Of a DNA stretch of 64,000 nucleotides, positions 1 to 64,000 are shown piece by piece. Both the position numbers and the translations under genes were made by a program. The notes beneath the pieces were generated by a model that was given only the letters and a program-made list of their open reading frames with translations, made no database searches and was not told the DNA's origin. Source of the stretch: Tessaracoccus coleopterorum (GTDB lineage: Bacteria > Actinomycetota > Actinomycetes > Propionibacteriales > Propionibacteriaceae); NCBI RefSeq assembly GCF_011174705.1, contig NZ_JAANIJ010000001.1:2418001-2482000 (forward strand), in the 5' to 3' direction. How positions within the stretch are numbered: position 1 is the first letter of the stretch; every line of letters begins with the position of its first letter.

Positions 1-1307
<1,307 letters not shown>

Positions 1308-1524
1308 CTGTCCTCCTTGAAGAATTGTCTGCGGCACACCCTATCCGGTCGGCTCCCCGATTTGAGGGGCACCCAGGGAATCCCGCCGTTCGGTTCGGTG
1401 TATGCGCAAACCCCTTGCCCGAGCCCCTGGCGCCCCGCTGCGCCCGGTGTCGGCGCCCGGTGGGCGTCGCTGGCCACGACCCGCGGCAGTGCCGTCACCG
1501 ACGCACCTTCCCGCGCTGCGGGCG

Positions 1525-1530
1525 TAGATT
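1525..1530 (+). promoter_or_regulatory. Leaderless -10 element for the histidine phosphatase gene
   Basis: TAGATT lies exactly six bases before the ATG at 1537, and no ribosome site is visible. This TANNNT-N6-start pattern is the usual signature of leaderless transcripts in actinobacteria and recurs through the window. Confidence 0.55.
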
Positions 1531-1536
1531 GGGGCG

Positions 1537-2148
1537 ATGGAACCCATCCGCACGCAGGCCTGGTTGGTCCGGCACGGCGCGACGCAGTGGTCGCAGACCG
1601 GGCACCACACCTCCGTCACCGACCTGCCACTCCTGCCCGCGGGCGAGGAGGACGCCAGGCTGGTCGGTGAGAGGCTCACCGAGGGTGACTTCCCCTGGTC
1701 CTTTCCAGCCCGCGGCTGCGGGCGAGGGAGACCGCGCGGCTGGCGGGCTTCCCCGCCCCGAGATCGACGACGACCTGGTGGAATGGGCCTACGGATCCGC
1801 CGAGGGCCTGACGTCCGCGCAGATCCAGGAGCGCGTCCCGGGGTGGCGGATCTGGACACACGGCGCGCCCGATCTCGGACCCGAACCCGTGGGGCCGGGG
1901 AGAGCGTCGACGATGTCGCCGCCCGTCTCACCCGGGTGGTCGACCGGGTCCGCTCGAGCGGACTGGAGCGCGTGCTGATCTTCGGACACGGGCATGCGCT
2001 GCGGGCCATGGCGATGCTCTGGCTGGGGCTCCCCGTCGACCGGGGGGCGCATTTCCCGCTGTACACGGGGCGGGTCAGCGTCCTCGGGTACGAGAAGACC
2101 TCGCCGGCGCTCGTCGCGTGGAATGTCGGCGAGTTGTACGAGGTGTGA
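1537..2148 (+). CDS. Histidine phosphatase (phosphoglycerate mutase family), three frame slips
   Basis: Small cytosolic phosphatase of the branch-2 histidine phosphatase superfamily; substrate unknown. The N-terminus MEPIRTQAWLVRHGATQWS holds the phospho-accepting RHG motif; the second catalytic histidine is in LIFGHGHALRAMAML near the C-terminus. Three G/C runs are one base short (about 1692-1695, 1751-1754 and 1903-1907); repairing them gives one continuous protein of 204 residues ending VAWNVGELYEV. It stops 3 bases before the serB stop codon on the other strand, a convergent pair. The family also contains alpha-ribazole phosphatases (CobC), and cobU/cobS lie 3.5 kb away, but no feature ties this gene to cobalamin. 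Confidence 0.82.
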   Translation: MEPIRTQAWLVRHGATQWSQTGHHTSVTDLPLLPAGEEDARLVGERLTEGDFPWSFPARGCGRGRPRGWRASPPRDRRRPGGMGLRIRRGPDVRADPGARPGVADLDTRRARSRTRTRGAGESVDDVAARLTRVVDRVRSSGLERVLIFGHGHALRAMAMLWLGLPVDRGAHFPLYTGRVSVLGYEKTSPALVAWNVGELYEV

Positions 2149-2151
2149 GCG

Positions 2152-3009
2152 TCAGAAGGCGAACGCCGCCGCGGCGTCGAGGCGCGGGAAGTTGATGGCC
2201 ACATCGGCCGCGGCGGCCGTCACCGGCTTCGCACAGAACGCCACGGAGAGGCCCGCCGCCGCGAACATGCCGAGGTCGTTTGCCCCGTCGCCGATGGCCA
2301 CGGTCAATGCGGGGTCGATCCCGGCGGAATCGGCGAAGCCCAGGAGGTCGCGCGCCTTCTGGTCGCGGTCGACCACCTGACCGATGACGCGTCCGGTGAG
2401 CCGCTCCCGGCCGTCGACGGTCTCCGTCTCGAGGTGGTTGGCGTTGAAGAAGTCGAGCCCGAGCCGTGCCGCGAGCGGCTCGACGAGTTGCACAAAGCCG
2501 CCCGACGTCACCCCGACCAGCGCGCCGGCGGCCTTGGCCGCCGCGATCAGCTCGACCGCCCCGGATGACAGGGTCATGGCGGGGCCGACGGCATCGAAGA
2601 TGGAGATGGGTAGGCCGCGAAGCGTCGCGACCCGCTCGGTGAGCGACTGCCCGAAGTCGAGTTCGCCGCGCATCGCGCGTTCGGTGATCTCCGCGACCTC
2701 GGCACCGACGCCGGCGTGCTGGGCCAGCAGGTCGATGGCCTCGGTCGTCGTCAGGGTGGAGTCGACGTCGAGCATGACGAGCCGGGCGCCCTGTGTGGCC
2801 AGCGGTCCTGCGATGACACCGACCGCGACGTCGCCGGCAACGGCCCGCAGCGCGGAGCGCAGCAGGTCAGGCTCGTCGTGGGAGGTGAAGAGGCTGATCC
2901 GCTGCCCGTAGTTGGTCTCCTCGCTCGTGACATGGTCGGTCGGGGGCACCATGGCGACCAGCGCCCGGGGGATGGGGCCGGCTGCTGCGAACGTCACGCG
3001 GATCTGCAT
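2152..3009 (-). CDS. serB: Phosphoserine phosphatase SerB
   Basis: HAD-family hydrolase that dephosphorylates L-phosphoserine, the last step of serine synthesis. The 285-residue frame is intact. HAD motif I is DVDSTLT (nucleophile and acid/base aspartates), motif II is GVTSGGF, and motif III is GDGANDLGM with the metal-binding aspartates. About 85 N-terminal residues precede the HAD domain, a spacing typical of actinobacterial SerB. The start at 3009 is supported by a leaderless pattern: TAGGGT at 3016-3021 sits six bases upstream of the ATG. Convergent with the histidine phosphatase gene; the next gene upstream is the separate HtrA-like protease. Confidence 0.95.
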   Translation of the reverse strand: MQIRVTFAAAGPIPRALVAMVPPTDHVTSEETNYGQRISLFTSHDEPDLLRSALRAVAGDVAVGVIAGPLATQGARLVMLDVDSTLTTTEAIDLLAQHAGVGAEVAEITERAMRGELDFGQSLTERVATLRGLPISIFDAVGPAMTLSSGAVELIAAAKAAGALVGVTSGGFVQLVEPLAARLGLDFFNANHLETETVDGRERLTGRVIGQVVDRDQKARDLLGFADSAGIDPALTVAIGDGANDLGMFAAAGLSVAFCAKPVTAAAADVAINFPRLDAAAAFAF

Positions 3010-3015
3010 GCGTCG

Positions 3016-3021
3016 ACCCTA
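3016..3021 (-). promoter_or_regulatory. Leaderless -10 element for serB
   Basis: TAGGGT on the minus strand, six bases before the serB ATG, with no ribosome site between them. Supports a leaderless transcript. Confidence 0.5.
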
Positions 3022-3092
3022 CTTGTCGGGCGCGCCGCGGCCCGCCACCGTCCGGCCCTGACGCGCGGGTGGCGGGCCGTTGACCGGTGTGA

Positions 3093-4524
3093 TCAGGCCT
3101 TGGCTGCCACCGGGGTGACGGTCACGGTGACCTCCTTGCCGCCGCGGAGCACGGTGAGGTCCATGGCCTTGCCGACCTGGCCAGCCCGCACCAGCGCGAC
3201 GAGCGACTCGCTGCCCGTGACGGTCTGCCCGTCGACGGCGGTGATCAGGTCGTCGACCTTCAGGCCGGCCGAGGCCGCCGGGGACCCGGACACCACCTGG
3301 GCGACCACTGCGCCCTGCTGGCCGGTGGTCCGCACGTCGGAGGCGCTGATGCCGAGCTGCGGGTGCTCGGCCCTGCCTGTGCTGATCAGCTGGTCGGCGA
3401 CGTAGCGGACCTGGTCGGAGCCGATGGCGAACCCGATGCCGATGTTGCCCGACTGGCTCTGGCCGCTGGACAGCGATGCGATCGACGAGGTGATGCCGAT
3501 CAGCCTGCCGGAGCTGTCGACCAGCGCGCCGCCGGAGTTGCCGGGGTTGATGGCCGCGTTGGTCTGGATGGCAGCCGTGACGACGGTCTCGGCCGTGGTC
3601 TGCTGCTGCAACTGCCCGAAGCCCGGAAGCTGCTGCTGTTGTTCGCTCGCGGCAGTGGTGGTGACGGGGCGGTTCAGGGCCGAGACGATGCCGGTGGTGA
3701 CGGTGTCGGCCAGGCCGAGCGGGTTGCCGATGGCCATCACCGGGTCGCCGACGGAGAGCACCTGGTTGTCCGCGAACTCCATCACCGAGAGGTCGGACGG
3801 CGGATCGACGAGCTTGACCACGGCCAGGTCGGTCGAGGGGTCGGTGCCCACCACTGTCGCCTCATACGACACGTTGCCGAGCATGACGATGACCTTGCCG
3901 TCCAGCGCGCCCGAGACGACATGGTTGTTGGTGACGATGTGGCCCTCCGTGTCGATCACGACACCGGAGCCCTGGGCGCCGCCGCCGGAGGTCTGCACGT
4001 CGATCGCGACGACCGCCTTGGAGGCGACCTTGGCGACGGCGGTCCAGTTGGGGCTGTTGGGGTCGGCCTGGACGACGGTGGTGCCGCCCGAACCGACGGA
4101 GGCGGTCGTCGTGCCGCCGCCGAGCTGGGAGGCGGCGAAGCCGACGCCTCCTCCGACTCCGCCCGCGAGGATGGCGACGGCGAGGATGCCCGCGATGCGG
4201 CTACGGCCCTTCGGGGCCTTCCGGTCACCGGGGCCTGGACCGTGGTGGTGGCCGACCGGGGCTGGCCGAAGGCCTGGTTCCAGGTGGGGTAGCCCACCTG
4301 CTGACCCGCCTCGGGCCGGGGGCGAAGCCGGGCTGCCCGGGGTGGGTCTGTGCTGCGGGGCCGCCGGGCACCGGCTGCGGGCCGACACCCGGCTGGGCTG
4401 CGGGGGTCGCGGAGGGCTGACCCTGTGGCTGCGGCCATGCCTGCGGCGGCTGGGGCTGCTGGGGCTGTGCCGGGGTGGTTCCCTCGCGGCTCCAGGGGTT
4501 CGGGTACTGCTCGTTGGTGCTCAT
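3093..4524 (-). CDS. HtrA/DegP-like membrane-anchored serine protease with PDZ domain (two frame slips)
   Basis: Envelope protein-quality-control protease of the trypsin-like S1C family. Repaired length is about 477 residues: a cytoplasmic Pro/Gln-rich N-terminus (MSTNEQYPNPWSREGT start), one membrane segment (AGILAVAILAGGVGGGVGF), the protease domain and a C-terminal PDZ domain. The catalytic triad is visible: His in VTNNHVV, Asp in STDLAVV, Ser in NPGNSGGAL. The frame slips at about 4259 and 4313, both G runs one base short, so the open C-terminal part alone would miss the N-terminus. The start at 4524 has GAGGGAGA six bases upstream. It is one of the PepD/HtrA types common in actinobacteria; the individual orthologue is not resolved. 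Confidence 0.9.
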
Positions 4525-4620
4525 CTTCGTCTCCCTCGCGGTGCGTTGACACCAGATAACCGGCCGAACCTGTGAGCCCCCTGTGAGCTGGCTGATCCTT
4601 TGCTTAGACCTGTGGCCCGG

Positions 4621-5610
4621 TCACCGGGCGGTGGTTACGGTGACCGTGAAGTTCGGATCCTGGAGTGCGATCTGTGTGCGGCCGAGGCGCACGTTCAGTT
4701 CCTTGCGGTAGGGCAGGTGGGAGTTGAACACGCACCAGAGCTGTCCGCCGGGACGCAGCACCCGTGTCGCCTCGTCGAACATCGCGATGGTGTCGGAGGA
4801 GTCCTTGGCGACGCCCTGGTGGAACGGCGGGTTCGTGACGATCGCGTCGAGGCTCTGGTCGGCGTACCCGTCGAGCCCGGCCCCCAGGTCACGTCCACAT
4901 CCAACCCGTTGATCTCGGCCGCGATGCCGGTTCCGGCCACCGCCGACCAGCTGACGTCGCGGGCCTGCACGCGCAGACCCTCGCGGCCAGCCACATCGAG
5001 ATGGTGCCGTTCCCGCAGCCCCAGTCGAGCACGTCGTCGGCGTCGATCCCCGGGAGCCTGCCCTTCCCGCCGAGGGCCGTCAGCAGCAGGCGGGTGCCCG
5101 GATCGACCTTGATGCCGCCGAACGTGGCGCCGTGGGCGGCCACCGAGAAGCCGAGATCCTCGTGGAGGCGCACCTTCGGCCAGTCCGACTCCCGGTTCTC
5201 CGGCCCCATGCCCGCAGTACCCGTGACTTCGAGCGACCCAGCGACGCCGACACGGCCGCGAAATGCTTGCCCAGCACCTCGTTCATCGTCAGGTTCATGT
5301 GCCTGACCCGCGCCCCGCCCAGGAATGTGACGTCGTCGGCGCCCTGCACCGCTGCCGCCTGCTCGTCGAGCGCGGCGAGCGACTTCGGGAGCCGGGCCAG
5401 CGCCAGGTCGACGCCCGCCAGGTCGGCGGGATGCTCCACCAGCAGATCGGGCGAGACCAGAGACGCGTCGCGCCAGTCGTCGCAGAAGACGCGCACGTCA
5501 GGCGTGAGCGTCAGCGCGTCCTCGATCAGCGCCGGGGCGTCGAGGATCGCCACCGCCTCGGCATGGTCGGGGGCCTCGGCCCAGATCAGGTCATCTACAA
5601 CATCGCGCAT
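4621..5610 (-). CDS. Class I SAM methyltransferase, RsmC/RlmG-like (three frame slips)
   Basis: Probable 16S or 23S rRNA guanine-N2 methyltransferase. The repaired 330-residue protein has an N-terminal half without SAM motifs (MRDVVDDLIWAEAPDHAEAV start) and a C-terminal Rossmann half with the SAM-binding block DVLDWGCGNGTISMW and the catalytic motif VTNPPFH, the NPPF signature of N-methyltransferases acting on exocyclic amines. This duplicated-fold layout matches RsmC/RlmG. Frame slips at about 4880, 4985 and 5211 are each fixed by one added G/C. The stop at 4621 follows FTVTVTTAR. TAGGAT lies seven bases before the ATG, a leaderless pattern. Which rRNA position is modified cannot be told. 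Confidence 0.82.
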
Positions 5611-5642
5611 GGCCCCGATCCTACGGGGCGCACCGTGGTCGC

Positions 5643-5648
5643 TAGGTT
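5643..5648 (+). promoter_or_regulatory. Leaderless -10 element for cobU
   Basis: TAGGTT lies seven bases before the GTG at 5656. This favours the longer CobU start over the internal ATG codons at 5668 and 5755. Confidence 0.45.
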
Positions 5649-5655
5649 TGACCGT

Positions 5656-6297
5656 GTGGATGAAGCCATGGAGTTCAGGGTCCGGATCGATCCGGGAGAC
5701 GGCGCGGCGGCCGATCTGCTCGCCAGACTCGCCGCTCACGGCGAGGTGACGGCGATGGTGCACGGCCGCGGGACGACCCTCGTGCTGGGTGGGGCCCGGT
5801 CGGGGAAATCGTCGTGGGCGGAGGCCCAGCTCGCTGACCGGGGCGACGTCGAGTACGTGGCCACGTCCGAGGCGCGCGCCGACGATCCCGAATGGCTGGA
5901 GCGCGTCGCGCTGCACCGGGCGCGTCGCCCCGCGTCCTGGCGCACCACCGAGACGATCGACCCGGCCGCCGTCCTCGGCTCCGATGCCCCGTCGCCGGTG
6001 CTCATCGACTGCCTGGCGGTGTGGCTCGACCGGATCCTGCTGGATTCCGGCGCCTGGGACGACCGGGAGGGTTGGCGCGACGCCGTGGAGGCGCGGGTCG
6101 CGGGGCTCATCGCGGCGATCGGGGCCACGTCGCGGGAGGTGATCCTGGTCAGCAACGAGGTCGGCTCGGGTGTGGTGCCCGCCACCGCCTCCGGGCGGCT
6201 GTACCGCGACGAACTCGGCAGGCTCAACGCGCGGGTGGCCGCCGCAGTCGACGAGTTGTGGCTGTGCACCGCCGGGGTCGCGAGGCGGCTGAAGTGA
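5656..6297 (+). CDS. cobU: CobU: adenosylcobinamide kinase / adenosylcobinamide-phosphate guanylyltransferase
   Basis: Phosphorylates adenosylcobinamide and then transfers GMP to it, in nucleotide-loop assembly of cobalamin. The P-loop is VLGGARSGKSSW and the guanylylated histidine is in the LHRARRP block. From the GTG at 5656 the protein has 213 residues, about 30 more than the classical enzyme; starting at the ATG at 5755, behind a GAGGTGA, would give the usual 180. The leaderless -10 at 5643 supports the long form. The extension begins VDEAMEFRVRIDPGDG and has no motif I recognise. The stop overlaps the cobS start by four bases (GTGA), so the two are translationally coupled. Confidence 0.93.
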   Translation: MDEAMEFRVRIDPGDGAAADLLARLAAHGEVTAMVHGRGTTLVLGGARSGKSSWAEAQLADRGDVEYVATSEARADDPEWLERVALHRARRPASWRTTETIDPAAVLGSDAPSPVLIDCLAVWLDRILLDSGAWDDREGWRDAVEARVAGLIAAIGATSREVILVSNEVGSGVVPATASGRLYRDELGRLNARVAAAVDELWLCTAGVARRLK

Positions 6298-7063
6298 GGT
6301 CGCTCCTGACTGCAACCGGCCTGTTCACCGTCATCCCCGTCCGACCGTTCGAGGTCGACCGTGGCGCAGCCACCAGGGCGATGGCCGCGCTGCCGTGGCT
6401 CGCTCTGCTGCTCGGACTCGCGGCCGGTGCGCTCGTCTGGGGGCTCGGGACCCTCGCGTCGCCGCTGCTCGGCGCGATCGCGGGGCTCGCCCTGCTGGCG
6501 GCCGTGACCGGCGCCCTGCACCTCGACGGCGTCGCGGACACCGCGGACGGGCTCGGCTCCCGGAAGTCGCGGGAAGAGGCGCTGGAGATCATGCGCCGCT
6601 CCGACATCGGCCCGATGGGGGTGGTGACGCTGCTGTTCGTGCTGCTGCTCGACGTGGCCGCGCTTGCCTCGACCTCCTCGCCCCTGTTCGGGGGTGCCGC
6701 GCTCGCGGTCGCGGTGATGGGCTCGCGGCTCGCCGTTTCGATCGCGACGGTGTCGCGACGCTCGGCGCGCACGACCGGCTTCGGTGCGCTGTTCGTCGGC
6801 GTCACGGCGAGGTCGACCGCGGTCGTCAATGCCGTCCTGGCGGTGCTGGTGGGGCTCGGGCTCGGCTGGTTGACGGCGGGTTGGACGGGTGCCGTCGCGC
6901 TCGCCGTCGGCGGTGTGGTCGCAGCGTTGGTCGCGACGTGGTGGGGCCGGAGGCTGGTGCGCCGGTTCGGGGTTGGACCGGTGACACGTTCGGGTCGCTG
7001 ATCGAGGTGACCCAGGTCGCGTTGCTGCTCACAACCGCCGTCGCCTTCGGCGCCCTGGGCTGA
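6294..7063 (+). CDS. cobS: CobS: adenosylcobinamide-GDP ribazoletransferase (one frame slip)
   Basis: Membrane enzyme joining adenosylcobinamide-GDP to alpha-ribazole, the penultimate step or last step of cobalamin synthesis. Repaired length 256 residues, normal for the family, with several hydrophobic segments. Signature blocks are ALHLDGVADTADGLGS and MRRSDIGPMGVV. It starts with GTG at 6294 overlapping the cobU stop. The frame slips at about 6967, where TTCGGGG is one G short; adding it continues to QVALLLTTAVAFGALG and a stop at 7063, five bases short of the convergent methyltransferase stop. This neat spacing supports the repair. Confidence 0.92.
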
Positions 7064-7068
7064 TGCGG

Positions 7069-7865
7069 TCAGACGCGGGCCAGTAGCTCCCGTGGAGGAT
7101 GGAGAGGAACCCGTCGTCGGAGTCGGCCCACTGGCGCCACCCCTCGCTGACCCGGGTGAGGTCGGCGGTCGTCGCGAAGCCCTCGTCCACGGCCTGCCGC
7201 GCCATCGCGGAGTCGAGGATGCGCTCGGCCCACATGCCACCCCACCAGGCCCGATCCTCCGGCGTCGAGAAGCACCAGGTGCTGGTGGTCACGGTGACGT
7301 CCTCAAGGCCGGCTGCGTGCGCCCAGCCGAGCAGCCGACGACCGGCGTCCGGTTCGCCCCCGTTGGCCCTGGCGAGGCGCTGGTACAGGTCCATCCACTC
7401 GTCGAGGGCCCGGTACCGGGGCCACCAGACGAAACCGGCGTAATCGCTGTCGCGCACCGCCACGAGGCCACCGGGCAACGTGACGCGCGCCATCTCGCGG
7501 AGCGCCTGCACCGGGTCGGCCACGTGCTGCAGCACCTGGTGGGCGTGCGTGACGTCGAACGTGTCGTCGGGGAAGCCGAGGGCGTGGACGTCGGCCGTGG
7601 CGAAGTCGACGTTGCCGAGCCACCGCTCCGTGATGGTCGCCCGACAGATGGCCAGCTCCTCGTCGCCCGTCTCGGTGGCCGTCACCTGGCCGACGAGCGC
7701 GGCGAAGTCGGCGGTGATGGTGCCCGGCCCGGCCCCGATGTCGAGCAGGTGCATGTCGTCGACCAGATGCGGGAGCAGGTAGCCGGCGGAGTTCTCGGCG
7801 GTGCGCCAGCGGTGGGAGCGCAGCACAGACTCGTGATGGCCGTGGGTGTACCTGGGTTCCAGCAT
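7069..7865 (-). CDS. Class I SAM-dependent methyltransferase, UbiE-like (one frame slip near the C-terminus)
   Basis: Small-molecule-type methyltransferase; substrate unknown. The SAM-binding glycine motif is LLDIGAGPGT, followed by an acidic residue in TATETGDEE and the block HAHQVLQHVADP, typical of UbiE/Methyltransf_11 enzymes. The start MLEPRYTHGHHESVL at 7865 gives about 265 residues; the open frame runs 126 bases further upstream but that stretch is Pro-rich and looks non-coding. Near 7090 the run GGGG is read as GGG; without the fix the frame would run into cobS, with it the protein ends LLARV at 7069. Convergent with cobS. Confidence 0.83.
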
Positions 7866-7923
7866 TCCCCAAGTGTCGGGGCGGGGCGGATGGCGGGGCG
7901 GCGTGGCCCACCCTGTGGGACGC

Positions 7924-8523
7924 TCAGCCGGTCCAGGTGCCGTCGCAGAGGGACAGCCGACCGATGGTGGTGAGTGGACCGGCGATGTCATCGGTCGCGT
8001 AGCTCATCAGGCAGACCGTGTCGACGGCGACCTCGAGGGGAGGCGGGGCGAAGCCCGTCATCCGGGCCTCGGCCTCGGAGAGTTCCGCCTCCACCGCGTA
8101 CAGGCCGACGGTGACGTGCGGGTGGCGGCTCGGCGCGGGAAGGACGGCCCTGAGCGGTGAGAGCGCATCGGCGGACGCATCGAGATAGGGCGCCATCGGG
8201 AAGGTGCCCCACCCGCCGACCGTGACCCGGAACGGTGCGATCCCGAGTGCGCGGAGGGCCGCCAGGTCACGGCGCGTGTCGTGCTCGCCGTACACCGCGC
8301 CGGCCGGGGTCGCCCCCGGCTCGGGGCGCAGCCCGGCGAAGGCGAGCGTGATGTGCGGCTGCCGCAGGTAACGCGACAGCAGCAGGTCGTCGAGCCTGCC
8401 TGCCGCCTCCCCGACCCGGGCCCTGACCTCCGCGGTGTCGACGTCGAGCGCCCACACCAGCGCGCTGCTGCACCCGCCGTGCCACTCGGAGAAGTCACGG
8501 TCGAGGTTGGGCAGGAGCCTCAC
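7924..8523 (-). CDS. 2H phosphoesterase (2'-5' RNA ligase / cyclic phosphodiesterase family)
   Basis: 199-residue intact protein with the two HxTx motifs that define the 2H superfamily: QPHITLAF and HPHVTVGLY, about 90 residues apart. Members hydrolyse 2',3'-cyclic phosphates or act on RNA ends; the substrate here is unknown. It starts at GTG 8523, sharing a GTGA overlap with the stop of the siderophore-interacting protein gene upstream, so both are probably on one iron-regulated transcript. There is no obvious functional link between the two products. Confidence 0.85.
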   Translation of the reverse strand: MRLLPNLDRDFSEWHGGCSSALVWALDVDTAEVRARVGEAAGRLDDLLLSRYLRQPHITLAFAGLRPEPGATPAGAVYGEHDTRRDLAALRALGIAPFRVTVGGWGTFPMAPYLDASADALSPLRAVLPAPSRHPHVTVGLYAVEAELSEAEARMTGFAPPPLEVAVDTVCLMSYATDDIAGPLTTIGRLSLCDGTWTG

Positions 8524-9369
8524 GGCTTCGTGGGCGCCGGTTCCGCACCCGCTGCGGCCTCGGCCTGGTCCATCTCCTCGACGAAGGCGTGCTTGGAGCT
8601 CTGCCAGCCGTCCTCATTCATCCCGGCGCGCCAGTATCCGGAGATGGAGACGTCGGCCCGGGGGAGCCCGAGATCCACGAAGAGGTGGCGGCGCAGATCC
8701 TTTATCATCCCCGCCACGCCGTGGACGAACCATCCGCCGGTCGGCAGGTCGGCCGCACGGACGACCCGCGTCAGCTCCCTGCCGTAGGGGCGCCGTCGCG
8801 GGGCACCCAGGTGAGGTCGACGCCGTCGCGGACCGGGACCGGGAAGGTGGCGCCGTCGTCGGCGATCTCGATGAAGACCGACGCCGTCGACGAGGCAGGC
8901 AGAGCCTCGAGGGCCGCGCAGATGGCGGGGGCCGCGGCCTCGTCGCCAGCCAGCACGAAGTGCTCGAACCGCGGGGCCGGTGCCCATGCACCACCCGGGC
9001 CGCGGAAGGCGATCTCGTCGCCGGGTTCCGCCCCGCAGCCCACGGCCCGGCCAGCCCCTCGTCACCGTGCACGACGAAGTCGACCTCGATGGTGCCGGTG
9101 GCCGTGTCGTGGCTGCGCAGCGTGTAGGTGCGGGTGACCGGCGCGAGTTCGGGGGTCGCCTCACGGATTGCGTCCGGGTCGAACGGCCACGCGTAGTCGG
9201 CGCCGGCGGGTGGGAACAGGAACTTCACGTAGTGGTCGGTGAACGGCAGGTCTGCGCCGACCAGATCCGGGCAGTCGAAGGTGAGCCGGACGAGTTGCGG
9301 GGAGACGCGGGTGGTCGCCTTCACGGTGGCGCGGTGCAGCGGTCGCTGACGAGAACTCATGATGCCCAT
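8520..9369 (-). CDS. Siderophore-interacting protein (ViuB/SIP flavin ferric reductase family), two frame slips
   Basis: FAD-dependent reductase that releases iron from internalised ferric siderophores using NAD(P)H. Repaired length is about 283 residues. The flavin-binding block is VTRTYTLRSHD (RxYTxR motif); a later block WFVHGVAGMIKDLRRHL matches the nucleotide-binding half. Frame slips at about 8787 and 9031 are each one base short in a G/C run. The ATG at 9369 is chosen because TAATCT lies seven bases upstream with an iron box next to it; an ATG at 9360 is the alternative. Overlaps the 2H phosphoesterase start by four bases. Confidence 0.9.
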
Positions 9370-9376
9370 TCTGCCG

Positions 9377-9382
9377 AGATTA
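9377..9382 (-). promoter_or_regulatory. Leaderless -10 element for the siderophore-interacting protein gene
   Basis: TAATCT on the minus strand, seven bases before the ATG at 9369. The iron box at 9384-9402 begins one base upstream of it. Confidence 0.55.
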
Positions 9383-9383
9383 C

Positions 9384-9402
9384 GTAAGGTGATCCTAACT
9401 TA
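9384..9402. promoter_or_regulatory. DtxR/IdeR-type iron box
   Basis: The imperfect palindrome GTAAGGTGATCCTAACTTA reads close to the DtxR/IdeR consensus (TTAGGTTAGSCTAACCTAA): aligned from 9385, 13 of 19 positions agree, including AGGT and CTAAC half-sites. It occupies the -10/-35 spacer of the siderophore-interacting gene, where a bound Fe2+-repressor would block RNA polymerase. Expected behaviour is derepression in low iron. Binding itself is inferred. Confidence 0.7.
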
Positions 9403-9652
9403 TTCCCGGACCGTCCCTGGTCGGGTCCGTCCCGGCCCGCGCCACCGTCAGCGCGATCCCGGACCGTCGCCGAACCGGGCGCGCGCCGGCTCCGGCCCGG
9501 GGGTCGCGGGTGTTCGTGAGGCCGCGCCGCCGGAATGCACGCACGATCGGCCGCACGATGCACGCGTAGCCCTAGGATGACCGCAGGACGGCTGCCCGCA
9601 CCCGGTGACGGGCTCCGCCGAATCAGGCCCGTGATCCGACGGAGGACCAGCC

Positions 9653-10837
9653 ATGACCACTTCCGATCCCGACCTCCAACCCGAGGAGGCCGACCTCCAA
9701 CCCGAGGAGGCCGGCCCCAACACGCCGCCGCAGCCCCGGCAGAACGGCAGGCTCCCCGTCCGGTGAGCGTCCGGGCCCGGCTCACGAACCCGTTCGCCTG
9801 GGCGTTCCTGGGCATGCTGGGCGCGCTTGCCGGGCTGGCGATCGGCGGTGCCGTCGCGTCGCTGAGCAGCATCCTCGTCACGGTGCTCATCGCGCTGTTC
9901 TTCGCCCTTGCCCTCGACCCGCTGGTGCGTCGCCTCGAGGCGCGCGGCGTCGCGCGCGGCGTGGGAATCGGGATCACGTTCGCCGGGGTGGTCGTCGTGG
10001 TCGGCGCCATGCTCGCCTTCGTGGTGCCGGCGACGGTCACCCAGGTGGTCGGTTTCACCAAGTCGGTTCCGGGGTTCATCGCGGCGCTGGAGCAGCAGCC
10101 CTGGTTCCAGGAGGTGACGGGTCTCGGCGGCGAGGAGGTCTACAGCGCGCTCCTCGAGCGACTGCAGGCCTGGGTCTCGAACCCGGCGAACCTGCTCGCC
10201 CTCGGCAACGGGGTCCTCGCCTTCGGCTCGGGCCTGATCAACGGGATCTCCGGCACGATGATCGGACTGGTCCTCACCCTCTACTTCCTGGCTTCACTCG
10301 ACGCGATGAAGCAGGCGATGTACCGGCTGCTGCCTGCCTACAAGAGGTCGAAGGCCGCCGAGGTCACCGAGCAGATCACCCGGTCGGTCGGAGGGGCGAT
10401 CGGCGGCGCGATCCAGTTGGGCATCCTGAACGCCATCTTCTCGTTCCTGCTGCTGACCGTGCTCGGCATCCCGTACGCGATGATGCTCGCCTTCCTGGCG
10501 CTGCTGGTCTCCATGCTCCCGATGATCGGGTCTGTGATGGTGTGGATCATCGCGTCCCTGGTCTGCCTCACGGACTCCTGGCAGACGGCGCTCATCTTCG
10601 CCCTCGTGTACTTCGTCTACATGCAGATCGAGGCCTACGTCCTGACCCCCGCATCATGAACAAGTCGGTGTCCGTGCCCGGCCCCTCGTCCTGATCGGGG
10701 CCATGGTGGGAGCGACCCTCATGGGACTGGTCGGGGCGCTGGTGGCCGTCCCCGTCACGGCATCACTGCTGATCCTCATCAAGAGCATCCACATCCCGCG
10801 CCAGGACGCGAAGACGGCACCGGCGCCGACCGACTGA
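9653..10837 (+). CDS. AI-2E family transporter (YdiK/PerM-like membrane protein), three frame slips
   Basis: Multi-pass membrane protein of the UPF0118/AI-2E exporter family; the family name reflects E. coli TqsA but most members have unknown cargo. Repaired length is about 395 residues. The cytosolic head MTTSDPDLQPEEADLQPEEA includes a perfect 21-base tandem duplication; then membrane segments such as FAWAFLGMLGALAGLAIGG, ILVTVLIALFFALALDPLV and the family block LLVSMLPMIGSVMVWIIASL. The start at 9653 follows GGAGG with a 7-base gap. Slips at about 9755, 10648 and 10683 are short C runs; repair gives a last helix and the tail AKTAPAPTD. Confidence 0.88.
9671..9712 (+). repeat. Perfect 21-base tandem duplication in the AI-2E gene
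   Basis: Two adjacent identical 21-base copies (9671-9691 and 9692-9712) encode DLQPEEA twice in the charged N-terminal tail. In frame, so the protein is simply seven residues longer. Confidence 0.9.
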
Positions 10838-10979
10838 TACCAGGAGCGGTTCCGGTGCGGGCCGCGTTTCCCGGCCATCGCGGGATCGGCGTCGTGGGGC
10901 TCGATGGGGCCGAGGAACCGGGGCGGCCAGGCCCCGTCGGGCACGCACCTGCCGGACGCCATGGCCGGGTGCGGGAAAC

Positions 10980-11010
10980 GAAGAAACCCCCTGCCACAGG
11001 GCAAGGGGTC
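10980..11010 (-). terminator. Intrinsic terminator of the tRNA-Ser gene
   Basis: On the minus strand the RNA forms a stem from ACCCCTTGCCC and GGCAGGGGGT closed by a 4-base loop, followed by TTTCTT. It starts 8 bases beyond the 3' end of the tRNA. Confidence 0.7.
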
Positions 11011-11017
11011 CGTTCCG

Positions 11018-11102
11018 CGGAGGATACGAGATTCGAACTCGTGAGGGCGTGAACCCAACCCGCTTTCCAAGCGAGCGCCATAGGCCTCTAGGCGAATCCT
11101 CC
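11018..11102 (-). tRNA. tRNA-Ser (anticodon GGA)
   Basis: Class II tRNA with a long variable arm. The acceptor stem pairs GGAGGAT (11102-11096) with ATCCTCC (11025-11019), discriminator G at 11018. The anticodon loop reads CTTGGAAAG, anticodon GGA (codons UCC/UCU). The T-arm holds GTTCGAATC. CCA is not encoded. A promoter and an intrinsic terminator flank it, so it is a single-gene unit. Confidence 0.95.
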
Positions 11103-11109
11103 GCCGGGA

Positions 11110-11139
11110 ACCTTACCGGAGTCTGCGGCGACTTTCCAA
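11110..11139 (-). promoter_or_regulatory. Promoter of tRNA-Ser
   Basis: On the minus strand, -35 TTGGAA (11139-11134), an 18-base spacer and -10 TAAGGT (11115-11110), placing transcription start close to the tRNA 5' end at 11102. Confidence 0.55.
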
Positions 11140-11211
11140 AACCTGCCGGCGAGGGTCGGGATGCGGCAAGGGGCGCGCCCCGAAGGACACGCCCTCACCT
11201 GCTGATCGGGA

Positions 11212-12338
11212 TCAGTTGTAGACGATCACCTTGTCTCCGACCTTCGCCAGGTCGAAGAGCCGGGCGAGCGCCGCCTTGTTGCGCACGTTGACGCAGCCGT
11301 GCGAGGCGCCGTTGTAACCGCGGGCGGCGAAGTCGGGCGAGTAGTGGATTGCCTGGCCACCGCTGAAGAACATCGCGTACGGCATGGCCGTGTGATAGAG
11401 GCTCGACACATGGTTGCGGGACTTCCAGTTCACCTGGAAGGCGCCGTTGCGGGTGGGCGTCAGTTCCGAACCGAAGCGGACGTCGAGGACGGTGTCGACC
11501 TTGCCGTTGACGACCCAGGCCATCTTGCGCTGGTTCTTCGAGATGCAGAACGCGCGACCGGTCATGCAGCGCCGGTCGAGGCGGAAGCCCTTCTGCACCA
11601 GCGGGCTGGTGATGACCGGGACGGGCTTGCCTGCGGTCGGGACGCCCGATGGCCGGGGAGCGGTGGCAGGGATGGTCTTCACCCAGGGGATGGTCGCGGT
11701 CTCGAACCGGACGATCCCGTTGAACACCCACTGGTCCTTCTGGACGATCTTGCCGTTGACGAGCGAGGCGACCGTTGCCACGGCGTAGGAACGGCAGGCG
11801 CCCCTACCGGTGGCGGGGGTGTCGCACTCGGAACGCCACCTGCGGCCGTCGGCGGCGGTCCAGGAACCGGTCTGCGCGAGCTTGTTGCCTGCCCAGACGG
11901 AGCGCGGGGAGGGCAGGTAGGTGAGGTTGTTGAACGTCCAGTTGTTCCGCGTGTACCACTGGCCCTTGGACAGGTAGACCGTCGAGCCGAAGATGCTGGT
12001 GCGGCAACGGATCGTGGTGGAGGAGTACGATCCGCACTCGGTGAACCAGTAGCGGCCGTTGACCAGGTGGTACCCGGGGTCACGTAGAGGGCCTGCTCAG
12101 GGGTGAGCTTCGGCGGTGTCGGCTTGGCCGACGCGGTCGGCTTGGGTGACGTGCTCGCGGTCGGCTTGGGCGACGTGCTCGCGGTCGGCTTGGGTGACGT
12201 GCTCGCGGTCGGCTTGGGCGACGCGGTGGGGCTTGCCGTCGGTCCGGGGCCCGGGACCCCGGTGTCGGCGGTGGCCGTCGGCGCGACCATCGACAGCGAC
12301 ATGGCGGCCGCTGCGACTGCGAAGAGCAACTTGCGCAT
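11212..12338 (-). CDS. Secreted L,D-transpeptidase (YkuD domain) with Ser/Pro/Thr linker and W/C-rich module (one frame slip)
   Basis: Exported cell-wall enzyme that forms 3-3 peptidoglycan cross-links or attaches proteins. Domain order in about 375 residues: signal peptide (MRKLLFAVAAAAMSLSMVAP), a linker of tandem SPKPTAST repeats, a ~125-residue Trp/Cys-rich module (11704-12086), then a C-terminal YkuD domain. The catalytic signature is HYSPDF followed by GASHGCVNVRN, with the nucleophilic Cys. The start at 12338 follows GGAGG. The frame slips at about 12072 inside the module (GGG for GGGG). The same module occurs in the LRR protein at 28371-29773 and the glycoside hydrolase at 33806-39250; its function is unknown. 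Confidence 0.9.
11704..12086 (-). other. W/C-rich extracellular module, copy A (in the L,D-transpeptidase)
   Basis: Encodes about 127 residues with four cysteines and many tryptophans. Fixed blocks in order: TPG.H.VNGR.W, then RCRTSI, WTFNNLTYLPSPRS, GSWTAADGRRWRSECDT, CRSYAV and WVFNGIVRF. Copies B (29302-29687) and C (33806-34214) share these blocks. I do not recognise a named domain. It lies between the linker and the catalytic domain here. Confidence 0.75.
12118..12225 (-). repeat. 24-base coding minisatellite (SPKPTAST linker)
   Basis: Three full 24-base units (12136-12159, 12160-12183, 12184-12207) differ by single C/T changes, with partial units on both sides. Each encodes eight residues of the SPKPTAST linker of the L,D-transpeptidase. 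It is a coding repeat, not a CRISPR array. Confidence 0.85.
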
Positions 12339-12485
12339 GGTGGTGGGATCCTCCTAGCGGTTCAACCGGGCCATCGTAATCCGGTGATCGGTTCAGAACT
12401 AATCACCCGGGTGGCCCCTGACACCCTCTACTACGCATTCCAGTGTGCCCGTGGTTGCATGCCGATACACAGCGGAAGCGTGGGG

Positions 12486-13467
12486 TCAGCCCGCAGCGAG
12501 ACGGGCGAGCGACCGTTCCGTTGCGGTGTGCAGATGCACCCGGCCCACAGGCCGGCCGTGCCCGAGCACGGGGTGGGGCGCCAGCGCGAGGAGTGCGTCG
12601 GTGGCCAGTCCCAGCGCGGCCAGGACGCCCACCAGCACGGGGATGTTGCCCCTGTGGTTGCCGTCGGCCGTCTTGACCGCGATGCCGGTGCCGTCGGGCA
12701 GTCCGGCGGCGAAGGCGCCCTCCGCACCGAGCTTGCAGACGAGCCCCGGCACCTCGTGGTGGAACACCACCTCGTCGCGCCGCGTGCCGGAGGCATGCTC
12801 GGGATACCTCCGGAAGGCATCGGCGATCGGCCGTGCCTCGCCGTCGTCCGCGGACGCCAGGCGGCCGAACGAACGGGCGAGCCCCGTCAGGGTGACGGCG
12901 AACGCCGGTGCCCCGCAGCCGTCGACGACCGGGTCTCCGACCGGCTCGCCCGTGTATTGGGCCAACGCGGCCCGGGTTGAGCGTTGTAACGGATGCGCAG
13001 CGTCGCGGTAGTCATGGAGCGACCAGCCAGCCCGCACGCAGGTGCGCAGCATGCCCGCGTGCTTGCCGGAGCAGTTGTGGGCAACCGGCTCCCTGCCGTG
13101 CCCCTGCCTGACCCACTCGACGAGTGCCTCCTCGTCCCAGGGCAGTGAAGGTGGCGTCTGCAGCGCGTCGACGGTGAGGCCGCAGCCCTCCAGGATCGAG
13201 ACGACAGCCTGCCTGTGGAAGGCCTCCCCGGCGTGTGAGGCCCCGACCAGCGCCAGTTCCGCACCGGTGACATCGAGTCCGCCGCGGAGCATCGCGATCG
13301 CCTGCACGGGCTTGACCGCGGAGCGGGGAGCGTCGGCGAGGTGACGTCGCCTACGGCGAGCCTGACGGTGCCGTCGGGCCCACCACCACCAGCGACCCGT
13401 GGTGTTGGGCCTCCAGATACGCGCCCCGCCAGACCTCCGTGAGCACCGGCTCCAAGCTGTTGACCAT
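12486..13467 (-). CDS. L-asparaginase, bacterial asparaginase II family (two frame slips)
   Basis: Hydrolyses L-asparagine to aspartate and ammonia; of the Asparaginase_II (PF06089-type) family found in actinobacteria and rhizobia, unrelated in fold motifs to E. coli AnsB. Repaired length about 327 residues. Family blocks: RSAVKPVQAIAML, VAHNCSGKHAGML and VVDGCGAPAFAVTL, whose Ser/Lys/Cys residues form the active-site region in this family. The start MVNSLEPVLTEVWRGAYLE at 13467 has TAGCCT seven bases upstream (leaderless). Slips at about 13325 and 13378 are short G/C runs near the N-terminus. Divergent from the SRP RNA gene. Confidence 0.88.
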
Positions 13468-13535
13468 GCCTGGCAGGCTACCGACTCCACAGGCGGTTGG
13501 ACGAGCCGGTCGGGCTATGGGCTAGACTCTCTTCA

Positions 13536-13624
13536 GGTTCCTCGCGCGGCGGTATCTCGCCCAACTCCCCAGGGTCGGAAGGCAGCAAGGGTAAGTGAGC
13601 TCTTCCGGGTGCGCGAGGGGCCCT
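13536..13624 (+). ncRNA. ffs: Signal recognition particle RNA, small bacterial type (4.5S)
   Basis: The diagnostic hairpin core CCCAGGGTCGGAAGGCAGCA lies at about 13567-13587, containing the conserved GGAAGCAGC-like internal loops that bind Ffh. Flanking arms CCTCGCGC (13540-13547) and GCGCGAGG (13611-13618) close the stem. A T run after 13621 (CCCTTTTTCT) acts as the terminator. A -10-like TAGACT sits at 13523-13528. Ends are approximate. Confidence 0.9.
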
Positions 13625-13658
13625 TTTTCTTCCCTCGCGAAGTGTCGGCGAGCTGAAT

Positions 13659-13664
13659 TAGGGT
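13659..13664 (+). promoter_or_regulatory. Leaderless -10 element for dnaX
   Basis: TAGGGT six bases before the GTG at 13671. It lies only about 35 bases after the SRP RNA terminator, so dnaX has its own promoter. Confidence 0.55.
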
Positions 13665-13670
13665 GAACGG

Positions 13671-15929
13671 GTGGACGACGAGCACGACGAGGATGAGTAC
13701 GGCCCGATCGACGAGAGCTACGGGTCGGCGGGTCTGCCCGGTTTCGGACCGATGGACGGACCCGGGCTCTTTGACGATCCCGAGCCGGGGCCGCTCCCCG
13801 TGGAGCAGACCGGGCCCGGCCTCTTCGCCGAGGATGAACCCGCTGAAGAACTCCCGGCACCCGCTCCGGCCACGCCCGCGCCGGTGAACGCCACCCGCCG
13901 CACCCCGCGCCCGAAGCGCCGCTCGCGCTCTACCGCAGGTACCGGCCCGACACGTTCGCCGAGGTGATCGGCCAGGACCATGTCACCGTCCCGCTGCAGC
14001 GCGCCCTCACCAACAACCGGGTCAACCACGCCTATCTCTTCTCCGGCCCGCGTGGCTGCGGCAAGACCACCTCGGCACGCATCCTCGCCCGCTGCCTGAA
14101 CTGCGAGCAGGGCCCGACGGCCACGCCGTGCGGTGTCTGCCTCTCCTGCACCGATCTCGCGCGGGGTGGGCCCGGTTCGATCGACGTCATCGAGATTGAC
14201 GCCGCGTCCCACGGCGGCGTCGACGACGCCCGGGACCTGCGCGAGCGCGCCTACTTCGCCCCCGTCGCGAGCCGCTACAAGATCTACATCATCGACGAGG
14301 CCCACATGGTCACGCCGCAGGGCTTCAACGCGCTGCTGAAGCTGGTCGAGGAGCCCCGCCGCACACCAAGTTCATCTTCGCCACCACAGAGCCCGAGAAG
14401 GTGATCGGCACCATCCGGTCACGCACGCACCACTATCCCTTCCGGCTCGTGCCGCCGAAGGTGCTGAGCGACTACCTCGCCCACCTCTGCGACGTGGAGG
14501 GGTCGAGGTCGACCACTCCGCCATCCCTCTGGTGGTGCGGGCGGGTGCCGGATCGGTGCGCGACTCGCTCTCGGTGCTGGACCAGCTCCTCGGCGGCGCG
14601 GGTGAGGAGGGCGTCAGCTACAGCCAGGCGGCAGCGCTGCTCGGCTACACCCCGACGCGCTCCTGGACGAGATCGTCGACGCCTTCGCCGCCGGAGACGC
14701 CGCGGGCGTGTTCCGGACCATCGACAAGGTGATCGAGGTCGGGCAGGACCCACGCCGGTTCGCGGAGGACCTGCTGCGTCGCCTCCGAGACCTGGTGATC
14801 CTCGCCGCCGTCCCGGAGGCCGCCACCAACGGCATCCTCGACGTGGCCGCCGACCAGGCCCAGCGCCTGCAGACCCAGGTCGCCGGGATGGGTACGGGCG
14901 AACTGACCCGCGCCGCAGAGGTGATCGCGACAGGCCTGACCGAGATGCGCGGCACGACGGCGCCGCGCCTCCACCTCGAGCTGATGTGCTCGCGGGTGCT
15001 GCTGCCGGGAGCCGATGCGCACGAGCGGGGCCTGCACGCCCGGATGGATCGCCTCGAGCGTCGCGTCGGCATGATGGGCGAGGCGCCGGCCGCCCCGGCC
15101 ACGGACTGGACGGACGTGGCGCCCACTACGGTCGCTCCGGTGGCGCCCACCCGGACGCAGACCCCGCGGCCGGTTCCGGCCGAGCCCACCCACCCGGTGC
15201 CGGCACGACCCGCAGGCCCCGCCCGGCCCGGCAGAGCCCGCGCCACCAGCCGACCCCATGCCCAGCCGCGGCCGACACCGGTGCCCGCCCCCGAGCCGAC
15301 CCAGGCTCCGCAGCAGACACAGCCGCCCGCCGACGCGTCCCCACGGCAGCGACCCGCGGGTGCCCCACCCGCGGGGACGGCGACGCCCGACCAGCAGACC
15401 GCCCCGACTGCCGAGGCGAGGCCGGCGAGGCAGGCCGCCACCGGCCAGCTCACCGCCACCGAGCTCCGTAGGGTCTGGCCCAACGTCCTGGAGGAGGTGA
15501 AGCGACGCCGCCGGTTCACCCACATGCTGCTCAGCCAGCACGCGCAGGTGATCGACGTCGCCGACGGCGCCCTCACCCTGGGATTCTCCGGATCGGGCCC
15601 GCGCGAGAACTTCGGTGCCGGGGGCAGTGTCGATGTCCTCGTCGACGCGCTCATCGAGGTGATCGGCGTCGAGTTGCGCATCAACCCGGTCGTCTCGGGG
15701 CCGCCCCCGTCGAGTCACACGCAGAGCAGCGTCCCCCAGGTGCGCCGGTGGTGCCCGTCGAGCGGCCCGAGGCCGCCTCAGCGCCCCCGCCGCCGCCCCA
15801 CCGCCGGAGGTGGAGGCGGAGGTCTCCACCGACGACGAGGTGCTTGACGCCACGCACAATGCCGAGGAACTGCTGAGCAACACGTTCGCCGCCGAGCTCA
15901 TCGCGGTGCGTGAGGCCGACGAGCGCTGA
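13671..15929 (+). CDS. dnaX: DNA polymerase III subunit gamma/tau, DnaX (six frame slips)
   Basis: Clamp-loader ATPase subunit of the replisome. Repaired length about 754 residues: an acidic N-terminal extension (VDDEHDEDEYG start, rich in Asp/Glu/Pro), the AAA+ domain beginning ALYRRYRPDTFAEVIGQDHV, Walker A GPRGCGKTTS, a four-Cys zinc module (CLNCEQG to CLSC), Walker B YIIDEAHM, sensor FIFATTEPEKV, then a long Pro/Ala/Thr-rich linker and a C-terminal domain. The slips at about 13910, 14353, 14498, 14651, 15706 and 15798 are each one base short in a G/C run. They scatter through the gene, unlike the single A-rich programmed slip known in E. coli dnaX. Followed by ybaB and recR. Confidence 0.93.
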
Positions 15930-15974
15930 AGCGCTCGTATGCTTGAGTGCCCAAGGGAAACGACAGGAGAAGAG

Positions 15975-16283
15975 ATGTTTGGTGACTTCGATCTGAACTC
16001 GCTGATGCAGCAGGCCCAGAAGATCCAGAGCGACGTGGAGCGCGCCCAGCGCGAGCTGTCGACCAAGGAGTTCGAGGCCTCCGCAGGCGGCGACCTCGTC
16101 ACCGTACGCATCAACGGCCGCGGCGAGCTGCAGCACGTCGACATCAAGCCCGAGGCATGGGACCCGGAGGATCCCGACACCCTCTCCGCGCTTCTGATCG
16201 CCGCCTTCCGCGCCGCGAAGTCCGAGGCGGACGCCGCCATGGAGGCGGCGATGCCCGACCTGCCGCAGATCCCGGGAATGTGA
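15975..16283 (+). CDS. ybaB: YbaB/EbfC family nucleoid-associated protein
   Basis: Small DNA-binding dimer of about 102 residues, intact. Starts MFGDFDLNSLMQQAQKIQSD behind AGGAGA; the N-terminal helix and the block LVTVRINGRGELQHVDI are typical of EbfC/YbaB. The dnaX-ybaB-recR order is conserved across many bacteria and implies a replication/recombination role. Located 45 bases after dnaX and 13 bases before recR, so probably co-transcribed. Confidence 0.93.
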   Translation: MFGDFDLNSLMQQAQKIQSDVERAQRELSTKEFEASAGGDLVTVRINGRGELQHVDIKPEAWDPEDPDTLSALLIAAFRAAKSEADAAMEAAMPDLPQIPGM

Positions 16284-16296
16284 GGCCGGCCCACCC

Positions 16297-16909
16297 GTGT
16301 ATGACGGCCCCATCCAGGAACTGATCGACGAACTGAGCCGCCTACCCGGGATCGGGCCGCGCGGCGCCTCCCGGATCGCGTTCCACCTCCTCGACGCACC
16401 TGAGGAGGATGTTCTTGCGCTGGCCGATGTGCTGCGGCGCCTCAAGGAGTCGTCCCGGTTCTGTGAGGTCTGCTTCAACATCTCGTCCGAGGAGCGCTGC
16501 CGCATCTGCCGCGACCCGCGGCGCGACCGCACCCAGGTGTGCGTCGTAGAGGAGTCCAAGGACGTCGTCGCGATTGAACGCACCAACGAGTTCCGTGGGC
16601 TCTACCACGTGCTCGGCGGAGCGATCTCGCCCATCGACGGCAAGGGCCTGCGGACCTCCACACCCGCGAGCTGTTCCAGCGGCTCGCCGACGGTGAGGTG
16701 CAGGAGGTCATCCTGGCCACCGATCCCGACACGCAGGGTGAGGCCACCGCCGCGTACCTGAGCCGCATGCTGCGTGACTTCGGGGTCCGCGTCACGCGCC
16801 CGCGAGCGGGCTTCCCGTTGGCGGCGACATCGAGTACGCCGACCAGGTCACCCTCGGCAGGGCCTTCGAGGGGCGCCGCGCGATGTTCGAGCCCGAGAGG
16901 GTCCTCTGA
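16297..16909 (+). CDS. recR: Recombination protein RecR (two frame slips)
   Basis: Works with RecO (and RecF) to load RecA at gaps. Repaired length 204 residues, typical. Contains the helix-hairpin-helix [17 protein letters not shown], the four-Cys zinc finger (FCEVCFN to CRICRD) and the Toprim domain ([14 protein letters not shown], then [14 protein letters not shown]). It starts with GTG at 16297. Slips at about 16648 and 16799 are short C runs; repaired, the protein ends AMFEPERVL at 16909. Confidence 0.93.
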
Positions 16910-17825
16910 GTTCCCTCATCCCGGCCGACTTCCACGCGCTGCTCGGTGGTCGGGCCGCCGACGAGGAGGGGGAGTCTCCGGCGCCGACTGGCTGGTGCGC
17001 CTGCCGCATCTCATCGAGAGCCACCTCGAGCGCTGGACGCTCCGGCCGGACGGGGCAGCCTGGCACGGCGAATGCGCCATGGTGCTGCCTGTCGTCGACG
17101 GCGACGGCCGGCAGGCGGCCCTCAAGCTGACGTGGCCCCACGCGGAGGCGACCCACGAACATCTCGCGCTCCGGATCTGGGACGGTCGGGGGCCGTCCGG
17201 CTCATCGCCGCGCACCCGGCGGAGCAGGTGCTGCTCCTCGAACGTCTGGACGGCGACCGGACGCTCAACGACGTGCCCATCCTCGAGGCGTGTGAGGTGA
17301 TCGGTCGCCTCTTCGGTGAGCTCGACCGGCCCGCCCCGCCGCAGATCCCGCCCCTCGCGACGAAGGCGATCCGCTGGCGTGGGCAGTTCGCGGCCCTTCC
17401 TCCGCTGGTGCCGAGACGGCTCGTCGAGCAGGCGGCCTCGACCCTCGACGACCTGCTCCTCGGACCGGCCCCGGCCCGGTTGGTCCATGAGGACCTGCAT
17501 GACGCAAATGTGCTCGCCGCGACCCGCGCCGAGTGGTTGGCCATCGACCCCAAACCCGTGTCGGGGGAGTGGGCCTACGCCGTCGCGCCGATCGTCTGGA
17601 ACCGTGCGGGGTAACCGCACGGGCCGGGTCGCCGCGCACCCACGTGCGGCTGCGCGCGGAGATCGTCGCCGACACCGCGGGTCTCGACCTCGACCGCGTG
17701 ATGGCGTGGACGTTCGTGCGGCTCGTCCTCAACGCGGTGTGGGCTGCCGATCTCGCCCGGCTTCCGGCGACTTCCTGGGCCGGATGATCGCCCTCGCGAA
17801 GGCATTTGCCGACGGCGTTGAGTGA
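16906..17825 (+). CDS. Aminoglycoside/hydroxyurea phosphotransferase family kinase (four frame slips)
   Basis: Kinase of the APH(6)/hydroxyurea phosphotransferase family (PF04655-type), which includes streptomycin 6-kinases; many chromosomal members have no known drug substrate. Repaired length is about 307 residues. The catalytic loop is [12 protein letters not shown] and the metal-binding block is [15 protein letters not shown]. The start is unclear: the frame [12 protein letters not shown] has no ATG or GTG near the recR stop, so the coordinate (a CTG overlapping recR) is approximate. Slips at about 16971, 17189, 17609 and 17758. Downstream of recR, likely co-transcribed. Calling it a resistance gene would go beyond the evidence. 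Confidence 0.8.
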
Positions 17826-17926
17826 GCCCGACCACCTGATTCCCGGAATCCGACGACTTTGTCGGTGGCTGCACCTATTGTCTGTCGTGCAGGCCCCAAC
17901 CGCGGAAGCGAAGGAAGGTGAAAGGC

Positions 17927-18336
17927 ATGTCGATCCTGCTCAACCCCTATCTGGCGCTCGATGGCACCTGTCGCGAGGCCATGGAATTCTACCGTTTCTT
18001 GCTCGGCGGGGAACTCTCCGTCATGACGTTCGGCGAGGCGCAGGGAGGCGCCCAGTTCCCGGGGTCGGACCGTGTGATGCACGCCAGCCTCACCACCGAT
18101 GACGGCATGGTCATCTTCGGAAGCGACACCATGGATGGAATGCCTCAGACGGTGGGCGATACGGTCGCCATGTCGATCTCCGGCAGCGATGAGCGACTCC
18201 CGTCCTTCCACGCCGGGCTTGCCGAGGGCGGGGCCGTGCTCGTCCCGTTCGAGAAGCAGATGTGGGGGACACCTATGGCATGGTCCGTGACCGGTTCGGC
18301 GTGCTCTGGCACGTGAACCTGGTCGCCGACCAGTGA
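17927..18336 (+). CDS. VOC superfamily (PhnB/glyoxalase-like) protein, one frame slip
   Basis: 136-residue protein of the PhnB-like branch of the vicinal oxygen chelate fold; members often have no assigned reaction. Begins MSILLNPYLALDGTCREAM and shows the family blocks FYRFLLGGEL and VMHASLTTDDGMVIFGSD; the C-terminal strand block RFGVLWHVN is recovered after adding one G at about 18264-18268 (GGGGGG expected). The start at 17927 has AAAGG five bases upstream; a GTG at 17918 is possible. No catalytic assignment is justified. Confidence 0.82.
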
Positions 18337-18340
18337 GGTA

Positions 18341-18357
18341 GGCCGCGGCAAGCGGCC
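18341..18357. terminator. GC hairpin after the VOC gene (probable terminator)
   Basis: GGCCGC (18341-18346) pairs with GCGGCC (18352-18357) around a 5-base loop, starting four bases after the VOC stop codon. No T run follows. It is the first of three consecutive hairpins before the ABC operon. Confidence 0.4.
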
Positions 18358-18363
18358 CACCGA

Positions 18364-18381
18364 CCGGCGGGAGACCGCCGG
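18364..18381. other. GC hairpin with GAGA tetraloop
   Basis: CCGGCGG (18364-18370) pairs perfectly with CCGCCGG (18375-18381) around the loop GAGA, a GNRA-type tetraloop on the plus strand. Second of three hairpins in this gap. Confidence 0.45.
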
Positions 18382-18385
18382 GCAG

Positions 18386-18450
18386 CGGCGCCACCTTCGT
18401 CAGGGGCTGGTCCGGATTGGGACGGCTCAGGGGGAACGAAGGTGGCGCCG
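18386..18450. other. 15-base inverted repeat with a 35-base spacer
   Basis: CGGCGCCACCTTCGT (18386-18400) is the exact reverse complement of 18436-18450. The long spacer is larger than in a normal terminator. It ends 32 bases before the -10 of the ABC operon, so it could be a terminator, an operator or a regulatory RNA fold; I cannot decide. Confidence 0.6.
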
Positions 18451-18481
18451 TCTTCGCGTCCGGCCGGTCTCATCGTGCGTG

Positions 18482-18487
18482 TAGTGT
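18482..18487 (+). promoter_or_regulatory. Leaderless -10 element for the ABC exporter operon
   Basis: TAGTGT seven bases before the GTG at 18495; no ribosome site is visible. Confidence 0.5.
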
Positions 18488-18494
18488 GCCCCGC

Positions 18495-19415
18495 GTGGAG
18501 CCAGTGATTTCTGCCCGAAGCCTCACGAAGCGCTACGGCGACTTCGTCGCGGTCGACGGCATCGACTTCGACATCGCCCCGGGGAGTCGTTCGGCTTCCT
18601 CGGCCCCAACGGCGCGGGCAAGTCCACGACGATGCGGATGATCGCGGCCACCTCGACCCGCACCTCAGGCGAGCTGACTGTGCTGGGGTTGGACACCAAT
18701 CACCACGGCCCCGAGATCCGCGCCCAGCTCGGCATCGTCCCGCAGGGCGACCTGCTCGACGAGGAACTGCGGGTGATCGACAACCTCATCGTCTACGGAG
18801 GCTACTTCGCCCTGCCCGCGCCTACGTCAGGGAACGCGCCGAGCAGCTCCTCGACTTCGCCCAGCTCCGGGAGAAGCGGACGGCCAGGGTCGACGGTCTC
18901 TCCGGCGGCATGAGACGGCGCCTGACGATCGCCCGTGGCCTGATCAACAACCCCGGGTGATGCTGCTCGACGAGCCGACCACCGGGCTTGATCCGCAGGC
19001 CCGTCACATCCTGTGGGACCGGCTGTTCCGGTTGAAGGAGGAGGGAACGACCCTGGTCGTGACGACCCATTTCATGGACGAGGCCGAACAGTTGTGCGAC
19101 AGGCTCGTCGTCGTGGACAAGGGTCGGATCGTGGCCGAGGGATCCCCGTCGAAGTTGATCCGGGACTACTCGACCCGCGAGGTGCTGGAGGTCCGGTTCG
19201 GGTCGGGCCGCAACGAGCAGGCGGCACGCGCGCTCGAGGGGGTCGGGAGCCGCCGTGAGGTGCTCGCCGACCGCATCCTGATCTACGACGACTTCGGGGA
19301 ACAGGCGCTTCAGCGGGTCGTCGAGCTCGGCTTGAGCCCCATCGCCTCGCTGGTGCGCCGCTCCTCGTTGGAAGATGTCTTCCTCCGGCTCACCGGCAGG
19401 AGCCTCATCGAATGA
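18495..19415 (+). CDS. ABC exporter ATP-binding protein, DrrA/NodI type (three frame slips)
   Basis: ATPase of an ABC-2 type exporter. Repaired length is about 307 residues. Walker A is GPNGAGKSTTM, Q-loop IVPQGDLLDEEL, signature LSGGMRRRLTIARGL, Walker B VMLLDEPTTGLDP, H-loop VVTTHFMDEAE. The C-terminal ~80 residues (after EGSPSKLIRDY) are the extension usual in NodI/DrrA-type subunits. Slips at about 18581, 18819 and 18952 are each one base short. It overlaps the first permease by ATGA and, with two permeases, forms a three-gene operon. Cargo unknown; lipids, polysaccharide or drugs are all possible for this class. Confidence 0.9.
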
Positions 19416-20220
19416 AATTCGACGGGGTCGCCGACGTCGCCCGCGTGCGCAGGTGGGGCTGGTGGGCGGTCGTGGCGCACCGCGCGCTGCTGGTGCGCAG
19501 CTACTGGCCGACGATGCTGCTCACCGGCATCGGCTCGCCGTTCCTGTACCTGCTGGGGATGGGCGTCGGCCTCGGCGTCCTGGTCGACGCGGGAGAGGGA
19601 ATCGAGGGCGTGGACTACCTCACGTTCGTGGCCCCCGCACTCGTGATGGCCACCGCGATGCAGGTGTCCGCCCAGGAGAACACCTACGGGGTGTTCGGCG
19701 GCTTCAAGTGGTCCAACACGTTCACCGCGATGCGGCTGACCCCGATGAGCCCGGCGCAGATGGCGCTCGGCTACCAGGTCTCGGTGCTGGTGCGGGTCGT
19801 ACCGATGATCGTGTTCTACATCGTCGCGCTCCTCGTCTTCGGGATCGGTGACCCCTGGGTGCGCTGCTCCTGCTCCCGATCGGGATGCTGCTGTCGTTGA
19901 CCGTGGGGTTTTCGGTGATGGCATGGGTGGCCACACAGCGCGACGACCGGGGGCAGCTCTCCTTCGTGGAGCGGTTCGTCATCGTCCCCCTGACGCTGTT
20001 CTCGGGCACCTACTTTCCGCTCGCCACGCTGCCCGGGCCGCTGCAACCCATCGGCTGGGTGTCCCCGCTGTGGCACGCGGCCGAACTGGGCCGGGTCGTG
20101 CTCTACGGCGCGCCCGCCACCCAGGGGATGATCGCCGTCCACCTCGGCTACCTGGCGGCCCTTGCCTTCGTGGCCGCGTGGGTCTGCGTGCGTGTGTTCC
20201 GGAAGAGGCTGGACCAGTGA
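19412..20220 (+). CDS. ABC-2 type exporter permease, first subunit (one frame slip)
   Basis: About 269 residues with six predicted hydrophobic stretches, in the NodJ-like ABC2 membrane family. Visible blocks: MLLTGIGSPFLYLLGMGVGLG near the N-terminus, a FVAPALVMATAMQ helix and the closing helix YLAALAFVAAWVCVRVF. The frame slips at about 19857 (TGGGG expected). It starts on the ATG overlapping the ATPase stop and its own stop overlaps the GTG of the second permease, so translation is coupled throughout. Confidence 0.85.
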
Positions 20221-21041
20221 GGCCGGGACTCCAGGCACCGGTGCCGCGCGTGCCGGGGCGACTGCGCGGCATCTACTCGGGCAACACCCGCGCCGTGTTG
20301 GCGCGCGGCATGAAGGTGATCGCGCGACACAACTATCTCGTCGTGTTGACGGGCTTCTTCGAGCCGGTCTTCTACCTGCTCTCGATGGGGCTCGGGCTCG
20401 GCGCGCTGATCGGTGACGTGGAGTTCTACGGGCACGCCGTCGGCTACGCCGCCTACATCGCGCCCGCGCTGATGGCCGTCTCCGCGATGAACGGGGCGCT
20501 CTACGACTCCACCACCAACGTGTTCTTCCGGATGCGTTACGGGAAGATCTACGACCAGATGCTGTCCACCTCGCTCGGGCCCGCAGACGTCGCGCTCGGC
20601 GAGATCCTGCTCGCCCTGTTCCGGGGGCTGCTCTATGCCTGCGGGTTCATGGTGGTCACCACGCTGCTGGGGCTGAACCTGTCCTGGACGGCCGTTTTGG
20701 CCATCCCGGCCGCGCTGCTGGTCGCCTTCGGGTTCGCGGCGGTCGGCCTCACTGCGGTGAGCTTCATGAAGACGTTCCAGCACCTCGATCTGGTCTTCTT
20801 CGTGATGCTGCCGATGTTCCTGCTGTCGGCCACCTTCTTCCCGATCGAGGTCTACCCCGAGGCGGTGCGGTGGGTCATCATGGCGATGCCGCTGTGGCAC
20901 GCCGTCGACATGATCCGACAACTCACCACCGGCATCATCGTGCCCGGCGCCCTGCTCGGACACATCGCCTACTTCGCGGTGATGGTCGTGTCGGGGGTGG
21001 TCGCCGCGACGCTGCGACTACGGAAGCTGTTCTTCAGGTAG
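20217..21041 (+). CDS. ABC-2 type exporter permease, second subunit
   Basis: Intact 274-residue paralogue of the preceding permease: compare FFEPVFYLLSMGLGLGALI with the first copy's SPFLYLLGMGVGLG, and the shared block PLWHA in both C-terminal halves. Two permeases with one ATPase suggest a heterodimeric membrane part. Starts GTG at 20217. Ends FRKL-like RLRKLFFR 93 bases before the P-type ATPase. Confidence 0.87.
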   Translation: MRPGLQAPVPRVPGRLRGIYSGNTRAVLARGMKVIARHNYLVVLTGFFEPVFYLLSMGLGLGALIGDVEFYGHAVGYAAYIAPALMAVSAMNGALYDSTTNVFFRMRYGKIYDQMLSTSLGPADVALGEILLALFRGLLYACGFMVVTTLLGLNLSWTAVLAIPAALLVAFGFAAVGLTAVSFMKTFQHLDLVFFVMLPMFLLSATFFPIEVYPEAVRWVIMAMPLWHAVDMIRQLTTGIIVPGALLGHIAYFAVMVVSGVVAATLRLRKLFFR

Positions 21042-21134
21042 CGGCCCGGCCCGACCACCCGTGTCGCCGACCCCACCGGGGCAGGACCCTGGTGGGTAGC
21101 ATCGGTAACCATCAGCGTCGAAAGGCAGTCACCC

Positions 21135-23960
21135 GTGGCCGAGTCGAACCAGCCAGCCGTAGGCACGACCGATCCGAGCCTCGCACCCGCCGACCGGGTG
21201 GCCGCGGCAATGGGGTCGACATCGACACAGGCCTCACGCAGGCCGAGGCCGCCGAGCGGCTGGCGCGCCACGGGCCCAACGAGCTCGTCTCGGCGGCGCC
21301 CGACCCGGCCTGGCGGCGGTTCCTCCGCCAGTTCAAGGACCCGCTCGTCTACCTGCTGCTGGCGGCCATCCTCATCTCCATGGTGGCCTGGGTTGCCGAG
21401 GGTGCCACGGGTGTGCCGGTGGATGCCGTCGTGATCGTGGTGATCGTGCTGACAAATGCCGTGATCGGCTTCGTCCAGGAGAACAAGGCGGCTGACGCCG
21501 TCGCGGCGCTCGCCGACATGACGGCCGCCCGCTGCACCGTGCTGCGCGGCGGCAGCCTCACCGAGGTCGCCTCCTCCGACATCGTCCCGGGCGACGTCCT
21601 GGTGCTGGCCGAGGGCGACGCCGTCGGCGCGGATGCCCGCCTCGTCAGCGCATCGTCGCTGAAGGTGCAGGAGGCGGCGCTCACCGGAGAGTCCGAGGCC
21701 GTCTCGAAGGGGGTCGACCCGCTGCCCGGGGAGGTGCCGCTCGGCGACCGGATCAACATGGTCCACAAGGGACGGCGGTGGCCCGCGGCGTCGGTCGCGC
21801 GGTGGTGACGTCCACCGGAATGGACACGGAGATGGGACGCATCGCCACCCTGCTCGAACAGACCCTCGATGAGCCGTCCCGTTGCAGGTGGAGATCGCGA
21901 AGGTCTCGAGGATGTTGGGGCTGCTCGTCATCATCATCGCGGTGGTCGTGATGGCCGCGGTGGCGCTGGTCAACGGCGTCCGCACCATGGCCGAGGCCGT
22001 GGACGTGCTCCTGATGGGCGTCTCGCTCGCGGTGGCCGCCGTCCCGGAGGGGCTGCCCGCGATCCTCTCGCTCGTGCTCGCCATCGGTGTGCAGGTCCTC
22101 GCCCGCCGGAACGCAGTCATGAAGGACCTGCACTCGGTCGAGACGCTCGGCGCGGTCAGCGTCATCTGCTCGGACAAGACGGGCACCCTCACGCGCAACG
22201 AGATGACCCTGCGCGAGATCGTCACCGCCTCCGGGAGGGTGAGCCTCTCGGGAACCGGCTACGAACCCACCGGGGAGGTCAGGCTCACGGGAGAGCACAG
22301 CGAGAGGGTTCTCGCCGAGACACGTCGCGTCGTCGGCGCCGGTGCGCTCGCGAGCAACGCCCAACTCGAGCAGGTCGACGGCCGCTGGGAGATCCAGGGC
22401 GACCCGACCGAGGCCGCGTTCCTCGTGGCCGGACGGAAGCTGGAGGGTGTGGCCGGTGTGCTCGACGGCTTCGTGCGGGAGGGTGAGGCGCCCTTCGACT
22501 CGGAGCGCAAGATGATGTCGGTGCTCGGACACCACGACGCCCTCGGCCTGCACGGTGTGCTGGCCAAGGGTGCCCCGACGTGCTGCTCGAGCGGTGTGTC
22601 GCCGAACAGGTGGGTGGGGAGACACGACCGCTCACCCCGGAGCGCCGCGAGGCCATCGCCGCCTCCGTCGAGTCGCTCGGCCGCGAGGGCAACCGCACCC
22701 TGGGGTCGCCTGGCGTGAGGCCGAACAGGCCGACTCGGCGGGTGGGTTCCATGACGACTCCGAGCACGACCTCGTCTGGGCCGGGTTCGTCGGCATCATC
22801 GACCCGCCCCGCGAGGAGGCCGCCGAGGCGATCCGTGAGGCGCACCGGGCGGGCATCCGGACCGTGATGATCACCGGGGACCATCCGGTCACGGCGGCCC
22901 GGATCGCCACCGACCTCGGCATCGTGGAGGCGGGCGATGCCCACGCCGTGACGGGCGGGAGCTGGACCAGCTCGACGACGAGGGTTGGCGCGAGGTGGTG
23001 CGTACCACCTCGGTGTACGCCCGCGTCTCACCCCAGCACAAGCTGCGGATCGTCGACGCATTGCAGGAGCAGCGCCAGATCGTCTCGATGACCGGCGATG
23101 GCGTCAACGACGCCCCTGCCCTGAAGTCGGCCGACATCGGCATCGCCATGGGGATCACCGGCACGGAGGTCACGAAGGAGGCCGGGGAGATGATCCTCGG
23201 CGACGACAACTACACGACGATCGTCGCAGCCGTCCGCCAGGGTCGCGTCATCTACGACAACATCTCCAAGTTCATCCGCTACCTGCTGAGCTCCAACATG
23301 GGCGAGGTCGCCACGGTGTTCCTCGGGTGGTGCTGGGCGGCGTCATCGGGCTCGCCGACCCGGCAACCCGGGTGCCACGGTCGTCCCGCTGCTCGCCACC
23401 CAGATCCTCTGGATCAACCTGGTAACCGACTCCGGCCCGGCGCTGGCGATGGGGTCGATCCCGAGATCGACGACGTGATGTCGCGGGCGCCCCGGGGCTA
23501 CGGCACGCCGATCATCGACGGGCACATGTGGCAACGCATCATCGTGATCGGCCTGGTGATGGGGCTGATCAGCCTGGCGATCTTCGACCTGTCGCTTCCC
23601 GGCGGGCTGCTGAGCGGGCTCGAGCACCTCGCCCCGACCGGCCTGCAGTTCGAGGTGGCCCGCACGACCGTGTTCACGGCGCTGGTGTTCATGCAGTTGT
23701 TCAACGCGCTCAACAGCCGTGCCGACACCGCCAGCGCCTTCTCCCACCTGTTCACCAACAAGTGGCTCTGGCTCTCCTTTGCGGCCGTCACCGTCGGCCA
23801 GGTGCTGGTGGTGGAGGTGCCGTTCCTGCAGCACGCCTTCGGGACCACGGCCCTCGACCTGCCGCACTGGGGCGTCGCCGTCGCGGCAGGGGTGGCCGTG
23901 CTGCTCTTCGAGGAGGCCGTCAAGGCCGTCCGGCGGGCCGGTCACCCGCAAGGAGTGTGA
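21135..23960 (+). CDS. P-type cation ATPase, Ca2+ (P2A/PMR1-like) type (nine frame slips)
   Basis: Membrane ion pump, most similar in motif set to calcium-exporting P2A ATPases. Repaired length about 944 residues. Actuator domain TGES is in EAALTGESEAVSKG; membrane helix 4 has VAAVPEGLPAIL, the PEGLP motif of P2 pumps; the phosphorylated aspartate is in CSDKTGTLTRNE; the hinge is MTGDGVNDAPALKSADIG. The N-terminal cation-ATPase domain TQAEAAERLARHGPNEL is present. Slips at about 21211, 21770, 21874, 22578, 22703, 22960, 23330, 23370 and 23452 are all single missing G/C. Starts GTG 21135. Ion specificity beyond the P2 class is inference. Confidence 0.9.
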
Positions 23961-24029
23961 CCTCGTCGGTTCATCCGCGCCGCCGGGCCCGGACCTGCGA
24001 CGATGGAACCGGAAGACGGAGGAGGAGCG

Positions 24030-24404
24030 ATGGCCAACTGGGATGAGTTGAAGGACTTCGTCCACCGCAACTGGAACGCGACCGACCTGGACGAGCGTCA
24101 CATCCAGCTCGTGTTCGAGTTGCCCAACCACCGGTCGCAGACGGTGCTCATCGAGCACGCCTCCAACGAGGAGGCCGACTGGGTCAAGTTCAACTCGCCC
24201 ATCGGAGAGTTGACCGAGATCGACCTCTGGACCGCAGCCGAGAGCCTGTCCCAGAAGGTGGTGGGCGGGTTGATGGTCGAGCAGGGCTATGTCGTCGTGA
24301 CCAATGCGCTGCCCATCGCCAACCTCACCGGCGACGAACTCGTCGAGACCATGATGCGGATCACCTCGATCGCCGACGATCTCGAGAGCCAGTTCCTCGG
24401 CTAG
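24030..24404 (+). CDS. Small acidic conserved protein (YbjN/CesT-like fold possible)
   Basis: Intact 124-residue protein, acidic, cytosolic, no signal or membrane segment. Starts MANWDELKDFVHRNWNATD behind GGAGGAG. Its alternating strand pattern (HIQLVFELPNHRSQTVLIEH, then a helix near the C-terminus MRITSIADDLESQFL) resembles YbjN/type-III chaperone-like proteins found in actinobacteria, but I cannot confirm the family. It follows the Ca2+ ATPase by 69 bases. Its stop overlaps the convergent oxidoreductase stop by three to four bases. Confidence 0.75.
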   Translation: MANWDELKDFVHRNWNATDLDERHIQLVFELPNHRSQTVLIEHASNEEADWVKFNSPIGELTEIDLWTAAESLSQKVVGGLMVEQGYVVVTNALPIANLTGDELVETMMRITSIADDLESQFLG

Positions 24405-25437
24405 AGGCTCTCCCGGGTAGGACAGCGCCGACCTGGCGGCGCAGCTCATCCATGGTCCCCATGACGGCCAGCGTCTCCGACCACGGGAGCAGCTCCGACT
24501 CGGTGCGGCCTTCCGCGATCATCGTCGCGAAGTGGGCGGCCTCGTGGCACAGGCCCAGGTGCCAGGCGATCCCAGGCTCGGGGGACTCCTCGACCGATCC
24601 GTCGCGGGAGATGAACCTGATCCGCTGCGGCGCGTAGAAGGCGCCCGGAATCTCGATGCGGGCGTCGCGGCCGCTGATCAGGGCCACCGTCGGGGTCTTC
24701 GCCGCGAGCGTCGTGTTGATCAGGCCGTGCGCCATCGGGTGCCCGGCGTAGCCGCTGAGCAGGCCGGAGATCTGGCGGTCGACGCCGGTGAAGGCGGTGG
24801 TGCCCGTTGCCTGGACCCGGCCCGGGGCGCCGAGGACGAAGTGGCTGAACGAGACGGGGTAGACCCCAGGTCGAGCATGGCGCCGCCCGCCTTCGCGGGA
24901 TCGAAGAGCCGGAAGCCGGGGTCGTCGGCGAACCACTGGCCGTGGTCGGCGAACAGGGTCTCGAGGTCACCGAGGGCCCCGTCGGCGAGCAGTTGCCGGA
25001 CGATGTCCGTGGAAGGCAGGAACCGCGTCCACATGGCCTCCATGGCCGCGACACCCGCGGCCTGTGCCGCTTCGAAGATCTGCCGCGCCTCCGCAGCGTT
25101 GCGGGTGAAGGCCTTCTCCACGAGGACGGGGCGGCCCGCCCGATGGCCAGCAGCGCGTTGGCGAGGTGCTCGCTGTGCGGGGTGGCGACGTAGACGGCGT
25201 CGATGCCGTCGTCGGCGACCAGTTCCGGGTAGCTGCCGTACGAGCGCTCCGCACCGACCCTCGCGGCGAAGGCCGCCGCGCGGCCGGCGTCGCGGGATCC
25301 GACGGCCACGACGCGGCTGCGGGTGTGGGTGTGGAGTGCCTCGGTGAAGGCGCCTGCGATTCCGCCGGGCCCGATCACGCCCCACCGCAACGGTGGGCGG
25401 CCATCGGGTCGGGAATGCGTGTCGTGGGGAGCGTCAT
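24401..25437 (-). CDS. Gfo/Idh/MocA family oxidoreductase (four frame slips)
   Basis: NAD(P)-dependent sugar or polyol dehydrogenase of unknown substrate. Repaired length about 346 residues. Dinucleotide-binding block WGVIGPGGIAGAFTEAL; the family motif region is VYVATPHSEHLANALLA then VLVEKAFTRNAAEA, containing the EK(P/A) signature; C-terminal GFO_IDH domain follows (FHATMIAEGRT-type end HFATMIAEGRTESELLPW). It begins MTLPTTRIPDPMAA at 25437; the first slip (about 25397) separates this from the core. Others at about 25140, 24868 and 24413. Repaired, it ends VLPGESL at 24401. Confidence 0.87.
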
Positions 25438-25460
25438 GGCTCCATTACAGCAGGGGGACC

Positions 25461-26904
25461 TCACCCGTGGGTGAGGCGACCACCGCAGATCGTGGAGCGG
25501 ACGCGCATCGTGCGGAGCCGCCCCGCCACCTCATCGGCCGGTCCCGGCTGGAGCGGGTCGGACTCCACCACCACGACGTCGCCCCGCGCCCCGACGCGGA
25601 GCCGCTGCCCGTCGGTGGATGCCGAGAGCGCCTCCCGCGCGGTGATGGCCTGCTCCTGGTGCCAGCCGGGCCGGTCGTCGGAGCTGCGCCACACGGCCGC
25701 CGCCATGGCGAGCCAGGGGTCGGGGCGGGCCACCGGGGCGTCGGAGCCGAGGGCGAGCGTCGCGCCCGCGTCGAGGAGGGAACGGGCCATGAAGGCGCGC
25801 TCCGCCCGGTCGCCCCACACCAGGTCGGTGAGGTCGCGGTCGTCGGGGAGGTGCGCGGGCTGCATGCTCGCCGTCACCCGGAGTGCCGCGAAGCGCGGCA
25901 CATCGGCGTGGCTGAGCAGCTGGGCGTGCTCGACGGAACCGTGGGCGCCCGTCGCCTCGAACGCGTCGAGGGCGAGCGTGGCTGCCCGGTCGCCGATGGC
26001 GTGCACCGCCGCGTCCAGCCCCGCCGAGGCGGCGCGGCGGAGCAGGGCATGGAGCCTCTCGGCCGGGAGGTTCGGTGCCCGGCGGAGCCCTCGTACGGTT
26101 CCTCGCACCATGCGGTGCGGGTCGAGAGCGAGCCGTCGCTGATGATCTTCAAGGGCCCCATGGTGATCAGCGGACCGGCGAGCGGGTCGCCGGTGCGCAG
26201 GGCGCGACCGATCACCTCGTCGAGTTGGTGTTCGTAGGTTCCCGCGCGCACCCGGAGTCGGTCGATGCCTGCCTCCGCCCGCGCGGGCCAGTCGTTGAAC
26301 GCATCGGTGAACTCGAGATCGACGATGCCCACCAGCCCGCGGGCGGTCAGCCGGTCCACCGCCGCCAACTCCTGCGCCCGCGTCGGGGTCGTTCCGGGGA
26401 GCGACCCGAGGTCGGCCAGCACCGGGAACCAGTCGCCCTCGCGCAGCGGGCCGGTCCGGGGAGGCAGTCCCAGCAGGCGCAGCGCCGCGGAGTTGAGCCA
26501 TCCGTTGTGGGCGTCGCCCGAGATCAGGACCACCGGCCGCGCACCGCTCACCGCGTCGAGTTCGGCGACGCCCGGCTCCCGTGCCCAGCCTCCCGAGCGG
26601 TGCCCGAACCCGATCAGCGGGCCGTCCCCGGGCATGCCCGAGAGCGCGCGGCGGATCGTCGCGCAGACGGCCTCGGGCCCGGGCTCTGCGGAGATGTCGA
26701 GCCAGGTCGTCGAGCGCGTCCACTGGCCGAAGTGGACGTGCGCGTCCCACAGGCCCGGCACCAGGTACCCGCCGTGCGCATCCACCAGCCGTGCGCCGGT
26801 CGTGTCGAGCCCGGGCCCATCCCGACGATCCGGCCGCCCTCGATCCGAACGTCCATCCGGTGTCCGCCCGCGAGGCGGCCTCCGGCGATGACCAGCGCGG
26901 TCAT
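25461..26904 (-). CDS. Amidohydrolase family protein, YtcJ-like (two frame slips)
   Basis: Metal-dependent hydrolase, probably acting on an amide or cyclic substrate; unknown. Repaired length about 481 residues. The first metal ligands are in LWDAHVHFGQW (HxH); later histidines are in VHAIGDRAA and SVEHAQLLSH, and the terminal aspartate is in ALGSDAPVARPDPW. These follow the YtcJ/Amidohydro_3 pattern. It starts MTALVIAGGRLAGGHRMDV at 26904, overlapping the MFS stop by four bases. Slips at about 26087 and 26818. Last gene of the mycoredoxin-MFS-amidohydrolase operon. Confidence 0.88.
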
Positions 26905-28064
26905 GCCCGCCTCGGCGGGGTCAGCGACGGCGACAGCACGAGGCCGAGCACGGCCGCGACGGGCAGCACGATGAGCGCCCAGCGCAGGTCGACGGCATCG
27001 GCGACCAGCCCGATCAGCGGGGGCCGGCGAAGAAGCCGACCCGCATGAGCCAGGTGACGAAGGTCAGGCCGTTGCCGTGGGCCATGCCGGGCAGTTCGTT
27101 CGCGGCGTGCATCGCGAGCGGGATGGCCGTGGCGATGCCCAACCTGCGCAGGCGAAACCGACCAACGTCATGGCGGCCGACGGGAATGCGACGGCCGCCG
27201 CGGTGCCGACGAGCGCGATGACGAGCCCCTGCGTGACGACGCCCCGCGCGCCGATGCGGTTGGTCAGCGCGTCTCCGGTGAACCGGCCGATCACCTGCGC
27301 TCCCTGCAGCGCCACGAAGGCCATGCCCACCACGAACGGGGTCACCTCGAACATCGAGTCCATGTAGACGGCGCCCCACGAAGCCCCGAGTCCTCGATGA
27401 TGCCGACGGAGGCTCCCAGCAGACCGAGCGCGATCAGGCGTGGCAGCCAGCGGCGGGGATTCCGCCCGACACGGTGGTGCCCTCCCCGGCGGGCCGCGCG
27501 TCCGGTGTGCGGAGCAGCAGCGTCTTCGCGTAGATGGCCATCGCGCCGAAGATCACGAAGGCGACGAGGCACTGCACCCAGATCGGCACCCGGGCCTGGG
27601 CCGCGATCGAGCCCAGCAGGCCGCCCGACACGGCCCCGACGGACCACCAGCCGTGCAGGCCGTTGACGATCGAGCGGCCGTAGAGGCTCTGAACCCGCAG
27701 CCCGTGGGCGTTCATGGAGATGTCGCTGATCGCGTCGAAGCCCGCCATCGCGAAGATCCCGAGCGCGAACACCGGCCACACGGTTGCGTTGCCGTACACG
27801 CTGAGCATGGCGAGCCCGAGCAGTGCGGTCACCACGTTGACGCGCGCCGAGGAGTACCGCCGGATGAGCCGCGCGGTGAACAGGCCCGCGATCAGTCCGC
27901 CGAGCGGGCCGAGCCCCACGACGAGACCCAGCCGAGGTCGTCGAGCCCGAGGGCGGCCTTGATCTCGGGGTAGCGGGCAGGAGGGAGGCGAAACCGACAC
28001 CGTTGAGCCAGAACATGATCGTGACGCCCCATCGGGCTCGGACGACCTCACGCGCGGGGGCCAC
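26901..28064 (-). CDS. Major facilitator superfamily transporter (about six frame slips)
   Basis: About 389 residues, 12 likely membrane helices. Starts VAPAREVVRARWGVTIMFWL at GTG 28064; blocks include GLGPLGGLIAGLFTARLIRR, the cytoplasmic-loop motif after helix 2, and SIVNGLHGWWSVGAVSGGLLG. The pattern matches YbjJ-like MFS permeases. Slips at about 27925, 27980, 27455, 27380, 27145 and 27025 break it into three visible pieces; all repair with one added G/C. The stop overlaps the amidohydrolase ATG, suggesting uptake of its substrate or export of its product. Confidence 0.82.
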
Positions 28065-28072
28065 GCCGTGTC

Positions 28073-28320
28073 CTAGGCCGTCAGGGCAGCGAGCACCAGG
28101 TCGGGATCGGGGTTCGTGTGTGCCACGCCGTCGATCACCACCGTGGGAACGACCTCGTTGCCGTCGTTGACGCCGGCTACGAATGCCGCGGCCTCCGGGT
28201 CGCTCCAGATATCGATCCAGTCGGCGCGCGGGGCGTGGTCGCCGAGTACGCCCGTAGCCGCTCGCAGTACATGCAGCCGGGGCGCCAGTAGACGAGGACG
28301 CCGCTCTCTCCAGTCATCAC
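28073..28320 (-). CDS. Mycoredoxin/glutaredoxin-like protein (one frame slip)
   Basis: Thiol-disulfide oxidoreductase of about 82 residues. The active site is WRPGCMYCERLR (CxxC), as in mycoredoxins that use mycothiol; the cis-Pro block VVPTVVIDG and the tail PDLVLAALTA follow. Repair of one G at about 28255 makes the frame continuous. The GTG at 28320 is chosen since TAGCCT lies seven bases upstream; the ATG at 28317 is equally close. Eight bases separate its stop from the MFS start, so the three genes are an operon. Confidence 0.85.
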
Positions 28321-28370
28321 CCGGGACAGGCTACCGGCCCGTTCCGCGCCCGCCCGCTCCGGCCCGGTCG

Positions 28371-29773
28371 TCACCTGAGGATAGTCAGACCTCCTGCGAC
28401 GAGGGCGTCCAGGCTCTGCCAGTCCGTGGCGCTCACACCCACCGCCGACAGGACCTGCAGTTTCGTCAGGGAGGCCAGCGGTGCGACCCGCTGGACGGGT
28501 GTCCTGTCGATGTCGAGCTGGGTCAGGCTGGTGAGCTTCCCGATCGGGGTGAGATCGCCGATCCCGGTGCTGGTGATCGACAGTATCGAGAGCGACGTCA
28601 TGCCACCCAGCGGCGCGGCGGAGGTGACGTCGGGGTTTGACGCGACGTCGAGGATCAGGAGCGCCTTCAGATTGGTGAGCGGGGTGAGGCTCGACAGATT
28701 CGAGTCGGCGATGGACAGTCCCCGCAACTGGGTGAGCGACGTGAGCGATGAGGCGTCCAGCCGGGTGCTCGACGACAGGTCGAGGAAGACCAGCCCCGCC
28801 GCGTCCTTCAGGGGTGCGACGCTGCGCACGTCGGTGCCGATCGCCTCGACGGTGTTGAGGTTGGGCAGCTTGCCGAGCGGGGCCACGTCAGTGACCGGGT
28901 TGTCGGAGATGTACAGGGTGTACAGGGCGGTCATGCCCGCGAGCGGGCGAGGCTGGTGATCCGGTTCCTGGACAGGTCCAGGAACCGGAGGCGCGTCAGC
29001 TTCGTCAGGGGGTGATGCTGGTGATGGAGTTGGCCGCCAGATCGAGGCTGGTGAGGCCGGTGAAGTTCTCCATCCCGGACAGGTTCTCGACGTTGCCGTT
29101 GCAGGTGGCCTCCACGACCGCGGCGGCGGTGGCGATGGTGAACGGAGCGGTGGCGCCGATCCCTGCCGCCCTGCGCATGCACGCCTCGAGGTCGGGGTCC
29201 CGGAAGGTCACCCCGGTCGGCGGCGTGGTCGGCGGGGTGGTCGGTGGCGTCGTCGGCGGGGTGGTGGGTGGCTTGGTCGGTGGGGTGGTGGGTGCGATGG
29301 AGAACCGCACGATGTTGTTGAACACCCACTTGACCTGGTGCCGGAAGCCGGTGGCGGTCTTCACGATCACGCTGGCCTGTGCATAGCTGCGACAGCCGTT
29401 GCGCCCGGTGGTGGGGTGTCGCACTCGGTGCGCCACTTCCGCCCGTCCGTCGCGGTCCAGGAGCCCGCCTTGCCGAGCGGGTTCCTCACCCACGCGGAGC
29501 GCGGCGAAGGCAGGTAGGTGAGGTTGTTGAACGTCCAGGTGTTGCTCGTGACGTAGCGGCCGTTGCGGTACGTGATCACCGTCGCCAGGATCTCGGTGCG
29601 GCAGCGCGTGGTGATGGAGTACTTCTCGCAGCGGGTGTCCCACCAGCGGCCGTTGACGAAGTGTCTGCCCGGAGTCGTGTAGACGTCGATCTCCGCCTTG
29701 GCGGGGAGGCCGTGACCAGGCTTCCGGTCGCGACGAGAAGTGTGATGAGAGCGATCCGTAGCAGGTTTTTCAC
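28371..29773 (-). CDS. Secreted internalin-like LRR protein with W/C-rich module (four frame slips)
   Basis: Exported protein of about 468 residues, probably a surface adhesin or ligand-binding protein. Order: signal peptide (VKNLLRIALITLLVATGSLV from GTG 29773), W/C-rich module (29302-29687), a PPTT-type linker, a short helical stretch with two Cys (DLEACMRRAAG, VEATCNGNVENLSG), then about 11 leucine-rich repeats of ~22 residues of the internalin kind, for example LTNLKALLILDVASNP. No LPXTG or C-terminal anchor is seen. Slips at about 29705, 29408, 29010 and 28952. Its module matches those of the L,D-transpeptidase and the large glycoside hydrolase. Confidence 0.85.
29219..29293 (-). repeat. 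PPTT-coding 12-base repeat linker
   Basis: Degenerate 12-base units encode a run of PPTT/PPTK repeats between the W/C module and the LRR region of the secreted protein. Unlike the SPKPTAST and PTPTPTVKPT linkers of the other two module-bearing proteins. Confidence 0.75.
29302..29687 (-). other. W/C-rich extracellular module, copy B (in the LRR protein)
   Basis: About 128 residues right after the signal peptide. Same ordered blocks as copies A and C: TPGRHFVNGRWW, RCRTEI, WTFNNLTYLPSPRS, GSWTATDGRKWRTECDT, NGCRSY and WVFNNIVRF, with four cysteines in equivalent places. One slip (about 29408) falls inside it. Confidence 0.75.
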
Positions 29774-30063
29774 GGGTCCCCAGATGCGAGCGATGGTGCC
29801 GACGGACCGCATCCGCTCCGCTGAGACGATGGGCCTTCTTCCGGTGCATCCGGGAGGGCCGTCGGCCGCCCCGGTCCAGCCACGATAGGCCGCACCCGTC
29901 GGATGATGCGAGGACAAGGCGATATCCATGCGCGCGACTCGCGGCCCGGGTGGCCGATCCTCACGCCGTGGCCGCAGCCGAACCTCGGGACGCGGGTGCC
30001 GGTTCGGCGCGGCCGCGCGGGATTTCCGGAAGACCTCCGTCTCGCCGGACGTGTCGCCCGGTG
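29774..30063. other. Intergenic region between the LRR gene and pckG: nothing recognised
   Basis: 290 bases with no open frame that shows coding character. It must hold the promoter of the LRR gene, but I see no convincing -35/-10 pair; the PEP carboxykinase stop is at its right edge. Confidence 0.4.
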
Positions 30064-31940
30064 TCAGCGGCCGAAGCTGCTCGGTTCCGCGCCGAGGGTC
30101 GTCTCCAACTGCAGGAGCTCGTCGACCAGCTCGCGCGGAAGGCGCCAGCCGAATGTGTCGAACCAGCGGCCGATGCGCGGCACCTCGTCGCGCCACTCCT
30201 GCTCCCGGTATCCGACCACCTCCCGGAGATCGGACTCCGTGATGTCCAACCCTCCACGTCGAGCCCGTCCTCGGTGGGGAGCAGGCCGATCGGGGTCTCG
30301 CGGGCATCCACGAGGCCGTCGACGCGCTGCGCGATCCACTTCAGTACCCGGGAGTTCTCGCCGAAGCCCGGCCACATGAAGCGGCCGTCGCCATCGCGTC
30401 GGAACCAGTTGACGTAGAAGATCTTCGGCAGCTTGTCCTGGTCGGCCTGCGCGCCGATGTCGATCCAGTGCTGGACGTAGTCGGCGACGTGATAGCCGAT
30501 GAACGGCAGCATCGCCATGGGATCGCGCCGCAGCACCCCGACGGCCCCTTCGCGGCGGCCGTCGACTCCGATGAACAGGTAGCCCCCATGAAGACGCCGT
30601 GGCGCCAGTTGCGCGACTGCATCACAAGGGGACGGTGTTCTCCCTGCGACCGCCGAAGATGATCGCGTCGAGGGCGACGCCGGCCGGATCGTGGTACTCG
30701 TCCGCCAGGATCGGGCACTGCTCGATCGGGGTGCAGAACCGGCTGTTCGGGTGGGCGGCCTTCTCCTCGGGGCGGCCGCCCTCGGGCCGGATCCCCGTGC
30801 CAGCGGCGGCCCTTCCAGTCGTGCAGCGTCGCCGGCTTCTCCGGGTCATGCCCTCCCACCAGATGTCGCCGTCCTCGGTGAGGGCCACGTTGGTGAACAG
30901 CGAGTTTCCCCGGCGGATGGCGCGCATCGCGTTGGGGTTGGTGTCCTCGCTGGTGCCGGGGGCCACGCCGAAGAACCCCGTCTCCGGGTTCGTCGCGTAC
31001 AGGCGGCCGTCGTCGCCGAACCGCAGCCAGGCAATGTCGTCTCCGAGGGTCTCGACCTTCCACCCCGCCACCGTCGGTTCCAGCATGGCGAGGTTGGTCT
31101 TGCCACACGCGGACGGGAAGGCCGCGGCGATGTGGTAGGCGCGCCCTCGGGGAGGTGAGCTTCAGGATCAGCATGTGCTCGGCCATCCAGCCCTCGTCGC
31201 GGCCATCACCGACGCGATGCGCAGCGCGTAGCACTTCTTGCCCAGCAGCGAATTGCCCCGTATCCGGAGCCGTACGACCAGACCATCTTCTCGTCGGGAA
31301 GTGGACGATGTACTTCGTCTCGTTGCAGGGCCATGCGACGTCGGGCTGGCCTTCGGCCAGCGGCATGCCGACCGAGTGCAGGCACGGCACGAAGTCGGCT
31401 CCGGTGGCCTCCATCGCCGCGAGCGTCTCCGCCCCATCCGCGTCATGATCCTCATGGAGAGCGCCACGTAGGCAGAGTCGGAGACCTCCACCCCGAACTT
31501 CGGATCCTCCGCGTCCAGGTGACCCATGCAGAACGGCATCACATACATCGTCCGGCCCACCATGCAGCCGTCGTACAACTCGGTCATGATCCGCTTCATC
31601 TGCGCCGGATCCATCCAGTTGTTGGTGGGGCCGGCGTTGCGCTCGTCGTTGGAGCAGATGAAGGTCGAGTCCTCGACGCGGCCACGTCGTCGGGGTCGGT
31701 CCGGGCATACAGCGAATTGGGCTGGAGGGCATCGTTGAGGCGCACCAGGGTGCCCGCATCGACGAGCCCGGCGGCGAGCGCAGCGGCCTCCTCGGACGAG
31801 CCGTCACAGTAGTGGATGGCATCGGGCCTGCACAGGTCGACGACCGTGTCGAGCCAGGCGAGAAGGCGGGCGTGGGTCGGCGCGGTGCCGGTGCTCGGGA
31901 TCAGCTGGCGACGTGGGTGGGATTCGGACTGGTTGAACAT
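30064..31940 (-). CDS. pckG: Phosphoenolpyruvate carboxykinase (GTP), PckG (many frame slips)
   Basis: Converts oxaloacetate and GTP to phosphoenolpyruvate, CO2 and GDP (or the reverse), linking the C4 and C3 acids; central in propionic fermenters. Repaired length is about 628 residues. Starts [18 protein letters not shown] behind GGAGGAG. The kinase-1a P-loop is [13 protein letters not shown]; other blocks are [15 protein letters not shown] and SNDERNAGP, all of the GTP-type enzyme. Seven or more single-base slips, spread over the gene, all at G/C runs. The C-terminus [18 protein letters not shown] is intact. Confidence 0.9.
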
Positions 31941-32033
31941 CGGTCTCCTCCGTCGGGGCAGGTCAGCGTTGAGTGCCTCCAATGCCAGGGTAGGCCAGCG
32001 CGACGCGCTGTGGGGAACCATTGGCGTGTCGGG

Positions 32034-32039
32034 TAGGGT
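32034..32039 (+). promoter_or_regulatory. Leaderless -10 element for the first lipoprotein gene
   Basis: TAGGGT seven bases before the GTG at 32047. Confidence 0.45.
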
Positions 32040-32046
32040 TCCGGAT

Positions 32047-32681
32047 GTGCGTAAACCCCTGATGTTCGCCGGTGTCTTTGCCCTTGTCGCGGCGCTCAGC
32101 GCCTGCGCGGGGCCGATGGCGGAGCGACCCCGCGGGTCACCCGAGCGTCGCCGACCCCGGCACGGCCCTTCCCGAACCGACCCTCGCTCCGCCCCGAGCG
32201 TGGAGGCCACCCGCTGCCCGAGCCGTCCGCCACCGGGCCGTCGCAGGCACCCGAGGTCGTTCCCACTCAGGAGTCGCCCCAGGCATCGCTTCCCCCGGTC
32301 GAGCAGCCGCCGGTCGTCGGCGGCCCGTGGGCCGAGGTCGACGTGACGGTCCGGGACGCGGCCCAGGCCGGGGCCGCGTCCTCACTCCCGGCCTCGTTGC
32401 GCGCCTTCCTGGCGAGCCGGGTCGGAGTCGAGGACGACGGCGGCTGCACCACGACCGAAGTGGAGATCAGGGCCGTCCACCCGGACGGGTTCGCCTTCGG
32501 ATCCGAGGAGTCCGACTGTGGCGGCGGGCAGGTGATCTGGGGCATCACCGAGGGCCAGTGGCACTACATCACCCAGTTCGAGGACGCCATCCCCTGCCGG
32601 GAGTTCGCCCTCAACTCGGTGCCGGAGGCCGTGCCGGGGTTGCGCTGCCTCGATGACTCCGGGAAGGCGGCCGACTACTGA
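32047..32681 (+). CDS. Secreted lipoprotein, paralogue A (unknown function, at least one frame slip)
   Basis: Signal peptide VRKPLMFAGVFALVAALSAC ends in lipobox LSAC, so the protein is lipid-anchored outside the membrane. A Pro/Thr/Ser-rich spacer of ~75 residues follows (its frame is uncertain because one or more bases are missing near 32115), then a ~110-residue C-terminal domain with four Cys, including the block VHPDGFAFGSEESDCGGGQ. Paralogue B downstream shares this domain. No known family recognised. The stop overlaps the next start (TGATG). Confidence 0.75.
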
Positions 32682-33322
32682 TGCCCAACCTCCGAACCGC
32701 CGCGGTCGCGGCCGGGCTGCTCCTCGTCGTCGGGTGCGCCCCGGAAACCACCGTCGGTCCCACCCCACCCGAACCGCCACCTCCACCCCGTCGCCCTCGT
32801 CGTCCGCATCCGCCTCGGTGAGCCCGACCCGAGCGCCGCACCGACGCCCGACAGGGTCACTCCCAGGCCGTCGGCGTCCCGCCGGCGACCGCCGTGCCGA
32901 GCGCGCGCCCTGAGCCCTCGGCGGCTCCGGTGCCGACCCCACCCCGATACCGTCGGCACCCGACCGGTCCGTAGCCTGGGTCGATGTCGACTCTCAGGCC
33001 GAGACGCCAGAGGGTGCCGCCTCGCTGGCAGGGTACCCGAGAGTTTCCGCGGTTACGCGGCGGCGCTGTTGGGCGGCCCCGACTCCGACGGCTGCAGCAC
33101 CACGTACCTCAGCGTGATGAGCGTCCACCCGGACGGGTTCGTCCTGGGCAGCGAGGGCGGCGACTGCGGCGGCGGTCAGACGATCTGGGCGCTGCGGGCG
33201 GCTCGTGGGACCGGGCGATCATGCTCCAGGCCGAGCCTTCGTGCACGGAGTTGGAGGGCGCGGGAATCCCGGTCGGCGTCGGGCTGCAGTGCAGCGACGG
33301 GGACGACTCGAGGACCTACTGA
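32681..33322 (+). CDS. Secreted lipoprotein, paralogue B (unknown function, about three frame slips)
   Basis: Signal peptide from ATG 32681 (MPNLRTAAVAAGLLLVVGC) with lipobox VVGC. A low-complexity Pro/Ser/Thr spacer follows, then a C-terminal domain matching paralogue A: SVHPDGFVLGSEGGDCGGGQ against A's VHPDGFAFGSEESDCGGGQ, and further Cys at PSCTELEG and VGLQCSDGDD. Tandem duplication is the simplest origin. The spacer frame cannot be fixed with confidence. It ends four bases before the glycosylase-like gene. Confidence 0.72.
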
Positions 33323-33326
33323 GCAC

Positions 33327-33745
33327 GTGAGGATCTGGTCGCTCCATCCAAGGTTCCTGGACCGGCAGGGGTTGATCGCCTGTTGGCGGGAGACACTGCT
33401 GGCGCAGGCCGTGCTCGCCGGACGCACCAGGGCTACCGGAACCATCCGCAACTCGACCGGTTCCGTGCCGTCGACGACCCGCACTCCACTGTCGGGGCAT
33501 ACCTCGCGGCGCTCGCCGACGAGGCGGACGCGCGGGGTACCGGTTCGACCGCGGCAGGATCGACACGGTCGGCGTCGACGCCTCGATGGACGTCACCGAC
33601 GATCAGCTGCGGTTCGAGCGGGCCCATCTCGCGGCGAAGCTCGCGGTCCGTTCGCCCGGACTGCTCGCCGCCCTCCCGAACTCCCGGACCCCCATCCGCT
33701 CTTCCGGGTCGTCCCGGGCCCGTGGAGGCATGGGAGCGACCCTGA
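33327..33745 (+). CDS. Pyrimidine-dimer DNA glycosylase-like protein (Pyr_excise family), four frame slips
   Basis: 140 residues after repair, of the T4 endonuclease V (PF03013-type) family, whose viral member cuts at UV-induced cyclobutane dimers. Starts VRIWSLHPRFLDRQGLIACW at GTG 33327; the blocks WRETLLAQAVLAGRTRGYR and HPQLDRFRAVDDP are the usual conserved part of bacterial members. Small bacterial proteins of this family are often uncharacterised, so activity is not certain. Slips at about 33430, 33538, 33688 and 33720. Follows the lipoprotein pair by four bases and ends just before a strong hairpin. Confidence 0.78.
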
Positions 33746-33751
33746 ACATGG

Positions 33752-33789
33752 CCGGCGGCCTCCGATCCGGGTGGATCGGAGGCCGCCGG
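33752..33789. terminator. Bidirectional terminator hairpin
   Basis: A perfect 17-base inverted repeat (33752-33768 with 33773-33789) around GGGT, between the glycosylase-like gene stop at 33745 and the convergent glycoside hydrolase stop at 33806. No T run, as is common in high-GC actinobacteria. Confidence 0.8.
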
Positions 33790-33805
33790 TTCGTGTCCGC
33801 TCCCG

Positions 33806-34214
33806 TCAGGCCTTGAAGCGCACGATGTTGTTGACGACCCAGCCCTGGACGGTGCTGAAGGTGGTCCTGCCACCGGTCGAGGTCGCCTTGACGTAGGTCG
33901 TCCAGGTGTACGACCGGCAGCCGTTGCGGCCCGTGACCGCGGTGTCACACTCGGTGCGCCACCTACGACCGTCGGTTGCGGTCCATGCACCGGTGTGGCC
34001 GAGGGGTTGGCCGCCCACTGCGCGCGCGTCATCATCGGCAGGTACGTCATGTTGTTGAACGTCCAGCCGGTGACCTGCGTGTAGCCGTTGCCCCTGCGCT
34101 GAATGGTGCTCGCCCAGATGCTCGTGCGGCAGCGGATGTTCTGCGAGTACGGCTCGCAGGTGGTGTACCAGCGGCGGCCGTTGACCGTGTGCAGACCCGG
34201 GTGGAGTAGACGTC
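33806..34214 (-). other. W/C-rich extracellular module, copy C (C-terminus of the glycoside hydrolase)
   Basis: About 135 residues forming the very C-terminus. Ordered blocks as in A and B: TPGLHTVNGRRWYTTC, RCRTSI, WTFNNMTYLP, GAWTATDGRRWRTECDT, NGCRSY and VVNNIVRF, four cysteines conserved. Slips at about 34200 and 34008 lie within it. Confidence 0.75.
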
Positions 34215-37200
34215 GACCTGGCCCGGGTGGGCTTCACCGTGGGCGTCGGGGTCGGAGTCGGCTTCACCGTGGGCGTCGGGGTCGGTGTCGGCTTCACCGT
34301 GGGGTCGGAGTCGGGGTGGGACTCGGGCGGCCTTCACCTCGACGGTGAAGGTGGCGTTCTTCGTGACCTCCCCGGACGTCCAACCGACCGTGATGACCTG
34401 GCTGCCCGCGATCGACCTGTCGTAGCCGTCCACCTTCAGCTCGGCCACAGCCACCGGTGCCTTCGACCCGTCGGAGAACGAGGCCTCCACCATGAGCCCG
34501 GTCAGGTTGAGGTCCTCACCGACCTTGTACGAGGTCTTCGTGGGTGCCTGCGTCACGGCGATCGACTCCAGAACGACCGGCTCGGCCGGGTGCTCCACGG
34601 CAACCGAGGCCGAGCCCCACACCGTCGGGGTGGCGCTCGACGTGGCGGTCACGGTGAGGGTGGTTGCCGTCTCATCGGCGCCGACGCTCAACAGACCCGA
34701 GTCGCTGATCGTCGTCGCTTCCGAGTCGGCGCCGGTGACGGCCCAGGTAAGAGCCTTGTCGGCATCCCCGATCGCCTCGACGGTCGCCGTGAACTGCTGC
34801 GTGTCGCCGGGTTCGAGGGTCACCGACGCGGGGTCGAGCGTCACCGAGGTGACGGCGTCCCCGAGGACGGTGAGCTTCAAGGTGGTGGCAACGGTGCCAG
34901 CGCTGCTCACGTACCAGGGCAGCTGGAGCGCGCCCTGGAGCGTGTACACGCCCGCCTCTTCGACGAGGGTCTCGTCGTAGTCCCATTCGACCCCGACCGC
35001 CTGGTTGTCCTTCGAGCCGTCGTTGTACGACACGAGAACGTGGGTAGGCAGCTTCGGCTGCTCTCCCACCGCGACGGTCCGCTCGAACGACTCGGCGCCC
35101 TGGATGGCGATGCCACCCTCAGACAACTCGGGTCGGACGTAGACCTGCGCCTCGGCGATGAGCCCGTAGGCGGAGTTCGTGCCGTAGACGAGGAAGGGCT
35201 CGACGTTGGTCTCGGCGACCATCTCGGCGGTGATCGCCTGCCACTGGAACGCGACCTTGCCGTCGGCCCCGCTCTCGTAGGTGACGTCGAGCTCGGCCGG
35301 GAGCGTCGGGACGGTGCCCGTCTGAGTCCGGATGATGACCGGCGAGGCGACCTCGGAGACCAGATCGCCGTTCACACGCCAACGGAGGACACCCGTTCCC
35401 GCCCCGCTGCCCTGCACGCCGGTGATCCGCACGCGCAGCGCCTTCGCCTCGACCGCCTCGAACCCGAGGTGGTTGTACCCGTTGAGCTTGAGCGCGTCCG
35501 CGTAGGTCGAGCCGCCGGTCAGGGTGACGGGGAGCCAGGTGGTGCCGTCGGTGGTGTACTCCAGCGCGTAGGCGTCTGCACGGGGAGCCCGCGTGCCTCC
35601 GCCGTCGTCGTACCAGTAGAGATCGCTCGAGGCGATCCTCACCGGGGTGTCCCAGGTGTACTGGATCCAGGCCGCCGTCGCCGGGCTGGTGCCGTTGTTG
35701 GGCTGGCCCCAGTTGCCCCAGCCGTTGCCCGCGCCGGGGCGGACCGCGACGGGTGGTCGGGTCGTTGACCTTGAGTGGGTTCTCCCAGCCCGCGGAGCCG
35801 GAGGTGGTGATGGTGCCTGTCGCTCCGAACTCGGCGCTGGTGGCCTTCTTCGTCAGCGTGACGTCCACGAACTTCTCACTGGTCTTGTCCCCGTCGGTGG
35901 CGGAGAACCGGAAGCGGTAGTCGCCCTCGACGGTGCCGGTCACCGTGGTGGCCAGCGCGTCGGGTGCGCTGATGATGACACCCGCTCCCGCGGGCCCGGT
36001 GACGACCTCCCAGCCGAAGCTGAGGGTGCCGTCCTCGGGGAGTCCGTCGTCGACCGCGGTCGCGACGAGCCGGTGGAGAGGTTGCCCACCTTGGTGGAGT
36101 CGACCTTCGCCGTGACCGTCGGCGCGTCGTTGACGACGACCGGGACCTCGCGGCCCGAGTTGAACACCTGGATCTCGGAGATCGCGGTGAACCGGCCGGG
36201 GGCGTTGGTGAAGGCGACGCGCAGTGAGTCGGTTGTGACCTTGTCGAACAGGACGTCGTTGGTCTTCGGGCTCGGGATCTTCGGGAGCTTCGCGGCCTCG
36301 ACCGTCTTCCAGCCCGCGCCGTCAGGCACCTGGATGGAGAAGCGCTGGGGCTCGGAGTAGCCGCCGTCCTGGCGGTCGCTCATGAAGTACAGCATCACGT
36401 TGTCGATCTCGACGGGGAGCCGAAGTCGAGTTGCACCCACCCGGTCGGGCTCGTCGTGCCGTGGTTGCCCCAGTAGGGCTGGTCGGCGGTGACGCCGTCG
36501 GTGAGGGCGTCGAGGGTGACCGGGAGTTCAGTCTCCTTGATGGCGCCGGGGTGTAGTTCATGGAACCGGTCGAGAACCCGGGGTGTGGAACTGGCGCCAC
36601 GGCGTCGGCCGTGACCCCTGCTGGGTGTGGTCGGCCGTGGCCGTCGCACCGGTGGCGAGGTTCGCGGTGCTGCGTTCCAGGTCGATGCCCGCCTTCTTCA
36701 GGTAGTCGATGACGCGGGCGTCCTCGATGTCGGTGTCGACGGCGGAGGCGAGGGTGCTGGTTGCGCCCGCGTGGACCGTCACGTCGAGGCCGTCCTCGGC
36801 CTGCGTGACCTTGTTGGTGTTCGGGTCGTAGGTGAAATGGCCGAGCCGGTCGGCAGAGGCGACGCGTTCGCCGTCGAGGAACAGCGAGTACCCGGTGCCA
36901 AGGCCGTAGTGCGAGCCGTCGGGATCCCACACGATCGTGACGTCACGCCCGTGGTAGCGCAGGTTGTTGACCATGAAGTGCCCGTAGCCGAGGTCGATGG
37001 GCCACAGTTCGATCGAGCCGTCGCTGCGCGGCTGGATGCCGCCCATGTCCTCGATGAAGATGTAGTTCATGTTCCCGAGCATCACGTGGTTCGGGTTGTT
37101 GCGGCCGTAGGTCTTCGTGGCGGGGTTCCAGTTCGAGTAGTACTCGGCCTGGTTCGCGTTGGAGGCATCGCCGTTGGGGTAGATGCTCCAGGCCATCCAG

Positions 37201-39250
37201 TCCAGCAGCCGTGCGGCGTAGTCGCCGTCGAGGTACTTCTGCTGGGTGTCGTAGTGCCGGAGCCCGGCGCGGACGCCTCGGTACTGCACGGTGAAGTTGA
37301 TGTTGGAGAAGTTGTTCGAACCACCGATGCCGAACTTCGCACGGTCATACTGGTTGGCCGTGTAGAACGGGAAGATCGGGTGGTTGTCGCCGTAGCGGAG
37401 GAACCGGTAGCCGTCCACGTAGGTGTCGGCCCGGTCGAAGGGGATGACCTCCTCGGCGTAGACGTCGTAGAGGTTCGTCTCCTTCGCCGGGACCAGGTCG
37501 CGCTCGGCCGGGCTCAGAGGGTTCGCCTGGCCGTTGGCGGTGGCCGCCGAGGTCGCTCCGTGCGAGGTGCCCGCGAGGAACATCCGGGTCTCCTCGCTCC
37601 ACAGCCGATCGAGAATCGCGGCCTGCATCCGGTCGGCCGTGTCGCGGAGCTCGGCGACCTTCGCTTCACCCACGCCCGCCATCTCGTAGAGGTCTGCGGC
37701 CGCCGTGAAGGCGCCCCAGACGTAGGCGGACTCGGGGCGTTCGATGGTGCGGGCTCCGGGAGCGCCGCCGCCGCTCTTCGGGAACCCGAAGGAGATGGCG
37801 TCCGAGTCGTTGCCCGGCATGTAGTTGGTGTCGTAGGCGATGAGCAGGTCGTCGTTGCCGTCGTAGTGGTCCAGCTGGCCCTTCGCATCACCCTCGAAGT
37901 AGCTGGCGAACTTCTCGGCGACCGCCTCACCGCCGCCGTGCACCTGATAGGCCTCGAGGCCGGCGGTGCCCATGTACTGCGAGTAGTGGTTGTTCCAGCT
38001 GGTGTGTCCGGGGAGTCGAGGAAGGCCGACGAGCCCGAGAGCTCGCCGAGGTTCAGCACCTGGCCGTATGCGAGATACGGGTTGCGGATCCACTTGGTGT
38101 CCTGGAGGTGCATGGGCTGCGTGAGGACAACCGAGTTCTGGTACAGGTTGACGCCCTCGATGGTGGTCGGGAACTGGTACACGTGGCCCGACTCGTTGGT
38201 GTCGAGCACGTTGTAGCGCTCGCCCCACCAGCGGTAGACGATGGCCTTCTCGATGGCCGGGTCCGGCACGTCGATGTAGGGATGTCGGCGGCCCACTGCT
38301 CGTTGAATGCGGTGATGCCGTCGCGCACGGCCTCATCGGGGCCTTCGCCGCGTACGCGGCGAAGGCGCCGGGGAGTCGGGCATGTCGTCGGAGTAGAGCA
38401 CGCCGGCGACGGAGAGGTCGATGCTGCCGCCGCCGGGACCGTGACCTCGCGGACCAGGGCTCCGTCCGCGGCGGCGAAACCGGTCGCCTTGAGACGGATG
38501 GTGACGTCGCTCCACGGGGTGTCGACCAGGCCGTTGTTGGAGCCGGAGCGAAGTTTGGTGGTGCCGACCAGCTCGTCGGAGGCGTCGGCCTCCGCCTTGG
38601 CGATCGGGGACTCGGCGCGGAGCGTGAGCGTGACGTCGCTCGCGCCCGGGTTGCTGAGCGTGAGCGCGGTGACTGCGACGTTGTCATGGGTCATGAACTT
38701 CGCCTGATCGGCGGTGATGCCGGTGGTGCCGATCGTGTAACGGCCCTTGGCGTGGCTCGGGGCGTTGACGCGCTGGGCGCCGACCTCGGAGACCGACTGG
38801 CCGGGACGGTGATGGTGTAGAAGTTGCCGAGGTTGGTGACGCCTCCGGCGAACGCGCTTCCCGCGAATCCCATGGCCGAGAAGTTCGAGTTGCCGCGCAT
38901 GTACAGCGAACGTCCACGCGTCTGGAGCACCGCGTTGTTGCCGGAGCCCTTGACACCCAGTATGCGGTCCAGGTAGTAGTCGGTTCCTCCCGCTGCCTTG
39001 TCCTTGGCGAAGATCGACTGCTGCATGCTGTCAGCCGTCCATGCGACCCCGGGGTGAGCGCCTGCTCGACCGGGGCGAGGTTCGTGTAGGTCGGCGTGCC
39101 GATGTCCATCACGTCGGAGAGGCCGTTGGTGTAGAGACCGACATCGCTGTCGTTGCCCGGCGCCACGTCGGCCACGGCCGGTGTGACGCCAGCGAGTAGC
39201 GCGAGGCTCGTCAGTGAGACCCCCACCACCTTGCTCAAGCGTTTGTACAT
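33806..39250 (-). CDS. Giant secreted multidomain glycoside hydrolase, MGH1-like (many frame slips)
   Basis: Secreted enzyme of about 1,820 residues. Order: signal peptide (MYKRLSKVVGVSLTSLALL), N-terminal beta-sandwich, an (alpha/alpha)6-type catalytic domain with blocks YQFPTTIEGVNLYQNS, SWNNHYSQYMGTAGLEAYQV, IYPNGDASNANQAEYYSNWN and HVMLGNMNYIFIEDMGG, a discoidin (F5/8 type C)-like domain, an Ig/cadherin-like stretch, a second discoidin-like domain, Big2- and Big3-type Ig domains, a PTPTPTVKPT linker, and the W/C module. Catalytic Glu/Asp not assigned; polysaccharide target unknown. Start 39250 precedes a distant GAGAGG. At least ten slips (e.g. about 39051, 38800, 38015, 36585, 36070, 35755, 34200). 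Confidence 0.82.
34230..34316 (-). repeat. 30-base coding repeat (PTPTPTVKPT linker)
   Basis: Two near-identical 30-base units (34230-34259, 34260-34289) plus a third, shorter unit that is out of phase. They encode the Pro/Thr linker between the Big domains and the C-terminal W/C module. Not a CRISPR array: no unique spacers. Confidence 0.8.
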
Positions 39251-39521
39251 CAGGGATGTTCCTCTCCGTTGAGGGAAGGCGGAGCTTCCGCGCCTGGGCG
39301 GACCCGACCCCCGTCGGTCGGGCAGGCACGGTCAATGCGAAATCTCCGCAATCCTTTTCGGAACCCTATCGTCAGCTTCCCTCGAAAACTAGAGCTTTGG
39401 GTTTCGACTTCCCGGAGGCGTCGGGCGGGTAGGTGGGCCCGGGCCTCACGGGCTGGTGCGGAGGCGGGACATGGGAGAACCCCCACCCGTGTGGGTGGGG
39501 TTCTGCCATCTGGTCACTTGG
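39251..39521. other. Upstream region of the glycoside hydrolase gene: only a terminator found
   Basis: 271 bases between the glycoside hydrolase start and tRNA-Pro. I see the tRNA terminator at 39478-39502 and no other reliable element; no -35/-10 pair for the hydrolase is convincing. Confidence 0.4.
39478..39503 (-). terminator. Intrinsic terminator of tRNA-Pro
   Basis: CCCCACCC (39481-39488) pairs with GGGTGGGG (39493-39500) around GTGT, extended by A-T pairs to 39478-39502; on the minus strand the stem follows the tRNA 3' end by about 20 bases and ends in TTCTCCC. Confidence 0.65.
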
Positions 39522-39595
39522 TCGGGGTGACAGGATTTGAACCTGCGGCCTCGTCGTCCCGAACGACGCGCGCTACCAAGCTGCGCCACACCCCG
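39522..39595 (-). tRNA. tRNA-Pro (anticodon CGG)
   Basis: 74 bases. Acceptor stem CGGGGTG (39595-39589) pairs with CACCCCG (39529-39523), discriminator A at 39522. The anticodon stem CGTCG/CGACG closes loop TTCGGGA, anticodon CGG. T-arm has GGTTCAAATCC. CCA not encoded. Confidence 0.95.
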
Positions 39596-39616
39596 ATGGC
39601 CCGTGAGCCGTGGGCA

Positions 39617-39646
39617 ATATTAGCCGACCACGGCGTCGAGTGCGAA
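39617..39646 (-). promoter_or_regulatory. Candidate promoter of tRNA-Pro
   Basis: On the minus strand, -35-like TTCGCA (39646-39641), an 18-base spacer and -10 TAATAT (39622-39617), about 22 bases before the mature 5' end. It overlaps the gap after the metallophosphoesterase stop. Confidence 0.4.
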
Positions 39647-39653
39647 CTGAGGG

Positions 39654-40557
39654 TCAGGCGGGCCGCGGAACAAGTGTGAGCAGCGTCGTCTCGGGGCGGT
39701 TCGCAAACCGGTACGGCGCAAACGGTGAGGTGCCGAGTCCTCCGGAGATGTGCAGCCATGACCGGCGCCCCCTGCCTGGTGCGTCGAGAGGCCCTTGGCC
39801 CGTCTCCTGTCCAGGTCGCAGTTGGTGATGAGCGCGCCGTAGCCAGGCACGCACACCTGGCCCCCATGGGTGTGCCCGGCGAAGATCAGGTCCATGTCGT
39901 CGGCGGTCATGGCGTCCAGCAGCCTCAGATACGGTGCGTGGGTGACGCCCAGGTTCAGGTCGGCGTCCGGGTCGGCGGGCCCGGCCACGAGGCCGTAGTC
40001 ATCGCGGCCCAGGTGCCCATCGTCGGTGCCGCGGAGGGCCACCGTGAGTCCCTCGACGCGCAGGCTCACGCGCTGCCCGGTCAGGTCTGCCCAGCCCAGG
40101 CTCTGGAGGCCCGTTCGCAGCGCCTCCCACGGCAACTGCCTGGGTGCGGTCTCCATCCGCGACCTGCCGTCGAGCAGGTAGCGGACGGGATTCTTGAAGC
40201 GCGGGCATGGTAGTCGTTCGACCCGAACACGAACGCGCCAGGTAGCCCGCGCAGAGGGGAGAGCGTCTCCAGCAGCGGGCCGATCGACTCTGCCTGCGTG
40301 ATGTTGTCACCCGTGTTGATCACCAGGTGCGGTTCGAGTGAGGCGAGCTCATGCACGAACCGGAGCTTGCGTTCCTGCCCTGCGGCCAGGTGGAGGTCCG
40401 AGATGTGCAGCACCTTGAGCGGCCGCGCTCCGACCGGCAGGACGGGCACCTCGACCCGTCGCACGGTGAAAAGGCCGGCCTCGAGGAGGCCCCAACCGAA
40501 ACAGGCGGCACCGACCGCCGCGACGACGCCGAGCGCCGTCGATGCGTGCCGGATCAC
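39654..40557 (-). CDS. Metallophosphoesterase, YkuE/YaeI-like (two frame slips)
   Basis: Membrane-anchored calcineurin-like phosphoesterase of about 301 residues. The N-terminus (VIRHASTALGVVAAVGAACF) is a membrane segment; metal-binding blocks are LHISDLHLA, VINTGDNITQ, GSNDYHA and IFAGHTHGGQV. Starts at GTG 40557, immediately after the PBP stop with no gap, so the pair is an operon as in mycobacteria (next to ponA2). Slips at about 39773 and 40197. Substrate not known. Confidence 0.86.
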
Positions 40558-42977
40558 TCAGCCGCCCGGTGTCGTCTGCTTGCCGTCTTCCTTACCCGGT
40601 GGCGTCTTGCCCGGATCGGGCTTCGGCTTGGAATCCGGTTTGGAGTCCGGCTTGGGATCCGCACTTGGGTCCGGCTTGGGATCCGCGGGCTGTGGACCCT
40701 TCGAGATCTTGAGGTAGATCGTCGAGAACTTCACGGCCGTCCTGCTCGGCTCGATGCCCAGGAATGTGCCCTCCCGCGGCTGGAGTACACGTAACGCTTC
40801 GCGGTGCCGAAGCCCGCGGCCTGCAGCGTCTTCTCGGCCTCGCTGATGCCCATGCCCTTGATGCTCGGCACGTTCACCTTCACGCCCTCGAGAATGGTCT
40901 TCGACGGTGCCGTGAACCTGGTCTTCGGCTTGTCCTTGAGGGCCGACTTCATGGCGGCCTTCCAGATCTTGCCCGCGTCGCCACCGCCGGAGCCGTTCAG
41001 GCGGCCGCCGTTGACGCGGATGCCGTCCAGGCTCTTGCGGTGGTTCTTGTAGTAGGCGTGGGTCTTGTCGATGCCGATCATCGCGATGCCGGCCATCTCG
41101 GGGTGTAGCCGGCGTACCACACCGCGGCGGCCCCGTTGGTGGTGCCGGTCTTGCCCGCCTCGTCGCGTCCGTCGCGCAGCGCCGCCGGTCTACCGGTGCC
41201 CTGGAGCGCGACCGACTTGAGGATGTAGTTGACGCCGTCTGCCACATCCTGCGGGATCGCCTGCTTGCAGTCGGCGGAGGGCACCTCCACCTCGGTGCCG
41301 TCCTTTGTCTGCACCGACTGCAGGATGATCGGGTTGCAGTGGATGCCGCGGTTGGCGAACGTGGCGTACGCCTCGGCCATCGACAGCGGGGTGACGTCGG
41401 CCGTGCCGATCACGAACGAGGGCGTCTGCTGCATGGTGCGCATGTCCTTGCCGTTGGCGAGCTTCGCGCCCGCGGCCTTGGCCATGTCGATGGAGGCGCA
41501 GATGCCGGTGTCGCGCTCGAGCTGGATGAAGTAGGTGTTCACCGAGTTCCTGGCGGCCTCCATCATGTTGATGGTGCCGTAGCCCTTCTTGAACTGGTTC
41601 TGCGGGGTCCAGTCCTGGGTGAACTTGAAGCTTCCCTCGCAGTCGCGGAACGTGGCGTCCTTGAACGACATCTCGCCCGGCGAGTTGTATTCCTTGCCCG
41701 GGTCATCCCCATGTTGAGTGCGGAGGCCAGGGTGAACGTCTTGAACGTCGAGCCGGCCTGGAAGCCCTCGATGCCGCCCATTCCGGTCGTGACGTTGTAG
41801 TTGTAGTAGGTCTCACCCTTGGCCGCATCGTTGCCCATCGTCGGTCGTGACTGGGCCATCGCCACGATGAGACCCGTGCTGGGCTGGATCAGGACCGTGT
41901 TCGCGAGCACCGGGTCGGTGGGGAGACCATGCCGGCTACCGCGGCCTCGGCCGATGCCTGGGCGGCGGGGTCGATCAGGGTCTGGATCCGCAGCCCCCGC
42001 GGTTCAGGAAGTTCGTCCGCTCCTGCGCATCGGCACCCATGCTCGGCATCTTGTCGGAGACGAGGGTGCGCTTCACGTAGTCACAGAGGAAGGGGTAGGG
42101 GAGGAGAAGCAGCCCTTTGCGGTGCGATGCACCTTGTCCGCCTCGAACGTCTGGACGGCCTTCGCGGCGTCCGCGGTCTCCTGGGTGGTCATGCCCCACT
42201 TGACCATCTGGTTCAGCACGACATCGCGTCGGTCCATGGCCTTGTCGGGTGCTTGACCGGGTTCAGCGCGACCGGGTTCTGCACGAGGCCGGCGAGCATG
42301 GCCGACTGATCCAACGTCAGGTCCTTCGCGTCGACGTTGAAGTAGTGCTTCGCTGCCGCCTGGACGCCGTACGCACCGTCGCCGTAATAGGCGATGTTCA
42401 GGTAGCGCTCGAGGATCTGGTCCTTGGTGAGGCGCTCCTCGAGCGCCATCGCGTAGCGCGCCTCCACGATCTTGCGTTCGATCGTCACCTCGTCCGCCTT
42501 GCGGAGGGCCTCTTCGTCGTTCGCGGCGACGGCCATCTCGATCCGGACCATCTTCACGTACTGCTGCGTCAGCGTCGACGCGCCCTGGGTGTCACCCGCC
42601 AGCGTCTTCAGGAATGCCCGACCGAAGCCTTGGAAGTCGATCGCCCCATGCTCGTAGAAGCGGTGGTCCTCGACCGCGATCTGCGCGTCCTGCATGTTCT
42701 CGGAGATCTCGCTCAGCGGAACGTAGACGCGGTTCTCGTCATAGAACGTCGCCAGCAGGGTGCCGTCGGCCATGTAGACCTCGGAGCGCTGATGCTGCGC
42801 GGGCGTCTCCAGATCGGCCGGGATGTCATCGAGCGCACCCACGGCCAACTTGCCGCCGCCGCCGAGCAGGGCGGCGAACGGAACGGCCAATCCTGAGATG
42901 AGCAGACCCGCCAACACGCTCACGGCGAGGAACATCAGGAGGGAGTACGCCTTCTGGCTGAGGGAGGCAGACTTCAT
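40558..42977 (-). CDS. ponA2: Class A penicillin-binding protein with PASTA domain, PonA2-like (seven frame slips)
   Basis: Bifunctional glycosyltransferase/transpeptidase for peptidoglycan. Repaired length 808 residues. N-terminal membrane segment (SLLMFLAVSVLAGLLISGLAV), glycosyltransferase motifs EDHRFYEHGAIDFQGFGRAF and GASTLTQQYVKM, transpeptidase motifs STFK (GSTFKTFTLA), SVNTYF and KTGTTNGAAA, then one PASTA domain (VKVNVPSIKGMGISEAEKTL) and a Lys/Pro/Asp-rich tail. TAGGAT six bases upstream marks a leaderless start. Slips at about 42240, 42110, 41999, 41925, 41702, 41103 and 40778. Gene symbol assigned from domain order and the neighbouring whiB. Confidence 0.9.
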
Positions 42978-43054
42978 GGGCCCATCCTACGTGAAGGGCC
43001 ACACCGACCCTCCTTTCCCGACCTGACTTGCGAATTCGAGCCGAAAGGCCACTG

Positions 43055-43082
43055 TTGCCAAGACCTTCGGATGCGCTAACTT
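43055..43082 (+). promoter_or_regulatory. Promoter of whiB
   Basis: -35 TTGCCA (43055-43060), 16-base spacer and -10 TAACTT (43077-43082), 36 bases before the ATG, leaving room for GGAGGG at about 43108-43113. Confidence 0.6.
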
Positions 43083-43118
43083 GGTGGCTACTGACGGAAC
43101 TGCGCGAAGGAGGGCAGC

Positions 43119-43433
43119 ATGTCACTGGCTGAAGCAAGCGAATGGACGCTGCATGCCAAGTGCCGCGATTTGGCGGACGCACTCTTCCCCGAAGGCAAGG
43201 ACCAGAAACGGGCCCGGTCCGTGTGCATGGGGTGTCCCGTGCGGTCCGAGTGCCTCGCTGAGGCCCTGGACAACCACATCGAGTGGGGCGTCTGGGGCGG
43301 GATGACCGAACGTGAGAGGCGGGCCCTGCTCAGGGCGAGGCCCGACATCGTCTCGTGGCGGGATGTGTTGGTGAACTACTCTGACCCCGGCGGCTCCACC
43401 ATCACCATGTTCCCCGCGAACCGCCTCCACTGA
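43119..43433 (+). CDS. WhiB-family iron-sulfur transcription factor
   Basis: Intact 104-residue actinobacteria-specific regulator holding a [4Fe-4S] cluster sensitive to O2/NO. The four cysteines are at KCRDLA, VCMGCPVRSEC; the GVWGG turn with basic helix follows as WGVWGGMTERERRALL. Divergent from the ponA2-like gene across a 140-base gap, the arrangement of whiB4-ponA2 in mycobacteria; by position it corresponds to WhiB4, but the sequence alone does not settle the paralogue. Confidence 0.95.
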   Translation: MSLAEASEWTLHAKCRDLADALFPEGKDQKRARSVCMGCPVRSECLAEALDNHIEWGVWGGMTERERRALLRARPDIVSWRDVLVNYSDPGGSTITMFPANRLH

Positions 43434-43463
43434 GACCCCGGCCCGCGTCGGGCGTGGAGCCCG

Positions 43464-44094
43464 TCAATCACGCATGAAGCGCTCTGGGATGTCTACGATG
43501 CGGTCGACATCCCAGGGGCGCCCCCAGCCCGCGAGGTCGAACACCCAGTCGACCAACAGCGCGGTGAGGCCCCAGATGAACTCGTCGCCCAGCACGAATG
43601 CCGGCCCCGGAAGCCGCTCGGGTGTGCGGCGGTCACCCGCACATCCGTGGACGCGAGTTGCGACACCGGGTACGAGTGCACGGCGCCGGTCTCGGCCGGG
43701 TCGACCGGATAGAGGTCCTGCCCGCCGCCCCATGTCCCGAGCACCGCCGTCACGTCGTACCGTGACGCCGGCACCCACAGAGGGGCAGGACACCGAGCAC
43801 CGTGACCAGCGACGGGTCGAGCCCGACCTCCTCGTTGGCCTCCCGCAACGCGGTGAAGGCCCGGTCCGTATCTCCTGGATCGACGCGCCCGCCCGGCAGC
43901 GCCACCTGGCCGGCGTGCCGACGCAGGGCCTCCGCCCTGGTCAGGAACGTGAGTTGCGGGTCGGTGGCGTTCGTGAAGAGCATGAGGACCGCGGCGGAGC
44001 GTTCACCGCGTGGCGTCCGGTCGAAGCCGAGCTGCGGGACGCGTGGCCCATCCTTGAGCGCGGCGATCAACCTGGTGAACGTGGGATCCGGCAT
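43464..44094 (-). CDS. nudL: CoA pyrophosphatase, Nudix (NudL-type), two frame slips
   Basis: Hydrolyses CoA and related CoA disulfides. Repaired length about 210 residues. Nudix box is GGRVDPGDTDRAFTALREAN followed by EEVGLDP; the preceding LTRAEALRRHAGQVALP is the CoA-pyrophosphatase (UPF0035) signature. The C-terminus reads GLTALLVDWVFDLAGWGRPW. Slips at about 43779 and 43645. Its ATG overlaps the tlpA stop (TGATG), so it ends the ridA-nth-tlpA-nudL operon. Confidence 0.88.
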
Positions 44095-44682
44095 CACACC
44101 CCAGGTAGTCAGAGGCGAGATCGAGCAACTGCTGCTCGGAGCTGAGCTGGCCGGCGTGGACTCCTGCGATCCTGCCGTCGGCATCGATGAAATAGGTGGT
44201 GGGAAGCCCGGGCACCTTGAGCGGAATCTGCAGTTCCTTGTCCATGTCCATCACGTGCGGGTACTCCCAACCCACCAGGCTCGCGAACTCGATGGCCCAG
44301 TCGGGCTGCGGGTCGTCGTAGTTGATGCCGATGAACGAGACGCCCTCCAGATCGGCGAGGGCCGAGCGTAGATGGGGTGACTCGGCGCGGCACGGCTCGC
44401 ACCACTGCGCCCAGAGGTTGATGATCGTGGGCGTGCGGGGAGCCCGCGAGGTTGACCACCTTGTCGCTCCCGAGGCACATGAGCGCCGTGACGGGCAGCC
44501 CTCCCTCGACCTGGCGGGCGTCGGGGTCGGTGTCGGGGCAGTCGGGCAGCCCATACCGGACGCGGAGCGCGGCCAGGTCCCCGGGGAGGTCGGGCAGGGG
44601 CTGACGACACCTGGTCGGCGGGCGAACAGGCGGCGAACATGGTCAAAGCCGCGGCGGCGGCCAGAATCCGGGAGGGCCTCAT
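44094..44682 (-). CDS. TlpA-like thioredoxin lipoprotein (about two frame slips)
   Basis: Membrane-tethered thiol-disulfide reductase. Signal peptide MRPSRILAAAAALTMFAAC with lipobox FAAC. Redox motif WAQWCEPCRAES, CxxC type, after a strand of ~45 residues (TIINLWAQWCEPC); C-terminal thioredoxin block GLPTTYFIDADGRI. Repaired length about 196 residues. Slips at about 44110 (end) and 44590. Next to nth upstream, with a 42-base gap. Confidence 0.87.
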
Positions 44683-44724
44683 CGTCTACCGAGACTACCC
44701 CGCCCCACCCTGCGGCAGGGGACG

Positions 44725-45394
44725 TCAGGCCCGCGGCTCGCGGATCAGCTCGGCGGCCTTGGCCGGATCCTGCTCCCCGATGTCACGACTGGGGCACAGG
44801 TCGTAGACGACGCACGCCCCGCACGCGGGGCGACGGGCGTGGCAGCAGCGGCGGCCGTGCCAGATGACCCGGTGGCAGAGCATCACCCACTCAGACGGCG
44901 GGAACAGATCGCCCACGGCACGCTCCACCACGTCGGGCTTGGTGCTGGCGACCCACCCGAACCGGTTGGCGAGCCGGATCAGGTGGGTGTCGGGGGTGAT
45001 CCCCGGAACGTCGAAGGCGTTGCCGAGTACGACGTTGGCGGTCTTCCTCCCGACGCCCGGAGGGTGACCAGTTCGTCGAGTGTGCCGGGGACGACGCCGT
45101 TGAACTCGTCGACGATCCGCCTCGACAGGCCGATGACGGCGGTGGCCTTGTTGCGGTAGAAACCCACCGGCTGGATGATCGCCTCGACGTCGGCCTGCCC
45201 GGCCTCGGCCAGCTCGAGAGGGGACGGGTAGCGGCGGAACAGCTCGGGGGTGACGGAGTTGACCCGCCGGTCCGTCGACTGGGCCGACAGGACCGTGGCG
45301 ACCAACAACTCGAACGGGAGGTGAAGTCGAGTTCGGCGCGGGCATCGGGATACAACCCGGCCAGCGCCTCGTTGATCGCCGCCGGCTGGTCCAT
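44725..45394 (-). CDS. nth: Endonuclease III (two frame slips)
   Basis: Bifunctional DNA glycosylase/AP lyase for oxidised pyrimidines. 223 residues after repair. Helix-hairpin-helix LPGVGRKTANVVLGNAF has the catalytic Lys, GITPDTHLIRLANRFGW the catalytic Asp, and the [4Fe-4S] cluster is CHARRPACGACVVYDLC (C-x6-C-x2-C-x5-C). The ATG overlaps the ridA stop (TGATG). Slips at about 45058 and 45318. Confidence 0.93.
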
Positions 45395-45848
45395 CAGGCC
45401 TCTACGACCAGCTCGACCTCGACCGGCGCGTCCAACGGGAGTGCAGCGACACCGACGGCGCTGCGCACGTGCACACCGTGCTCGCCGAAGATGTCACCGA
45501 TCAGCAGCGACGCGCCGTTGGCGACGGCCGGTTGGGCGGTGAAGTCGGGGGCGCTCGCCACGAACACCACAAGCTTGAGGACCCGGCCGATCCGGTCGAT
45601 GCCGCCTGCCACCTCCGCCGCGGCCGCGACGGCGTTGAGGGCCGCGACCCGGGCCGCGGTCGTCGCAGCGGCCTGACTGACCTCGGCGCCGACCTTTCCG
45701 GTGGCGGTGAGGACACCGTCGATGAAGGGCAGCTGCCCGGAGGTCCAGATCTGGGCACCCGCACGGGTGGCTGGGACGTAGGCCGCCACCGGTGCCGCGA
45801 CGGGGGCAGGTCGATCCCCAGTTCGGTGAGGCGCTCGCTTGCGCTCAT
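45394..45848 (-). CDS. ridA: RidA/YjgF family enamine/imine deaminase (one frame slip)
   Basis: About 151 residues; hydrolyses reactive enamines from PLP enzymes. Starts MSASERLTELGIDLPP, includes IWTSGQLPFIDG and the RidA core LKLVVFVASAPDF and VGVAALPLDAPVEVELVVEA, with the terminal Glu block typical of the family. Slip at about 45801 (CCCCCC expected). Overlaps nth and the small DUF4177-like gene at both ends, so it is in the operon. Confidence 0.88.
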
Positions 45849-46005
45849 CAGCGCGAGGTCGGGCGCTTGAAGTAGCCGACGAGGGTGTCGGGGTTCGGGC
45901 CGGGGCGAGCTGGATCAGCTCCCACCCCTCCGAGCCGAAGTTGTTGAGCAGCTGCTGGGCAACATGCGACAGGATCGGGGCGACGAAGTATTCCCATGTG
46001 GTCAT
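45848..46005 (-). CDS. Small DUF4177-like protein (one frame slip)
   Basis: 52 residues: MTTWEYFVAPILSHVAQQLL then NNFGSEGWELIQL and, after one added G near 45900, GPNPDTLVGYFKRPTSR. The EGWEL block is characteristic of DUF4177. First gene of the operon leading to ridA, nth, tlpA and nudL; its stop overlaps the ridA ATG. Confidence 0.75.
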
Positions 46006-46076
46006 GGCCCTAGCCTGCCAGTTCCTCTGTCACCGCGCCCAACTGTTCCGTGACGCGGGCTGCGCGCCACGGTGGG

Positions 46077-46562
46077 TCAGGGGAGGTCGCCGTCCTCGGC
46101 GTCACGGAACTGCGGAAGGCCGCCCGTTTTCAGGATGACGTCTGTTCCCTTCCGGCCGCTGGCGATGGAGTCGACGACCGCATCGAGGGTGGCCTTCGCC
46201 TCACTGATGGTCGCGGTGGGCATCTTGACCTGGGCGAACTTCCCGCGTCCGAGCGTGAACAGGATGCCCGCGATGAGCACCGAGATGAGCACCGAGGCGA
46301 GGAAGCCGAGCGTGAAAGAACCCCATGGCCCGATGGGGGTGACCGCGTTGAGCAGCAGCCCGATGGCGAGCGCAATGAGGATCACCAGCATCCAGAGCGC
46401 ATGGAAGAGGAAAACGGCGGCACCGGCGAAGAAGCCCGTGCCGTAACCGGCCGCCTTCGCGCTCGGCTTGAGTTCGGCGGCGGCGAGCTCTGTCTCCTTG
46501 GAGACGAAGTCGGCGACAACGTCCTTGATCTCCACCAGTGGGTGTCGTGGCTCGATTGGCAT
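46077..46562 (-). CDS. Putative actinobacterial holin-X/phage-holin-like membrane protein
   Basis: Intact 161 residues. Two membrane segments (FFAGAAVFLFHALWMLVILI and GSFTLGFLASVLISVLIAGIL) flanked by charged helices; matches the Phage_holin_3_6-type family of actinobacterial host proteins. There is no prophage around it, so it is probably a membrane-shaping protein. Starts MPIEPRHPLVEIKDVVADF at 46562. Confidence 0.8.
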   Translation of the reverse strand: MPIEPRHPLVEIKDVVADFVSKETELAAAELKPSAKAAGYGTGFFAGAAVFLFHALWMLVILIALAIGLLLNAVTPIGPWGSFTLGFLASVLISVLIAGILFTLGRGKFAQVKMPTATISEAKATLDAVVDSIASGRKGTDVILKTGGLPQFRDAEDGDLP

Positions 46563-46632
46563 GGCGCTCCTTCCGTAGGGGTCAGCCTAGTGCCGACCGG
46601 CCGGGGCGACCACCGGCCCCGGCGGTTCGGGG

Positions 46633-47370
46633 TCACAGGGGGATCGCGAGCGCGTTCTCGGGCACGATGACCGGCCCGGTCAGCTCCTCGTGGTTGACCC
46701 ACGCGCGAAGACAGGTCATCTGGAACGGGAGGCGCAGGCTCTCGCCCGGCCGGACGGCACCCTCGAAGAGCTCGCTCACCTGGGCGAGGAGCGCATCGAG
46801 CTGCGGCTGGCTGAGATTGGCGGCAAGCGGTTGGGACCTGACCAGGTTCAGCAGGCCTTCGTGGCTGACGCTCTGCCACACCCGGAAGGCACGTTCCTCG
46901 ATCTCGGGAAAGTAGCGACTCCCCGGAGCGTGTCGAGCGACTCGTTGCCGTAGTCGCCCTTCATCGCCATCGGGTCGAAGCGGCGCAGCAGAGCGGCGAG
47001 CCTGCGGACCCACGGAACGGAATCGTCGCGGATGAGGTACGACGCGCTCAGGCAGCCACCGGGACGCAGCACGCGGGCGATCTGGGGAGGGCCTGGCCGA
47101 GGTCGAGACGGTGCAGCCGCTGGTGCACGAACACCACCTCGAACTGGAACGGGTCGGTCGGGATGGCCTCGGGCGGGCATGGAGCGCGGTGATCCGCGGA
47201 TGGCCGCCGAGGCCACCCACCACGTCAGGGTCCTCGCTCATCGCGAAGATGTGGTGGCCGGCCCGGTCGAGCCTCCGGGCCAGGAGACGTCCCGGCCAGC
47301 ACGAGGCCGCGGACGCCCGCCACACCGCCAGCCAGTCCACGGCGTCGGCAGGGATGGTGGCGCGGCTCAT
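46633..47370 (-). CDS. Class I SAM methyltransferase, UbiE-like (about three frame slips)
   Basis: About 246 residues after repair. Starts MSRATIPADAVDWLAVWRAS behind AAAGGA. The glycine motif lies in the broken stretch after WRAS; downstream blocks are HIFAMSEDPDVVGGL and ARVLRPGGCLSASYLI, typical of UbiE/Methyltransf_11. The C-terminus PENALAIPL ends at 46633. Slips at about 47300, 47090 and 46920. Substrate unknown; the closest function cannot be set. Confidence 0.72.
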   Translation of the reverse strand: MSRATIPADAVDWLAVWRASAASCWPGRLLARRLDRAGHHIFAMSEDPDVVGGLGGHPRITALHARPRPSRPTRSSSRWCSCTSGCTVSTSARPSPDRPRAASRWLPERVVPHPRRFRSVGPQARRSAAPLRPDGDEGRLRQRVARHAPGSRYFPEIEERAFRVWQSVSHEGLLNLVRSQPLAANLSQPQLDALLAQVSELFEGAVRPGESLRLPFQMTCLRAWVNHEELTGPVIVPENALAIPL

Positions 47371-47447
47371 GGGTTCCTTTCGACGGGTCCGGAGTGTGCC
47401 CAACACTATCCGGGGAGGTGGCTCGTTGCCCGTAGCGGAGCCGGGTG

Positions 47448-47456
47448 TTGTCCACA
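47448..47456 (+). promoter_or_regulatory. DnaA-box-like site TTGTCCACA
   Basis: Exact match to the actinobacterial DnaA box TTGTCCACA in the gap between the divergent methyltransferase and Ssd genes. A single box, so a weak call. Confidence 0.4.
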
Positions 47457-47496
47457 GCGCCGCGATTGCGTGCAACGTCCGGGCCGGGGAGGCGGA

Positions 47497-47502
47497 TAAG
47501 TA
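47497..47502 (+). promoter_or_regulatory. Leaderless -10-like element for ssd
   Basis: TAAGTA six bases before the ATG at 47509; the last base departs from TANNNT. Confidence 0.35.
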
Positions 47503-47508
47503 GCGGGC

Positions 47509-48501
47509 ATGGAACCACATGTCCTTCTCTGCACGCGTGACCCGCTTGTCGTCGAGGCGGTTGAGGTGAGCGCGGCCGCCCTCGAGGTGCCGGTGCGTGT
47601 CGTCGACGATGCCGCCGGGCTCCGCGGTGGCTGGGCCGGCGCCTCGGTGCGCCTGCTCGGCGTGGACTCGGCGAGCCGGTGGGGTCTCGTCGGGCCAGGC
47701 GATGCCTTCGTCGTCGGTAGCTCCGGTGACGATCTGGCCCGCTGCTCCTCCGAGCTCATGGTGCCGGTGGTGCCGTTGCCCGACCGGTCAGGACGGCTCT
47801 CAGCGGTGATCTCCGATGCGGTGCGTGAGGGTTCGGGCCGCGGGACGGTTGTGGCGATCCTCGGCGCGTCGGGGGCCTCGGGGCGTCCACCCTCACCGCC
47901 TCACTCGCGCTGCTCGCCGCACGGTCAGGGGTCCCGGCGGCCGTCGTCGACCTTGCGCCCGGCAGCGGCGGGATCGACCTGCTCGTGGGTGCGGAGGGGT
48001 CGACGGCATCCGCTGGCCCGATCTTGCCCGGGCCCGCGGGGAGCTGGGCGACATCACCGCCGCGCTGCCGCATGTCCGGGGTGCCTCCATCCTGTCCCAG
48101 GGGAGGGAGAGGGCGCCCCGCCGGCCTGGGAGGGCGTGGAGGTGGTGCTGGCCTCGCTGACCCGTGCGGTGCGGTTCGCGTTCGTGGACGTCGGGCGGGG
48201 TCCCGCTCCCGCCCGCATCGACCTCGCGGTCTTGCTGGTGGGCGCCGACGTCTCCTCGATCGCGGCGGCGCAGGCACTCGGGGCCGCGACGCGCCCGCGG
48301 GCTCATCGTGCGACGAGGGCCGGACGGTCGATCCCGGCCGAGGTCGTCGGTCGCACCCTTGGCATCGAGTGCATGGGGGTGCTGGGCGAGCATCGTGCGC
48401 TGCCCCGGCTCGCCGAGCTGGGGCTCCCGCCGCTCCCCGGCCCGGCGAGGCGGTACGCCAGAGAGGTATCGGCCGTGCTGCGACGGGTGCGCGATGCCTG
48501 A
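47509..48501 (+). CDS. Septum-site-determining / CpaE-TadZ-like P-loop protein (about three frame slips)
   Basis: Member of the MinD/CpaE-like ATPase family encoded before the Tad ATPase in actinobacteria; the Mtb counterpart Rv3660c has been called Ssd. About 331 residues. Starts MEPHVLLCTRDPLVVEAVEV (receiver-like N-terminus); Walker-like block VAILGASGASGGASTLTASL; later VLASLTRAVRFAFVDVGRGP and IPAEVVGRTLGIECMGVLG. Slips at about 47883, 48120 and 48298. Likely polar localiser of the Tad system. Confidence 0.8.
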   Translation: MEPHVLLCTRDPLVVEAVEVSAAALEVPVRVVDDAAGLRGGWAGASVRLLGVDSASRWGLVGPGDAFVVGSSGDDLARCSSELMVPVVPLPDRSGRLSAVISDAVREGSGRGTVVAILGASGASGRPPSPPHSRCSPHGQGSRRPSSTLRPAAAGSTCSWVRRGRRHPLARSCPGPRGAGRHHRRAAACPGCLHPVPGEGEGAPPAWEGVEVVLASLTRAVRFAFVDVGRGPAPARIDLAVLLVGADVSSIAAAQALGAATRPRAHRATRAGRSIPAEVVGRTLGIECMGVLGEHRALPRLAELGLPPLPGPARRYAREVSAVLRRVRDA

Positions 48502-49622
48502 CCTGGATGAGGTGCGGATCCACCTGGCTGCGTTGGGGAGACCCTACGTCCCGGCCGATGTGGCGGCCGCGCTGCGGGCGCAGGGAGCCGTGCTGACCGA
48601 TGCGCTCGTGCGGGACGCGATGGCCGAGCTCCGCAGGGGCAGCACCGGGGCGGGGCCGCTCGAGGAACTGCTGCGTGGCCAGGGCGTCTCCGATGTCGTC
48701 GTCAACGGCCCCGACGACGTGTTCGTCGACCGCGGGGCCGGTCTGGAGCGGGTCGACCTCACCTTTGCCGACGACGAGCAGGTCCGGCGGCTCGCCATCC
48801 GGCTGGCCGCGGCCGTGGGCCGCCGCCTCGATGACGCCTGCCCCTTCGTTGACGGGCGGCTGCCCGACGGCGTCCGCCTGCACGCGGTGCTCGCGCCCGT
48901 GGCCGGGCCCGGAACCTGCATCTCGCTGCGGGTGCCCGCACGTTCCACCTTCTCCCTGGACGACCTGGTGCGGGCGGGTTCCCTGCCGCGGCCCGGGCCG
49001 ACCTGCTGGCAGACCTCGTCGTGAGGCGGGAACCGTTCCTCATCACCGGCGGGACGGGCACCGGGAAGACGACGCTCCTGGCCGCACTGCTGGCCCTCGT
49101 GCCGCACCGCGAGCGGATCGTGCTCGTGGAGGACGCCCGTGAACTGCTGCCCGACCACCCCCACTGCGTGCGACTGGAGGCCCGTCCGGCCAATGCCGAG
49201 GGGCCGGGGCAATCACGCTGACCACCCTGGTGCGTCAGGCCCTGCGGATGCGGCCCGACCGGGTGGTGGTCGGCGAGGTGCGTGGCCCGGAGATCGCCGA
49301 CCTGCTGACGGCGCTCAACACCGGCCACGAGGGAGGCTGCGGCACGGTGCACGCCAACTCGACCGCCGACCTGATGGCCCGGATTGAGGCGCTTGCCGCG
49401 CTGGGTGGCATGGGGCGTGAGGCCTGCCACGCGCAGGTTGCCTCGGCCCTGCGGCTGGTGGTCCACCTGACGAGGGAACGCTCCGGTAGGCGCCGGGTGG
49501 CGGAGCTCGGCGTCTTCGTGCGCGGCGGCGACGGGACCGTCGGGGTGGAGACGGCGGCCGTCTTCGGTGACGACGGCGTGGAGTTCACGCCGGCCGGGCT
49601 GCGGTTGCGGGAGGCGTCGTGA
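48494..49622 (+). CDS. tadA: TadA/CpaF family secretion ATPase (two frame slips)
   Basis: Hexameric ATPase powering Tad pilus assembly. Repaired length about 376 residues. Walker A is ITGGTGTGKTTLL; Walker B region VLVEDARELLPDHP; His box GHEGGCGTVHANS. It starts at ATG 48494 overlapping the ssd stop and ends at 49622, where the tadB GTG overlaps. Slips at about 48990 and 49204. Confidence 0.92.
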
Positions 49623-50402
49623 TCGCCGCCGTCGTCGCGGCGGTCGCCGCGCTGCTGCTCCTTGGGCCGCCACCCCAGGCGCGGCTGAGGGTCCGCCAGC
49701 ATCCTCGCCGGACCGGGCGTCCTGCTGTCTTCGGCCCAGCGCTGCCCGTGGCAGCAGGCGTGGTCCTCGGCGCGGCGCTCCATCCGGGCGCGACCGGGTG
49801 GCTCGCTTCCATCGCGACTGCCACCCTGACCGTCGTGCACCTGGTGCGCGGGCAGGTGAGACGGCGGAGGGAGCGTGAGTCCGCCCGTGAATGCGGCCGG
49901 GCTGCGCGTGTCCTCGCCTCGCTGATGAGGTCGGGGCAGATCCCCACCGCAGCCCTCACTGCTGCGGCAACCGACTGCCCCGTGCTCGCCCCTGCGGCCG
50001 CGGCCGCCCGTATCGGAGGAGACATCGGCGCCGAGCTGGAACGCACCGCGACTCGGCCGGGGCACGGGCCCTGCTGCCGGTGGCGGCGGCGTGGCGGTTG
50101 AGCGAACGCGTCGGGGCGCCCGTCGCCGATGTGCTGGCGGGTGTCTCCGAGGCGATGCGCGCCGAACAACGGGTGTCCGCAGTGGTGGAAGCCGAGCTGT
50201 CGGCGGCGCGGACCAGCGGTCACATCATGGCCGTGCTCCCGTTCCTGGCGGTCGGTCTCGGCTACTCGGTCGGGGTGGACCCACTGGCGTTCCTGACCGG
50301 AGGGCCCCTCGGGCAGGTGCTCGTCAGCGCGGGGTGGGTCTCACCGCGGGTGGGGTGCTGTGGATCGACCGGCTCGCACGCCCGTGGAGGCCACACCGAT
50401 GA
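49619..50402 (+). CDS. tadB: TadB type II/IV secretion F-domain membrane protein (two frame slips)
   Basis: Inner-membrane platform protein, ~261 residues with membrane segments VAAVAALLLLGP, IMAVLPFLAVGLGYSVGV and LTAGGVLWIDRL. The T2SF block is in ARVLASLMRSGQIPTAALTA and VSEAMRAEQRV. GTG 49619 overlaps the tadA stop; the end overlaps tadC (ATGA). Slips at about 50057 and 50338. Confidence 0.85.
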
Positions 50403-51114
50403 CCGGGCCGCTCGTGGCCGCCCTTGCCGCCGCAATGGCGGTGCTGCTCCTCCTGCCGCATCCGGGCGCCCGGTCATCCGAATCCGGGCGGGGGACCGAC
50501 CCCGGCCGACCGCGTCGCGAAGCGGACCAACCTGGTGGAAACGCCTGGTGACGGCCGTGACCGCAGCCGCCCTCGCGTGGCTGCTCGTCCCTGGGACCCC
50601 GGCCTTGTCGCTGCTCCGCTGGCCGCGGGAGCTGCGGTCCTCGCGCTCCGGCTCCTCCGGGCAACGCCCGTGGACGGGGCCGAACTGCTCGCCCAGCTGC
50701 CGATGACTCTGGAGTTCCTGGCGGTGGCGCTGGACGCTGGGAGGCCCGTCGCGCACGCGGTCGATGCGGTGACAGCCGTCACACCCGAACCCACGCGGGG
50801 CTGCTGCGGAGGGTGTCGGGCCAGCTTGCGCTGGGAGGGCCGGCCCGAGGCCTGGCGCGAGCTGAGGACGACCCGGTGTGGGGCAGGTGGCACGCGACGT
50901 GGCGCGCGCCGAGCGGTCGGGCACCGCGCTCGCCGATGTGCTGCGCACCCACGCCGAGGATGCCCGCCGCGACTGCCACGACGAGGCGCAGAAGGCGGCC
51001 CGGCGGGTGGGTGTCAGGTCCGTCGTGCCGCTGATGGTGTGCTTCCTGCCCGCGTTCATCCTGGTGGGCGTGGTGCCGATCATCGCGGGCCTCCTGAGCG
51101 GGTTCTTCGGCTGA
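50399..51114 (+). CDS. tadC: TadC type II/IV secretion F-domain membrane protein (about four frame slips)
   Basis: Partner of TadB, about 239 residues. Starts MTGPLVAALAAAMAVLLLLP; the T2SF block FLAVALDAGRPVAHAVDAV, ARDVARAERSGTALADVL and the final helices VVPLMVCFLPAFILVGVVP are visible. Slips near 50480, 50605, 50795 and 50878. Ends 42 bases before the helicase. Confidence 0.82.
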
Positions 51115-51156
51115 TGCCTGCTCCGGTTTGTCGGCGGATCCTGGCACAGTGGGTGC

Positions 51157-53394
51157 GTGAGCTTTGAGTGGGTCCTCGACCGTGACGAGGTGACCGCCAC
51201 CTCCGCACGGGAGGCGCGCGAGGCCGTCGCGGTCGCCTGGCCCACGTGGTTGGCCCGTCCTCGGCAGCCCGGATCGTCGAGTCGGGAGTGCCTGCCCCTG
51301 GCCCCACCAGGTCGAGTTCGCCGATCAGCTTTTCCACGGCCGGCATGCGATCATCAGCACCCCGACAGGGTCGGGCAAGACGCTCGGCTATCTGATGCCC
51401 ATCGTTGCGGCCACCGTCGACGGCTCCGTCGGGTTCGCGGTCGACTCGGCACGCTCGCGGCTCACCGCGCCCAGGCACACGGCCCTCTACATCGCGCCGA
51501 CGAAGGCGCTTGCCCATGACCAGGCGAGGGCGGCCGGGCGGCTCGGCCCCGGTCCTGGCGGGTAGCGACGCTCGACGGCGACTCCGACGACGCGGAGCGC
51601 AGGTTCGCGCGCGAACACGCGTCCTTCATCCTGACCAACCCCGACATGCTGCACTACTCCGTGCTCCCCAACCATGAGCGGTGGGCGGCGTTTCTCGGCT
51701 CGCTGCGCTACATCGTCGTCGATGAGGCGCACCGATACCAGGGGCTCTTCGGGCACACGTCTCCCAGGTGATCAGGCGACTGCGCAGGCTGGCGTCGCTG
51801 CATGGCGCCGAGCCGGTGGTAGCCCTGTCATCGGCCACCGCCCCGAACGCCGGCGAGTTCGCGGGCACCCTGATCGGAGAGGCAGGGCGGTCGCCATCTC
51901 CGGTGACACCTCACCGGCCGGGCGCCGGACGGTGGCGCTGTGGCGTCCGTCAGGTTCGTTGCGTTCCGACACGGCGCGGCTGCTCGCGGGCCTGTCCGAC
52001 TCCGGTTCACAGACCATCGCCTTCGTGCCGTCGCGACAAGGCGCCGAGCTGGTGTCGATCGCGGCGCAGGAGCAGGCTGTGGAGCCGGGCCGGATCGCCT
52101 CCTACCGGGCGGCTACCTCTCCGTCGATCGCCGCGAACTGGAGTCGGCCCTCCACACCGGCGAGCTGCGCGGCCTCGCGAGCACGAACGCGCTGGAGTTG
52201 GGCGTCGACATCGCGGGCATGGACGCCGTGCTCGTGTCCGGCTATCCGGGCAAGCTCTCGTCCTTCTGGCAGCAGGCTGGGCGGGCCGGGCGCCGCGGGC
52301 AGGACGCGCTGGTCGTCCTGCTGGCAAGCGAGAATCCCCTCGACGCCTACCTGCTCGAGCATCCCGAGCTGATCTTCGAGGCCCCGGTGGAGCGCGCGGT
52401 GCTGCATCCCGACAATCCGAGGGTGCTCGGCCTGCACCTGGCGGCGGCCGCCCAGGAGTCACCCTCTGCGCGGCGGACGACCGCTGGTTCGGCCCGACCA
52501 CCGCGGCCACGGCGTCGGCGCTTGCCGCGCAGGGCGTCCTGCGCGACCGGGCGGGCCGGTACTTCTGGACCCGGCCCGACAGGGCGGTGGACTACATCTC
52601 GCTCCGGTCGATAGGGGAACGCCCACTCGACGTCATCGAGCGCGACACCGGCCGCGTGATCGGCATGGTCGACATGTCGGCGGTCGACCGCACGGTCCAC
52701 CCCGGCGCCGTCTACCTGCACCAGGGGAGCCGTACCTGGTCGAGGAACTCGACATCGACGAGCACCAGGCGCTCGTGGTGGCGGCCCGGCCCGCTACTAC
52801 ACGCAGCCGCAGTCGACCTTCGACATCCAGATCGTCGCGGAGGCGGAGCGCAGGCGGCTTGGGATCACGGATGTGTGCCGCGGCGACGTGCGACTCGACT
52901 CGCAGGTGCTCGGCTACCTCCGTCGTGACGAGGTGACCCACGAGGTGTGGGACTCCTCGGAGTTGGCGATGCCGCTGCGCCGGATGACCACCCAGGCGAT
53001 GTGGTGGACCGTGCCCCCGCACCTGACCCGACGCCTCGGCTGGCCCGAGCTGCGGATGGGGCGGCCGTGCACGCCATGGAGCACACGGCCATCGGCCTGC
53101 TCCCGGCTTTCGCGCCGTGCGACCGCTGGGACATCGGCGGTGTCTCCACCGCACTGCACCCGACACCGGCCTCCCGACGATCTTCGTCCATGACGGCCTG
53201 GAGGGTGGGTCCGGCTTCGCGTACCGGGGGTTCGACGTGGCGCAGGAGTGGCTCAGGGCGACGCTCGACCGGCTCACCCGCTGCGCCTGCCAGGACGGGT
53301 GCCCCGCCTGCATCGTCTCCCGAAGTGCGGCAATGCCAACCAGGTCCTCAACAAGCCTGACGCGGCGGAGTTGCTCGCGCTGCTCCTCGACTGA
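51157..53394 (+). CDS. MrfA-type DEAD/DEAH-box helicase with DUF1998/MZB zinc domain (many frame slips)
   Basis: SF2 helicase of about 750 residues, of the YprA/MrfA family; B. subtilis MrfA repairs mitomycin adducts. Walker [18 protein letters not shown] box [12 protein letters not shown], motif [14 protein letters not shown]. The C-terminus carries four cysteines ([13 protein letters not shown], then CGNANQ after the last repair), the MrfA zinc-binding (MZB) site. GTG 51157; [17 protein letters not shown] start. About nine single-base slips. Sits between tadC and the pilin genes as in many actinobacteria. Confidence 0.88.
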
Positions 53395-53398
53395 GCGC

Positions 53399-53407
53399 CT
53401 GTCCACA
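53399..53407 (+). promoter_or_regulatory. DnaA-box-like site CTGTCCACA
   Basis: One mismatch from TTGTCCACA, in the gap between the helicase and the pilin gene. With 47448-47456 the second such match near the Tad cluster; significance uncertain. Confidence 0.25.
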
Positions 53408-53531
53408 GGAGAAGGTGTTGTCCGTCGTGGATCTCCACAACCACCTACCACGGTGACGGATCCGGGCGTGGCCGCCGGATGAATGGTGGGTGACCGGCTG
53501 AACCGCAGCCGCTCACCGAAAGGAACCGGCC

Positions 53532-53726
53532 ATGTCCAACCTCATCCCCAGCGGGCGCCGTCGCCTCGCGGAGCGGGGCCTCACCACAGTCGAGTACGCG
53601 ATCGGCCTGCTGGCCGCCGCGGCCGTCGCGCTGGTGCTGCTGCGCATCTTCAACGACAACACCTTCTTCAAGACGATGTTCGACTGGGTCATCGACATCT
53701 TCGGCCAGGTCGCCGGAGGCCTCTGA
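53532..53726 (+). CDS. Flp/DUF4244 pilin-like protein
   Basis: Intact 64 residues, MSNLIPSGRRRLAERGLTTVE start. The prepilin-like site G|LTTVEYAIG is followed by a hydrophobic helix (LLAAAAVALVLLRIF), the layout of a Flp-type pilin (DUF4244). Ends just before the TadE gene (TGATG). Confidence 0.85.
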   Translation: MSNLIPSGRRRLAERGLTTVEYAIGLLAAAAVALVLLRIFNDNTFFKTMFDWVIDIFGQVAGGL

Positions 53727-54107
53727 TGCGTCACCGGGCCGGGCGGGCCGTCCCGCCTGCGGCCCCACCCCGGGGCCGCCAAAGCGGCATGGTCACCGTC
53801 GAGCTGGCGATCGGCACGATCACGGCCGTCACCGTGACCGCGTGCCTCGTGTCGCTGCTGATGCTCGGCGTGGCCCAGGCCGCCTGCGCCGAGTCCAGCG
53901 CCCAGCTGGCGAGGCAGAGTGCCCGCGGCGACGAGATCGCCGTGGCCGGTGCCCGGGAGCGGGCGCCGGACGGGGCCAGGATCCGGATCAGCAGACAGGC
54001 CGACGGAGTGCTCGCCGAGGTGGCGGTCGATGTCGGGGTCCTCGGCGTCGGCGATGTGGAGGTGCGCGCCGGGCATGGGCCGCCTACGAACCGGGCCAGG
54101 GCCGTGA
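53726..54107 (+). CDS. TadE-family pseudopilin (two frame slips)
   Basis: 127 residues after repair. The signature GMVTVELAIGTITAVTVTA is TadE; then one membrane helix. Slips at about 54073 and 54099: with both fixed the protein ends AYEPGQGP and its stop overlaps the next GTG by GTGA; the unrepaired frame would run on. Begins at ATG 53726 overlapping the pilin stop. Confidence 0.8.
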
Positions 54108-54471
54108 GACCGAGGGGTCGCTGCGAACGGGGGAGCGCCGGGGCGCTGCTTGCCGTCGGGATGGCGCTCGCGACTGCCTCGGTCGCCGTCGTCGCGGCGC
54201 TGCTCATCAACTGGTTCGCCGTGGCACGTCAGGCGGAACAGGTCGCCGAGCTTGCGGCGCTCGCCGCGGTGAGCGCCGCCGTCGCGGGCGGTGACCCGTG
54301 CGCGGCGGCGGATGCCGCGGCCGGGCACAACGGCGTCGCCGTGCTCGACTGCGAGGTACGCGGCTCCGGACGCGACGTGGTGGTGGAGGTCGCGGTGCGG
54401 GCCCGGCTCCCGGCCGCCGTCCCCGGCGCCCCGGTGCGGTGGTCCGCAGGGCGACGGCGGCCAGCTGGTGA
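54104..54471 (+). CDS. TadE-like protein of the helicase/secretion neighbourhood (one frame slip)
   Basis: 122 residues, a TadE-like protein in the helicase/secretion neighbourhood (TIGR03816-type). Starts VRPRGRCERGSAGALLAVGM at GTG 54104; membrane helix VAVVAALLINWFAVARQA and two Cys (GGDPCAA, AVLDCEVR). Slip near 54436; repaired C-terminus VVRRATAASW. Confidence 0.78.
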
Positions 54472-54510
54472 AGCCGGCCGCCGGTCGCCCCGCCGGCTTC
54501 ACCGGGCCAA

Positions 54511-54516
54511 TATGGT
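54511..54516 (+). promoter_or_regulatory. Leaderless -10 element for the aldo/keto reductase
   Basis: TATGGT six bases before the ATG at 54523. Confidence 0.5.
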
Positions 54517-54522
54517 GGGGCC

Positions 54523-55569
54523 ATGACCTACGTTGCAGCGGAAGACCGCTATGAATCCATGTCCTATCGGCGGCTGGGGCCTCGGGGCTGAAGCTCCCGC
54601 GATCTCGCTCGGGTTCTGGCACAACTTCGGAGACGACAAGCCGCTCCAGACCCAGCGCGACATCATGCGACGCGCCTTCGACCGGGGCGTCACCCACTTC
54701 GACCTTGCCAACAACTACGGCCCGCCCTACGGCGCTGCGGAGACCAACTTCGGTCGGATCATCGCCGAGGACTTCGCCGGCTACCGCAACGAACTGGTGA
54801 TCTCGAGCAAGGCAGGGTGGGACATGTGGCCCGGCCCGTACGGGTTCGGCGGCTCCCGCAAGTACCTGCTGGGTTCGCTGGACGAATCGCTACGGCGGAT
54901 GCGGCTCGACTACGTCGACATCTTCTACCACCACCGCCCGGACCCGGACACCCCCTCGAGGAGACCATGGCGGCCCTCGACCAGGCCGTCCGCTCCGGCA
55001 AGGCCCTCTACGCAGGCATCTCGTCCTACTCAGCGGGCCTCACGGCGCGCGCCCAGCAGATCGCCCGCTCCCTCGGCACCCCGCTCGTCATCCACCAGCC
55101 GTCGTACTCGATCCTGAACCGTTGGGTGGAGGACGGCGAGCCGTCGCTGCTGCAGAGCTGTGCCGACAACGGGATGGGCGTCATCGCCTTCTCGCCGCTT
55201 GCGCAGGGCATGCTGACCGGCCGGTACCTGAACGGCATCCCCGAGGGGTCGCGCGCGACCCAGGGTAAGTCGCTCGACTCCGATCTGCTCTCCGAGGAGA
55301 ACCTCACCCACCTGCGGGCACTCAACGACATCGCGTTGCGGCGCGGCCAGACGCTCGCCCAGATGGCGATCGCCTGGGCGCTCCGCGACCAGGGAGCGGC
55401 CTCGGTCACCTCCGTGGTGCTCGGTGCCTCGTCGGTCAGCCAGCTGGACGACAACCTCGGCGCCCTCGAGAACCAGGCCTTCACAGCCGATGAACTCGCC
55501 GCGATCGATGAGCACGGTGGGGTCGAGGGCGTGAACCTGTGGCAGGGGGCGATGGATTCGGTCAGGTAG
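54523..55569 (+). CDS. Aldo/keto reductase, YghZ/Kvbeta-like (three frame slips)
   Basis: NADPH-dependent carbonyl reductase of about 349 residues; members of the AKR14/YghZ group reduce L-glyceraldehyde-3-phosphate. Blocks: THFDLANNYGPPYGAAETNF (catalytic Asp and Tyr), LVISSKAGWDMWPGPYGFGG (catalytic Lys), YHHRPDPDTPLEE (His), and the GxxS cofactor site QPSYSILNRWVE. Starts MTYVAAEDRYESMSYRRLG. Slips at about 54575, 54597 and 54955. Confidence 0.9.
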
Positions 55570-55610
55570 GCGGAGACCGCCCGCCCGGCTCCGGGGCGGG
55601 CGCACGCCAC

Positions 55611-55616
55611 TACGAT
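55611..55616 (+). promoter_or_regulatory. Leaderless -10 element for the methyltransferase at 55623
   Basis: TACGAT six bases before the GTG at 55623. Confidence 0.5.
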
Positions 55617-55622
55617 GGCCGG

Positions 55623-57096
55623 GTGCCGAACCATGAACTTGATGCCGGGAAACTGCGCTCCGACCTGCTGACCGCCGGCTACACCGTCGACGATGTCCTC
55701 GACCGGATCGGCGGGCGGGTCAGGAGGGTCTCGGACGTAACATGACGGTGCCCGCCGACGTGGCCCTCGGCGACGCGACCGACCCTCTCGCCACCCTGAT
55801 CCGGCTGTTCGTGCTGCAACGGGCGGTGCCCGCAGCGCTGCTCGACGGCGTTCTGGACGCCGAAGAACTGGCGGCGGCGGGCATCCTGGAGGCGGTGGGC
55901 TCCCACGTCCGCGCGGTCGTCGACGTCCGACCGTACGGCTCGCCGGACGACGGCGCTTCCGGCCTCGTGGTCAGCGATCTCACACCCGGCCTCGATCAGA
56001 TGATGGCACCCACCCGGCCCGACTACGTGTTGGGCGTCTCGCCCGCCTCCACCACGCTGGCCCAGATCACCATGCGCACCCCCATCGGTAGCGCGCTCGA
56101 CCTCGGCACCGGCTGCGGGGTCCAGTCCCTGCATCTCAGCCACCACGTCGACCGCGTCGTCGGCACCGACGTCAACGGCCGCGCGCTCGAACTGGCGGCG
56201 CTCACCGCGGCCCTCAACCGTGCCGACATCGACCTGCGGGCGGGCTCCCTCTACGAGCCCGTCGCGGGGGAGCGGTTCGACCTGATCGTGTCCAACCCGC
56301 CGTTCGTGATGAGCCCGCCGACCTCCGAGGCCGCGACGCTCACCTACCGGGAGTCCAACCTCGAGGGTGACCGACTCGTCGAGACCCTCGTCCGCGGGGC
56401 CGCCGACCACCTGCTCCCGGGCGGCAGCCTGCAACTGCTCACCAACTGGGCCATCCTTGACGAGCCGTGGGAGGAGAGGCTCCGCGGCTGGGTGCCGGAG
56501 GGCTGTGATGCCTGGTTCATCGAGCGGGAGCGACTCGATGTGTTCGCCTACATCGAGATGTGGCTCGCCGACGCCGGCCTGGCGGGCACGGAGCGCTGGC
56601 GCCCCGCCTACGACGAGTGGCTCGCCTACTTCGACCGGCTCGGCATCCGGGCGGTCGGAATGGGATGGGTGCTGATCACCCGCGCCGGGCGCGACGTGCC
56701 GCAGGTGAGGTTCGAGAGTTGGCCGCATCAGGTGGCGCAGCCCGTCGGCGACGTCTTCGCCCGTAACCGGGCGGCCGTCGACGCGTCGCTGCTGCCCCTC
56801 CCGAGCTGCTTGCCTCCCGCCCCGCACTCGTCGCCGTCGAGCAGGAGACCATCGGCCGTCCGGGCGCGGAGGACCCCGAGCACGTCGTGTTCCGTCAGCG
56901 GGTGGGGCTGCTCCGGGCCATCAGGGCCGACACGGCGCTCGCCGCGGTCCTCGGCGCCCTCGACGGCGACCTGACGGTGGGCCAGGTGGTCGCGGCGGTC
57001 GCCCGTGTCCTCGACCTCGACGCGACGGAGCTGGCCGCCGCGGTGCTGCCCGAGATCAGGGATGCGCTGCGCGATCAACTGCTGCGTCTCGCCTGA
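55623..57096 (+). CDS. Class I SAM methyltransferase of PrmC/HemK type with extra domains (two frame slips)
   Basis: About 491 residues. An N-terminal ~125-residue part (VPNHELDAGKLRSDLLTAGY, then TVPADVALGDATDPLATLIR) of the DUF7059 type precedes the SAM domain: SALDLGTGCGVQSLHLSHHV and catalytic VSNPPFVMSPP (N-methylation of a side chain or base). About 150 residues of C-terminal helical part follow (VFRQRVGLLRAIRADTALAA). It resembles actinobacterial HemK-like fusions. Slips at about 55710 and 56807. Substrate unknown. Confidence 0.85.
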
Positions 57097-57400
57097 GCCG
57101 CGTCCGCGTGGTCTGCAGATAACGTCGTCCCCGCCCTGATCCGATGGCCACCGCGTGGCTCCGGCAGCCCCGGTGCGCGCCTTCCACCCGTCTGCGGAGA
57201 GCACTGCCGTCCGGAGTGGCGGGAGGCGGGGCCGAGGCTGAGTCGCGCCGCCTCCGGCCCTGAACGGGCGCTGGTTCGCCCGGGTTCGTGCGGTGTGACG
57301 CGCCGACGGGGCGGCACCGGCGCCGCGCCCCTTGGATGGGTCCTATTGCCAGGTGGGGCTATTGTTCGACAGAGTTCCCAACCTGCGGAGGGCAGAACCG
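57097..57400. other. Upstream region of topA: no gene or regulatory site recognised
   Basis: 304 bases with no open frame of coding character. topA needs a promoter here; a weak -10-like TATTGT lies at about 57360-57365, 36 bases before the ATG, without a convincing -35. Confidence 0.4.
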
Positions 57401-60048
57401 ATGGCTTCCAAGCGCCTCGTGATCGTCGAGTCGCCGACCAAGGCGACCAAGATCGCCGGATATCTCGGTCGCGACTACATCGTCGAGTCGAGCCGTGGGC
57501 ACGTCCGCGACCTGCCCACGTCGGCGTCAGAGGTGCCGGCGAAGTACAAGGGCGAGAAGTGGGCGCGCACCGGCGTCAACGTCGACGACGCCTTCCAGCC
57601 GATCTACGTGGTCTCACCTGAGAAGAAGGCGACCATCAAGGACCTCAAGTCCAAGCTCGCCGGGGTCGACGAACTCCTGCTCGCAACCGATGGTGACCGC
57701 GAGGGCGAGGCCATCGCGTGGCACCTGCTGCAGGAGCTGAAGCCGAAGGTGCCGGTCAAGCGCATGGTGTTCCACGAGATCACCAAGCCCGCGATCCTCG
57801 AGGCCGTGGAGAACCCGCGCGACCTTGACGTCGATCTGGTCGACGCGCAGGAGACCCGCCGCATCCTCGACCGGCTCTACGGCTACGAGGTCTCGCCGGT
57901 GCTCTGGAAGAAGGTCATGCCGAGGCTGTCGGCCGGCCGCGTCCAGTCCGTCGCGACCCGGCTCGTGGTCGACCGGGAACGGGAGCGCATCGCGTTCGTG
58001 CCCGCCTCCTACTGGGATCTCGACATCGTCCTCGACGCCGGGCCCGAGACCGACCCCCGCAACTTCCCAGCCCGCCTTGCGACGCTCGACGGCACCCGGA
58101 TCGCCCAGGGAGGGACTTCGACTCCGCGGGCCAGCTCGCCGGCGGTGACGTCCTGATCCTGGACGAGGAGCAGGCCGCCCGTCTCGCGGGCGTGCTGCCC
58201 GAGGCCCGCGTCTCGGTCACCTCCGTCGATTCGAAGCCCTACACCCGCCGCCCCTACGAGCCGTTCCGCACCACGACGATGCAGCAGGAAGCGGGCCGGA
58301 AGCTCGGTTTCTCCGCGCAGCGCGCGATGTCGGTGGCGCAGGAGCTCTACGAAAAGGGCTTCATCACCTACATGCGAACCGACTCGGTGTCGCTGTCAGG
58401 GCAGGCCATCACCGCCGCCCGCAACCAGGTGCGCGACCTGTTCGGTGAGCGGTTCCTGCCCGAGAAGCCCCGCGTCTACGCGTCGAAGGTGAAGAGCGCG
58501 CAGGAGGCCCACGAGGCCATCCGCCCGCAGGCGACTCGTTCCAGACCCCGACCAGACCGGGCTTGTCGGAGACGCCTACCGGCTCTACCAGCTGATCTGG
58601 CGCCGCACCCTGGCCTCGCAGATGGCGGACGCCCGCGGCGAGTCGGTCACGATCCGGATCGACGCGGCCCTACCCGGCGACGAGCCGTCCGTGGCAGGCC
58701 TGCTCGCCTCGGGCCGCACCATCACGTTCCCCGGCTTCCTGAAGGCCTACGTCCAGGGCACCGACGACGACTCGGCCACCGACGATGCGCAGTCGCGCCT
58801 CCCATTCTGGAGAAGGGCCAGCAGCTCGACGTCGCGAAGGCGGAGGCCGCCGGCCATGAGACCCGACCGCCGTCCCGCTACACGGAGCCGTCGCTGGTGG
58901 CAAAGCTGGAGGAGCTGGAGATCGGGCGGCCGTCCACCTACGCGTCGATCATCCGCACGATCACGGCCCGCGACTACGTGTTCAAGAAGGGCTCCGCCCT
59001 GGTGCCGACCTGGCTGGCGTTCGCCGTCACGCGGCTACTGGAGGAGCACTTCTCCGACCTGGTCGACTACGACTTCACCGCCCAGCTGGAGGACCAGCTC
59101 GACGAGATCGCGGCTGGGCGCAGCAAACGGCTCCAGGTGCTCTCCGACTTCTACCGCGGCGTCGAGGGCGACACCCATCGGGGCTCCAGGGCCTGGTCAC
59201 CGAGCTCGGGGAGATCGACGCCCGTGCGCTGTCGACGTTCCCGCTCGGTGCGACCGGCATCGACGTGCGCGTCGGTCGCTACGGCACCTACGTCGAGGAT
59301 GCGGACGGCCGCCGCGCCAACGTGCCCGAGGACACCGCGCCCGACGAGCTGACCCCTGCGCTTGCGGAGGAGCTGCTCAGCCAGCCCCTCGATGCGGAGC
59401 GTGAACTGGGGGTCGACGAGGTCTCCGGCAACATGATCGTCGCGAAGAACGGTCGGTTCGGCCCTACGTCACGGAGGTGCTCCCTGAGGATGCGCCGAAG
59501 TCGGCGAAGGCCCGCACCGGTTCGCTCTTTAAGTCGATGTCGTTGGAGAGCGTCGATCTCGAGACCGCGCTCAAGCTGATGTCCCTTCCGCGTGTCGTCG
59601 GTAAGGACGATGAGGGCGTCGAGATCACCGCCCAGAACGGGCGGTACGGGCCGTACCTCAAGCGCGGCACCGACTCCCGGTCTCTGACGGGGAGGACCAG
59701 ATCTTCGACGTCACCCTTGAGGAGGCGCTGGCCATCTACGCGCAGCCCAAGGTGCGGGGCCGGGCCGCCGCTGCGGCCCCGCTGAAGGAGTTCGGTGCAG
59801 ACCCGGTCTCGGCCAGGCCGGTGGTGCTGAAGTCGGGCAGGTTCGGTCCCTATGTCACCGACGGTGAGACGAACGCGACGCTGCGCCGTGACGACTCGCC
59901 CGAGGAGATCTCTCCGGAACGTGCCTTCGAGCTGCTCGCCGAGAAGCGCGCGAAGGGTCCCGCTCCCAAGCGGAAGCCCGCTGCGCGGAAGGCCCCGGCC
60001 AAGAAGGCGCCTGCACGCAAACCCGCGGCCAAGAAGGCCTCGGAGTAG
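57401..60048 (+). CDS. topA: DNA topoisomerase I, TopA (seven frame slips)
   Basis: Relaxes negative supercoils; essential. About 884 residues after repair. Toprim domain MASKRLVIVESPTKATKIAG and LLLATDGDREGEAIAWHL; catalytic tyrosine in EKGFITYMRTDSVSLSG; the C-terminal type IA core continues GRPSTYASIIRTI. The C-terminal end has two zinc-free repeats (GRYGTYVED, GRYGPYLKRG, GRFGPYVTDG) and a Lys/Ala/Pro tail ending KKASE. Starts ATG 57401 behind GGAGGGC. Slips at about 58110, 58534, 58551, 58806, 59186, 59461 and 59692. Confidence 0.95.
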
Positions 60049-60062
60049 GTCCGGGGGTCCGG

Positions 60063-61447
60063 ATGCCCAAGAAGCGCAGGCGCGGGGAGGTGCTCCGGCT
60101 CGACGTGCCGTTCAGTTCGCCCTCCCGCACCTCACATCGGCGGCGGTCGGGCTTCCGCGGGCCGTGCGGCGCGTGGCCGCCGCGACCAGCATCGACGCCA
60201 CGATCCTCGACGTCTCAGACGGCAGGCTCCTGCGTGACGGGGTCATCCTCGCCCACCGGATCACCGGTGGCGTGGGGGAGTGGTTCCTCGCCGCGCCCCG
60301 TTGGGCGCCGTCCCTGCCGGAGGAACGCGTCGAGCCTCTCGACGGGTCGGGTGACCTTCCGGAGGTGTTCTCCGTTCTGCTGCGCCCACTCCTGCGGCAT
60401 GGGGTGCTCGGCCCCATCGCCTCGATGAGCTCCGAGCGCGACGAATGGTCGCTGCGGGACGGGGCGGGTGAGGTGGCCGCGCACGTCGTCGACGAGAAGG
60501 TCACCATCCGGCGCAGCGGCATCGCGACGGCCCGGTACCGCGAGGTGGCGATCACCCCCACCCGCCTGCTGACCGGCCAGCAGCGCGATTTCCTGCTCGG
60601 CGCGGCGCGCGCCGTCAATGCCACCCTTGTCGACACCTTCCCGAGCCTGCAGCAGCGGTTGGGGGCCCCGCCACCGGCCTCACCAACTTTCCCGTTGCCG
60701 AACCCACGCGCCCGGACGCCACCCTGGAGGTGTTCACCACCGAGGTGTTCGCGCGTCACCTGCGAGCCATCGTGGTCGCCGATCTGCGCCGCAGGGCCGG
60801 CGACCTCGCCGATGTCGGTGGGGTGAACGCCGCGCTGTGGGCCTTCGGCCGCGACCTGCGGGGCCTCGCACCTGTCCTCGAGCCCGGCTGGCGCAGTTCC
60901 GTCGAGGAACTGCTGCGTGCCCTCCCTTCGAGGCACCTGGCGACCTGGAGGCCCGGTGCTCGACGTGCTCGACGCGCTCATCGGCACGGTGTCGGCCCCG
61001 CGACTGGGTGACCTGTCGCAACGACCCGCCGCCCAGGTTCTGTTCGAACGGGCCGAACAGGCGACGCTCATCCTCGCCGACCGTTGCAGGGCGCTCGAGG
61101 TGTCCTCTCCGGACGAGCGGTGGCAGGCCGCGCTCCGTGCGGCCGAGCAGCTCGACGTCGCGGTCGCCGTCGCCGGGCCGCTGTTTCCCGGCGTGCTCGG
61201 TAAGCTGACCGACCAGCTCGGTGACCTGATCTCGGACCTGAGGGCCGGCGCCTCCGCGGCGCCGGGTGCCGAGCCGGAGCTCGACGGGCTGTCCGCCGCC
61301 CAGGCATTCCAGCTCGGAGTCGAGACGGAGCGGCGCCGTTCCGGCGCGTACGAGCGGCGGAGCGCGTTCATCGACCGGTGGCCCGCCCGGGTCGTCGCGG
61401 CCCGGAAGGCGCTGGCGAAGGCGGAGAAGAAGTGGAAGGTGGCCTGA
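60063..61447 (+). CDS. Unknown conserved protein between topA and tmk, CYTH/CHAD-like shape (about four frame slips)
   Basis: About 462 residues. Starts MPKKRRRGEVLRLDVPF; blocks AHRITGGVGEWFLAAPRWAP, ATARYREVAITPTRLLTGQQ and a second half rich in long helices (RAIVVADLRRRAGDLADVGG, AKAEKKWKVA end). The first half looks like a CYTH-type barrel, the second like a CHAD-type helical bundle without its usual His; this is only a resemblance. Four slips, among them 60110, 60669 and 60930. Its TGA overlaps the tmk ATG. Confidence 0.65.
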
Positions 61448-62067
61448 TGCGGGGCCTGTTCGTGGTGTTCGAGGGCGGCGACTCCGTAGGCAAGTCGACC
61501 CAGGTCGCGCTGTTGGGCCGGTGGCTCGACGAGCGTGGGGTGCGGCACGTGACCACCAGGCAGCCCGGAGGCACCGAGGTCGGTGCCGAACTGCGCAGGC
61601 TCGTGCTCGACCCGGCCTACGGTGACGTGTCGCCCAGGGCTGAGGCCCTGATGTACGCGGCCGACAAGGCCCAGCACGTCCACGAGCTGATCCAACCCGC
61701 GCTCGCCCGTGGCGAGCTCGTCATCAGCGACCGTTACGTGCTGTCGATGATCGCGTATCAGGGCGCGGGCCGGGAGCTCGAGATGCGTGACATCGAGCAC
61801 ATCGGATGGTGGGCGGTAGGTGGGCTCCGCCCCGACCTGACGGTGCTGCTGGATGCCGACCCCGGCAGCGCGGTCGCCACCATCGAGGACAAGGACCGCC
61901 TCGAGCAGGCGGGCCTTGACCTGCACCATCGGGCGCGTGACTTCTTCCTCGTCCAGGCGGCGGCCGACCCCGGGCACTTCCTGGTGCTCGACGCCCGCGA
62001 CACCCGTGAGGCGATCGCCGGACGCATCCGGGAGCGACTCGAGCCGCTGCTGTCGGATCGCGACTGA
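61447..62067 (+). CDS. tmk: dTMP kinase
   Basis: Phosphorylates dTMP to dTDP. Intact 206 residues. Walker A FEGGDSVGKSTQ, DRY box ELVISDRYVLSM, lid region after RDFFLVQAAADPGHF. It starts MRGLFVVFEGGDSVGKS at 61447 overlapping the upstream stop (TGATG), and continues the topA-X-tmk-holB order of mycobacteria. Confidence 0.94.
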   Translation: MRGLFVVFEGGDSVGKSTQVALLGRWLDERGVRHVTTRQPGGTEVGAELRRLVLDPAYGDVSPRAEALMYAADKAQHVHELIQPALARGELVISDRYVLSMIAYQGAGRELEMRDIEHIGWWAVGGLRPDLTVLLDADPGSAVATIEDKDRLEQAGLDLHHRARDFFLVQAAADPGHFLVLDARDTREAIAGRIRERLEPLLSDRD

Positions 62068-62200
62068 GGGCATCGGCCCGCGCGACGCTTTTTATTTCGT
62101 TTTCTGCGGCTGGCGAACGCCGCGCTCCGTGGGCGCGTGAGTCGTTCCCAGACGGTGCCCCGGCGTGTTTGACTGGGCCCCTCAGCGAAGGGAGGCCAGC

Positions 62201-62269
62201 ATGATCCGCCTGACATCACGACGCAGCGTCGACTACATGAGGGTCTCCAGCGCCCTGTGTCGCGGTTGA
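62201..62269 (+). CDS. Cys-containing leader peptide upstream of the TauE/SafE gene
   Basis: A 22-codon ORF, MIRLTSRRSVDYMRVSSALC then RG, behind GGAGG six bases upstream (62191-62195). The SRR.VD..RVSSALCR pattern matches the actinobacterial 'putative leader peptide' placed upstream of sulfate-transport and cysteine genes, where ribosome stalling at the late Cys codon is thought to sense cysteine. It ends 73 bases before the TauE/SafE ATG. Too short for the usual ORF cut-off. Regulatory role inferred. Confidence 0.75.
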   Translation: MIRLTSRRSVDYMRVSSALCRG

Positions 62270-62342
62270 TGCCGTCGCCCGCACCGACACCCCGTGCAGC
62301 GGACGACCCGTCCAACCGTCCGCGTACACCCCAGGACCTCCC

Positions 62343-63265
62343 ATGATGAAATTCGTACTTCTGGCCCTCGTCGGGCTTGCGGCCCAACTCGTCGACGGCT
62401 CGCTCGGCATGGCCTACGGAGTCACCTCGACCACGTTGCTGCTGGCCGTCGGTGCCAACCCGGCGATGGCGTCGGCCACGGTGCATCTCGCCGAGATCGG
62501 CACGACGCTCGCCTCGGGCGTCTCGCACCACCGCTTCGGAAACGTCGACTGGCGGGTGGTGATGCGGATCGGCATTCCCGGCGCGATCGGTGCCTTCCTC
62601 GGGCGACGCTGTTGTCGAACCTCAGCACCGGGGTGGCCGCGCCCGTGATGGCGGTGATCCTCCTGCTCCTCGGTGCCTATGTGCTGGCCCGGTTCACGTT
62701 CTTCGGCGTCTCGACCCGCAATCTCGGCAGGCACCTGCCCACCCGCTTCCTCGCGCCGCTCGGCCTCTTCGCGGGCTTCGTCGACGCCACCGGTGGCGGT
62801 GGCTGGGGGCCGGTCGGCACCCCTGCGCTGCTGGCGAGTGGCCACATGGAGCCCCGCAAGGTGATCGGCACCATCGACGCGAGCGAGTTCCTGGTGGCGA
62901 TCGCGGCGAGCCTCGGGTTCCTCGTCGGTCTCGGCGGGCAGGGCATCGTGTGGTGGATGGCTATTGCCCTGCTCCTCGGCGGGCTGATCGCCGCGCCCAT
63001 TGCCGCGTGGCTGGTGCGCCACCTTCCCCCTCGGATTCTCGGGTCGGCCGCGGGCACCATGATCGTGCTCGTCAACATCCGTTCCCTGATCAGTGCGTTC
63101 GACGTGCCCGCGGCGGCTCACACGCCCATCTACCTCGGCGCGGGCCTCGTCGGTGCGGCCGCGATCTCCTGGGCGGGGCGCAGCCATCTGCGCGCAAAGT
63201 CGACCCAGGCGACGCCTCCTGCGGCCGCGGAGGTTCCCTCGGAAGATGGCACCGTCGCCCTGTGA
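62343..63265 (+). CDS. TauE/SafE family sulfite/sulfonate exporter-like protein (one frame slip)
   Basis: About 307 residues, seven or more membrane helices. Starts MMKFVLLALVGLAAQLVDGS; family motifs are GLFAGFVDATGGGGWGPVG and the repeat GMAYGVTSTTLLLAVGANP. Slip at about 62602 (GGGGC expected). Preceded by a Cys leader peptide, so probably part of sulfur metabolism. Ends 16 bases before the holB ATG at 63282. Confidence 0.9.
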
Positions 63266-63281
63266 TGGCAGGATGACCCGC

Positions 63282-64000
63282 ATGGGTGACGTCTTCTCCG
63301 AACTGATCGGCCAGGACCGTGCCGTCGAAATCCTCCGCCGCGCGGTGGAGGGTCGGCGACACGCCATGACGCACGCCTGGCTCTTCGTCGGGCCCCCGGG
63401 TCAGGCAGGTCGAACGCGGCGAAGGCCTTCGCCGCCGCGCTGCAGTGCGGCCGCGGCGGCTGTGGAAGCTGCGAGGCGTGCCGCACCACCCTGTCCGGGG
63501 CACATCCCGACGTCACGCTGCTGCGCACCGAGCAGCTCTCCATCGGTGTCGACGAGGTCCGCCAACTGGTGGGCAGGGCCAACGTGACCCCATGAAGGGC
63601 CGCTACCAGATCGTCGTGGTCGAGGACGCCGACCGGATCACCGAACGCGGCGCCGACGCGCTGCTCAAGGGTCTCGAGGAGCCGTCGCCTCGGACCGTGT
63701 GGCTGCTGTGCGCCCCGAGCCCGGACGACGTGATCATCACGGTGCGTTCCCGCAGCCGACTGCTGCGCCTCGTCACCCCGAGCGACGAGGCGGTCACCGA
63801 ACTGCTCGTGACGCGTGACGGCATCGCGCCCGCGCTCGCGGCCCACTCGGCGCGGGCTGCCCAGGGGCACGTCGGTCGGGCGAGGATGCTCGCCCGCAAC
63901 GAGGAGGCCCGGATCCGGCGCCGGGAGATCCTCGCCCTGCCCGGCCGCCTCACCTCGGTCACGGCGTGCCTGGACGCCGCCCAGAACCTCGTGGAGTCGT
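63282..64000 (+). CDS. holB: DNA polymerase III delta' subunit (5' part only, two frame slips)
   Basis: Clamp-loader subunit. Starts MGDVFSELIGQDRAVEILRR (or nine bases earlier at 63273); P-loop-like LFVGPPGSGRSNAAKAFAAA with a degenerate Walker A, four Cys CGSCEAC and CRTT forming the zinc module, then IVVVEDADRITERGADALL and the SRC-like block RSRSRLLRLV. Slips at about 63411 and 63590. The 3' part is outside the window, so about 240 residues are seen. Confidence 0.93.

Follow-up and report, generated by a model that had tools for sequence, protein, structure and literature searches.

A duplicated four-cysteine module on secreted proteins of Tessaracoccus, predicted to bind the cell wall

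A module found three times in a stretch of Tessaracoccus DNA, and widely in secreted proteins of the genus, is likely to be a new non-covalent wall-anchoring domain that acts in the manner of SLH, CWB2 or WxL and matches none of them. This reading follows from its terminal position, its single copy per host, the spacer beside it, its internal duplication, a confident predicted fold and its lineage-limited expansion, together with the peptidoglycan-enzyme hosts and the LCP adjacency seen in distant relatives. An attachment or cell-wall-binding role, already suggested by an earlier sequence-only reading of this DNA, is still the best reading of the predicted function.

Sequence and predicted fold of the module

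The DNA analysed (the window) is a stretch of 64,000 nucleotides from Tessaracoccus coleopterorum (GCF_011174705.1, contig NZ_JAANIJ010000001.1, positions 2,418,001 to 2,482,000, forward strand). When its six-frame open segments were searched with a profile made from 80 modules, exactly three module places were found, each of about 135 residues and all on the minus strand (Table 1), and the reversed window used as a control gave no match. These are the three places picked out by the sequence-only reading. Copy 1 is itself one row of the 80-row profile, and copies 2 and 3 lie outside those rows. Both of the latter switch frame within the module, as expected where an assembly is indel-rich, and their sequence was left unmended. 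The L,D-transpeptidase and leucine-rich repeat hosts proposed earlier were recovered as YkuD and LRR_4 matches. The third host, read in separate pieces, had been called a giant glycoside hydrolase; its Ig-like domains are clear, and the glycosidase match falls short of its cut-off. Copy 2 comes straight after a signal-peptide-like stretch, and copy 3 is C-terminal, followed by two residues and then the stop codon (ORF 33806-34297, minus strand). Copy 1 is an unusual N-side case, in that the linker precedes the module.

Table 1. Module copies in the window and the features of their host proteins
Feature	Position	Strand	Remarks
Module copy 1	11704..12096	-	Both halves, single frame; profile match 11704-12084, i-E 6.5e-52
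YkuD L,D-transpeptidase catalytic domain, copy 1 host	11221..11553	-	E 4.2e-17; residues 77-187 of ORF 11212-11781
Signal-peptide-like start and Pro/Thr/Ser repeat linker before copy 1	12097..12338	-	ORF 11679-12338; frame differs from that of the module
Module copy 2	29302..29687	-	Frames 29397-29687 (i-E 4.3e-46) and 29302-29457 (1.1e-9)
Pro/Thr repeat linker, copy 2 module to LRR body	29203..29295	-	ORF 29005-29643
Leucine-rich repeats, copy 2 host	28371..28934	-	LRR_4 E 3.3e-17
Module copy 3	33815..34203	-	Frames 33997-34203 (i-E 1.1e-31) and 33815-34012 (3.2e-27)
Pro/Thr repeat linker before copy 3	34226..34297	-	ORF 33806-34297; repeat extends somewhat upstream
Bacterial Ig-like domains Big_4, Big_2, Big_3, copy 3 host	34335..35090	-	Residues 185-436 of ORF 34047-35642
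Probable copy 3 host body	36558..38687	-	MGH1-like_GH 20.2 bits, below cut-off 27

The 80-row alignment is rich in Trp and Tyr, and the four Cys that had been noted as conserved are invariant in every row. Each module consists of two homologous four-strand halves of about 65 residues with two Cys in each half, an internal duplication that was not visible to the sequence-only reading. The structure is predicted with confidence to be all-beta (pLDDT 95, pTM 0.83), and three fold comparisons, with OB-fold proteins (SSB-like) among the folds compared, gave no clear match to it. Matches to Pfam, NCBIfam and PDB sequences were at best at chance level, and PHROGs gave no named domain. A comparison of 13 modules with Pfam at E<=1 left SLH, CWB2 (PF04122), WxL (PF13731), LysM, SH3b, SPOR and dockerin unmatched, and the 80-module consensus has no W-x-L pair. 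The earlier statement that no named domain has this signature therefore holds against these four collections and the three fold comparisons, and no well-known domain emerged. A description of the module was also absent among the matches listed from partial texts of a chiefly open-access literature; in the excerpted text of one paper, a tabulation of wall hydrolases has a single mention of Tessaracoccus (PMC6403190).

Position, hosts and distribution

In a survey of 79 named Propionibacteriaceae loci, every host carries exactly one module, which ends 0–4 residues before the stop codon in 70 loci, comes straight after a signal-peptide-like start in eight and is oddly placed in one. The 40 residues ahead of the C-terminal modules have a median P/T/S/E content of 62.5% (69 hosts), compared with 26.7% for the remaining host sequence (68 hosts); a terminal module behind such a stretch has the layout of an anchor set on a spacer. 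The sequence-only reading had the module moving between middle, N-terminal and C-terminal positions, which is not general, and its word mobile is too strong: on the module tree, which has many weak forks, copies tend to group by host family, and switches of position are rarer than under shuffled labels.

Host domains were scanned in 58 of the 79 loci, and 17 of the 79 hosts are incomplete because they run past the locus boundary. Among the matches listed are glycosidases (GH10, 20, 26, 35, 43, 53, 59, 85, 101, 123 and pullulanase-type), several hosts that also bear CBM or F5/8-type domains, and subtilase, esterase, 5'-nucleotidase, LRR and NlpC/P60 proteins, the last of which joins YkuD as a peptidoglycan enzyme. 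For hosts with such unrelated substrates, the simplest common target is the cell itself. The 390-residue body of locus L092 was considered as an independent co-occurring partner and rejected: it is found in eight of the 39 genus genomes, all module-positive, and all eight bodies themselves carry the module, so it is a host.

The source genome holds 31 module places, also beyond the view of the sequence-only reading. Within the genus, 15 of 39 genomes carry the module, frequently dozens of times over, and its presence is patchy on the tree. Matches were not confined to this genome: of 198 genomes of the family, 15 have relatives of the module, the own genome being one of the 15, and two other families of the class have them as well. 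The class-level search gave 11 genomes at E<=0.01, from which reading retained the own genome, G233 and four f31 genomes; G544 and G582 looked unrelated on reading, and G289, G339 and G546 were outside the set read. In a phylum sample of 396 genomes the module was found in the own genome only, and none was found in viral contigs and plasmids.

The f31 relatives match the module with a profile-profile probability of 99.8 and 27% identity over 133 columns. Four of the five genomes of this family have three each, on adjacent genes, and six of the seven copies read stop 4–7 residues before the stop codon (the seventh, 32). Two of the hosts are peptidoglycan-enzyme-like, a SpoIID/LytB protein and an Amidase_2 amidase; the third has no Pfam match and is presumably carboxypeptidase-like. 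The host genes adjoin a gene for LCP, a wall-glycopolymer transferase, in four of four genomes (Pfam-checked in two), and a UDP-sugar dehydrogenase lies next to the cluster in just one of the four stretches.

Sortases are present in all 39 genus genomes, so that an alternative display route exists everywhere. LPXTG anchors, one or two each, occur in 22 of the 39 (9 of the 15 module-positive and 13 of the 24 negative genomes), and an anticorrelation of sortase or LPXTG with the module was not found. A general swap of anchors was likewise not borne out in the negative genome G020, in 1.2 of 3.05 Mb of which two of 79 host bodies (two of the queries being empty or of 14 residues) matched at E<=1e-20; most of the hosts sought are thus absent from the part searched, rather than re-anchored. 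In one of the matches, an NlpC/P60 protein that may be a paralogue, a different N-terminal region replaces the module. Module-free relatives of the subtilase host (44–49% identity) occur in positive and negative genomes alike and for this reason look like a paralogous group, and a swap for this host was rejected.

Proposed wall anchoring and alternative readings

The module is fused either to the C-terminal end of secreted proteins, in most cases preceded by a spacer rich in Pro/Thr/Ser, or to their mature N-terminus. As we picture it, it would keep enzymes that act on very different substrates attached to the wall of the cell that makes them. Binding would be non-covalent, the Cys of the module may form disulfides, and its two halves might provide two ligand sites. 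The ligand is probably a wall-linked glycopolymer, which at this stage is a guess. More tentatively, and with some doubt on our part, the fold could be a hitherto unrecognised one belonging to a clade-specific surface-display system that reads one wall glycopolymer, such that a change or loss of the polymer entails loss of the whole enzyme set; this would explain the pattern of dozens or none in close relatives.

The module shares with dockerins, which are internally duplicated, single terminal tags on many glycosidases, each of these traits, as would suit a tag that docks enzymes on a scaffold protein as in cellulosomes. We regard such a tag as unlikely, because the module has no Pfam dockerin match in the comparison given above, L,D-transpeptidase, NlpC/P60, SpoIID and amidase proteins are found among its hosts, and the f31 genomes hold just three copies on adjacent genes. 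The predicted all-beta fold and the four Cys are further differences from dockerin. Nor was a scaffold seen in about 1.0 Mb of partly overlapping sequence from several genomes, mostly near module genes, where by a rough count, with a control that worked, no ORF among 281 above 500 aa exceeded three similar segments, module hosts excepted. The all-beta, Trp/Tyr-rich character of the module and its frequent occurrence on carbohydrate-active enzymes would also fit a CBM-like domain by which enzymes reach a glycan outside the cell and not the wall of the producer. We give this a similarly small chance: the same module is found on enzymes of unrelated substrates and on peptidoglycan enzymes, several hosts already have the CBM or F5/8-type domains mentioned above, and the module stands alone at a terminus, whereas an internal place or several copies are common for CBMs.

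The C-terminal domain of type IX secretion is a sorting signal read by an export machine, and the extreme C-terminal position, lineage-limited expansion and patchiness of the module could reflect a comparable signal for a dedicated export or processing machine, perhaps cleaved after export. With eight of 79 modules placed straight after a signal-peptide-like start, and in Gram-positive cells that require no outer-membrane step, this is decidedly improbable. Least probable is a protein-protein or self-association domain forming a surface layer, for which the many copies per genome and the beta-rich predicted fold might speak, and which the small f31 set of three adjacent genes does not suggest.

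If wall anchoring is the correct reading, many unannotated proteins of Tessaracoccus and Arachnia would become predicted surface proteins, and the module would supply a new profile for family libraries and perhaps a new fold. It could also serve as a display tag in high-GC Gram-positives, a group with, to our knowledge, few known general anchors of the non-covalent kind. The patchiness inside one genus would let the link of wall polymer to displayed enzymes be followed across close relatives.

Comparison with known anchoring systems

Proteins anchored by sortase have a Pro-rich spacer ahead of a C-terminal anchor, an arrangement that the module shares. The LPXTG anchor (PF00746) needs the LPXTG motif, a hydrophobic stretch and a basic tail; in 70 of the 79 loci the protein ends within four residues of the module, which leaves no space for such a signal. 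SLH repeats are helical, as a rule without Cys, and characterised by binding to a pyruvylated wall polymer. They are of about 55 residues and mostly in threes, in which the module differs, besides having no Pfam SLH match. According to the portions of the sources at hand, SLH repeats hold secreted proteins non-covalently on a wall-linked polymer (PMC4973711, PMC5817068), and WxL (PF13731) is a wall-binding domain inside the last ~120–190 residues of extracellular proteins (PMC5817068). WxL is found mainly in Lactobacillales and Bacillales and has two W-x-L motifs, whereas the module lacks a Pfam WxL match. CWB2 (PF04122) of Clostridioides difficile is described, in the part of the source consulted, as common to 29 members of a single surface family, in which it may stand at either terminus, with an anionic wall polymer as ligand (PMC4973711). 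It is built from a motif of about 100 residues in triplicate, whereas the module has two shorter halves and four Cys and is present once per host.

Module copies in the window and the genome

The three modules that the sequence-only reading had claimed for the window are all borne out and lie on the minus strand, with a frame change inside the module in copies 2 (LRR host) and 3 (Big-domain host). Indels are to be expected in this genome because its assembly, in two contigs, has a completeness of 60.9%, and they were left unmended. With 80 residues of copy 3 as query, 40 matched pieces fell into 31 separate places, which range from 0.12 to 3.02 Mb on contig 1. The alignment of 13 of these modules, picked as intact and in one frame, contains 26 invariant columns that include all four Cys.

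Features of the window
Feature	Position	Strand	Remark
Module copy 1 (YkuD L,D-transpeptidase host)	11704-12096	-	single frame
L-asparaginase II	12486-13490	-	same window as module genes; ordinary
Transglycosylase domain	42213-42977	-	same window as module genes; ordinary

Hosts and placement of the module

Scanning of named genomes yielded 279 confirmed relatives, the best 80 matches of which gave 79 loci. Each of the 79 hosts carries one module, and in 70 loci this ends 0–4 residues from the stop codon (exactly 1 in 43 of these), while eight modules begin directly after a signal-peptide-like N-terminus; both placements also occur among the copies in the genome of the window. In one locus, L112, a partial module match is followed by 52 more residues. 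The 40 residues preceding C-terminal modules have a median P/T/S/E content of 62.5% versus 26.7% in the host remainder, and reach at least 50% in 55 of 69 hosts. By a simple hydrophobicity rule, 49 of the 62 hosts without a locus-end cut have a signal-like stretch; the other 13 fail it, perhaps since the earliest possible codon was used as their start.

After removal of 21 near-duplicates from the 79 hosts, Pfam scanning of the remaining 58 gave, among the matches listed, at least ten glycoside hydrolase families, together with pullulanase domains, carbohydrate-binding domains, subtilase, esterase, 5'-nucleotidase, metallophosphatase, LRR and NlpC/P60; the window hosts add YkuD and LRR. Judged by their families, these enzymes have as substrates mucin-type glycans, plant glycans, proteins, nucleotides and peptidoglycan. 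A conserved secreted domain of 390 residues (L092:4421-5590, also in L106 and L113) has no Pfam or NCBIfam match and stands behind the module in all eight genus genomes having it; in one host of this type (L266, G003:C1:618978-620117 and upstream) the module is split by a same-frame stop. In Tessaracoccus rhinocerotis, L098 has an N-terminal module on a D-glucuronyl C5-epimerase-like protein, with a 60-residue match (75%) to UDP-sugar dehydrogenase at the locus edge, which may hint at a uronic-acid surface polymer. In four genomes (G012:C86, G024:C1 at ~1.25 Mb, G061:C40 and G000:C1 at ~1.37 Mb), about 5-6.5 kb separate the module-bearing subtilase from a sortase gene.

On a module tree of 99 rows and few columns, with 38 of 95 inner branches open, C-terminal placement requires at least seven changes versus 20 in shuffles, and modules on related hosts across species tend to cluster together, so that the fusions look to be mostly inherited along with the hosts. 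The modules of two T. rhinocerotis genes ~8 kb apart (L115 and L116) are almost the same, with branch lengths of 0 and 0.007, through gene conversion or a recent duplication. At two contig ends in Tessaracoccus bendigoensis (L118 and L120) the module rows are identical, as are the 30 residues before them; either the gene is duplicated or the assembly is responsible.

Distribution in the genus and beyond

Record titles of all 79 loci, drawn from the best 80 of 279, name Tessaracoccus, Arachnia, Propionibacterium or Propionibacteriaceae. Under a limit of 21 scored candidates per genome, the module was found in 15 of 198 genomes of the family and one of 29 genera, this genus comprising 39 genomes, 15 positive and 24 negative. 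When 25 genus genomes were searched without the candidate limit, nine contained 53 (own genome), 43, 48, 48, 17, 1, 38, 11 and 64 matched pieces, which are not gene counts; no pieces were found in the other 16, nor by the same search in 16 genomes from other families of the order. In a phylum sample of 396 genomes only the own genome has the module. In a quick tree built from rpoB alone, with 34 of the 39 genus genomes, the one-clade hypothesis for the positives is rejected (p-AU 2e-32) and at least eight changes are required, five forced by starred branches; the presence label shows only weak clustering, since 42 of 500 shuffles gave a value this low, and the nearest neighbour of the own genome, G048, is without the module. 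In the positive genome G018 there is just one module, in the typical C-terminal setting after a PT linker (L276, G018:C62:16001-30000), where most of its positive relatives carry a dozen or more; either it was gained late or it is the last one left.

A half-repeat profile run on 394 genomes of the class reached another family, f31, and one genome of a further family, f24. The module is rare, yet extends beyond one genus, and the sequence-only reading's proviso that matches might be confined to this genome is answered by the further genus genomes, f31 and f24. In f31, four of five genomes contain three complete modules apiece, with both halves, and these are clearly homologous to ours (probability 99.8, E 8.6e-29, 27% identity over 133 columns), and all four Cys are kept in seven aligned copies. 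Six of seven copies read stop 4-7 residues before the stop codon and the seventh 32; in the f24 genome (G233) a contig starts within a module, whose second half finishes one residue before a stop. The f31 hosts comprise a SpoIID/LytB protein (Pfam E 3e-14, NCBIfam E 3e-45), an Amidase_2 protein (two gave E 6e-15 and 1e-13) and a third with no Pfam match, presumably carboxypeptidase-like. The three module genes are neighbouring in 4/4 genomes, and adjoin in 4/4 (BLAST to the G301 gene) a divergent LytR-CpsA-Psr gene (PF03816 at E 2e-46 and 1e-45 in both genomes scanned).

Probable retention at the producing cell

We consider it likely that the module serves for surface retention on the producer cell. 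The substrates are unrelated and peptidoglycan enzymes are among the hosts, which argues for the producing cell as shared target; this cell would be the sole common element of the host enzymes, and the module, single, terminal and set off by a spacer, would hold them there. The f31 genes also point to surface retention, since a glycopolymer transferase gene lies alongside and two of three hosts are of peptidoglycan-enzyme type, and this gene set suggests the positioning of wall enzymes as an early use. As ligand we tentatively guess at a wall glycopolymer in preference to peptidoglycan, a choice that would account for dozens versus none among close relatives; G018, with its single module, fits neither.

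Ecological loss of a degradative set would account for the presence pattern as well. In 1.2 of 3.05 Mb of the negative genome G020, two of 79 host bodies were matched at E<=1e-20, against 50 of 79 that match a host from another genome within the 79 themselves, a rough contrast as the data sets differ. Hosts therefore look absent rather than re-anchored in G020. In the one informative case there, an NlpC/P60 body is matched at 67% identity over 101 residues and the N-terminal region differs, with a coiled-coil look by eye. Sortase and LPXTG counts fail to separate positive from negative genomes.

The module family is without a name in the libraries searched, has no clear fold match in the PDB, and no description of it was found in the literature searched, from which subscription journals were mostly absent. 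If surface retention is right, the function class is already known: proteins with CWB2, SLH and WxL, non-covalent wall-anchoring domains, are held by the same arrangement as the module hosts, according to PMC4973711 and PMC5817068.
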